A program made the position numbers and the translations under genes. From an uncultured Lachnospiraceae bacterium (GTDB taxonomy: Bacteria; Bacillota; Clostridia; Lachnospirales; Lachnospiraceae): a DNA stretch of 34,720 nt. Positions 1 to 34,720 of the stretch are shown here, piece by piece. The DNA lies in assembly GCA_902777355.1 (NCBI GenBank), contig CACYTU010000055.1, forward strand, positions 1 to 34,720, read 5' to 3'. Under the pieces are notes generated by a model, which saw only the letters and a program-made list of their open reading frames with translations, had not been told where the DNA came from and did not search any database. Position 1 is the stretch's first letter; every line of letters starts with the position of its first letter.

Positions 1-122
1 AGGTTTATCTCAGTGGCGTTGGTCTGGTATGCGTTGGAGAGCACAAATGTATCCAGTGAAATATAAGTTGTAAATGCCAGAAGACAGGCTGTAAAAGCAA
101 CTGCCCACCTGTGTTTTTTCAT
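1..122 (-). CDS. N-terminal fragment of an exported or membrane-anchored protein
   Basis: The first 40 codons of a leftward gene are visible; the rest lies beyond the window. The start is well supported by an AGGAGG ribosome binding site about 12 nt upstream of the ATG at 122. The protein begins MKKHRWAVAFTACLLAF and continues with a hydrophobic stretch to about residue 29, so it has either a signal peptide or an N-terminal membrane anchor. The segment ISLDTFVLSNAY just after it resembles the start of phosphodiester glycosidase-type exported proteins of Lachnospiraceae, but 40 residues are too few to name a family. The terminator at 225-276 separates it from the next gene, so it is probably its own transcript. 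Confidence 0.7.
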   Translation of the reverse strand, partial: MKKHRWAVAFTACLLAFTTYISLDTFVLSNAYQTNATEIN

Positions 123-224
123 GATGTCCTGTCACCTCCTTATTGATTTTTGTAAAGCTTAGCACCTCTAACTGAAAATAACCTTAGAAAAGGAGTCCTC
201 TGAAAAAAGGCACAGAAAATACAC

Positions 225-276
225 AAAAAAGACAGCCACAACCGGAAAAGGAAAAGCCCTCCCGGTTATGGCTGTC
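225..276 (-). terminator. Rho-independent terminator
   Basis: Inverted repeat with 15-bp arms (GACAGCCACAACCGG at 231-245, partner at 262-276, one mismatch). Read leftward it is followed by a run of six T at 230-225. It lies 43 nt after the stop of the leftward gene at 319-1812 and would end that transcript. Confidence 0.85.
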
Positions 277-318
277 ATTCAGCCGGTCATTTATTCACTT
301 TAAATAATTTTACTTAAA

Positions 319-1812
319 TCAGAACTGGAACTGCTCCGGATAGGCGAACAGCCTGTAACTTGTTACCGTATCAACATTGACGGCATCATTGGTTCCGAAA
401 GTCGACGTGGAAAATCCCATGCTCTCCCCGGCTTTCAGATCGCCATCCAGTATTGTATAGGTTTGTCCGACCAGGTTTTCCTCTGCATCAAACAGGAACA
501 CTACCACATGAACCAGGGATCCGTCCTCGGCTGTAGAATTTGTAACCCTGCCGGTTGCCTTGAGGCCGCCGAATTTTTCATCCGTGAAAGCGATATCTGA
601 TGCCTCATAACGAATGCAGTCCACTTTTGCCTCTTTGATATCGACATGAGGCACTACAGATAACTCTGAATTAACAGCTGAATCAAGAGTTGTCTCCTCG
701 TAATACCATCCTGTTTCACCGGGGGCAAGAACCTCCGGAAAGAAGGGGACCAGGCTCTCGCTGTCAACCAGATGTCCGCTCGAATCCTCCAGATCCATTG
801 TGTCGGAACTCATATAGAGATTCCTGTCACCTGTATTTGTCACGGGGACCATAATCTGCACCCATGTTGATCCAATGCTGTCTGTATATGTTAAGGCACG
901 GCCCTGGCCGACCTCCCACTGTGCTCCTGCATTCTGCCCGGCAGGAGCCTGCTGAAGGTCTGCCTGAGTCTGCTGGCCTGTCTCCTGGCCAGTCTGCTGT
1001 GCAGCCTGCTGCTGGTTTGTCTCCTGGCCAGTCTGCTGTGCAGCCTGCTGCCCACCTGTCTCCTGGCCAGTCTGCTGCGCAGCCTGCTGCTCCGCGCCTT
1101 CCGTCTGTGCCGCAGAATCAGCATTCACAGATTGTACCTTATCTGCCTCAGCCTGTGCTGCTGCGTTTCCTCCGTTCTCAGCCGTCACCTGGGAGGTTTC
1201 CGCCGGCGTCTCCCCGGTTCCGCCGTTCCCGGAGCCGGAAGAACCCGACGCCGCACTTCCCATTGCCATGACCAGGGCAAAAAACACCGCAGATATGATA
1301 CCTGCTATGATAAACTGTTTCTTCTTCCGAAGCGCCGAGAACAGATATACAAGTCCGAAGGCGAAGGAAAGAATGGCCCAGATCTGAAGATCGCTATAAG
1401 AGCCTGCCATAACCATTCCGTAAAAAAGGTTGAGGAACATCAGCACAGCCGCCACGATCATCGGGGCTTTTTTCACCGTTTTCCTCGCTACAAGAACAAT
1501 AATACCTGCCACAAGAAGATTCAGTGCGCACAGGAATCCCGCAGAGCCGCCTACCTCGCCGTTGTCGCTCAGCGCATTCCCCAGTCCTGCCGCGCAGGAC
1601 TGCATTGCGACCAATATAAAGAGAACAATAGACAGAATTCCCAGGACGGTTCTTCCGATCACCCACTTGGGTTTCTCCTCTTTTCTCTCTACAGGCGCTC
1701 CCCCCTCTCCGGAAGATCCCGGACCGTACATTCCCTGCTGTCCGTTCCCCATCTCTGCCGGGTTCTGCCCTTCATAAGGCACATTATTCTGATAATCACG
1801 TCTCTCTTCCAT
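319..1812 (-). CDS. Multi-pass membrane protein with Gln-rich repeats and a C-terminal FxLYD-like domain
   Basis: The product is 497 aa from the ATG at 1812, chosen because GGGAGG lies about 9 nt upstream; a longer in-frame start at 1851 lacks a good site. A polar Gly/Asn/Gln-rich N-terminus is followed by four to five hydrophobic segments (about residues 52-190), resembling small DUF4190-like membrane proteins. Next is a low-complexity extracellular linker with three 13-residue Gln-rich repeats (AAQQTGQETGGQQ type). The C-terminal 190 residues look like one or two beta-sandwich domains: a DUF4352-like part (MVPVTNTGDRNLYMSS) and an FxLYD-like part (GRVTNSTAEDGSLVHVVVFLFD). A surface or envelope role is likely; no enzymatic motif is visible. 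It stands alone between a terminator and a repeat-rich intergenic region. Confidence 0.8.
   Translation of the reverse strand: MEERRDYQNNVPYEGQNPAEMGNGQQGMYGPGSSGEGGAPVERKEEKPKWVIGRTVLGILSIVLFILVAMQSCAAGLGNALSDNGEVGGSAGFLCALNLLVAGIIVLVARKTVKKAPMIVAAVLMFLNLFYGMVMAGSYSDLQIWAILSFAFGLVYLFSALRKKKQFIIAGIISAVFFALVMAMGSAASGSSGSGNGGTGETPAETSQVTAENGGNAAAQAEADKVQSVNADSAAQTEGAEQQAAQQTGQETGGQQAAQQTGQETNQQQAAQQTGQETGQQTQADLQQAPAGQNAGAQWEVGQGRALTYTDSIGSTWVQIMVPVTNTGDRNLYMSSDTMDLEDSSGHLVDSESLVPFFPEVLAPGETGWYYEETTLDSAVNSELSVVPHVDIKEAKVDCIRYEASDIAFTDEKFGGLKATGRVTNSTAEDGSLVHVVVFLFDAEENLVGQTYTILDGDLKAGESMGFSTSTFGTNDAVNVDTVTSYRLFAYPEQFQF
979..1096 (-). repeat. Three 39-bp tandem repeats inside a coding region
   Basis: Units begin near 980, 1019 and 1058 with an exact 39-bp period, so the reading frame is kept. 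They encode a 13-residue Gln/Thr/Ala unit in the linker between the membrane part and the C-terminal domains of the protein at 319-1812. Confidence 0.85.
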
Positions 1813-2051
1813 TCCTTTGATTCCTCCCATCAGTATTTTTTTCCGATGCATCCCTGCACCCTGACAAAAGCAAGTGCCTTATTATAACAATCCCGGCGCG
1901 GAGCCGTTCCCACCAAACAGGTGGAATTTTCTTTTCTGTCTTTCTTTTTTTCAGTCTCACACAGCACGCCCCTTCTCAAGACGCAGAAATCTTCAATTCC
2001 GGATTCTTTTGCCGGACCTGTGTGTCTCTGAAAGGTCTGCCGTCCCGGAAT

Positions 2052-2212
2052 TTCTGCGCGCAAAAAAGGCTGACTCCCATCCTGAAAAAATGCACATTGT
2101 AAAGCTACCGTTCCTTCACGGATTATCTGCGCAAAAAAGGCTGACTCTCATCCTGAAAAAATGCACATTATTAAAACCACTGTTCCTTACCGGATTATCT
2201 GCGCAAAAAAAA
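2052..2212. repeat. 71-72 bp tandem repeat, about 2.2 copies, in a gene-free stretch
   Basis: The word GCGCAAAAAAGGC recurs at 2058 and 2129, and its first ten bases again at 2201. Between these sit near-identical stretches (TGACTCyCATCCTGAAAAAA, then CyGTTCCTTmCGGATT). The gene-free region 1813-2457 contains this repeat and the pyrimidine-rich tract that follows. I see no convincing gene in it; the open frames there are short and lack ribosome binding sites. Confidence 0.8.
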
Positions 2213-2269
2213 GACTGCCGTTTGCTGATCTTCTGCCCTAAGGCTGCAGATCATCTGCGACAGTCCTGT

Positions 2270-2457
2270 GATATTTCTTACCTGTTTTTTCCTGTTTATT
2301 CCACCTGTTTTGCAGTCTTTGTTTTCTAAGCCCGCTTACTCTGCCTGTCCTCTTTACATGTTTCCTTAACCTGCTTTAATCCGCCGGTCTTCTTTACCCG
2401 TTTTCCTTACTTATTTTCCGCCTGTTTTTACTGCCTTTTTTCTTTACCGTTTTTCTC
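2270..2457 (-). repeat. Purine-rich (minus strand) low-complexity tract after a stop codon
   Basis: On the plus strand this is almost all C and T, with irregular repeats of CTGTTTT, CTTTACC and similar words. On the minus strand it is the A/G-rich sequence directly after the TGA stop at 2458. The frame stays open for nine codons past the stop and would read EKNGKEKRQ. Similar tracts follow two other minus-strand genes (26560-26738 and 27640-27842). Confidence 0.7.
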
Positions 2458-2913
2458 TCACATCTCTTCCGACCCTCTCAGAAGGGGCTGTCCGTTCTGC
2501 TCCAGCAGTCTGTTCACTTCCGTGATCTCTCTCCTCCCGGAACTTATCGCCGAAATCAGAACCGCGTCTCTGGGGAACCTGGCATATAAAGGAGACATTC
2601 CATAGAGCTTCAGCGCTCTCTGAGTCTCCTCAAGCGAAAACCCTGCCGTGAGACACAGTTTCAGAATCACATCCCTCTGCCTGGTGTGCTTTTCGCCCGA
2701 GATCAGTTTGTATCCATATCCTTCCGAGATGTCCGCAAGCAGGAATACATCCTGCAGTCTGACTCCCTTCTCGCGGATGAGACTGCGCATATAAGAAGAA
2801 AAGGGCCTGGAATCAAAGAACATCTCTTCCGCATTTTCTTCTATATAGCGGTCTACCTTCTCAGGCTTTGTCTTTTTCAATATATCAGTGAGCGTACCTG
2901 TCGTTTTCTTCAT
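2458..2913 (-). CDS. Small helix-turn-helix protein paired with a Ser/Thr kinase
   Basis: The product is 151 aa, with GGAG upstream of the ATG. The middle section (about residues 47-85, VRLQDVFLLADISEGYGYKL and onward) has the shape of a Cro/XRE-type helix-turn-helix. The remainder (LYGMSPLYARFPRDAVLISA) matches, from memory, a Lachnospiraceae family often found beside eukaryotic-type Ser/Thr kinases. Here it is divergent from such a kinase (start 3254), with 340 bp between. It may be a regulator, adaptor or substrate of the kinase; that link is inferred from position only. It has no signal peptide or membrane segment. Confidence 0.75.
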   Translation of the reverse strand: MKKTTGTLTDILKKTKPEKVDRYIEENAEEMFFDSRPFSSYMRSLIREKGVRLQDVFLLADISEGYGYKLISGEKHTRQRDVILKLCLTAGFSLEETQRALKLYGMSPLYARFPRDAVLISAISSGRREITEVNRLLEQNGQPLLRGSEEM

Positions 2914-2997
2914 ATTTCAGCTCCATGCCTCAGTAAACACTGTTGCAGCCTCAAACCTCGAGACGTTTTTGCGTGGTGTCCAACGAAAAAACCGGGA

Positions 2998-3106
2998 GGA
3001 GACAAAGAACCGTCCCCTGTCTCTCGAAAAAAACCGGGGGAGACAAAGAACCGTCCCCTGTCTCTCGAAAAAAACCGGGGGAGACAAAGAACCGTCCCCT
3101 GTCTCC
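2998..3106 (+). repeat. Array of three 27-bp palindromic repeats (41-bp period)
   Basis: Copies lie at 2998-3024, 3039-3065 and 3080-3106. Each starts GGAGACAAAGAACCGTCCCC and ends in TGTCTCt/c, so the ends GGAGACA and TGTCTCC can pair around a GAACCGTCCCC core. The 14-bp spacers (tcgaaaaaaaccgg type) are identical, so this is a tandem duplication and not a CRISPR. Two further copies in the opposite orientation are at 5136-5202. The rest of the intergenic space 2914-3253 shows no gene. Confidence 0.9.
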
Positions 3107-3253
3107 CTCTGTTCTTCAGTTTTGTGTAAGATTCCATACCGTTCGCATGCAATGCATGTTAAAATGAAGCTGTTCCTTCTCCTGACATCCAGTCCGGACC
3201 GAGAGCTGCAAAGGAACTATTATTCCTGAAACTCATGTGATCGGAGGAAATCA

Positions 3254-4345
3254 ATGGCAATGAATGACGCCGGTGTCTTATCAAACTACCGCGAGCTCAC
3301 GATGATCAATACTGAACACGGGATCTCCCTCGTGCAGCACATAGCGACAGACCGGGTCTATGTCCTGAAGACGCTGGATGTCTACAAGGCCGATATCTAT
3401 CGTTATCTCCAGGCAAATCCCGTCAGAGGGATTCCGGAAATCGAGGAAGTGATCGAGCACAACGGGCGTCTGACCATTATAGAGGAATACATCAGCGGTC
3501 AGACTCTGCGCTCTATTCTGGACAACGGAAATCTCTTTTTGGAAAGGGATGCCGTGCGCATCATAGAAGAGCTCTGCGGAATCCTGAAGAATCTGCACGG
3601 AGCCAACCCGCCGATCATACACCGGGATATCAAGCCCGATAATATTATGCTCACTCCGGACGGGAGCATCCGCCTGCTCGACATGGATGCCGCCAGAATG
3701 ATCCGCGAAAAAAAATCTGCAGATACAGACCTGATCGGTACCGTGGGCTATGCCGCCCCTGAGCAATACGGTTTCGGCACTTCCGACGAGCGTACCGACA
3801 TCTATTCTCTGGGGGTCGTCCTCTGCGAACTCGTGACCGGATCACTTCCGAAAGATAAGGTACCGGCAGGACGGCTGGAAAAAATAATCCGGAAGTGTAC
3901 GCAGATTGATCCGGTAAATCGCTATAAAAATGTGCAGGAGCTGCAGATTGCCCTTTCCGTTTTCAACACCGGTTACCGGGACGACAGTGTGCAGAGCACC
4001 TGGAAAAAATATGCCCCTCCCGGATTCCGCAGCGGAAAGCCTGCCAATATCCTGATTTCAGTGTTCGTCTATGCCGCTCTGGTGTCTCTCTCCCTGGGCT
4101 ATACCGCCGAAGGACTGCCGCCCGGACCCGTGACCAATGTCTGCAGAGGCATTTATCTGATTATGGGCCTGGTCATGCTTTTCTTTACGGCCAATTATCT
4201 TGATGTCTGGAAGATCTTCAGAATCGACCGGATAAGAAACATGTGGCTCAGGACCATTGTAGTCCTTGCCGTCGACGGTATTTTAGGTATCCTGATGATC
4301 CTGCTTATGATTTTTGCGGCTGTCTCCATGGGAGCTTACGGTTAA
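3254..4345 (+). CDS. Membrane-anchored eukaryotic-type Ser/Thr protein kinase
   Basis: The product is 363 aa, starting six nt after a GGAGG site. The kinase domain spans about residues 10-235. It has the ATP-anchoring lysine in YVLKTL (K39), the catalytic loop HRDIKPDN (123-130, D125), and GTVGYAAPEQYG (162-173), which corresponds to the P+1 loop and APE motif. The metal-binding DFG motif is replaced by DMD (143-145), keeping the essential Asp. No clear glycine-rich loop is visible. The C-terminal third holds about three hydrophobic segments (near 265-283, 291-314 and 334-358), so the catalytic domain is N-terminal and cytoplasmic. There are no PASTA repeats, which separates it from the PrkC class. 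Its neighbour is the divergent HTH protein; the substrate is unknown. Confidence 0.9.
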   Translation: MAMNDAGVLSNYRELTMINTEHGISLVQHIATDRVYVLKTLDVYKADIYRYLQANPVRGIPEIEEVIEHNGRLTIIEEYISGQTLRSILDNGNLFLERDAVRIIEELCGILKNLHGANPPIIHRDIKPDNIMLTPDGSIRLLDMDAARMIREKKSADTDLIGTVGYAAPEQYGFGTSDERTDIYSLGVVLCELVTGSLPKDKVPAGRLEKIIRKCTQIDPVNRYKNVQELQIALSVFNTGYRDDSVQSTWKKYAPPGFRSGKPANILISVFVYAALVSLSLGYTAEGLPPGPVTNVCRGIYLIMGLVMLFFTANYLDVWKIFRIDRIRNMWLRTIVVLAVDGILGILMILLMIFAAVSMGAYG

Positions 4346-4427
4346 CCGTCAGCACGTTTATTCAGATCAATTACAGAATGCAGGACGCAGCATTCAAGAC
4401 TCTCCCGGCACACGTTTTGTGCAGCGC

Positions 4428-5024
4428 TTATTCGGTGCACATTTTCTTGTAGTGCTTGATAATATCTGTGATGATATAGGATATATCATTCTGGGAAGTA
4501 TCATAATAGAGATCATAGTTCTCCGGGACGCCCCACTCCCTGCCGGTGTGCTTCTCGTAATAAGCCTTCCTGGCACTGTCCTTCCTCGCGGTAAGCGCCT
4601 CGCACTCCTCTTTGGAAATTCCCTGCAGGCGGCAGGTTCTCGCAACGCGCTGCTTCAGCGGCGCGCTGATAAAAATGCTGAGAACTTTATAGCCCGCCTT
4701 GCGCAGAGCTTCATCCGCGCAGCGCCCGACGAAAACAGCATATTCCTCTTCTGCGATCTGCAGGATCACCTCCTGCTGAAGCTGGAAAACCGTCTCCTCC
4801 AGCGAGTCCTCGACCACTGTATCCTGCTTTTCATACAGGATCGGATTGTGGATCATTTCCTCCAGAGCTTCTATATGTTCGACTTTCAGATTTCCCCGCC
4901 GGGCCGCCAGCAGAATCAGTTCATTGTCATAATAGGATAGTCCCAGCCTGTTCGAAAGATATTCTCCGATCTTGTGTCCTCCACTTCCGAATTGCCTTCC
5001 GATCGTAATCATGACTTTTTTCAT
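4428..5024 (-). CDS. Cytidylate kinase-like family protein
   Basis: The product is 198 aa from the ATG at 5024, which has AGGAGG six nt upstream; an upstream in-frame start at 5060 lacks one. The N-terminus MKKVMITIGRQFGSGGHKIG carries the GRQFGSGG nucleotide-binding loop typical of the cytidylate kinase-like family common in Firmicutes. FVGRCADEALRK and the basic central part RVARTCRLQGISKEE fit the LID and NMP-binding regions. These proteins are about 200 aa and are distinct from true Cmk; their substrate is not settled. The gene converges with the kinase gene (82 bp between stops), and I see no terminator between the two. Confidence 0.85.
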   Translation of the reverse strand: MKKVMITIGRQFGSGGHKIGEYLSNRLGLSYYDNELILLAARRGNLKVEHIEALEEMIHNPILYEKQDTVVEDSLEETVFQLQQEVILQIAEEEYAVFVGRCADEALRKAGYKVLSIFISAPLKQRVARTCRLQGISKEECEALTARKDSARKAYYEKHTGREWGVPENYDLYYDTSQNDISYIITDIIKHYKKMCTE

Positions 5025-5135
5025 CGGGCCCTCCTTTCTGCAGATCAGTAAATGACACATATATGACTGATATTATTGTACCACAAGACAGACTCAGCCG
5101 CACGTTTTCGAGGCAGATTACAGGAGGGGGAGACA

Positions 5136-5202
5136 GGAGACAGGGGACGGTTCTTTGTCTCCTCGGGAGACATGTAGGAGACAGGGGACGGTTCTTGTCT
5201 CC
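5136..5202 (-). repeat. Two copies of the 27-bp palindromic repeat, inverted relative to 2998-3106
   Basis: Copies at 5136-5162 and 5177-5202 read GGAGACAGGGGACGGTTCTT and onward, the reverse complement of the left-hand array. The second copy has lost one T. The 41-bp period matches the left array although the spacers differ. The two arrays bracket the kinase and the cytidylate-kinase-like gene. Confidence 0.9.
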
Positions 5203-5229
5203 TCTGCCCGCGTTTCACAGCAGTGAGCA

Positions 5230-5259
5230 AAAAAACAGCGGCCTGAACCGCTGTTTTTT
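5230..5259. terminator. Bidirectional Rho-independent terminator
   Basis: AAAAAACAGCGG and CCGCTGTTTTTT form 12-bp perfect arms around a six-base loop, with A-run and T-run on the two sides. It can end leftward transcripts from trxB and rightward ones. Confidence 0.85.
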
Positions 5260-5326
5260 ATGTTTTACTATATGTATTTTTATTTTCATCGCGCAATACC
5301 CGTGACATCAGTCGTGGGATACGCGC

Positions 5327-5350
5327 GCAAGACTCGCGAGTGAGTCTTGC
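5327..5350. repeat. Dispersed 24-bp palindrome, copy 1
   Basis: Arms GCAAGACTC and GAGTCTTGC around GCGAGT; the inner ACTCGCGAGT is itself a perfect palindrome. It lies 17 nt after the trxB stop. Variants recur at 17627-17650 and 30663-30686. Confidence 0.8.
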
Positions 5351-5366
5351 ATTTATAGGGCCGCGA

Positions 5367-6308
5367 TCACTTCTCTTTTGATTCGATCAGATATCTCTGT
5401 ACGCTGGTGACAGCATTTGCGCCGTCCGCCACTGCTGTGACGACCTGGCGAAGCTGTTTGGCTCGCACATCCCCCGCCGCGAAGACGCCGGGAATATTGG
5501 TCTCACAGGTTTCTCCCGCTACAATATAGCCGCCGGCATTCGTCTCAACGCCTGCTCCTACAAAGCCGGACCGGGGCGTGATCCCGACTGCGATGAAGAC
5601 ACCGTCCGCATCGATGACGCGCTCGGATTTGTCATATTTATTTACTACAGTCACAGATGCAGTCTTTCCTGCTTTTCCGTTTTCCGCAGTGCCTTCATTG
5701 ATGGACTTTAGATTTGAATCCCATACCATTTCAACATTGGGCAGGGCAAAGAGAGCAGTCTGCAGTGTCTTCACCGCGCGAAGCTCGTCCCGTCTGTGCA
5801 CCACGTAGACCTTCTCGCAGCCGCGGGCCAGGAAAATAGCATCCTCCACTGCCACATCGCCGCCGCCGATCACGACCGTGGTCTTGCCCCGGTAGAAAGC
5901 GCCGTCGCAAGTCGCACAATAGGATACTCCGCGCCCCGCGAGTTCCTCCTCACCGGGAACACCCAGATGGCTGTGAGCCGCTCCGGACGCGATGATGACC
6001 GCCCTGGCTTCGAAGGTGCCCTCGTCCGTCATCACCTTCTTGACATCTCCCTCAAGTTCGAGACCTTCGACAGCAGCATTGACAACTTCCGCACCCAGTT
6101 TTTCAGCGTGATCCGCCATCTTCTCCGCGAGTTCCATTCCCGACAGTCCGGGAAGCCCGGGGTAATTGTCAATCTCATATGTATCGATAATCTGCCCGCC
6201 GTTGACGAAGTTTTCCTCGATCAGGATATAATCGAGCTCCGCACGGGAGGCATAGATTGCAGCTGCCAGACCCGCCGGCCCCGCACCGATGATAATCAGA
6301 TCATGCAT
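5367..6308 (-). CDS. trxB: Thioredoxin-disulfide reductase
   Basis: The product is 313 aa, the usual length for low-molecular-weight TrxB. The N-terminal FAD-binding motif is GAGPAG (residues 8-13). The redox-active pair CATC is at 131-134 in VSYCATCDG, and the NADPH-binding motif GGGDVAVE is at 148-155. The C-terminal FAAGDVR contacts FAD. The enzyme passes electrons from NADPH to thioredoxin in the cytoplasm. It lies 53 nt downstream of trxA on the same strand, so the two form a trxA-trxB unit driven by the strong promoter at 6791-6818. Confidence 0.97.
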   Translation of the reverse strand: MHDLIIIGAGPAGLAAAIYASRAELDYILIEENFVNGGQIIDTYEIDNYPGLPGLSGMELAEKMADHAEKLGAEVVNAAVEGLELEGDVKKVMTDEGTFEARAVIIASGAAHSHLGVPGEEELAGRGVSYCATCDGAFYRGKTTVVIGGGDVAVEDAIFLARGCEKVYVVHRRDELRAVKTLQTALFALPNVEMVWDSNLKSINEGTAENGKAGKTASVTVVNKYDKSERVIDADGVFIAVGITPRSGFVGAGVETNAGGYIVAGETCETNIPGVFAAGDVRAKQLRQVVTAVADGANAVTSVQRYLIESKEK

Positions 6309-6361
6309 GTTTTTCTCCTCTTACATTCCTTAATTCTTAATACTTTCAGATAAGCGGCTGA

Positions 6362-6679
6362 TCAGGCATTGGCCTCGAATTTCTGTTTCATGACAGGCTT
6401 GGGAACCGCGCCGATGACCTCATCAACAACCGCTCCGCCCTTGAAGAATTTCATGTTCGGGATGCTCATGATTCCATAGCGGGCGGCAATCTCGGGGTGA
6501 TCATCCACGTTGATCTTACCGACCTTGATCTTGCCTGCATACTCATCGGCCAGCTTGTCGATCACGGGGGACATCATCTTGCAGGGACCGCACCAGTCAG
6601 CATAGAAATCAACAAAAACGGGAACATCGCTTTTCAGCACTTCCGCATCAAAGTTCTCTGTCGTAAATGTGTAAACCAT
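6362..6679 (-). CDS. trxA: Thioredoxin
   Basis: The product is 105 aa from the ATG at 6679, preceded by GGAAGG six nt upstream; a longer in-frame start at 6721 would lie outside the conserved fold. The active site is WCGPCK with cysteines at residues 30 and 33, followed by [13 protein letters not shown]. The cis-proline loop SIPNMKFF is also present. It is a general cytoplasmic disulfide reductant, kept reduced by the TrxB encoded just downstream. The length and fold order match classical thioredoxins. Confidence 0.97.
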
Positions 6680-6790
6680 AGTATACCTTCCTTTCCGAAA
6701 AATCTGCTCAAACTCGCTCAAAAAATATATTCACAATGGATCCTGTTGTTTAAAACATCGTGCAAACTCTATTAAATTGCTTACAATTTA

Positions 6791-6818
6791 ATTATACACA
6801 CCCACACTTGCCTGTCAA
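6791..6818 (-). promoter_or_regulatory. Consensus sigma-A promoter for trxA-trxB
   Basis: Read leftward: TTGACA (6818-6813), a 16-bp spacer, then TATAAT (6796-6791). Both hexamers are perfect. It starts only about 11 bp past the stop codon of the histidine kinase gene, and I see no terminator between, so read-through from the two-component genes is also possible. Confidence 0.85.
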
Positions 6819-6828
6819 GCACTTCTTT

Positions 6829-8199
6829 TTATATATTTTCCACGGTATGGGGAAATCTCAATGTAATCTTTGTGCCCCTGCCGGGTTCGCTGTCCAGTTC
6901 AATCGCGGCGTCGTGAAACTGCGCGGCATGTTTGACAATTGACAGGCCAAGGCCTGTTCCGCCGATCTTTCTGGAATGGCTTTTATCGACACGGTAAAAA
7001 CGTTCAAATACTCGTTCCTGTTCCGAAGCGGGGATGCCGATTCCGGTATCCTCGACGGATACACAGGCATTCCTGCCGTCATTCCACACACGGACCCTGA
7101 CTTCTCCCCCATCCCTGTTATATTTGACCGCATTGTCGCAAAGATTGTAGATGATCTCCTCGATCAGATGGGCGGATCCGGATACTCTGACTGTACCTGC
7201 TGCCTGAGCCTCCCCGATTGATTTCCCTTCCTCTTCCGGTCCTGTCACTGTCATTTTAATACTGCGCTTCTCTGCAGTGTGGCTCAGGCTCCTCACTGCG
7301 GATTCAGCAGACTTCAGCAGATCCACTTCCTCGGCCTCGTCGTGAACCTCTCCCTCATCCAGCTCGGAGATTCTGATAATATCGTTGATCAGAGCGATCA
7401 CTCGCTGGCTCTCCCGATAAATATCTCCGGCAAATTCTATCATCTTGTCCTCATCGCACAGTCCGCTTCTCATGAGTTCAGCAAATCCGCTGATCGATGT
7501 CAGGGGAGTCTTCAGTTCGTGGGACACATTTGCGGAGAATTCTCTCCTGATTCTCTCTCTCTCCAAAGCCTCCCTGTCAATCATCTCCCTCTGCTCCTTC
7601 AGACGGTCTACGAGCGGAAACAGCTCAGGATAAATTTCCTCGTACTGGAGATCGTCCAGATTGAGCCGGTTGACGGGCTCGGCGATAGAGTTGGCGCTGC
7701 GGAAAGCCACCGTGCCCGAAATAAACAGGACCACAATGAGCGTCCCCAGAATAGGAATGACCGCTCTGAATGCATAGCTGAGGGCGCTCACAGGGCGGGA
7801 AAGTCTGAGTATGGTGCCGTCCTCACACAAAAAAGCGTAATACATGGTCTGTCCGCCGCCGGAAGATGACTCCCGGATCCCCTGACCGGTTCCCTTATCC
7901 AGCGCATTTTTTACTTCCGGGAACTGTCCCTGATTAATGGCCAGCTCCGGGTGCTCACTGTCATACAGCACTTTCCCGTCATGGGTAATCCATGTGATCC
8001 GGTTGATATTCTCCAGGCTTTTCAGATACTCGATTCCTCCGGCTCGAAGCCCGACTGCCGCATAGGAGGCTTCTCCCTGAAGCGCCTCATATGTCTCCCG
8101 CATTGTCTGAGAGTACTGAATGGTGAAAAATATAGTCGTACACATCAGCAGGACCGCCGCGCCGAGCAGAAATGAATTGATAAAGATTTTTTTGGTCAT
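6829..8199 (-). CDS. Sensor histidine kinase, PhoR-like
   Basis: The product is 456 aa. Transmembrane helix 1 is at about residues 8-28, an extracytoplasmic sensor region at about 30-145, and helix 2 at about 146-168. A short linker with coiled-coil character (KEQREMIDREALERERIRRE) leads to the phosphoacceptor motif SHELKTPL with His227. The ATPase domain has the N box (NLCDNAVKYN, 352-361), G1 (DTGIGIP, from 384) and G2 (GGTGLGLSIVKH, from 413). The architecture is that of PhoR/WalK-type kinases, with no PAS domain I can recognise. It lies 147 nt downstream of its cognate regulator. The signal is unknown; phosphate limitation is suggested only by family resemblance. Confidence 0.92.
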   Translation of the reverse strand: MTKKIFINSFLLGAAVLLMCTTIFFTIQYSQTMRETYEALQGEASYAAVGLRAGGIEYLKSLENINRITWITHDGKVLYDSEHPELAINQGQFPEVKNALDKGTGQGIRESSSGGGQTMYYAFLCEDGTILRLSRPVSALSYAFRAVIPILGTLIVVLFISGTVAFRSANSIAEPVNRLNLDDLQYEEIYPELFPLVDRLKEQREMIDREALERERIRREFSANVSHELKTPLTSISGFAELMRSGLCDEDKMIEFAGDIYRESQRVIALINDIIRISELDEGEVHDEAEEVDLLKSAESAVRSLSHTAEKRSIKMTVTGPEEEGKSIGEAQAAGTVRVSGSAHLIEEIIYNLCDNAVKYNRDGGEVRVRVWNDGRNACVSVEDTGIGIPASEQERVFERFYRVDKSHSRKIGGTGLGLSIVKHAAQFHDAAIELDSEPGRGTKITLRFPHTVENI

Positions 8200-8346
8200 T
8201 TATTTTTCCTGAATCTCTTACCGCCGGCAGCGGTTATTTATCACCCCGCTGCATCTATTGACGCAAAAGTAATGCAAAAAACAAGGCACGCCCCGGAATC
8301 TGAATTTTTCAGTACTGTACTGTTCCCCGGGACACGTCCGGTCATC

Positions 8347-9027
8347 TCACTCCTGCATTCGGAAGCGGTATCCCACGCTGCGCATAGTTTCTATACAGGA
8401 ACCGATATCTCCCAGCTTTGATCTGAGTTTCCGGATGTGGACATCCAGTGTCCGGTTCTCCGGTTCCGATCCCAGATCCCAGATTCTGTCCAGCAGAACT
8501 TCCCTGGTCAGGACATTTCCCTCATTTTTTACCAGCAGCAGAAGCAGCTGGTATTCTTTGTGGGTCAGAGAGATCTCTTCGTCTCTCACAAGTACTTCAT
8601 GCCGGTCCGGCAGGATCAGCAGATCCCCGAAGCGATATTCCTTCGAATCCGGAGACTCATTGGCATTGCTCCTGCGAAGGAGGGCACGCACCCTGGCCAG
8701 CAGTTCCATCATTCCGAAGGGCTTCGTGACATAGTCGTCCGCGCCGGCGTCCAGACCTTCTACTCTGTCGTACTCCGCACTTTTTGCGGTCAGCATTATA
8801 ACGGGAAGTGTTTTCGTAGAGGATTGGTCCCGAAGCTTTTTCACTACCGTGATGCCATCCTCTTCCGGGAGCATGATGTCCAGGAGCAGAAGCTCCGGAG
8901 TCTCCTTTTCCATAGCTTCCCAGAAAGCAGAGGGGGCCGGAAATCCCTCTGCTTCAAAGCCCTGGCTCTCCAGTGCGTAAGTTACAAGTTTCCGAATACT
9001 GTCATCATCTTCAAGTATATAGATCAT
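8347..9027 (-). CDS. OmpR/PhoB-family response regulator
   Basis: The product is 226 aa from the ATG at 9027, with AAGGAG seven nt upstream; the long upstream open frame is non-conserved. The receiver domain has the acidic cluster EDDDS (6-10), phosphoacceptor Asp50 in LLLLDIMLP, Thr80 and Lys102 in VTKPF. The C-terminal winged helix (about 130-222) has the family signature LTHKEYQLLLLLVKNEGNVLTREVL and ends in VGYRFRM. It is a DNA-binding transcription factor phosphorylated by the histidine kinase encoded next. Repeat copy A lies 33-124 bp upstream of its start codon. Confidence 0.93.
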   Translation of the reverse strand: MIYILEDDDSIRKLVTYALESQGFEAEGFPAPSAFWEAMEKETPELLLLDIMLPEEDGITVVKKLRDQSSTKTLPVIMLTAKSAEYDRVEGLDAGADDYVTKPFGMMELLARVRALLRRSNANESPDSKEYRFGDLLILPDRHEVLVRDEEISLTHKEYQLLLLLVKNEGNVLTREVLLDRIWDLGSEPENRTLDVHIRKLRSKLGDIGSCIETMRSVGYRFRMQE

Positions 9028-9059
9028 ACAAATGCTCCTTGAGACAATCAAATCCAACA

Positions 9060-9151
9060 GGTCAGAGACGGTTCTGCCGCCCTCTGACCCGACCGGCCCG
9101 TGCCGTATTCGCCGCAAGGCGGAACAATTCCCCGCACGGGTCGTGCCATAA
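9060..9151 (+). repeat. Structured dispersed repeat, copy A
   Basis: Hairpin 1 pairs GGTCAGAG (9060-9067) with CTCTGACC (9082-9089). Hairpin 2 pairs CGGCCCGTGC with GCACGGGTCG around an inner CGCC-GCAA-GGCG stem, and the copy ends GTGCCATAA. It is the only copy not located behind a plus-strand gene; it lies in the divergent region between the response regulator and scpA. Confidence 0.75.
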
Positions 9152-9152
9152 T

Positions 9153-9186
9153 CAGGACAGTCCCTGAAGGATCCTGCCCTTTTTAT
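9153..9186 (+). terminator. Possible terminator abutting repeat copy A
   Basis: CAGGA (9153-9157) pairs with TCCTG (9172-9176), followed by CCC and a T-rich run from 9180. The stem is short. It begins one nucleotide after the repeat. Confidence 0.5.
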
Positions 9187-9335
9187 CTTTTTCATTCTAA
9201 CATCTTGAACTGACAAGGACAATCAGCAGAAAAAGCCATCCGCTACAGCATATCTGCGGAAAAACATCGGGAATGACTTCAGCTAAAAGCCATCCGGAAC
9301 GACGTAATACGGTGGTAACTAAATTAAGGAACAAG

Positions 9336-9363
9336 TTGCATACTTCCTGTTTCATGTTATAAT
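9336..9363 (+). promoter_or_regulatory. Promoter upstream of scpA
   Basis: TTGCAT (9336-9341), a 16-bp spacer and TATAAT (9358-9363) with an extended TG at -14/-15. It lies about 130 bp upstream of the scpA start. Confidence 0.75.
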
Positions 9364-9491
9364 GCAGAATACTGAAAATAACATTAGAACTTCAAATACT
9401 GTCTGATTTGATATTGAATCCGGGCGGATATCCGCTCCGTTTCATTTTCTTTTTCCGGCAGACACAACTGACTATCGGGAAAAACAAAGTT

Positions 9492-11045
9492 ATGGCGATT
9501 CCTGTTAAGCTCCCGGTGTTCGAGGGTCCTCTGGACCTTCTCCTGCACCTGATCGAAAAAAACAAAATAGATATTTACGATATTCCCATCGCCGGAATAA
9601 CAGACCAGTATCTCGAATATGTCCGTCAGATGGACCATGAGGATCTGGATGTGACCAGTGAATTTCTTGTCATGGCCGCGACTCTTCTGGATATCAAAAG
9701 CCGTATGCTCCTTCCCCGTGAGAAGGATGATGAGACCGGCGAGGAAGAGGGCGATCCCCGTGAAGAGCTGGTCCGCCGTCTCCTCGAATACAAGATGTAC
9801 AAGTATCTGTCCGAGGAGCTGGCTGTGTACCGGGAACAGGCTGGCGTGCGCTATTTCCGCGCTCAGAAGCTTCCCCGGGAAGTGTTGGATTACCGTCCTC
9901 CCATCAATTACGATGAACTGCTCAAGGACACTGATCTCCAGAGTCTGCAGAAAATCTTCGGGGAAGTCCTGCGCAGGAAAAAGAGCCGTCGGGACCCTAT
10001 CCGGGGCGGGTTCGGAAAGATCCGGCGGGAGGAAATCAGCCTGGATAACAAGACTCTGTACATACGGGCTTATCTGCAGGCACATCCCCGCACTGATTTC
10101 AGGGCACTGCTGGAATCCCGGGAAAGCAGAGAAGAGGTCATCGTGACCTTCCTCATTCTTTTGGAACTGATGAAAACACAGAAAGTGCACATCGTTCAGG
10201 ATTCCATCGGGGGGAAAATTCTGGTGGAAGCAGGTGCCCCAGAGGACGCCGTTGCCGGGCCTGAGGACGCTCCCGTTTCCATGGATACTCCGGAAGACAG
10301 CAGCGATGTGGCTGAGGACGATTCCGCTTCCTTGGATACTCAAGAAGACAACGACGATGTGGCTGAGGACGATTCCACTTCCATGGACATTCCGGAAGAC
10401 AGCAGCGATGGATCTGAGGCCCTCTCACCCGCAGCTTTCGAGTCTTTTGAATCGTTGGAAACTTTTGAAGGTGCTGGCAGCGAACTGCGGGACGCCGGCG
10501 GCAAGACTAATGATTCCCCTCTTGAAGCTTATGAGGACCTTGAAACTTCTGAAAGGACAGGCTGCGAATCGCAGGGTTCCGCCAGCGAGTTGTCTTCAGG
10601 CAAATCCGTGTCAACAGACGAATTTTCTCCTGCTGCTGAAATAAGAGAAGATTCAGTGCCGGGCGCCTGCGCCGGGACAGACGTTTCTCCTGTGGATATG
10701 CCTCTGACTGCCTTCCATCGAATGGAAATCGTAGCATCTGTCTATCCGCCTGAAGCCTCCTTTGCGAGATCAAATCATGAGGACTCTTCTCAGGAAGGAG
10801 ATCCTTCCCCTGCTTCTGAGAGCAGAAGTCCTGCCATCGAAGATACAGAAGCAGTCTTAACGGAGCAGGCAGGCCCCGATCCTGTGGAGAAACATTTTTC
10901 TGCGCATCTATGGTACAAAGATCCCTGCTGCAGGACACGCTATTTCCGCGTTTATTCCGGAAAGGCTGATACCGGCAAAACCCGGCCTCCACGGCAATGG
11001 ATGCACGCGAGGATGACACGACTCTGGGCGAGGCGTTTTTTCTGA
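9492..11045 (+). CDS. scpA: Segregation and condensation protein A with a long acidic C-terminal tail
   Basis: The first 248 residues are a complete ScpA: MAIPVKLPVFEGPLDLLLHL and onward through VTFLILLELMKTQKV to GGKILVEAG. ScpA is the kleisin subunit that bridges Smc heads with ScpB. The start at 9492 matches the family N-terminus, although the ribosome binding site is weak; an upstream in-frame start (9408) adds non-conserved residues. The next 270 residues are not typical of ScpA. They are acidic, Ser/Glu/Asp-rich and low complexity, with three 17-residue repeats (about 260-310), and end in a basic unrelated stretch (TRLWARRFF). The last codons overlap a sequence identical to a terminator arm. 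No scpB follows. The tail could be a real disordered extension or read-through after loss of the original stop. Confidence 0.9.
   Translation: MAIPVKLPVFEGPLDLLLHLIEKNKIDIYDIPIAGITDQYLEYVRQMDHEDLDVTSEFLVMAATLLDIKSRMLLPREKDDETGEEEGDPREELVRRLLEYKMYKYLSEELAVYREQAGVRYFRAQKLPREVLDYRPPINYDELLKDTDLQSLQKIFGEVLRRKKSRRDPIRGGFGKIRREEISLDNKTLYIRAYLQAHPRTDFRALLESRESREEVIVTFLILLELMKTQKVHIVQDSIGGKILVEAGAPEDAVAGPEDAPVSMDTPEDSSDVAEDDSASLDTQEDNDDVAEDDSTSMDIPEDSSDGSEALSPAAFESFESLETFEGAGSELRDAGGKTNDSPLEAYEDLETSERTGCESQGSASELSSGKSVSTDEFSPAAEIREDSVPGACAGTDVSPVDMPLTAFHRMEIVASVYPPEASFARSNHEDSSQEGDPSPASESRSPAIEDTEAVLTEQAGPDPVEKHFSAHLWYKDPCCRTRYFRVYSGKADTGKTRPPRQWMHARMTRLWARRFF
10269..10421 (+). repeat. Three 51-bp tandem repeats in the scpA tail
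   Basis: Units start at 10269, 10320 and 10371, with an exact 51-bp period that keeps the frame. They encode 17-residue acidic units such as DSASLDTQEDNDDVAED. Confidence 0.85.
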
Positions 11046-11083
11046 GCTATTGCCGCATGATTTGAGTTTTCTCTAGAATAATA

Positions 11084-11170
11084 GGGTAAAGGCGGCCTTG
11101 CCGCCCTCTGCCGCCGACCGGCCATGTCCGCCTCAAGGCGGAAATAATCATAACACGGGCCGTGTCATAA
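11084..11170 (+). repeat. Structured dispersed repeat, copy B
   Basis: Hairpin 1 core GGCGG-ccttg-CCGCC; hairpin 2 has GACCGGCC paired with GGCCGTGTC around inner TCCGCC-TCAA-GGCGGA. It ends GTGTCATAA and is followed directly by copy C. Confidence 0.8.
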
Positions 11171-11259
11171 ATAAGGCAGGTGCAGACTTGCGCCCTCTTC
11201 CCCGACCTGCCCGCGTCCGCCTCAAGGCGGAAAAAGGCATTGCGCGGATCGTATCATAA
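11171..11259 (+). repeat. Structured dispersed repeat, copy C (tandem with B)
   Basis: Hairpin 1 is degenerate (GGTGCAGACTTGCGCC). Hairpin 2 keeps CCGCG/CGCGG and a perfect inner TCCGCC-TCAA-GGCGGA, ending GTATCATAA three nt before the terminator arm at 11263. Confidence 0.75.
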
Positions 11260-11262
11260 TAC

Positions 11263-11343
11263 AAAACGCCTCCCCCTGGATTGATATGCTGCCCCCAGGC
11301 AGCACACCAATTACGATCAAATCACCGGGCGAGGCGTTTTTTT
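11263..11343. terminator. Terminator with branched loop
   Basis: AAAACGCCTC (11263-11272) pairs with GAGGCGTTTT (11331-11340), followed by further T. The long loop holds a second hairpin, TGCTGCC/GGCAGCA (near 11287-11304). It lies between the convergent scpA and AEC genes and works in either direction. The remaining gene-free part (11344-11482) shows only AT-rich words repeating 'attccatattgatt'. Confidence 0.75.
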
Positions 11344-11482
11344 CTGCACAGATTCCAGTCTGCACAAATTTCATATTGTTCCTTCAAAGATTCCGTATTG
11401 ATTTTCCCCTGATTCCATATTGATTCTCAGCTGATTCCGAGGGAGAACCTCGAAGAATCGAGGGAGGGATCAGACATTTGCT

Positions 11483-12418
11483 TCAGCCAAAACTGAGCAT
11501 ATAGAGATAGTCAATCAGCGGGATTGTAAACATGCAGAACATCATTCCCATCAGATTATATATACCGGCCTTGGCAGGTTCCTTGTTATAGACCACCGCA
11601 AGCTGGGGGATGTTTGCTGCGGGAGGCGCCGCGACCGCCAGAAAGGAGACTCTGAACACCGGAATAAATTCCGGAAACCGATGCAGGAATCCGCTGGCGC
11701 GCAAAACCCCAAGTGTAAGAAGGGGCAGCGCTATAAGTCTCAGAAAACTGACCAGGTAGGCCTTCTTATTTGTAAATATCTGCAGCAGGCTGCTGTCCGC
11801 CAGGGTCATTCCAATCACCAGCATGGAGGCAGGACCCACCATATCCGCAAGCATCTCTACAGCAGTGTACACAGGTCCCGGGATGGAAACATGGGCGATC
11901 AGAAGACAGACGCTGAAGGCAATCGCGATAATATTGGGGTTGAGCAGAACCTTTTTCCAGTCGATCCGCCGGCTTCCCTGCATTCTTGCCGCGGCATAAG
12001 TCCAGAAAAAAAAGTTAAATCCCAGCTGAAAGGCACTTCCGTAAAAAACCATATTATCCCCGAGAGTCATGCTCACGATCGGGAGAATCAGGTTGCCGCA
12101 GTTGGTAAAGACAATAGAGAGGCTCTCCACTAATCCAAGTATGCCCAGATGTTCAAGCAGTACGGCGATTAAAAGGAATCCTGCGTGGGCCAGAAACGCG
12201 AGAATAACTGCAAACAAATACCCCCGGATCCTTTCCGGAGTCAGTTCGATCCGGAAAGCCTTGATGAGCAGGCAGGGGCCCAGCACATACAGGGACAGTT
12301 TCGCAAGCTGCTTTTTATCCCGTTCTTCCCAAAGTCCTATACGGATCACCATATAACCGACCGCACCGACGAGCATCATGGAAACCAGTTTGCTCATCAA
12401 AACCAGACTCGTGTTCAT
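11483..12418 (-). CDS. AEC family transporter (auxin efflux carrier-type permease)
   Basis: The product is 311 aa with about ten hydrophobic segments across its length and a duplicated five-helix architecture. The mid-protein segment LSIVFTNCGNLILPIV is the AEC hallmark (conserved N and G before a proline). The C-terminal repeat has AVAAPPAANIPQLAVVY at the matching position. Members export or import organic anions such as malate or auxin-like acids across the cytoplasmic membrane; the substrate cannot be read from sequence. The start at 12418 has a GAGAGG-like site upstream. The gene is alone, convergent with scpA. Confidence 0.9.
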   Translation of the reverse strand: MNTSLVLMSKLVSMMLVGAVGYMVIRIGLWEERDKKQLAKLSLYVLGPCLLIKAFRIELTPERIRGYLFAVILAFLAHAGFLLIAVLLEHLGILGLVESLSIVFTNCGNLILPIVSMTLGDNMVFYGSAFQLGFNFFFWTYAAARMQGSRRIDWKKVLLNPNIIAIAFSVCLLIAHVSIPGPVYTAVEMLADMVGPASMLVIGMTLADSSLLQIFTNKKAYLVSFLRLIALPLLTLGVLRASGFLHRFPEFIPVFRVSFLAVAAPPAANIPQLAVVYNKEPAKAGIYNLMGMMFCMFTIPLIDYLYMLSFG

Positions 12419-12549
12419 TTTCTGATCATCCTCTCTTCCGAAGCGTGCCTCTCTCCGCAGAGGCGTCGCGTTGGGAATATTTTTTACTCCAAGTCTTCAA
12501 TCTATTCTCGAAACATGATAGTGATATCTCTGAAAGCTGTCAAGAAAAC

Positions 12550-12627
12550 ATCATAAAAATGGTGCGGGCATGGTGCGGGTATATCATAAAAACGGTGCAT
12601 GCACGGTGCGAGAATACATATCAAAAC
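12550..12627. repeat. 33-bp imperfect tandem repeat in the AEC upstream region
   Basis: Units starting ATCATAAAAA at 12550 and 12583, and a partial third near 12618, share GGTGCgggCAtGGTGCG. The region 12419-12826 otherwise contains a TATAAT at 12691-12696, a possible -10 for the gene at 12827, without a clear -35. No gene is seen. Confidence 0.7.
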
Positions 12628-12826
12628 AGAGCGTAAAATCCCTTTAGACCACAATTCCTTTTTTATTTTCCACATCTTCAGTTTTACTTGTATAATGAAA
12701 TAAGGCATGTGGAAATACACACGCCCCTTTCATAATATTTATAATATTTATAGTATTTCACCATTTGTTTTTTATCGCAAAATCATTTCTGTCGACTTGC
12801 AGACCAGGAGGTTTTTAAAAACAATT

Positions 12827-13126
12827 ATGGCTCAGAAAAAGAAAGACAGTCCCTCTCCCAAAGGTTTTTCCCATCCCGTCTATGATTCCGCTGTTCTGAA
12901 CTGTTTTCTGGAGAAGCAGCTGCAGCTGTTTCCCGAAGAGGTTGCATCTACACCGGAAGAGGCTGCGGATTTTCTGGAAATGTGTTTTGCTGTCGTAGCA
13001 AAATCCAAAAGAGAAGTGCGCACTTATTTTGAAGAGGTCGGCACCGACATTGAGGGAGAGGATATTCTTTCCGCAGCGGAGGTTTTCCCCGTTGGCGACG
13101 GGAGATATCTGATTGTAGAGGGCTGA
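12827..13126 (+). CDS. Small conserved protein of unknown function
   Basis: The product is 99 aa, MAQKKKDSPSPKGFSHPVYD and onward. AGGAGG lies about 15 nt before the ATG, which is long; no better in-frame start exists. The protein is acidic after a basic N-terminus and predicted helical (FLEKQLQLFPEEVASTPEEAADFLEMCFAVV), ending GDGRYLIVEG. I recognise it as a short conserved Lachnospiraceae protein, sometimes loosely called glyoxalase-related, but see no metal-binding motif to support that. It has no signal peptide or membrane segment. It is followed by repeat copy D and a strong hairpin. Confidence 0.7.
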   Translation: MAQKKKDSPSPKGFSHPVYDSAVLNCFLEKQLQLFPEEVASTPEEAADFLEMCFAVVAKSKREVRTYFEEVGTDIEGEDILSAAEVFPVGDGRYLIVEG

Positions 13127-13130
13127 AAAA

Positions 13131-13160
13131 GGCGGAAGCCACATTGCGATAACCGTGTCA
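13131..13160 (+). repeat. Right half of the structured repeat (partial copy)
   Basis: GGCGGAAG, then CATTGCG, then ACCGTGTCA match the 3' half of the full element. It starts five nt after the stop of the small protein gene and directly precedes full copy D. Confidence 0.65.
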
Positions 13161-13162
13161 CA

Positions 13163-13250
13163 GGGTAGAGGCGGCCACGCCGCCCTCTGCCCCCCGACCG
13201 GCCCGCGTCCGCCGCAAGGCGGAAAATACATTGCGCGGGCCGTGTCATAA
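13163..13250 (+). repeat. Structured dispersed repeat, copy D (best-paired copy)
   Basis: Hairpin 1: GGGTAGAGGCGG pairs with CCGCCCTCTGCCC. Hairpin 2: CGGCCCGCG pairs perfectly with CGCGGGCCG and encloses TCCGCC-GCAA-GGCGGA, a 6-bp stem with a GNRA-type loop. It ends GTGTCATAA, four nt before the next hairpin. Confidence 0.85.
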
Positions 13251-13254
13251 GGCA

Positions 13255-13288
13255 GGAAATGGCATGACCCGAAGATCATGCCATTTCC
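13255..13288. terminator. Strong hairpin between convergent genes
   Basis: GGAAATGGCATGA pairs perfectly with TCATGCCATTTCC (13 bp) around an 8-base loop. No T-run follows on either strand. Instead a 24-bp perfect AT-rich palindrome follows at 13291-13314, so intrinsic termination is uncertain. Confidence 0.55.
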
Positions 13289-13290
13289 GG

Positions 13291-13314
13291 AATACTATTA
13301 TTAATAATAGTATT
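13291..13314. repeat. 24-bp perfect AT-rich palindrome
   Basis: AATACTATTATT followed immediately by its reverse complement, between the hairpin at 13255-13288 and the cytidine deaminase stop. It could form a cruciform or hairpin; no function is evident. Confidence 0.8.
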
Positions 13315-13328
13315 ATTAATACTCTGAT

Positions 13329-13805
13329 TCATGCAAGGTTATCCGGTCCGAATCCAACCGGCAGCAGCTGCCCGAGAGTATAGATGTCGTAGTGCTGCCG
13401 GTCAGTCGCCAGTATAATCCTGAAGGACCCGGGATCGCAGAATTCCCTCATGACCTGGCGGCAGACTCCGCATGGTGACGAATACCCGGAAGGCTTCTCT
13501 TCGCGGCCGCCGACGATGCAGATTGCTTCAAAGTCTCTGACTCCTTCACTGACAGCCTTGAAAAATGCCGTTCTCTCCGCGCAGATCGTCGGCGTGTAGG
13601 CTGCGTTTTCTATATTGCAGCCGGTGAATATTTTTCCGTCAGCCGCCAGCAGGGCGGCGCCAACGCGGTAACCGGAATAAGGCGCATAGGAAAGCCGGCG
13701 CTGGTCCAAAGCCATGTCAATCAGAGTCCCGATCATTTCTTTATCCGGTTCAGATTTTTTGTTCATCATATAGTCTATAGTCCGCCTTCCCGCCTTTTTA
13801 CTCAT
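13329..13805 (-). CDS. cdd: Cytidine deaminase
   Basis: The product is 158 aa, with family length about 130-145 after the N-terminal extension. The zinc site is [11 protein letters not shown] (Cys ligand followed by catalytic Glu) and [13 protein letters not shown] (PCxxC, two Cys ligands). [11 protein letters not shown] and [16 protein letters not shown] are typical substrate-binding segments. It converts cytidine or deoxycytidine to uridine or deoxyuridine in nucleoside salvage. The ATG at 13805 overlaps the stop of the upstream uridine phosphorylase (ATGA), implying translational coupling; an internal start at MMNKKSE is possible because a GGAAGG lies before it. Confidence 0.93.
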
Positions 13806-14773
13806 GTCTTATCGAAACCGTCTTTTTGTAAGTCTTCCATCTCCCGCCGGTCTGCCAGGATCAGTCTGCGGATCGCCTCAACCGCTATCCTGATAGCCTG
13901 ATCCGTATCGTGCACGACAGGGTTGTACAGTCCCAGTTTTTCTCTCTCCTGGTTGGCCATAACCAGCAGGCATGTGCCGGCCCGCGCGCGCAGTCTGGCT
14001 GCCACGATAAAAATCGTTGCGGATTCCATCTCGGAAGCAAGGCAGCCCATCCTTTTCCAGGCTCTCCATTTATTTTCCAGCTCATAGCAGATCGGCATTT
14101 CCTCCGGCTCGTGCTGTCCGAAGAAAGAATCCTTGCACTGGACAACACCGATATGGCAGACTTTGACTTTTTCGTCTTCGGCTTCACTGCTGTCGGCTCC
14201 GACAGCCATATTTTCATTATTTCCTTTATTATTATCTATTTTCTTTCCTTTATTCTTTTCGCCGGGCTTATCTTTTTTGCCGACATAGGCAGAACACTCA
14301 TGGAATTCTTTACAGACAAATCCCATATCTTCAGCCGCATCTGCCAGGGCATTCGTAATCCTGTAGGAGGCAACTGCCGGATATTCGATCGGCACATACT
14401 CTTTTGTGGTCCCTCCCATACGAACAGCGCCGGTCGCAATCACAATATCACCGCTCCTGACCTCGGGCTGCATGCCTCCGCATGTGCCGACACGAAGAAA
14501 AGTGTCCGCCCCGCACAGGCTCAGTTCCTCCATAGCAATGGCGGCGGACGGGCCGCCGATGCCTGTCGATGTGACGCTCACCTTTTCGCCCTCAAGGGTG
14601 CCGGTATAAGTCACGTACTCCCGGCTGTCCGCAATGAGAACAGCATTATCAAGATATGCCGCGATTTTGGCGCAGCGCTTGGGGTCACCGGGAAGCAGAA
14701 CATAGCGGCCGACATCTCCCCTGCCCAGCTGGGTGTGATACTGCTTCGACGCGTTTTTTGAGTAATTCTTCAT
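13802..14773 (-). CDS. udp: Uridine phosphorylase with a low-complexity insertion
   Basis: The product is 323 aa from the ATG at 14773 (GGAGGAGGCGG upstream), against about 250-280 for the family. Conserved segments include [14 protein letters not shown] (phosphate binding), [39 protein letters not shown] (substrate-binding Glu-Met-Glu) and [18 protein letters not shown]. It cleaves uridine with phosphate to uracil and ribose-1-phosphate. Residues 155-204 are an inserted Lys/Asn/Gly-rich, then acidic, stretch (for example [14 protein letters not shown]) between the GFVCKEFHE and [13 protein letters not shown] segments. It is probably a surface loop, since all catalytic motifs are intact. The gene is coupled to cytidine deaminase downstream, giving a cytidine-uridine-uracil salvage unit. 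Confidence 0.92.
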
Positions 14774-14933
14774 AGTCTCCGCCTCCTCCATTTTAGATTT
14801 GCAGTCCGGATACAGCGACTGTATTCCGAAGATGATCATTCTCCAAAACCAGGAATCTGTACACTACAATTTTACTACAGATCGCTGTTTTTGAGTATTT
14901 TTACATCTCAAAAAAACAAATCATCCCACTACC

Positions 14934-14939
14934 TATAAT
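14934..14939 (+). promoter_or_regulatory. Possible -10 box upstream of the repeat-protein gene
   Basis: TATAAT in CTATAATAACA, about 160 bp before the start at 15100. I could not find a matching -35 box. The gene-free stretch 14774-15099 is AT-rich and shows no other structure. Confidence 0.4.
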
Positions 14940-15099
14940 AACATATATCAAGAGGTTCACAGAACATCCGGACCGGCAGAATCCTTGTCGTATGAAGGCA
15001 TTTATTCTACAATAAGGAAATCTCAACATTCAGACTGCGGTCCCGTTTCCAATGAATATGAGATCCGGATGAAATATATTTTCAAGAAAGGAAGATTTC

Positions 15100-17247
15100 A
15101 TGAAGACCCGTACAAATCCTATTATCATCATCGTTTCCCTCGTTCTGGTGCTCTTTGCGGGTACCGCATTTATTCTTCTTCAAAAGAAAAATCCCAACGA
15201 TGAACGGGGCACCATCAGTGGAAACATCGTGGACGCAAAGAGTAATACACAGTTGAAAGGTGTCACTGTCACCGGTGTTGATAAGGACGGAGTCCGCTAT
15301 GTTCAGCATGAATACTGTGATACGACCGGAAGCGACGGCTATTTCAGCATGGAGCTGCCTCCCAACGAATACACATTGGAATTTGAAGCTGACGGCTATG
15401 AGCCTTTTTCATCCACCTCATCCTATGAGGTCAAAAAGAACAAGACACTGGAAATCCAGGAATCTTTCCGGATGTCTGCTCTCCCGCAGTCTTCTGCCAA
15501 CGGATCTACCGGAGCAACAGCATCCGCAAGCACTGCCCCCAATGGTACAGCCACTAATCCGGGCGCCATGGCTGCTGCAGGAACTCCCCAGACTTATCCT
15601 TCTTCGGCAAACCCGGCTTCTGCCACTACTCCCGTAGCACAGCAGACTTATCCTTCCGCTGCTCAGCAGCAGGCCCAGGCTCAGCAACAGGCTCAGGCTC
15701 AGCAGCAGGCTGAAGCCCAGAGACAGGCTCAGGCTCAGCAGCAGGCTGAGGCTCAGAAGAGAGCTCAGGCTCAGCAGCAGGCTGAAGCTCAGAAGAGAGC
15801 CCAGGCTCAGCAGCAGGCTGAAGCCCAGAAGAGAGCCCAGGCTCAGCAGCAGGCTGAAGCTAAGAAGAGGGCCGAAGCTCAGAAGCAGGCCGAAGCTAAG
15901 AAGAGGGCCGAAGCTCAGAAGCAGGCCGAAGCTAAGAAGAGGGCCGAAGCTCAGAAACAGGCCGAAGCTCAAAGGCAGGCCCAGACCCCCACAACCGCAG
16001 CAGATCAGGTTCGGCCCATTTCCTTCTCTTCGTCAAGCGGGATCGGTAAACAGTCGAACAACACACCTACTGGAAACAGTGGAAAAAAAGAGCTTTCTTC
16101 CCAGGAAATGTCCGGTAATGGCAATGCTTCCAGTACCACTTCACTGGATGAGAAAAACAATAACCATAACCAGAATAATGATAAAAATCCTATAAATCCG
16201 GATGGAGGCAAAACTAACAAGCAGCCTTACAAAAATACCGCCAACTCCGGTAACGGCAATACCGGCGACTCCGGTAACGGTAATACCGGCAGCTCCGGTA
16301 ACGGCAATACCGGCAACTCCGGCAACGGCAATACCGGCAGCTCCGGTAACGGCAATACCGGCAATTCCGGCAACGGCAATACCATAAACTCCGGCAACGG
16401 CAATACCGGCAGCTCCGGTAACGGCAATACCGGCAACTCCGGCAACGGCAATACCATAAACTCCGGCAACGGCAATACCGGCAACTCCGGTAACGACAAT
16501 ACCGGCGACTCCGGTAACGGCAATACCGGCGACTCCGGTAACGGCAATACCATAAACTCCGGCAACGGCAATACCGGCAACTCCGGTGACAGCGATACTG
16601 ACAACTCCGCTGACGGAAAGACTGAGATGAAGAAAACTCAGGATCAGGAAAACAAGGATCCGGAATACGATCAGGACGGCTACAATAAAGACGGCTTCAA
16701 CAAAGACGGTTATAACAAAGACGGATATAACAAAGACGGCTTCAACAAAGACGGTTATAACAAAGACGGCTACAACAAGGACGGTTACAACAAAGACGGC
16801 TTCAACAAAGACTACAACAAGGACGGTTACAACAAAGACGGCTTCAACAAAGACGGTTACAATAAGGACGGATATAAAAAGGACGGTTACAACAAGGACG
16901 GCTACAATAAAGACGGCTTCAACAAAGACGGCTATAACAAAGAAGGATATAACAAAGAAGGTTACAACAAGGACGGATATAACAAAGAAGGTTACGGCAA
17001 AGACGGTTATAACAAGGAAGGCTACGACAAAGAAGGCTACGACAGAAACGGCTTCAACAGAGAGGGCTTTGACAGAGAGGGATTCGACAGAGAGGGATTT
17101 GATCTCTTCGGTCTCAACAGAGATGGGCTCACCCGGGAAGATCTTGAACAGGACTACAGCGAAGACACAGATACTGAAGCATATGAAGAAAGCTTTGAAG
17201 AAGACGATTACACAGGAGATGTAGACGATACAGAGTACGACTTTTAA
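15100..17247 (+). CDS. Large exported or anchored protein built from three repeat types
   Basis: The product is 715 aa, starting after GGAAG. Residues 8-27 form a membrane anchor or uncleaved signal (PIIIIVSLVLVLFAGTAFI). Residues about 40-130 resemble a carboxypeptidase-regulatory-like beta-sandwich (GTISGNIVDAKSNTQLKGVT, then GYFSMELPPNEYTLEFEADGYEPF). Residues about 188-297 are Ala/Gln/Glu/Lys repeats (AEAQKRAQAQQQ), likely a long helix or coiled coil as in TolA. Residues about 383-500 are Gly/Asn/Ser/Thr repeats (SGNGNTG), probably flexible. Residues about 523-667 are some 30 pentapeptides of form [YF]-[ND]-[KR]-[DE]-G. An acidic tail closes the protein, with no sorting signal or C-terminal anchor. 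A stalk-like surface or wall-spanning role is plausible; no enzyme domain is present. The neighbours do not suggest a pathway. Confidence 0.85.
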   Translation: MKTRTNPIIIIVSLVLVLFAGTAFILLQKKNPNDERGTISGNIVDAKSNTQLKGVTVTGVDKDGVRYVQHEYCDTTGSDGYFSMELPPNEYTLEFEADGYEPFSSTSSYEVKKNKTLEIQESFRMSALPQSSANGSTGATASASTAPNGTATNPGAMAAAGTPQTYPSSANPASATTPVAQQTYPSAAQQQAQAQQQAQAQQQAEAQRQAQAQQQAEAQKRAQAQQQAEAQKRAQAQQQAEAQKRAQAQQQAEAKKRAEAQKQAEAKKRAEAQKQAEAKKRAEAQKQAEAQRQAQTPTTAADQVRPISFSSSSGIGKQSNNTPTGNSGKKELSSQEMSGNGNASSTTSLDEKNNNHNQNNDKNPINPDGGKTNKQPYKNTANSGNGNTGDSGNGNTGSSGNGNTGNSGNGNTGSSGNGNTGNSGNGNTINSGNGNTGSSGNGNTGNSGNGNTINSGNGNTGNSGNDNTGDSGNGNTGDSGNGNTINSGNGNTGNSGDSDTDNSADGKTEMKKTQDQENKDPEYDQDGYNKDGFNKDGYNKDGYNKDGFNKDGYNKDGYNKDGYNKDGFNKDYNKDGYNKDGFNKDGYNKDGYKKDGYNKDGYNKDGFNKDGYNKEGYNKEGYNKDGYNKEGYGKDGYNKEGYDKEGYDRNGFNREGFDREGFDREGFDLFGLNRDGLTREDLEQDYSEDTDTEAYEESFEEDDYTGDVDDTEYDF
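15661..15990 (+). repeat. Ala/Gln/Glu/Lys-coding tandem repeats
   Basis: Units such as GCTCAGCAGCAGGCTGAAGC recur, first encoding AQAQQQAEAQKR and then AEAKKRAEAQKQ. Periods of about 36 bp are visible. Divergence is low within each subgroup, suggesting recent expansion. Confidence 0.85.
16246..16600 (+). repeat. Gly/Asn-coding 18-bp tandem repeats
   Basis: Units of 18 bp (ACCGGCAACTCCGGTAAC type) encode TGNSGN and variants, including a periodic INSGNGN variant that marks higher-order units. Confidence 0.85.
16666..17100 (+). repeat. Pentapeptide-coding 15-bp tandem repeats
   Basis: Units of 15 bp (TACAACAAAGACGGC type) encode [YF]N[KR][DE]G about 29 times, grading to DREGF toward the end. 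Near 16810 one unit is in-frame deleted to FNKDYNKD, one codon short (the Gly codon is missing). Confidence 0.9.
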
Positions 17248-17403
17248 ATACCCGGGGCTGACGGCAGGCAGCAGCAAAGCTCAATAGCAACGCGAAACTT
17301 TGACTATGAGAGTTTTTTGACTGAGAGAGGGTTGGAAGCCCCGGACTTTGACAATAATAAGCTTTAGCTGCACAATGCCCTGCCTGTACCGTATAATGTC
17401 ACA

Positions 17404-17435
17404 AAAACACGCTCCCGGACGGGGCGTGTTTTTTT
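17404..17435 (+). terminator. Rho-independent terminator after the repeat-protein gene
   Basis: ACACGCTCC pairs with GGGGCGTGT (one mismatch), followed by a run of seven T ending at 17435. It lies about 160 nt after the stop at 17247. Confidence 0.85.
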
Positions 17436-17549
17436 GCGTGTTTTTCCACGAAAAACATCCAGAAACACCTTGAATTTCAGGCCGGCCTGTACAGAAGCCT
17501 TTTGTACTGCCTGCACTTGCTTTGTACTTGCTTTGTGGCGGTTTTCCTG

Positions 17550-17578
17550 TTGAACTGTACGAAAATTAGCATTATAAT
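17550..17578 (+). promoter_or_regulatory. Sigma-A promoter for livJ
   Basis: TTGAAC (17550-17555), a 17-bp spacer and TATAAT (17573-17578), giving a 5' leader of about 115 nt that contains the palindrome at 17627-17650. Confidence 0.85.
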
Positions 17579-17626
17579 ACATGTTATTGTTGCTTGATGA
17601 ACAGGATCTGTATTGTTCTTCATCGT

Positions 17627-17650
17627 GCAAGACCCGCGAGTGAGTCTTGG
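17627..17650. repeat. Dispersed 24-bp palindrome, copy 2 (in the livJ leader)
   Basis: GCAAGACCCGCGAGTGAGTC followed by TTGG; it differs from copy 1 at two positions, and CAAGAC/GTCTTG still pair. It sits between the livJ promoter and its ribosome binding site at 17684-17689. Confidence 0.75.
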
Positions 17651-17698
17651 ATTCATCATGCGGCAAGGTAAAGTCCATTTATCAGGAGGTAACAGTTT

Positions 17699-18889
17699 AT
17701 GAAAAAGTTTTGGAAAAAGGCTCTTGTAGTTGCTATGTCCGCAGGCATGGCAGTCTCTCTGGCAGCCTGTGGCGGTGGCGGCGCCGCAAAGGGCGGTGAC
17801 GGCTCGATCAAGATCGGCGGCAGCGGCCCTCTGACCGGTCCCGCGGCAGTCTACGGCAATGCCGTCAAGAACGCTGCCGAAATGGCAGTCGAAGAAGTAA
17901 ACGCAAAGGGCGGCGTCCAGTTCTCCCTGCAGTTTGAAGATGACAAACACGACGCTGAAGAAGCAGCTACTGCATATGGTACACTGAAAGACGGCGGCAT
18001 GCAGATCTCTCTGGCAACCGTCACATCCGCTCCCGGCGCGGCAGTCTCTCCTCTTTACCAGGAAGATCAGACTTTCGCGATCACTCCTTCAGGCTCCAGC
18101 CCCTCTGTCATTTATGCTGACGGCGAAGCCCAGACCGGTGCTTACGGCAACGTCTTCCAGATGTGCTTCTCCGATCCCAACCAGGGTTCCGGAAGTGCTT
18201 CCTATATCGCTGCACATCCCGACCTCGGTTCCAAGATCGCTGTCATCTACAAGAACGATGATCCCTATTCAAAGGGTATCTTCAATACATTCAAGGCTCA
18301 GGCAGCGTCTGACGGCCTCGAGATCGTCTATGAAGGCACCTTCAAGGGCGATGAGAGCGACTTCAGCGTACAGGTGGGCGACGCTCAGGCAGCAGGCGCT
18401 GATCTGCTCTTCCTTCCCATCTACTACACTCCCGCTTCCCAGATCCTGACACAGGCCAACAAGGTAGGTTATACTCCTACATTCTTCGGTGTTGACGGCA
18501 TGGACGGCATCCTTGACCTGGAAGGTTTCGACACTTCCCTCGCTGAGGGCGTCTATCTGCTGACTCCTTTCGTGGCAAACGCGGATGACGAGCAGACCAA
18601 GACTTTCGTCGAGAACTATAAGGCAAAATACAACGGCGAAGTTCCCAACCAGTTCGCGGCAGACGCTTATGACTGCATCTACGCTCTGGCCCAGGCCTGC
18701 GAGGCAGCCGGAATTACTTCCGACATGAGCAACGCGGACATCTGCGCCAAGATGGTCGAGCAGTTCACTTCCATGACATTCAACGGCCTGACCGGCTCTG
18801 ACATGACATGGAACCAGAACGGCGAAGTCACCAAGGCTCCCAAGGCTATGATCATCCAGAACGGCGAGTATGTTCCCGCAGCGGAATAA
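17699..18889 (+). CDS. livJ: Branched-chain amino acid ABC transporter, substrate-binding lipoprotein
   Basis: The product is 396 aa, with AGGAGG nine nt before the ATG. The signal peptide ends in the lipobox LAAC with Cys24, followed by a glycine linker. The mature part has the periplasmic-binding type 1 fold of the Leu/Ile/Val family: IKIGGSGPLTGPAAVYGNAVKNAAEMAVEEVNAKGG at the start (GPLTG is the ligand-binding region), AVIYKNDDPYSKGIFNTF in the hinge, and DLLFLPIYYTPA. It captures branched-chain or related amino acids outside the membrane and delivers them to LivH/LivM. It has its own promoter and terminator, so it can be made in excess over the permease, as is common for binding proteins. 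Confidence 0.93.
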   Translation: MKKFWKKALVVAMSAGMAVSLAACGGGGAAKGGDGSIKIGGSGPLTGPAAVYGNAVKNAAEMAVEEVNAKGGVQFSLQFEDDKHDAEEAATAYGTLKDGGMQISLATVTSAPGAAVSPLYQEDQTFAITPSGSSPSVIYADGEAQTGAYGNVFQMCFSDPNQGSGSASYIAAHPDLGSKIAVIYKNDDPYSKGIFNTFKAQAASDGLEIVYEGTFKGDESDFSVQVGDAQAAGADLLFLPIYYTPASQILTQANKVGYTPTFFGVDGMDGILDLEGFDTSLAEGVYLLTPFVANADDEQTKTFVENYKAKYNGEVPNQFAADAYDCIYALAQACEAAGITSDMSNADICAKMVEQFTSMTFNGLTGSDMTWNQNGEVTKAPKAMIIQNGEYVPAAE

Positions 18890-18930
18890 TATTGGGTGAC
18901 ACCACAGTATCAACTGATACAACTCTGCGA

Positions 18931-18977
18931 TTTACAAACCTGTAAATTACAAACCTGTAAATTACAAATCTGTAAAT
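18931..18977. repeat. Three tandem 15-bp palindromic units after livJ
   Basis: TTACAAACCTGTAAA twice and TTACAAATCTGTAAA once, each with TTTACA/TGTAAA-type arms, between the livJ stop and its terminator. Confidence 0.8.
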
Positions 18978-18984
18978 AATCAGG

Positions 18985-19026
18985 ACCTCCCGGTTTCTCT
19001 GATGAGACCGGGAGGTTTTTATCTTT
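18985..19026 (+). terminator. Rho-independent terminator of livJ
   Basis: CCTCCCGGT (18986-18994) pairs with ACCGGGAGG (19007-19015), followed by TTTTTATCTTTTTT. Confidence 0.9.
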
Positions 19027-19157
19027 TTTGACACTTTTCGACATCGCCCATGTCATGATTGTTTCACAATGCTCCCGACATTGCGCGAGGTTGCGCGAAC
19101 AGAAAAAACGCCGGTCCGCCGAAGCAGTGGTGCACAAAAGACACACTGTTTTCAGCA

Positions 19158-19217
19158 GGGCCTGAACTGTAAGGCCCGGAGGACGCGGGCGCAGAGGACA
19201 GGGGCCTTATTTTTTTT
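19158..19217 (+). promoter_or_regulatory. Terminator-like hairpin with a competing upstream pairing
   Basis: AAGGCCC (19171-19177) can pair with GGGCCTT (19202-19208), followed by ATTTTTTTT. The same AGGCCC can instead pair with GGGCCT at 19158-19163. The alternatives exclude one another, as in an attenuator. Any attenuator action here would need transcription from upstream of 19158. Confidence 0.5.
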
Positions 19218-19246
19218 CGTTTGTGTTTTTCCATGCGGATAATACG

Positions 19247-19255
19247 TGGTATAAT
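19247..19255 (+). promoter_or_regulatory. Extended -10 promoter for livHMGF
   Basis: TGGTATAAT, with no strong -35 at the proper distance. A start near 19262 would give a leader of about 270 nt. That leader holds CTGTGCAG (near 19271) facing CTGCTGCACAG (near 19324), which can pair. No T-box consensus or known riboswitch is visible. Confidence 0.6.
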
Positions 19256-19533
19256 ATTGCCTAATTGAATCTGTGCAGATTTGTGCCTGTGACCTGTTTT
19301 TGAAAAAACACATGATGAAACACCTGCTGCACAGCGCCCCTCGCCCCCCGCGCCCCCCGCAGGAGACGAGGCAGTCTGCAAGCCGCATCTGTGCACATCC
19401 TGATCTGCCGTTTCCGCACAGGTTATTTCATTTAAGGCTTATATATTTGATACACGTACCATTGTAAAAAAAATATATAAGAAAATATAAAGGGAACTTG
19501 TCAACAAAATCCGGAAGGGGGAACTTTGAAACA

Positions 19534-20409
19534 ATGAGATTTCTATCCAACCTCGTAAACGGCCTGGGACTGGGAAGCGTCTACGCAATTATCGCTCTCG
19601 GTTACACCATGGTCTACGGCATCGCCAAGATGCTGAACTTCGCGCACGGCGACGTAATCATGGTCGGCGCCTACGCGGCTTTTTTCGCACTGACAAAATT
19701 TAACCTGCCACTGATCCCCGGTATACTCGCGGCAATCTTATGCTGCACGGTTCTGGGCGTCGTCGTTGAACGTCTGGCATATAAGCCTCTCCGGCAGGCT
19801 TCAAGCCTTTCCGTTCTGATCACGGCAATCGGTGTCAGTTATTTTCTGCAGAACGGGGCACAGCTGCTCTGGACCGCATCTCCCAAGATGTTCCCCGCTG
19901 TCATGTCCGGCGGCGCTCTCCAGTTCGGCGATCTTTCCATCAGCTATATCACCCTGATCACCATCGCGACCTGCCTGGTCGTCATGGTATGTCTTACTCT
20001 GTTTATCAACAAAACCAAGACCGGAAGCGCCATGCGGGCCTGCTCCGAGGATAAGGACGCCGCAAGGCTCATGGGTATCAATGTCAACCAGATCATCTCC
20101 CTCACGTTCGCGATCGGCTCGGGTCTGGCGGCGGTCGCGGCGGTGCTCCTGTGCGCCAACTATCCGACCATCACTCCCACGCTGGGTTCCATGCCTGGAA
20201 TCAAAGCCTTCACGGCCGCGGTTTTCGGCGGAATCGGCTCCATCCCCGGCGCCTTGCTCGGCGGACTTCTTCTGGGAATGATCGAAATTCTCTCCAAAGC
20301 CTATATTTCCACACAGCTGTCGGATGTCATTGTATTCGGCGTGCTGATCGTCATCCTTCTGGTGAAGCCCGCGGGACTTCTCGGAAAGAATGTACGCGAA
20401 AAAGTATAA
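19534..20409 (+). CDS. livH: Branched-chain amino acid ABC transporter permease LivH
   Basis: The product is 291 aa from the ATG at 19534 (GGGGGA upstream); a possible TTG start at 19498 adds a non-conserved N-terminus. It has about eight membrane segments. The family motifs GLGLGSVYAIIALGYTMVYGI and NFAHGDVIMVGAY mark the N-terminal half, and FTAAVFGGIGSIPGALLGG carries the EAA-like loop that contacts the ATPases. It forms the transmembrane channel together with LivM. It is the first gene of the plus-strand unit livH-livM-livG-livF, with 18 nt to livM. Confidence 0.95.
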   Translation: MRFLSNLVNGLGLGSVYAIIALGYTMVYGIAKMLNFAHGDVIMVGAYAAFFALTKFNLPLIPGILAAILCCTVLGVVVERLAYKPLRQASSLSVLITAIGVSYFLQNGAQLLWTASPKMFPAVMSGGALQFGDLSISYITLITIATCLVVMVCLTLFINKTKTGSAMRACSEDKDAARLMGINVNQIISLTFAIGSGLAAVAAVLLCANYPTITPTLGSMPGIKAFTAAVFGGIGSIPGALLGGLLLGMIEILSKAYISTQLSDVIVFGVLIVILLVKPAGLLGKNVREKV

Positions 20410-20427
20410 GCGGAAGGGAGTTCAATC

Positions 20428-21495
20428 ATGAAAGAAAACAAAGGTATTTTCGGTGTCCTTCTGGACAAGCGGCACCGGTCAAGGACTATTTCATATACAA
20501 TGGTGATCGTCGCTTATATTGTGCTTGAAGCCATGCGCATGAGCGGCAATCTGTCCAGTCTTTTTACGGGCCTTCTGGTACCCGCCACCTGTTATCTTGT
20601 GGCCGCGATCGGCCTGAATCTGAATGTCGGATTCTCCGGCGAGCTCAATCTGGGCCAGGCGGGCTTCATGGCCGTGGGCGCCTTCTCGGGCGTCTGCGTC
20701 TCGGGCCTTCTGGCAGCAAGCGTTCCTCCGGTCCTGCGGCTGATACTGGCCATCATCATCGGAATGCTGCTCACTGCCCTGGTGGGCTTCCTCATCGGAA
20801 TCCCTGTTCTGAAGCTTCAGGGCGACTATCTGGCAATCGTCACACTGGCCTTCGGCCAGATCGTCATGAACCTGATCATGAATCTGTACGTCGCATTCGA
20901 CAGCACAGGTGTCAAGGTGAGTTTCGTAGATGCCAAATTTGAACTGGGCGAGGGAGGCAAGTTCCTGATCAATGGTCCCATGGGCGCCACCGGAACAGAG
21001 CGTATCGCCAACTTCACAGCGGGGACCCTGCTGGTGCTGTTCGCGCTGGTCGTTGTCTACAACCTGATTTACTCCAGAAACGGGCGCGCGATCATGGCCG
21101 CCCGCGACAACAGAATCGCGGCGGAATCGATCGGCATCAATATCGCCAATACCAAGATGATGGCCTTTGTCATCTCCGCCTCCCTGGCCGGAGGCGCGGG
21201 TGCTCTCTACGGCCTCAACTATTCCACCATGGTCGCCAGCAAATTCGACTATAACACCTCGATCCTGATTCTGGTCTATGTCGTACTGGGCGGGCTCGGC
21301 AATATTAACGGCACACTGATCTCGACAGTCGTACTCTTCCTTCTGCCGCAGCTTCTGCGCGGGCTGCAGGACTACCGCATGCTGATCTACGCGGTCATCC
21401 TCATCCTGATCATGCTCATCACAAACAATGAAGCAATGAAGACCAGGATGGGAGCCTTCCGAAGGAAAAAGAGTAAAGTAAAAAATCCCGAATGA
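20428..21495 (+). CDS. livM: Branched-chain amino acid ABC transporter permease LivM
   Basis: The product is 355 aa, about nine to ten membrane segments, with AAGGGAG before the start. Family segments are GLNLNVGFSGELNLGQAGFM near residue 65, GDYLAIVTLAFGQI (about 132-145), and RAIMAARDNRIAAESIGIN, the cytoplasmic coupling loop. VVLGGLGNINGTLI follows in the last third. It pairs with LivH to form the membrane channel. The stop is 12 nt before the livG start, so the genes are co-transcribed and likely co-translated. Confidence 0.95.
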   Translation: MKENKGIFGVLLDKRHRSRTISYTMVIVAYIVLEAMRMSGNLSSLFTGLLVPATCYLVAAIGLNLNVGFSGELNLGQAGFMAVGAFSGVCVSGLLAASVPPVLRLILAIIIGMLLTALVGFLIGIPVLKLQGDYLAIVTLAFGQIVMNLIMNLYVAFDSTGVKVSFVDAKFELGEGGKFLINGPMGATGTERIANFTAGTLLVLFALVVVYNLIYSRNGRAIMAARDNRIAAESIGINIANTKMMAFVISASLAGGAGALYGLNYSTMVASKFDYNTSILILVYVVLGGLGNINGTLISTVVLFLLPQLLRGLQDYRMLIYAVILILIMLITNNEAMKTRMGAFRRKKSKVKNPE

Positions 21496-21507
21496 TGAGA
21501 GGTGGTT

Positions 21508-22281
21508 ATGAACGAGAATAAGACTCCCGTTTTGGAGACAAAAGAACTGGGAATTGATTTCGGAGGTCTGACCGCGGTCAACGATCTGGATCTCTCAATC
21601 TACGATGAAGAAATCGTGGGGCTGATCGGTCCCAACGGAGCAGGCAAGACAACCGTTTTCAACCTGCTGACCAAAGTATATACCCCCACCAGGGGACAGA
21701 TTATTTTTGACGGAAAAGACACGGCGGGCAAAACCGTCGTCGACATCAACAAGGCCGGCATTGCCCGTACCTTCCAGAATATCCGTCTTTTCGACAACAT
21801 GACCGTGCTCGACAACGTCCGCACAGCCTATCACAACAACATTAAGTACTCGCCGGTTTCCGCAGTCTTCCGCCTTCCCTCATATTACGCAAAAGAGCGC
21901 GAGATCGAAGGCAAGTCCAGGGAACTCCTGGAGATCATGGAACTGGGGGAATACGCGGAAGTCACAGCCGGGAATCTTCCCTACGGCGCTCAGAGGCGCC
22001 TTGAGATCGCCCGCGCCATGGCGACAGAGCCCAAGCTCCTTCTGCTGGACGAGCCTGCCGCCGGCATGAACCCGCAGGAGACAGACGACCTCATGCGGAT
22101 GATCCGATTCGTGCGGGATCACTTCAAAATCGCTGTCCTCCTCATCGAGCACGACATGCAGCTGGTCATGGGAATCTGCGAGCGCATCTACGTGCTCAAC
22201 TACGGCATGCTGCTGGCACAGGGACTGCCCGCCGAGATCCAGGCCAACCCCGAAGTCATCAAGGCCTACCTGGGCGACTGA
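21508..22281 (+). CDS. livG: Branched-chain amino acid ABC transporter ATP-binding protein LivG
   Basis: The product is 257 aa from the ATG at 21508 (GAGAGG upstream). Walker A is GPNGAGKT, and the LivG-typical insert GIARTFQNIRLFDNMTVLDNV follows. The signature motif is degenerate (NLPYGAQRRLEIARAMA, with YGAQ in place of SGGQ), as is usual for LivG. Walker B is LLLLDEPAAGMNP, with the switch His in LLIEHDM. It hydrolyses ATP to drive transport. A gap of 190 nt separates it from livF, larger than usual in liv operons. Confidence 0.95.
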   Translation: MNENKTPVLETKELGIDFGGLTAVNDLDLSIYDEEIVGLIGPNGAGKTTVFNLLTKVYTPTRGQIIFDGKDTAGKTVVDINKAGIARTFQNIRLFDNMTVLDNVRTAYHNNIKYSPVSAVFRLPSYYAKEREIEGKSRELLEIMELGEYAEVTAGNLPYGAQRRLEIARAMATEPKLLLLDEPAAGMNPQETDDLMRMIRFVRDHFKIAVLLIEHDMQLVMGICERIYVLNYGMLLAQGLPAEIQANPEVIKAYLGD

Positions 22282-22471
22282 TTCCTCCGTAACCTGGAGG
22301 CAGAAGTGACAGAGGCCGTCGCAGTACTGTTTCATACCGGTCCGTACAGTAAGTACAATCAGTACAGATAGATCTTCAAGAGTCTTGTACCGTAACCGGA
22401 AGCCCTGTCACAAAGAAAAAAGAATTGCAAAAACTCTTGCGGCTGCCCTGCGGGCAGCGAGAAAGGTTATT

Positions 22472-23176
22472 ATGCTCACAGTAGAGAATTTAAAAGTCAG
22501 ATACGGCATGATCGAGGCGATCAAGGGAATCTCCTTTGAAGTCCGGGACGGAGAGATCGTGACCCTGATCGGCGCCAACGGAGCGGGTAAGACCACGACC
22601 ATGCATGCGATTTCCGGCCTCATCAAGGCAGCGGAAGGCAGTATTACCCTGGACGGAAAAGAACTTACCAGGATACCTGCACACAAGATCGTCAATCTGG
22701 GCCTCGCACAGGTTCCGGAGGGACGCCGCGTGTTCGCCCAGCAGACTGTGGAGGAGAACCTCATTCTGGGGGCTTATCTTCGCAAAGATCAGGGCGAAAT
22801 CGCCAAGGATATTCAGGATGTCTATCAGACATTCCCCCGTCTCGGCGAGAGACACACTCAGCTTGCGGGAACTCTTTCGGGCGGTGAACAGCAGATGCTG
22901 GCAATGGGCCGTGCCCTGATGGCCAAGCCCTCCATCCTGCTGCTCGATGAGCCCTCCATGGGACTCTCCCCCCTGCTGGTTTCAGAAATCTTCCAGATCA
23001 TCGAGGAGATCAACAGGAAAGGCACTACCATCCTGCTCGTGGAGCAGAACGCCAAGCGGGCCCTCTCGATTGCGGACCGCGCCTACGTTCTCGAGACCGG
23101 CCGGATCACACTGACCGGCACCGGCGATGAACTCGCCCGCGACGAGCGCGTGCGCAAGGCTTACCTGGGCGGCTGA
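22472..23176 (+). CDS. livF: Branched-chain amino acid ABC transporter ATP-binding protein LivF
   Basis: The product is 234 aa from the ATG at 22472, which has GAAAGG upstream and matches the family start (MLTVENLKVRYGMIEAIKGI). An upstream in-frame start at 22385 adds 29 basic residues not seen in LivF. Walker A is GANGAGKTT, the signature LSGGEQQMLAMGRALM, and Walker B ILLLDEPSMGLSP, with the switch His position occupied by LVEQNA, as normal in LivF. It is the second ATPase of the importer. The upstream gap 22282-22471 includes a hairpin GCTGCC/GGGCAGC just before the ribosome binding site. The last 11 codons and the sequence after the stop are duplicated downstream. Confidence 0.95.
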   Translation: MLTVENLKVRYGMIEAIKGISFEVRDGEIVTLIGANGAGKTTTMHAISGLIKAAEGSITLDGKELTRIPAHKIVNLGLAQVPEGRRVFAQQTVEENLILGAYLRKDQGEIAKDIQDVYQTFPRLGERHTQLAGTLSGGEQQMLAMGRALMAKPSILLLDEPSMGLSPLLVSEIFQIIEEINRKGTTILLVEQNAKRALSIADRAYVLETGRITLTGTGDELARDERVRKAYLGG

Positions 23177-23243
23177 TTTTGCCGCTTCCGACTGAAGGGA
23201 GCGCGTGCGCAAGGCTTACCCGGGCGGCTGATTTTGCCGCTTC
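23144..23243 (+). repeat. Tandem duplication of the 3' end of livF
   Basis: A 45-bp segment at 23144-23188 (last codons of livF, stop and 3' flank) recurs at 23199-23243, period 55 bp, with one difference. Both copies include GGCGGCTGATTTTGCCGC, a hairpin with the stop codon in its loop. Confidence 0.9.
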
Positions 23244-23354
23244 AGCCTGCGGCGATATTTGAATTTTTACTCATTGCAAAAACATTTCTTTACAGAAGAT
23301 CTTTTTTGCGTAAAACCTGTTTTAACTGTTTAAAAACTGCAATAGGAGGGCATT

Positions 23355-24035
23355 ATGTACGTTAAAGATCATATGACAAAAGAACCGGTCACAATTACGG
23401 AGGACGTCAAGATCTCCAAGGCGGTGGACATTATGTCCAAGGGTCATTTTCACCGCCTTCCCATCGTAGATGGCGACGGCAGGCTGATCGGTCTTATCAC
23501 CGGAGGCCTTGTCACAGAGAAGAGCGGCGCCAACGCCACTTCTCTCTCCATTTACGAGCTGAACTACCTGCTCAGCAAAACCACGGTCAAAGATATCATG
23601 CTCACCGATGTCAAGACCATCAATCCCGAAGCCTTTATCGAAGAGGCAGCCCAGAAGATGCTGGACGAGGGAATCTCCGTTCTGCCGGTTGTCGACGACG
23701 ACAATCACGTGGTCGGAATCATCACGGAGAAGGACATCTTCCAGGCCTTCACAGACCTGCTGGGCTATAAGCATCAGGGCACCCGCTTTGTCTTCCAGTG
23801 CGATGACCGCCCCGGCTTCTTTGCCGGAATCGCCAAGCTTCTGGCCGACAACGAAGCCAATATGGAAGCCATGGCCGTCTATCACACAAAGGCACGCGGC
23901 ACGGAAGCTGTCGTAAAAGCGACCGGAGAAATCTCTGTCAAGAGCATGGTTGAAATCCTGGTCAACGCGGGCTATAAGCTGAATAACGTTACACAGACCA
24001 CGAAATTCGGCACAATCAAGACCTTCGATGTGTGA
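23355..24035 (+). CDS. CBS-ACT domain protein (AcuB-like)
   Basis: The product is 226 aa with AGGAGG before the ATG. Two CBS motifs lie at about 7-56 (MTKEPVTITEDVKISKAVDIM, then HRLPIVDGDGRLIGLIT) and 79-128 (VKDIMLTDVKTINPEAFIEE, then SVLPVVDDDNHVVGIITEKDI). They are followed by an ACT-like domain (about 141-215, TRFVFQCDDRPGFFAGIAKLL). CBS pairs bind adenine nucleotides and ACT domains often bind amino acids. Directly after livJHMGF it is well placed to sense energy and amino acid state of the transporter, but that role is an inference. It has no membrane segment. Confidence 0.9.
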   Translation: MYVKDHMTKEPVTITEDVKISKAVDIMSKGHFHRLPIVDGDGRLIGLITGGLVTEKSGANATSLSIYELNYLLSKTTVKDIMLTDVKTINPEAFIEEAAQKMLDEGISVLPVVDDDNHVVGIITEKDIFQAFTDLLGYKHQGTRFVFQCDDRPGFFAGIAKLLADNEANMEAMAVYHTKARGTEAVVKATGEISVKSMVEILVNAGYKLNNVTQTTKFGTIKTFDV

Positions 24036-24056
24036 TTGACTTCAATCTTTGATCGA

Positions 24057-24077
24057 CCATTGCACAGGCCGTATCAA
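24057..24077 (+). repeat. Right-end fragment of the structured repeat
   Basis: CCATTGCACAGGCCGTATCA matches the last 20 bases of the full element (cattgcgcgggccgtgtca). It directly precedes full copy E. Confidence 0.65.
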
Positions 24078-24078
24078 T

Positions 24079-24167
24079 GGGCAGAGGGGGCGGCCCCCGC
24101 CGACCTCTGCCCCCGCCGACCCATGTCCGCCGCCAGGCGCAAAATACATAAACAGGCCGGGTCATAA
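24079..24167 (+). repeat. Structured dispersed repeat, copy E
   Basis: Hairpin 1: GGGCAGAGG pairs perfectly with CCTCTGCCC, with GGCGG/CCGCC inside. Hairpin 2 keeps GACCC/GGGTC at its base and CGCC/GGCG inside. It ends GGGTCATAA, five nt before the terminator. Confidence 0.8.
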
Positions 24168-24206
24168 AAAAAGGCATTTCAGGAGATTCCCGAAATGCCT
24201 TTTCTT
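24165..24206. terminator. Terminator between the CBS-ACT gene and the MBL hydrolase gene
   Basis: GGCATTTC (24173-24180) pairs with GAAATGCC (24192-24199), with an A-run on the left and TTTTCTTT on the right, so it can serve both convergent genes. The rest of 24036-24338 holds the repeat copy and unremarkable sequence. Confidence 0.85.
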
Positions 24207-24338
24207 TATATGTATGACACCGCTGATGACTCTTTTTGTGACACAGCCGACGACACATTTTATGACGCATCTCCATGCAAAAAAATACACGTCATCCTGC
24301 GCTCTGATATGTATCATCCTGTTCTCTGATGTCTGCCC

Positions 24339-24980
24339 TTATTTTACCGGTGCATCCAGGACCACGGTTCCGGTTTTCATATCCTCCGGAAGAGTGATTT
24401 GGCTCTTTCCCGCCCGGAAGATTGTACCGCTGTCACACAGGGACAGGTAGTTGTCTACCGGCGCAATCACATCATAACCGAATCCCGCTCCCCTGTAGTG
24501 CATGGGAATCAGCATACGGGGCTGCAGTTCTTCGACCAGTTTTCGCACATTCTCCGGCTCCATGGTAAAAAATCCTCCGACGGGCATGAGCATGACGTCA
24601 ATTCCCTTCAGGAGCTTTTTCTGATCTTCAGCAGGCGGACATCCGATGTCTCCCATGTGGGCGATCCGGTATTCCCCGTCATCAAAAACCCGGATAGTAT
24701 TGTCTCCCCGCTTTGTGCCCTGAGCATCATCGTGCCAGGAGTGGATCTCAGTGATAGTAAACGGGTTCTTTTTAGAAGCGGCATCTTTGTTGATTTTCAC
24801 GCACTGCACAGCGCTGTGATCATTGTGTCCATGGCTGCACAGCACCTGGTCAGCCTCAAGCCGCAGCGGGCCAAAACCAGGTACATACCCGTCATCATAG
24901 GGATCCAAAACAATTGAATATCCCTTCTCCTCCAGAGTAAAGCAGCTGTGCCCGTGCCAGATCAGTTGCAGTTTTCCCAT
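24339..24980 (-). CDS. Metallo-beta-lactamase-fold metal-dependent hydrolase
   Basis: The product is 213 aa, with AGGAGGG eight nt before the ATG. It starts with IWHGHSCFTLEEKGYSIVLDPY, typical of the UPF0173/YtkL-type MBL subgroup. The metal-binding motif is SHGHNDHS, and further ligands are in AHMGDIGCPP and PMHYRG. It is probably a cytosolic hydrolase with two metal ions; the substrate is unknown. It is the last gene of a leftward run that starts with the ABC-2 ATPase, separated from the NEAT-like gene by 145 nt, so co-transcription is only possible. Confidence 0.9.
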   Translation of the reverse strand: MGKLQLIWHGHSCFTLEEKGYSIVLDPYDDGYVPGFGPLRLEADQVLCSHGHNDHSAVQCVKINKDAASKKNPFTITEIHSWHDDAQGTKRGDNTIRVFDDGEYRIAHMGDIGCPPAEDQKKLLKGIDVMLMPVGGFFTMEPENVRKLVEELQPRMLIPMHYRGAGFGYDVIAPVDNYLSLCDSGTIFRAGKSQITLPEDMKTGTVVLDAPVK

Positions 24981-25125
24981 TTTGCCCTCCTTTTATTTGT
25001 AGTGGATATAACCCGTGTTCACAAAACAAATACTTGTCGAAACAACAAACAGCTTTCAATGCCCGGCTGACCAAAGCCGTCTGCGGGCGCATCGCCGCGG
25101 TTCCGCCTTCACATATTTTTTCCCC

Positions 25126-25740
25126 TTATTGCCGGCGCCTTTTTTTGATCAGATAGTCGGCAATTCCGCCGATGACGATGAAGAGGAAGGCCCCTGTCAG
25201 TACGCTTTTGGCGCCCTCCTGGGGCACGCGGTTTTTGCTGCCAACTGAGTCCTCATAAAAAGTCAGCGTATATGCAATCTCGACAGGATCTCCCATCGCT
25301 GTGGTATCCGCAATGATCTCCATCGGCACGTCCAGCGCTGTGATTGGAATCGTAAATGTGGAATTACCTCCGTCCCTGGTCTCATTGAGATATCTTTTAC
25401 CGTCCAGAATCATATAGTCATAATATGGACTGCTCCACAGAATAGTCGCGTATCCCTGTCCCCCGCGCACGGTCAGCCAGGTGGGAGACGTCACAAAAGC
25501 CCTGCCGCTGCCGCCGGAGAGGCTGACTTCTATTGAATATCTGCCGTCGGGCCTGTCCATCTGCACAGCCTGCGGGGCGTCATTTCCCGCATAAACATTG
25601 ACTGTCAGGACAAGAGTCAGGAGCAGAAAGATGGAAAATATTTTAGACAGTCCTGACAGAATCCTCCGCCATGCAAAGTAAGCGGCGCCAGGGCCTGTAT
25701 TTGATTGTGTATTGCAGATCTTGCGGTTCTTACTTTTCAA
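25126..25740 (-). CDS. Exported protein with an iron-transport-associated (NEAT-like) domain
   Basis: The product is 204 aa if started at TTG 25740; no ATG is in frame before the signal sequence, and AGGGAG lies about 12 nt upstream. A hydrophobic signal (about 34-51, FSIFLLLTLVLTVNVYA) precedes a beta-rich domain at about 65-165 with GRYSIEVSLSGGSGRAFVTS, LWSSPYYDYMILDGKRYL and FTIPITALDVPMEIIADTTAM. This pattern matches, from memory, NEAT-like domains near iron or heme transport genes in Clostridia. A C-terminal helix and basic tail (LTGAFLFIVIGGIADYLIKKRRRQ) anchor it. It may bind heme or be a structural receptor domain. It follows the ABC-2 permease by 77 nt. Confidence 0.7.
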   Translation of the reverse strand: MKSKNRKICNTQSNTGPGAAYFAWRRILSGLSKIFSIFLLLTLVLTVNVYAGNDAPQAVQMDRPDGRYSIEVSLSGGSGRAFVTSPTWLTVRGGQGYATILWSSPYYDYMILDGKRYLNETRDGGNSTFTIPITALDVPMEIIADTTAMGDPVEIAYTLTFYEDSVGSKNRVPQEGAKSVLTGAFLFIVIGGIADYLIKKRRRQ

Positions 25741-25817
25741 CTACGGTTTTTCTCCCTTTGACGCTCAGCTCTCATTAGACAGCAGATGCCGCGTTTATTC
25801 TTTTACAGTGTTCTTTT

Positions 25818-26549
25818 TTATAAAGTCTTCTTTCGATAGATATACACGATTGAAATCAGGGAAAAAACAGCCAGATAGACCAGAAGGATCACATATCCTG
25901 TCCGCCCCGGATTCTCTCCGTGCGATATGGAGCGGATCATGCGGCTGGCCTGGGATAAAGGAAGAGCGCCTACGATATACCGGAAGGCACCCGGCATCTG
26001 GTCGGTAGAGACAAAGGTGTTGCACAGAAATGACATGGGCGTAATGATGTATGCGTTGTATCGGGGGGCGTCGGAATAGCTTTTGGACATAAAGGACAGC
26101 ACCAGCGCTATGGTGGCAAAAACTGTGCCGTTCAGGAACATGACCAGGAAGCTCCATCCGTTGAAGATCAGGCCGCCGCGGACCGGCAGGGTAAGGATCA
26201 GAATGACCATGCCCGCGTACATGCCGCGCAGGGCTCCGCCGATGATCTGTCCGGCGATAAACTGCCACAAAGGCGTAGGTGACACCATCACCTGGTCCAG
26301 GGCCTTCTCATACAGGCGCTGGACGCTCATATTCTGGGCTACCGCCCCGAAGCTTCCTGTCATCGTCGACATAGCCACAAGTCCCGGTATCAAAAACATC
26401 AGATAGGGTTCCCCGTGTGAGGTTGTCTGTATGCCGAATCCGAAAATGAGCAGATACATAAGCGGCGAGATCATCGCCGCGAGCGTGATTTTATAAAAAT
26501 CCCTTCGGAATTCAACCCATTTTTCCCAGAGGACTGTGATAATTCCCAT
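25818..26549 (-). CDS. ABC-2 type transporter permease
   Basis: The product is 243 aa with six hydrophobic segments. MYLLIFGFGIQ and FLIPGLVAMSTMTGSFG are characteristic of the ABC-2 (DrrB/NodJ/YadH) family. The mid-region GQIIGGALRGMYAGMVILIL and MSFLCNTFVSTDQMPGAFRYIVGALPLSQASRMIR match its conserved C-terminal half. It works with the ATPase encoded upstream to export a small molecule or lipid-like substrate, not identifiable here. It lies 189 nt downstream of the ATPase stop, an interval filled with purine-rich low-complexity sequence. Confidence 0.9.
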   Translation of the reverse strand: MGIITVLWEKWVEFRRDFYKITLAAMISPLMYLLIFGFGIQTTSHGEPYLMFLIPGLVAMSTMTGSFGAVAQNMSVQRLYEKALDQVMVSPTPLWQFIAGQIIGGALRGMYAGMVILILTLPVRGGLIFNGWSFLVMFLNGTVFATIALVLSFMSKSYSDAPRYNAYIITPMSFLCNTFVSTDQMPGAFRYIVGALPLSQASRMIRSISHGENPGRTGYVILLVYLAVFSLISIVYIYRKKTL

Positions 26550-26559
26550 TCTTGTGTGC

Positions 26560-26738
26560 CTTAACCTTGTCCGCGGAATCCGTTTTTCCGTTTTTAACTT
26601 TTTCCGTTTTTTATTATGTCCGTTTTTTCTTTTCCTGTTTTACTTTTTCCGTATTGATTTTTTCGTTTTAGCTCTTCCCGTTTTAGCTTTTCTCTTTTTA
26701 CTTTTCCCTTTTTTACTTTTTCCTGTTTCCCTTTTTCC
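26560..26738 (-). repeat. Purine-rich tract between ABC ATPase and permease genes
   Basis: The minus strand is nearly all A and G with repeated words such as GGAAAAAGTAAAA. Directly past the ATPase TAG stop (26741-26739) the frame stays open for 31 codons and reads a Lys-rich sequence (KSKKGKSKKRKAK and onward) to TAA at about 26645. Confidence 0.8.
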
Positions 26739-27581
26739 CTATTTCCGCCCGAGATGTCTCCCTATGCGGTCGACAAATACATCCTCCAGGGTCGTCTCCC
26801 GCATTCCCGCTTCGGGGCCTGCCTCCTGAAGATAGCGGATTGCCAGGTCACGGTCATGGAAAAAGCGGCTGGTGATTTTTTCCCCTGTAATATCGTCCAC
26901 GGCAAACCTGCCCAGCTCCTCGATCAGCTGCTGCGGCGGAGCCACAGTGTCGATCTTCCCCCTGTCCATCAGGGCGACCCTGTCGCAGAGTGTCTGAGCT
27001 TCCTCCATATAGTGGGTGGTCAGCAGGACGGTCATGCCTGAGCTCTGAAGCTTCCGCAGCAGGGCCCAGGTCTGCCGGCGGGACAGGGCATCCATGCCCG
27101 CAGTCGGCTCATCCAGAAGCAGAATATCCGGATCCGTCATCAGGGCGCGGCAGATCATCAGTTTGCGCTTCATTCCGCCGGAAAGATGCCGCACTGTACG
27201 GCGCCGGTATTCCAGAAGGCCCGTAAACTTCAGCAGTTCTTCCGTTTTCTGACGGATCTGACTGCGCTTCATAAAATAGAGCCTGCCCTGGTATTCCATC
27301 ACCTCTTCCATGGTCATATCCTGACGCATGGAATATTCCTGGGTGATGACGCTGATCCTGCGCTTTTCCCCTCTGGCTCGCCGGTCCAGTGCTTTCCCGT
27401 CCAACAGGATCCTGCCCTCCGTAGGCAGAAGGACTGTCGAAAGCATGCTGATGGTCGTGGTTTTGCCTGCTCCGTTGGGCCCCAGAAGCCCGAAGAATTC
27501 CCCGTCGCGTATCTCCAGATCAATGTGATCTACTGCCGTAAAATTCCCGAACTTCTTTGTAAGTCCCTGCATCTCAATCAT
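26739..27581 (-). CDS. ABC-2 type transporter ATP-binding protein
   Basis: The product is 280 aa from the ATG at 27581; an earlier in-frame start at 27623 lacks family similarity. Walker A is GPNGAGKTT, the Q-loop VITQEYSMRQDMT, the signature LSGGMKRKLMICRAL, Walker B LLLDEPTAGMD, and the H-loop LLTTHYMEEAQ. The C-terminal 60 residues are the short extension typical of DrrA-type exporters. It pairs with the permease gene downstream. The ribosome binding site (AGGGA) is weak. Confidence 0.92.
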   Translation of the reverse strand: MIEMQGLTKKFGNFTAVDHIDLEIRDGEFFGLLGPNGAGKTTTISMLSTVLLPTEGRILLDGKALDRRARGEKRRISVITQEYSMRQDMTMEEVMEYQGRLYFMKRSQIRQKTEELLKFTGLLEYRRRTVRHLSGGMKRKLMICRALMTDPDILLLDEPTAGMDALSRRQTWALLRKLQSSGMTVLLTTHYMEEAQTLCDRVALMDRGKIDTVAPPQQLIEELGRFAVDDITGEKITSRFFHDRDLAIRYLQEAGPEAGMRETTLEDVFVDRIGRHLGRK

Positions 27582-27639
27582 TGTCAGTCCCTGCTTTCCC
27601 GGCCGCAGCCCTGTCTCCCGCAATGATTCAGCGGGACTC

Positions 27640-27842
27640 TTTGGGCTTTTTGCGCTTTGAGCTTTTTGAGCTTTCTGAGCTTTTGAGCTTTCTGAGCTTT
27701 TGAGCTTTCTGAGCTTTTGAGCTTTCTGAGCTTTTGAGCTTTCTGGGCTTTTGAGCTTTTTTGAGCTTTTTTAAGCTTTCTGAGCTTTCTGAGCTTTTTA
27801 AGCTTTCTGAGCTTTTAAAATTTCCCTCACTCTCTCAGCGCT
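27640..27842 (-). repeat. GAGCTTT-type microsatellite after metH
   Basis: Seventeen or so near-copies of GAGCTTTCT and GAGCTTTTG on the plus strand; on the minus strand AAAGCTCAG repeats. It starts directly past the metH TGA stop. In one frame the minus strand reads Lys-Ala-Gln repeats. No gene is seen in it. Confidence 0.9.
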
Positions 27843-30488
27843 TCACGCGAACACTTCCTCCGCAAAATGCACTGTCGCCATGGCGTCCGGCGCATAGCAG
27901 TCCGCGCCGATGGCATCCGCATATTCCTGTGTCATGACCGCGCCGCCGACCACGACCTTTGTGTCTTCCTTTTTTTCACGGAGCTGGCGGATGGTCTCCT
28001 CCATGCTGACGACCGTCGTTGTCATGAGGGCGCTGAGGCCGACCAGCCGGATGCCCTCCCGCTGTGCGGTCTCCACGATAGTCTCAGGGGCAACGTCTTT
28101 GCCCAGGTCGAGAATCTCAAAGCCATAGTTTTCCAGCATGACTTTGACAATATTTTTCCCTATGTCATGGATGTCACCCTTGACCGTCGCCAGAATGATC
28201 CTGCCCTTGCTCTCGCGCTTTTCGTCCTGCATGGACTCCTTGATCACTTCAAAAGCAGCCTTTGCCGCCTCTGCGCTCATGAGCAGCTGGGGAAGAAAAA
28301 CCGTTCCTTTTTCAAATCCCTTTCCGACTACATCCAAAGCGGGAATCAACTCGCGGTTGATGATTTCCAACGCCGGAATGCCGTCATTCAGAAGTGCGCG
28401 GGCAGCATCCGCGGAGCTCTTTGTCATTCCGCGGCCAATGCTCTCGCCCAGAGTCATGGAGCTTCCTTCTCCCCTTCCCGGGGCTGTACCGGGCCTGGCT
28501 CCGCCTTCTTTTGACATAGCAGTCATTGCAGTGCTGGGAGCATCTGTGCCTGCGCCGGTCTGTGCCGCAGTTCCTGCTGCCGGAGCTGCTGTCACTGTGG
28601 TCCGCTGCGCATTGGCATAGGCCTCAATATAGCCCATGCACTGGGGATCCATGTCAGAGAGCGCGAGAAAAGCGCGATAGGCACACATCATGTCCTCGTT
28701 TCCGGGATTCATGATCGCGCAGGACAGGCCCATCTGCATAGCCATAGTCAGAAAATGCGCGTTGATCACAGATCTCTGAGGAAGACCGAATGAGATGTTG
28801 GAGACTCCCAGGATCGTGTGCCCATGCAGCTCGTCGCGCACGCGGCGCAGGGTCTCCAGCGTGACAAGGGCTCCTCTGGTATCAGAGGAAATAGTCATGG
28901 CGAGGCCGTCGATCACGACGTCCTCGCGGGGCACGCCGTAGCGGTCTGCCGCCTCATAGATCTTTTTGGCGATGGCGACGCGGCCATCAGCGGTATCCGG
29001 AATCCCGTCCTCGTCCAGCACCAGTCCGACAACCACTCCCCCGTATTTTTTAACCAGCGGAAAAACGGTTTCCATGCTCTCCTGCTTGCCGTTTACGGAA
29101 TTGACCATGGGCTTTCCGTTGTAGAGACGCATCCCTCGCTCCATGGCCACAGGGTCTGATGTATCGATCTGCAGGGGCAGGGCGATGATGCTCTGCAGAC
29201 GGGTGACGACCGTCTCCATCATCTCCGGCTCATCGATCTCCGGAAGTCCGACATTGACGTCCAGAATGTGGGCGCCGCTGTCCTCCTGGTTGAGGCCCTC
29301 CGTCAGTATATATTCAATGTTCTTCTCCCGCAGGGCCGCCTTGAATTTCTTCTTACCGGTGGGGTTGATTCTCTCCCCTATGATGACCGGCTTTCTGCCA
29401 ATCTCAACAGCCCGTGAAAAAGAAGAGACGACGGTGCGGTGCTTGGGGGTGTTGGGCACAAAGGGGATGCCGTTAGTTGTCTCTCTGTCCCCGGCCCCCG
29501 GATCCGGCGTCCCTTTCACACGCTCCACAGTCCTGCGGATGTGTTCAGGGGTAGTGCCGCAGCAGCCCCCGACCGCCTGCACACCCATGGCTGCGATTTT
29601 TTCCATCCAGGAGGCAAATGTCTCAGGGTCGACGTCATAGACTGTGGCACCGTTTTCCGTGCGGGGAAGTCCGGCGTTTGGATTGACCAGAATCGGCACT
29701 GATGCCACCTCTGTCATGCGCTGCACGATGGGGATCATCTGCTCCGGCCCCATGCCGCAGTTGACACCCAGGCCGTCGACGCCCAAGCCCTCCAGCATAG
29801 CGACCGTGGAATCCACGGTGCCTCCGGTCAGCAGCTTCCCGCTGCCGTCATAGACATTGGTGATCAGGACAGGGAGGCTGCAGTTCTCCTTTGCCGCCAG
29901 CACGGCCGCCTTGGATTCATAGCTGTCGCTCATGGTCTCGATCAGGACCAGGTCTGCACCGGCCGCCGCTCCTATGCGCACGACTTCCCCGAAGAGCTCC
30001 ACGGCTCTTTCAAAAGGCAGATCTCCCAGAGGCTCCAGCAGCCTTCCGGTCGGTCCGATATCCAGGGCTATGTAGGCGTCCTCGCGGCCGGTCCTTCTGC
30101 GGGCTTCCGCTGCCAGGCGCACTGCCGCCTCCACGATCTCCCGGAGCTCTCCGTGTTCCCCGTCTTTTCCTTCTTTTCCTTCTTTTCCTTCTTTGCCGTC
30201 CGCTTTCCCGCCGGTCCCGGGACCCGGAAACTTCAGCGCGTTCGCTCCAAAAGTATTTGTATTGAAAATATCACAGCCTGCTCTAAGATATCCGCAGTGC
30301 AGGTCGATGATGTCCTCCGGACGGGAGATGTTCCACCTCTCGGGGAGTTCTCCGCCTTTGAGGCCTTTTCCCTGCAGAATCGTTCCTGTTCCGCCGTCAA
30401 AAAAGAGCCACTCTTTTCCCAGACGCTCCAGAAGAGGGCGCCTGACCTGCCTCTTATTTTTTCCGTCAAATACTGATGCGTCTGTCAT
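27843..30488 (-). CDS. metH: B12-dependent methionine synthase lacking the reactivation domain
   Basis: The product is 881 aa, with AGGAGG about 14 nt before the ATG. Domain order: homocysteine S-methyltransferase (about 20-325, zinc ligands Cys243 in GVNCG and Cys308-309 in GGCCG); pterin/methyltetrahydrofolate-binding (about 366-610, VIIGERINPTGKKKF, then HILDVNVGLP); cobalamin cap (about 690-760); and B12-binding Rossmann domain with GDIHDIG (ligand His774) and VGGAVMTQEYAD. The C-terminal activation domain is absent and is encoded upstream as a separate protein. Residues 89-113 are a Gly/Lys/Glu-rich insertion (GKEGKEGKEGK), and about 625-680 form an Ala/Thr/Gly-rich linker. It transfers a methyl group from 5-methyl-THF to homocysteine. 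Confidence 0.95.
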   Translation of the reverse strand: MTDASVFDGKNKRQVRRPLLERLGKEWLFFDGGTGTILQGKGLKGGELPERWNISRPEDIIDLHCGYLRAGCDIFNTNTFGANALKFPGPGTGGKADGKEGKEGKEGKDGEHGELREIVEAAVRLAAEARRRTGREDAYIALDIGPTGRLLEPLGDLPFERAVELFGEVVRIGAAAGADLVLIETMSDSYESKAAVLAAKENCSLPVLITNVYDGSGKLLTGGTVDSTVAMLEGLGVDGLGVNCGMGPEQMIPIVQRMTEVASVPILVNPNAGLPRTENGATVYDVDPETFASWMEKIAAMGVQAVGGCCGTTPEHIRRTVERVKGTPDPGAGDRETTNGIPFVPNTPKHRTVVSSFSRAVEIGRKPVIIGERINPTGKKKFKAALREKNIEYILTEGLNQEDSGAHILDVNVGLPEIDEPEMMETVVTRLQSIIALPLQIDTSDPVAMERGMRLYNGKPMVNSVNGKQESMETVFPLVKKYGGVVVGLVLDEDGIPDTADGRVAIAKKIYEAADRYGVPREDVVIDGLAMTISSDTRGALVTLETLRRVRDELHGHTILGVSNISFGLPQRSVINAHFLTMAMQMGLSCAIMNPGNEDMMCAYRAFLALSDMDPQCMGYIEAYANAQRTTVTAAPAAGTAAQTGAGTDAPSTAMTAMSKEGGARPGTAPGRGEGSSMTLGESIGRGMTKSSADAARALLNDGIPALEIINRELIPALDVVGKGFEKGTVFLPQLLMSAEAAKAAFEVIKESMQDEKRESKGRIILATVKGDIHDIGKNIVKVMLENYGFEILDLGKDVAPETIVETAQREGIRLVGLSALMTTTVVSMEETIRQLREKKEDTKVVVGGAVMTQEYADAIGADCYAPDAMATVHFAEEVFA

Positions 30489-30662
30489 ACCTGTGACGAT
30501 GACCTCCTGTTCTCAGACATATATGATTAAGGCACGCATTGCTGCGCACCGCCCGTGTTTCCGTAATATTCCATACATCCCGCGCTCACACAAGGCCCGG
30601 TGCCCTCCGCGTTCCCGCAATACTGCCCACGGCTTGTGCTCACGCTGTTTTTTCTTCGGAGC

Positions 30663-30686
30663 GCAAAACTCGCGGGCGAGTCTTGA
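30663..30686. repeat. Dispersed 24-bp palindrome, copy 3
   Basis: GCAAAACTCGCGGGCGAGTC then TTGA, with ACTCGC/GCGAGT arms. It lies two nt after the stop of the reactivation protein gene, a position like copy 1 behind trxB. Confidence 0.7.
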
Positions 30687-30687
30687 A

Positions 30688-31443
30688 TTACAACCTTGAA
30701 AAAACGCATGAGGCGGCTTTTGAACACACTTCGCAGCCATGGAGTACGCATTTCTCATCCCTGCGGGACAGACCGATGACAGCTGTCACGGATTTGGAGG
30801 GCATCATGAGCATGCTCTCTGTGAGCGAGACGCCGATTTCCTTCTGTATGCGCAGAATCCGGGCGAAGTCGCTCTGATAAGACAGGGAAAAATCTCCATA
30901 GCCGGGAGAAAAGCGGGGCCTGCAGAAGAGACCCTCTTTTGCCGCCTCCTGAATGATCCTGCTGTTGACTTCATCACTCCAGGCCTCGATCATGGCAGCC
31001 GCTGCCGCCTGATAAATCACAGCCCGGCTCATCCGGTTGACACTTGCCCTGGCGATCAGACGATCCGGTCCTATTCCCAGAGTAGCAGCCATCAGGTATA
31101 CGCTGTCACATCCCCGCAGATTGACGGAGAGACTGGTGCTGCGGATTTTCATGCCGGCAATCTGCAGAAGCTGAGGCTGCGGCTGCGGATGAATGCCAAT
31201 GCCCTGCTCCGGAAGCAATCCTGTTTCCAGGCCCCTCTCAGATTCCCCTGCTTCCGGGTTCTGTCCGCACGCGGAGGGTTCTTCTATTCTTTCAATCTCA
31301 TACCGGCGAAAAACCGATCTGGGGGTGACGGTCCGCCGCAGTTCCTCCAGGCAGTCCTCTACTGCCTCTGTGACGGCGGCGTCCGGAGTTCTGCCCCGAT
31401 AGCCCAGATACCGGTAGATTTCTCTTCTGTTCACATCATTCAT
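30688..31443 (-). CDS. Stand-alone methionine synthase reactivation protein
   Basis: The product is 251 aa. The part from about residue 100 to 225 resembles the Met_synt_B12 activation domain of MetH: LRGCDSVYLMAATLGIGPD, then CRPRFSPGYGDFSLSYQSDF. The R-x-SPGYG motif is the SAM-binding signature of that domain. It reactivates oxidised cob(II)alamin MetH by reductive methylation with SAM; detached versions are known in Firmicutes. The C-terminus has C-x2-C-x5-C (CEVCSKAASC), absent from the E. coli domain. Residues about 55-97 are a Gln/Pro/Glu-rich insert (PQPQPQ). The ribosome binding site is weak. It lies 43 nt after metF and 199 nt before metH, giving a metF-reactivator-metH order. Confidence 0.85.
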   Translation of the reverse strand: MNDVNRREIYRYLGYRGRTPDAAVTEAVEDCLEELRRTVTPRSVFRRYEIERIEEPSACGQNPEAGESERGLETGLLPEQGIGIHPQPQPQLLQIAGMKIRSTSLSVNLRGCDSVYLMAATLGIGPDRLIARASVNRMSRAVIYQAAAAAMIEAWSDEVNSRIIQEAAKEGLFCRPRFSPGYGDFSLSYQSDFARILRIQKEIGVSLTESMLMMPSKSVTAVIGLSRRDEKCVLHGCEVCSKAASCVFSRL

Positions 31444-31486
31444 GGTTTTCGTCCATGCTTTTCGCCCGTGATTGTCGGCCGCGGTT

Positions 31487-32350
31487 TTATCCCCAGAGGG
31501 CCGAAAGGCTGCTCTGGATCATAGTCGCGATCTCGGGTTTGTTCATAGTATACACATGGATGTGCCCCACTCCGTTCGCGATCAGGTCGATGATCTGCTC
31601 TGCGGCATAGACTACACCTGCCTGCTTCATACCCTGAGGGTCATCGCCGAACCGGTCCACCATGGCACGGAAACGATGAGGGATGGTCGCTCCTGAGAGG
31701 GCAACGCTTCGTTTGACCTGGACGGGATTGGTGATCGGCATGATCCCCGCCACGACCGGAACTTCAATGCCCGCCTCGCGGATCCTGTAGAGAAAGCTGT
31801 ACATGGTTGAATTGTCAAAAAACATCTGGGTAGTCAGGAAATCGCATCCCGCATCCACCTTTTCTTTGAGATGAAGGATATCGTCGGACTGGCGCTCGCA
31901 TTCCACGTGTCCCTCGGGGTAGCAGGCTCCTCCGATGCAGAAATTGTCATCAACCGACTTAATATCATAGATCAGCTGGGAAGCATGGTCGTAATCAAAA
32001 ACAGTGCGTCCTTCCGCAGGAATGTCTCCGCGGAGAGCCATAATGTTTTCAATTCCGTTCTCCTTATAAGTCTGAATCATTCCCCGGACTGTCTCTTTGG
32101 TCGAAGACACACAGGTGAGGTGAGCCAGCACGTTCGTACCGTATTTCTGCTGCAGGTCCGCCGCGATCCGGGTCGTATGTCTGCTCGTTCCGCCGCCTGC
32201 CCCATAGGTTACACTCATGAAATCCGGCCTCAGGGCCGCAATCTGTTCAGTAGCCTGTTCAACCGCAACTATTCCGGCGTCTGTCTTGGGCGGAAAGACC
32301 TCAAAGGATAAAGTGACTTCTTTACTGTTCAGGATATCTATGATTTTCAT
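31487..32350 (-). CDS. metF: Methylenetetrahydrofolate reductase
   Basis: The product is 287 aa from the ATG at 32350, matching the family start (MKIIDILNSKEVTLSFEVFPPK); AAGGGAG lies about 12 nt upstream. Conserved segments are LSFEVFPPK (active-site Glu), SVTYGAGGGTSRHT, ALRGDIP, CIGGACYPEGH (substrate and FAD contacts), DFLTTQMFFDN and GIMPITNPVQ. It reduces 5,10-methylene-THF to 5-methyl-THF, the methyl donor for MetH. It heads the methionine synthase cluster. Upstream (32351-32516) I see no SAM riboswitch or S-box motif. Confidence 0.96.
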   Translation of the reverse strand: MKIIDILNSKEVTLSFEVFPPKTDAGIVAVEQATEQIAALRPDFMSVTYGAGGGTSRHTTRIAADLQQKYGTNVLAHLTCVSSTKETVRGMIQTYKENGIENIMALRGDIPAEGRTVFDYDHASQLIYDIKSVDDNFCIGGACYPEGHVECERQSDDILHLKEKVDAGCDFLTTQMFFDNSTMYSFLYRIREAGIEVPVVAGIMPITNPVQVKRSVALSGATIPHRFRAMVDRFGDDPQGMKQAGVVYAAEQIIDLIANGVGHIHVYTMNKPEIATMIQSSLSALWG

Positions 32351-32516
32351 GACAATTGAGTCTCCCTTCATTATTCTCACGAAAAACGCTTTTCCCTTTT
32401 TATGAAAGTGTTTTTTCACATAAATGTTTTTACGTTTCAGGACTCGCTTTTAAATATGAGCGCCTTTACACATATGTATTTTCCTGTATGTTCTCCCGGC
32501 TGGCAGTGCAGCTTCC

Positions 32517-34706
32517 CTATTCCAGTTTTTCCAGGAGTTCTTCTGCTGACAGCAGCTGCTCCTCGCCGGAGCTTTTCGCTCTGGAAGTATCAAATATAAA
32601 GGAAATACCGTCCCGGTATCCACTTGCGGATACTCTTCCCCCGTCCCAGATATAATAGTAGACCTCTCTTCCTTTCTCATCATATTGCACGCGGGCGAAA
32701 GAGTCGTTTCCATAATAGCCCTGGACGGAGAGCCGGAGCTTGCCTCCTGTGATGCTGTAGATGGAATCATAATGCAGGTTTTCCACGCCTGAGGCACTGA
32801 GCAGCAGGTTCTCGTATTCCAGATAGAGGAAGTTCCTGCGGTTGAGCCAGGTCTCGTTCAGCGTTCCGCCTTTGTAGACCACCACCGTAGTGCCCTTTGC
32901 TGAGGTCGCCCCGACCTGTACCAGCTCAGGAACGCGGTCATCATTCATGTGAATCAACGCGAATCCGTCGTATTCCTCCTCGTCCAGATTCCTGATATGA
33001 TCCGCGTAGGCTTCTTTCCAGGACTTGTATTTTTTGTCCTTACCATCTGTCTTTCCGGTCAGATAGGCAGTAATGTTGGAGATGTTGAGCGTCTCCACAT
33101 CATTATTGACCTGCCGGGTCTTTTTCTTTTTCAGTTCAGGGGCGCCATCCTTCCGGCCTTCGTAGACCCTGGCCTCTGTCAGTTCTCCTCCCCTTCTGCC
33201 GTCCTCTCCGACTTTGGTATAAGTACAGACCGTGAGGATGTCCATAAAGCCATCCTTATTGTAATCGGTAAAATCGACCGCTTCCACGCCTTTGAAAATA
33301 CGGTCGGACCTGATATTATCCTCTTCCATATCTTCAAGGACCGCCAGCAGACCCACGTCCTGAACCAGGGTAAAACTGACGTCTGCCTTGGGGTCGGTGC
33401 TTGTATCAGGATAAACAGGGGCAAAAAATACTTCCCCTAAAGGGGCCAGTTCTGCCCTGTAGGACTGGGCCTCGATCAGATCTTTCTGAACCCAGAGAAT
33501 ATTGGAACAGAACTGCCACCCATCTTCCGTCTTTTTGAGCATGGCCTCATAGACCGGCCTGTAATGAGCGCTTTTTTTCGTCCCGGCCCCGGTTTTCTCT
33601 TCAGAATCCTCTGAGCTTTCTTCCGATTCCGGGGTTTTCTCTTTGGTTGTTTTAGCGGACGAGGCTTTTTCTTCCCCTGCTTCTTTTTTCTGTTCTTTCC
33701 CGTCCGCTTTTTCCGAAGCATCTCCGGAATTCTTTTCCGGATCTTCTGCGTCCGCTTTTTCCGAAGCATCTCCGGAATTCTTTTCCGGATCTTCTCCGTC
33801 CTCTTTTTCCGGATCTTCCCCGTGCGCCTTCTTCGGTGCATCTCCGGCATCTTCTGAATTGCCTTGTCCTCTGTCTTTTTCCTCTGAAGGTGCCATATAT
33901 GCCGGCAGATCATCTGTCAGCTCATAGTGGACAATGCACTTGTCTCCTCCGGTCCATGCATCAGAGCACTTTATATACATCTGATTGCTGTCGCTGTGTA
34001 CCGAATACCAGGCCTTATATCTTCCGATATGAGCCCATGTTCCTGCCGTGTCCAGTTTGCGGTTCGACTCTTCGTACGTGATTCCGGCCTTGCGGGTCAG
34101 CAGGTCATCAATCTGTTCTTCCGTCACCTTAACGACAGGCAGATTGGTATCTTTTATTGAAATTCTGTCGAAGAGAAGCTCTTTTTCTTTCTTCTCAAGC
34201 TTTTCCTGTTTAAATCCCGCACCAGTATAAAAGACCTGATTGAGATCAATATCGGCAGGTTCCTCATAGGTGGAATGCAGAAAGCCGTAACTGCTTCTCT
34301 CATTGAGATAGTCCTCCAGGGCAGCCAGCTCGTCCGCATCCATCTCTTTCAGCTTTCCCAGCCCTTCCACTGAGTCTGTCTGTTCCTGTTCTGCCGCGCC
34401 GCGGGAGCCTCCCGAGTCTGCCCCGGAAGAAGATGAACCTGATCCGGAAGATTTATCCTTCCCGCTTTCCTCCTTCACCGGCCGGTCCTTGAGGCTTTCC
34501 TGCCTCGTACTGTTTTCTGCTGCCATGCCGGCAGAAGGTCTGTCTTCTCCAAACAGAGAATTTTCATACTCCTGTTCTCCCGGCTCAGGACCGCAGGAAG
34601 TAAGCAGACAGGCAGCCGCAAGTATGAATAAACAGCGAGCAAGCGGCCGCAAAGACGGATATGCTTGCATATCCGGTCTTGCGGACATTTGCGAGCGCCC
34701 ACACAT
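32517..34706 (-). CDS. Lipoprotein with acidic repeats and FG-GAP-like segments
   Basis: Up to 729 aa from 34706, but the lipobox LLTSC (Cys38 in this numbering) suggests the true start is the inner ATG at 34670, giving a normal 26-residue signal. No ribosome binding site is strong, and the frame is open to the window edge. Residues about 280-365 are Glu/Asp/Lys-rich repeats, with EDPEKNSGDASEKAD repeated nearly exactly. Downstream are segments like VDFTDYNKDGFMDILTVCTY and DDRVPELVQVG, resembling FG-GAP or VCBS-type repeats with Ca-binding DxNxDG loops, as in integrin-like propellers. It is surface-exposed and probably binds a partner or polysaccharide; function unknown. Confidence 0.8.
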   Translation of the reverse strand: MCGRSQMSARPDMQAYPSLRPLARCLFILAAACLLTSCGPEPGEQEYENSLFGEDRPSAGMAAENSTRQESLKDRPVKEESGKDKSSGSGSSSSGADSGGSRGAAEQEQTDSVEGLGKLKEMDADELAALEDYLNERSSYGFLHSTYEEPADIDLNQVFYTGAGFKQEKLEKKEKELLFDRISIKDTNLPVVKVTEEQIDDLLTRKAGITYEESNRKLDTAGTWAHIGRYKAWYSVHSDSNQMYIKCSDAWTGGDKCIVHYELTDDLPAYMAPSEEKDRGQGNSEDAGDAPKKAHGEDPEKEDGEDPEKNSGDASEKADAEDPEKNSGDASEKADGKEQKKEAGEEKASSAKTTKEKTPESEESSEDSEEKTGAGTKKSAHYRPVYEAMLKKTEDGWQFCSNILWVQKDLIEAQSYRAELAPLGEVFFAPVYPDTSTDPKADVSFTLVQDVGLLAVLEDMEEDNIRSDRIFKGVEAVDFTDYNKDGFMDILTVCTYTKVGEDGRRGGELTEARVYEGRKDGAPELKKKKTRQVNNDVETLNISNITAYLTGKTDGKDKKYKSWKEAYADHIRNLDEEEYDGFALIHMNDDRVPELVQVGATSAKGTTVVVYKGGTLNETWLNRRNFLYLEYENLLLSASGVENLHYDSIYSITGGKLRLSVQGYYGNDSFARVQYDEKGREVYYYIWDGGRVSASGYRDGISFIFDTSRAKSSGEEQLLSAEELLEKLE
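33680..33810 (-). repeat. 51-bp repeats in the lipoprotein gene
   Basis: TTTTCCGAAGCATCTCCGGA and the following bases through CCGGATCTTCT occur twice in near-identical form around 33707 and 33757, with degenerate flanking copies. They encode DPEKNSGDASEKADAE-type units. Confidence 0.8.
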
Positions 34707-34720
34707 GAGTACAGAGCAAC

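Follow-up and report, generated by a model that had tools for sequence, protein, structure and literature searches.

We interpret the repeat family described here as non-autonomous mobile DNA that docks beside terminators on the lagging-strand template, probably folded as a single strand, and we put the probability of this reading at roughly 0.6. The family has a fixed position and orientation, a replication bias, a patchy distribution, empty sites in a related species, covarying stems and array joints.

The element and its copies in the window

The window, a stretch of 34,720 nucleotides from an uncultured Lachnospiraceae bacterium, carries five copies on one strand, at the positions given in the original prediction. 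The element is about 92 nt long and consists of AAY, hairpin 1, a bulged hairpin 2, and GTGTCATAA. Both its 5' and its 3' ends are precise, the end profiles placing AAY 5' of hairpin 1 and ATAA 3' of hairpin 2. The two-hairpin design held: copy D, the one window copy folded individually, folds as described (z-scores of -8.0 as RNA and -6.8 as DNA), and the remaining copies, which were matched to a covariance model, fit it. At its base, hairpin 2 also carries GAC/GTC and a bulged T, a feature missing from the earlier description. The copies and their neighbors are as follows.

9057..9151, + strand: copy A, with AAY start, hairpin 1, hairpin 2 (with insert) and CATAA; R1 52.2 bits
9153..9184, + strand: weak hairpin and T-run after copy A; under 10 kcal/mol
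11081..11170, + strand: copy B1, the distal one of two arrayed units; R1 83.9 bits
11171..11259, + strand: copy B2, terminator-proximal unit of the same array; R1 56.1 bits
11263..11343, unstranded: terminator-like hairpin with A-tract and T-tract, adjoining copy B2; arms read in the sequence
13129..13161, + strand: 5'-truncated remnant before copy D; nhmmer model positions 54-86, 10.8 bits
13160..13250, + strand: copy D, near the family consensus; R1 115.6 bits, top among the matches listed; folds
13255..13288, unstranded: strong hairpin adjoining copy D, without a T-run on the + strand; arms read in the sequence
24058..24076, + strand: 3'-end remnant of an older unit before copy E, seen by eye and absent from the nhmmer hits
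24076..24167, + strand: copy E; R1 52.4 bits
24170..24204, unstranded: symmetrical terminator (A-tract, hairpin, T-tract) adjoining copy E; arms read in the sequence

Our own gene calls correct the earlier gene context: copy A sits between divergent genes, and copies B, D and E sit between convergent genes.

Position beside terminators

The fixed place just before a hairpin, originally noted at the loci of the window, extends to the whole genome. In the host MAG (G000), we scored hairpins starting within 16 nt after copies with a complete 3' end (n = 92). A hairpin of at least 10 kcal/mol followed 85 of these copies, the weak hairpin of copy A being among the other seven. At the stricter threshold of at least 15 kcal/mol the count was 76 of 92, against 67 of 300 random intergenic sites and 12 of 72 on the upstream side of the element. 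The related species G055 gave a similar picture, with such a hairpin of at least 15 kcal/mol on the terminator side in 35 of 49 cases and at the other end in 6 of 45. The terminator-like hairpins next to the copies are locus-specific.

Among the 97 G000 loci flanked by genes, the arrangement '<gene [element>] <gene' accounts for 48, convergent genes for 33, 'gene> [element>] gene>' for 13 and divergent genes for 3; the corresponding counts in G055 are 26, 24, 2 and 0, with five loci at edges. Between codirectional genes, the terminator is thus mostly that of an opposite-strand gene (48 vs. 13), and there the element follows the T-tract. It has been proposed for the window that the repeat is a structured RNA at mRNA 3' ends (acting in stability, processing or as a 3'-UTR small RNA), one produced together with the upstream gene up to the terminator. 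A same-direction upstream gene is indeed present at 46 of the 97 loci; however, about half of the copies (48 of 97) are antisense to both neighboring genes, lying past the T-tract of an opposite-strand gene, which speaks against co-transcription as a general rule and makes this proposal quite improbable.

Orientation and replication

Leading and lagging strands were assigned from the GC skew of the stretches analyzed, with gene-strand majority as a second measure. In G000, the element strand is opposite the G-rich strand at 71 of 86 loci with usable skew, and at 24 of 30 when the flanking genes are convergent; by gene-strand majority, the figures are 55 of 72 overall and 14 of 19 for convergent genes. 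Skew in G055 gives 42 of 52 and 15 of 20, respectively. Hairpins without the element show no such bias: in 49 element-free convergent hairpin regions the stronger T-tract was leading in 17, lagging in 21 and equal in 11. The element prefers the lagging-strand template, and even where the flanking genes converge its orientation follows replication, which is a second argument against an RNA made with the upstream gene.

Covariation and the structured-RNA reading

To score covariation, we aligned 53 copies with MAFFT and applied a hand-written structure. In this alignment, 90.5% of cells are paired, both sides have changed in 14 of 31 pairs, and the covariation score is 0.173, compared with 0.108 (sd 0.005) for shuffled and at most 0.067 for slid controls; in the model-fitted alignment, both-side change reaches 27 of 31 pairs. 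The compensatory changes first read in the window are therefore real and strong. They would suit a structured RNA, as would the tetraloops in + orientation (GCAA in 43 and GTAA in 18 of 104), the slightly better folding z-scores of the + strand in the three copies folded, and the 87 G-U pairs against 54 A-C mismatches in the model-fitted cross-genus alignment. However, if + strand RNA were selected at each locus, an excess of G-U pairs would be expected, and the unfitted alignment holds 64 G-U pairs and 59 A-C mismatches. In addition, mobile DNA obliged to fold can show compensatory change as well, as REPINs do (PMC3116915).

Copy number and distribution

At least 43 BLAST matches to the element were found in the host MAG (40 of 146 candidates scored), and nhmmer gave 123 hits, which group into 101 single copies or arrays across 81 stretches totaling 1,552,988 bases. 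Regions chosen regardless of hits contained 45 hits in 914,662 bases, which by extrapolation would correspond to about 190 copies per host genome. Within the host genus, the element occurs in 11 of 62 genomes, three of them with at least 69 matches; the 51 without a match also argue against a structured RNA at mRNA ends. Six other genera contain relatives that keep the plan but have different stems; for two of these genera the evidence is a single weak match each. These relatives also adjoin hairpins, with a downstream hairpin of at least 10 kcal/mol at 14 of 20 copies only. Among named genomes, a 22-base end pattern was found in 22 stretches, all of them in MAGs (Eubacteriales S24M_St_59_sub and S2M_St_27; uncultured Lachnospiraceae RUG375 and RUG12566); it had no match in viral contigs, and copy D had none in phage and plasmid collections.

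The original statement that no named RNA family is recognizable stands: Rfam gave no match to the window at the gathering threshold, and four copy-bearing loci gave one weak, unrelated match at E<=1. No description of the repeat was found in titles and abstracts of the literature, in which coverage of bacterial-repeat papers is incomplete; Lachnospiraceae are unmentioned in the accessible parts of PMC12306157 and PMC2267715.

Empty sites, arrays and decay

Comparison of G000 with G055 yielded 14 distinct loci with an alignable terminator, whose status was assigned by reading. At seven, the other species has no element on that side; three retain a 3' remnant and four are shared. As to a fixed target tetranucleotide present before insertion, as in IS200/IS605-derived elements, by eye ATAA stands at the matching place in two of the seven empty sites (L214 and L062), nearer the hairpin in a third (L087), and is absent in four; L062 has an apparent old copy on the opposite side of the terminator. 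No target-site duplication was seen by eye at the empty-site pairs, and, in the end profiles, the two ends of the element are not linked by inverted repeats. About half of the tandem joints read GTGTCA-AYAGGG without ATAA. In 20 of 28 arrays of G000, the per-position score is higher for the terminator-proximal unit (p 0.036); in G055, with 4 of 8, proximal units are not better preserved. No copy was caught moving, and most of the genomes are incomplete MAGs.

The plan conserved across genera could alternatively reflect a cellular function, and would then count against mobile DNA. Such a function beside terminators, for example gyrase or nucleoid-protein binding with copies kept by selection, would fit the fixed place and orientation, and REP sequences bind gyrase, among other roles (PMC6006769). 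We find it rather improbable nonetheless, given that presence is patchy within the genus, that copies decay and form arrays, and that only the four shared loci of the 14 are common to both species.

Loss of ends bears on another possibility, a SINE-like retroelement whose + strand RNA, ending in AUAA, would be copied by target-primed reverse transcription from a 3' end in the terminator T-tract. In G000, the far end is missing in 26 copies and the terminator end in 7, and among solitary copies divergence is no greater without the far end (13 copies) than in full ones (56; median 0.85 for both), as this model would have it. However, the excess is small in 40 G055 stretches (9 vs. 7), several 'truncated' copies proved on inspection to be internal deletions, and orthologous remnants show loss after insertion. 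The internal deletions and the G055 counts weaken 5' truncation as proof of retrotransposition. With no reverse transcriptase match in G055, G009, G219, G130, and G245 either, a retroelement is very unlikely.

Candidate mobilizers

A lagging-strand template preference and bulged subterminal hairpins, both of them typical features (PMC6006769, PMC8266576), would suit a miniature element of the REP/REPIN or IS200/IS605 type whose mobilizer, a Y1 (HUH) transposase, is encoded in another place or has been lost. The lack of an observed target duplication agrees with this origin, and G000 has three Y1 genes. Yet the DNA examined around these genes contains no match to the repeat, the GTAG motif is absent from the ends of the element, and no element-like ends were seen by eye upstream of six Y1 loci (three in G000, one each in G055, G009, and G062). 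Four of the six carriers outside the genus (G207, G270, G219, and G245) have no Y1 match; gaps in MAGs are possible, but G207 is 99% complete and has 11 copies. Within the genus, Y1 matches occur in 44 of 62 genomes, and their distribution does not follow the element. We consider a Y1-moved element unlikely. Y1 transposase and reverse transcriptase were both rejected as the mobilizer, as neither tracks the element. Where copies lie 3.5 kb (G270) and 6.8 kb (G207) apart, no obvious transposase was seen by eye among the listed intervening frames of at least 130 aa.

A second repeat, CAAGACTCGC...GATGAAGAATAA, at first seemed to be linked to terminators as well; most of its 28 tailed copies were found by eye to lie away from hairpins, and the link was discarded.

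A docking model and its relation to known systems

For the preferred reading, terminator-docking mobile DNA, we infer a single-stranded intermediate, an enzyme and an order of events. On the lagging-strand template, the arrangement is 5'-terminator hairpin-TTTT-TTAT|GACACGG...CCCTRTT-3', with hairpin 2, which has one base bulged out and an internal loop on one side only, as the terminator-side end and hairpin 1 as the other. A putative trans-acting enzyme would join the hairpin-2 end to the T-tract side of a pre-existing intrinsic terminator at the time when the replication fork leaves that strand exposed. Head-to-tail arrays may result from repeated insertion at one terminator, newer units tending to the terminator side. 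Compensatory changes would arise in active source lineages, which are obliged to keep the hairpins, whereas inserted copies would decay.

Several known systems share parts of this picture. The element resembles REPs and REPINs (PMC3116915, PMC8266576) in being short, intergenic, high-copy and gene-less, with hairpins (some bulged), compensatory changes and tandem clusters. It differs in having no GT[AG]G tetranucleotide on the 5' side of the hairpin foot, in having two unlike hairpins instead of inverted twins, with one end fixed at a terminator, and in that several carriers have no Y1 match, whereas REPs and REPINs are RAYT-associated. With IS200/IS605 elements and their gene-less derivatives, it shares folded ends, the lagging-strand template preference and the absence of an observed target duplication; however, in our own reading hairpin 2 begins at the junction and leaves no space for an internal guide sequence, and the transposase was not found in several carriers. 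Like group IIC introns, which insert at intrinsic terminator hairpins (PMC3898094), the element lies beside intrinsic terminators; it differs in being about 92 nt long and in having neither an Rfam match nor, in several carriers, a match to a reverse transcriptase. Classical MITEs are also non-autonomous, dispersed and intergenic; unlike them, the element has no end-joining inverted repeats, and no target duplication was seen at empty sites.

Tentatively, and with some doubt, the family may represent a class of gene-less mobile DNA, present in several Lachnospiraceae genera, that docks at terminators on the lagging-strand template by means of an enzyme other than a Y1 transposase or a reverse transcriptase. 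Thanks to the kept structure, the strand rule and the empty sites, the docking rule can be tested directly; the missing enzyme offers a clear target to search for. The family also calls for caution, in that strong covariation and a fixed place before terminators can stem from mobile DNA and not from regulatory RNA. Landing almost only beside terminators would spare genes and could thereby make a very high copy number possible.

Element design and copy number

All five copies noted in the window were found as originally described. The element is about 92 nt long and consists, in order, of an AAY start, hairpin 1 (arms GGGYAGAGGCGGC...GCCGCCCTCTRCCC), hairpin 2 (GAC CGGCCCGYG TCCGCC GNNA GGCGGA aAATACATTA CRCGGGCCG T GTC), which has one bulged T and an internal loop on one side only, and a final ATAA. 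In the host MAG (3.87 Mb, of which the window is contig 55), nhmmer returned 123 hits forming 101 arrays (80 single, 20 double, and 1 triple) in 81 stretches totaling 1,552,988 bases; in 46 stretches chosen irrespective of hits (914,662 bases), there were 45 hits. At 7 of the 15 tandem joints listed, GTGTCA or GCGTCA passes directly into AYAGGR without ATAA, and the remaining joints are variable.

Several other repeats were observed in the window:
2977-3105 and 5136-5204: palindromic repeat GGAGACAGGGGACGGTTCTTTGTCTCC, distinct from the element, in tandem and inverted orientation
5324-5356, 17624-17656, and 30660-30692: second repeat family, ATT-CAAGACTCGC..GCGAGTCTTG...GATGAAGAATAA
11027-11042 and 11328-11343: GGGCGAGGCGTTTTTT, flanking array B on both sides, about 300 nt apart
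15625-17153: three short-repeat runs (periods 18, 24, and 15 nt) in a long open frame (15100-17247)
23144-23249: direct duplication of 51 nt, 94% alike, at a gene end
27639-27840: TTTTGAGCTTTC-type array with units of 8-9 nt

The second family, with 40 cores in the host stretches examined (28 with the tail GATGAAGAATAA), adjoins the main element at some loci and is not terminator-linked. Further abundant intergenic families in the host genome are represented by L069:5387-5821 (208 segments), L061:7711-7894 (74), and L063:1926-2139 (18).

Placement and orientation

The element had been noted to occupy a fixed place before a hairpin, and the host genome bears this out. Of the 101 arrays, 92 retain a complete 3' end with sufficient flank. 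In 85 of these, a hairpin of 10 kcal/mol or more begins no further than 16 nt past the 3' end, versus 131 of 300 random intergenic positions; at 15 kcal/mol or more, the counts were 76/92 and 67/300. On the upstream side, such hairpins were found at 27/72 and 12/72, respectively. The hairpins that follow the element differ from locus to locus. A forward T-run was scored after only 45/92 copies, and an A-rich stretch (5 of 8) plus a 10-kcal hairpin after 48/92 versus 13/300 controls. At 15 kcal/mol, the related species G055 has downstream hairpins at 35/49 and upstream hairpins at 6/45.

According to codon-usage gene calls made for this analysis, 97 host arrays are flanked by genes on both sides (the other 4 lie at edges): 48 are arranged as '<gene [el>] <gene', 33 are convergent, 13 are 'gene> [el>] gene>', and 3 are divergent. 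The corresponding numbers in G055, with 5 arrays at edges and one duplicate removed, are 26, 24, 2, and 0. The imbalance between codirectional settings (48 vs. 13 and 26 vs. 2) thus means that most copies there come after the T-tract of a gene on the opposite strand.

Orientation also relates to GC skew, which is concordant with gene-strand majority (r 0.84). The plus strand of the element is the G-poor sense at 71 of the 86 host loci with usable skew, and at 24/30 convergent loci (binomial p 0.0014); judged by gene-strand majority, 55/72 loci overall and 14/19 convergent ones show the same orientation. In G055, it is G-poor at 42/52 loci (p 9e-6), 15/20 when convergent. As a control, 49 element-free convergent regions with a hairpin were scored: the stronger T-tract was on the leading sense in 17 and on the lagging sense in 21, and the two were equal in 11.

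Covariation and folding

The proposal that paired positions change together was upheld in a MAFFT alignment of 53 copies, chosen from a list of 71 near-full ones; the other 18 were mostly longer or lower-scoring and included window copy A. In this alignment, 90.5% of cells were paired, both-sided changes occurred at 14 of 31 pairs, and the covariation score was 0.173, versus 0.108 when shuffled. When 63 matches were aligned to R1, the covariance model built from these 53 copies, the values were 27/31 and 0.302 versus 0.119, in an alignment biased toward structure. The unfitted alignment had no excess of G-U pairs (64, vs. 59 A-C mismatches), and the model-fitted one had 87 versus 54. Three copies folded on both strands showed good folding as RNA and as DNA, with somewhat better z-scores for the plus strand. 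We infer that selection may act on how mobile source copies fold; compensatory changes in mobile DNA have already been described for REPINs (PMC3116915).

Distribution and empty sites

The element is patchy in its genus, being present in 11 of 62 genomes and without a match in 51. Under the stricter filters of this survey, with at most 70 candidates per genome scored, the counts were 70, 69, 69, 29, 14, 5, 3, 2, 2, 2, and 1.

Between host and G055, both flanks were matched for 25 G055 and 14 host arrays. We counted 14 separate loci at which the terminator could be aligned (score of at least 40; rows without a terminator alignment were left out). Four are common to both species, one of them represented in G055 by just a 40-nt part, 3 retain a short 3' remnant, and at 7 the element is absent on that terminator side in the other species. 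The pairs with an empty site are:
L180/L087, L194/L062, and L204/L096: element present in G055
L032/L206, L052/L190, L093/L214, and L030/L191: element present in the host

No target duplication was seen at the insertion sites in this comparison. Among 42 first or single copies matching from model position 1, A at -2 and Y at -1 each occur in 41. Beyond the L062 terminator, there is also old-copy-like sequence in the opposite direction, as if both terminator sides were usable.

A covariance-model search of related genomes had also been proposed, and with R1, scoring 14 candidates in each of 299 family genomes, six genomes other than the host had matches. Scoring 150 candidates gave 11 in G207, 2 in G270, 1 in G219, 4 in G130, and 1 each in G245 and G096. 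The latter two matches scored weakly, at 28.5 and 28.6 bits, and that in G096 is without the CATAA end. Most relatives have the same plan with different stems, namely hairpin 1 arms AATCGAGCAGGG...CCCTGCTCG followed by GCGCCGGGCCGCG TTCGGC GTAA GCCGAA nnnTTCCTTA CGCGGCCC GTG TGC ATAAA. Downstream hairpins accompany 14/20 of these copies at 10 kcal/mol and 9/20 at 15 kcal/mol; upstream, there are 7 and 1.

Mobilization and classification

Two candidate mobilizers were rejected, since the occurrence of neither tracks that of the element, bearing in mind that MAG gaps could hide a gene. Y1 (HUH) transposases have 3 matches in the host, are present in 44/62 genus genomes, and among the other-genus carriers have 4 matches in G130, 1 in G096, and none in G207, G270, G219, or G245. 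For reverse transcriptase, the host has a single partial gene, located where a contig ends; there are two matches in G062 (a further genome), one in G207, two in G270, and one in G096, and none in G055, G009 (another further genome), G219, G130, or G245.

The element behaves like a REPIN or a single-strand insertion element and resembles group IIC introns in its docking place, but it lacks a tested defining feature of each of the three. We class it as miniature mobile DNA of a new variant type rather than placing it in one of these families.
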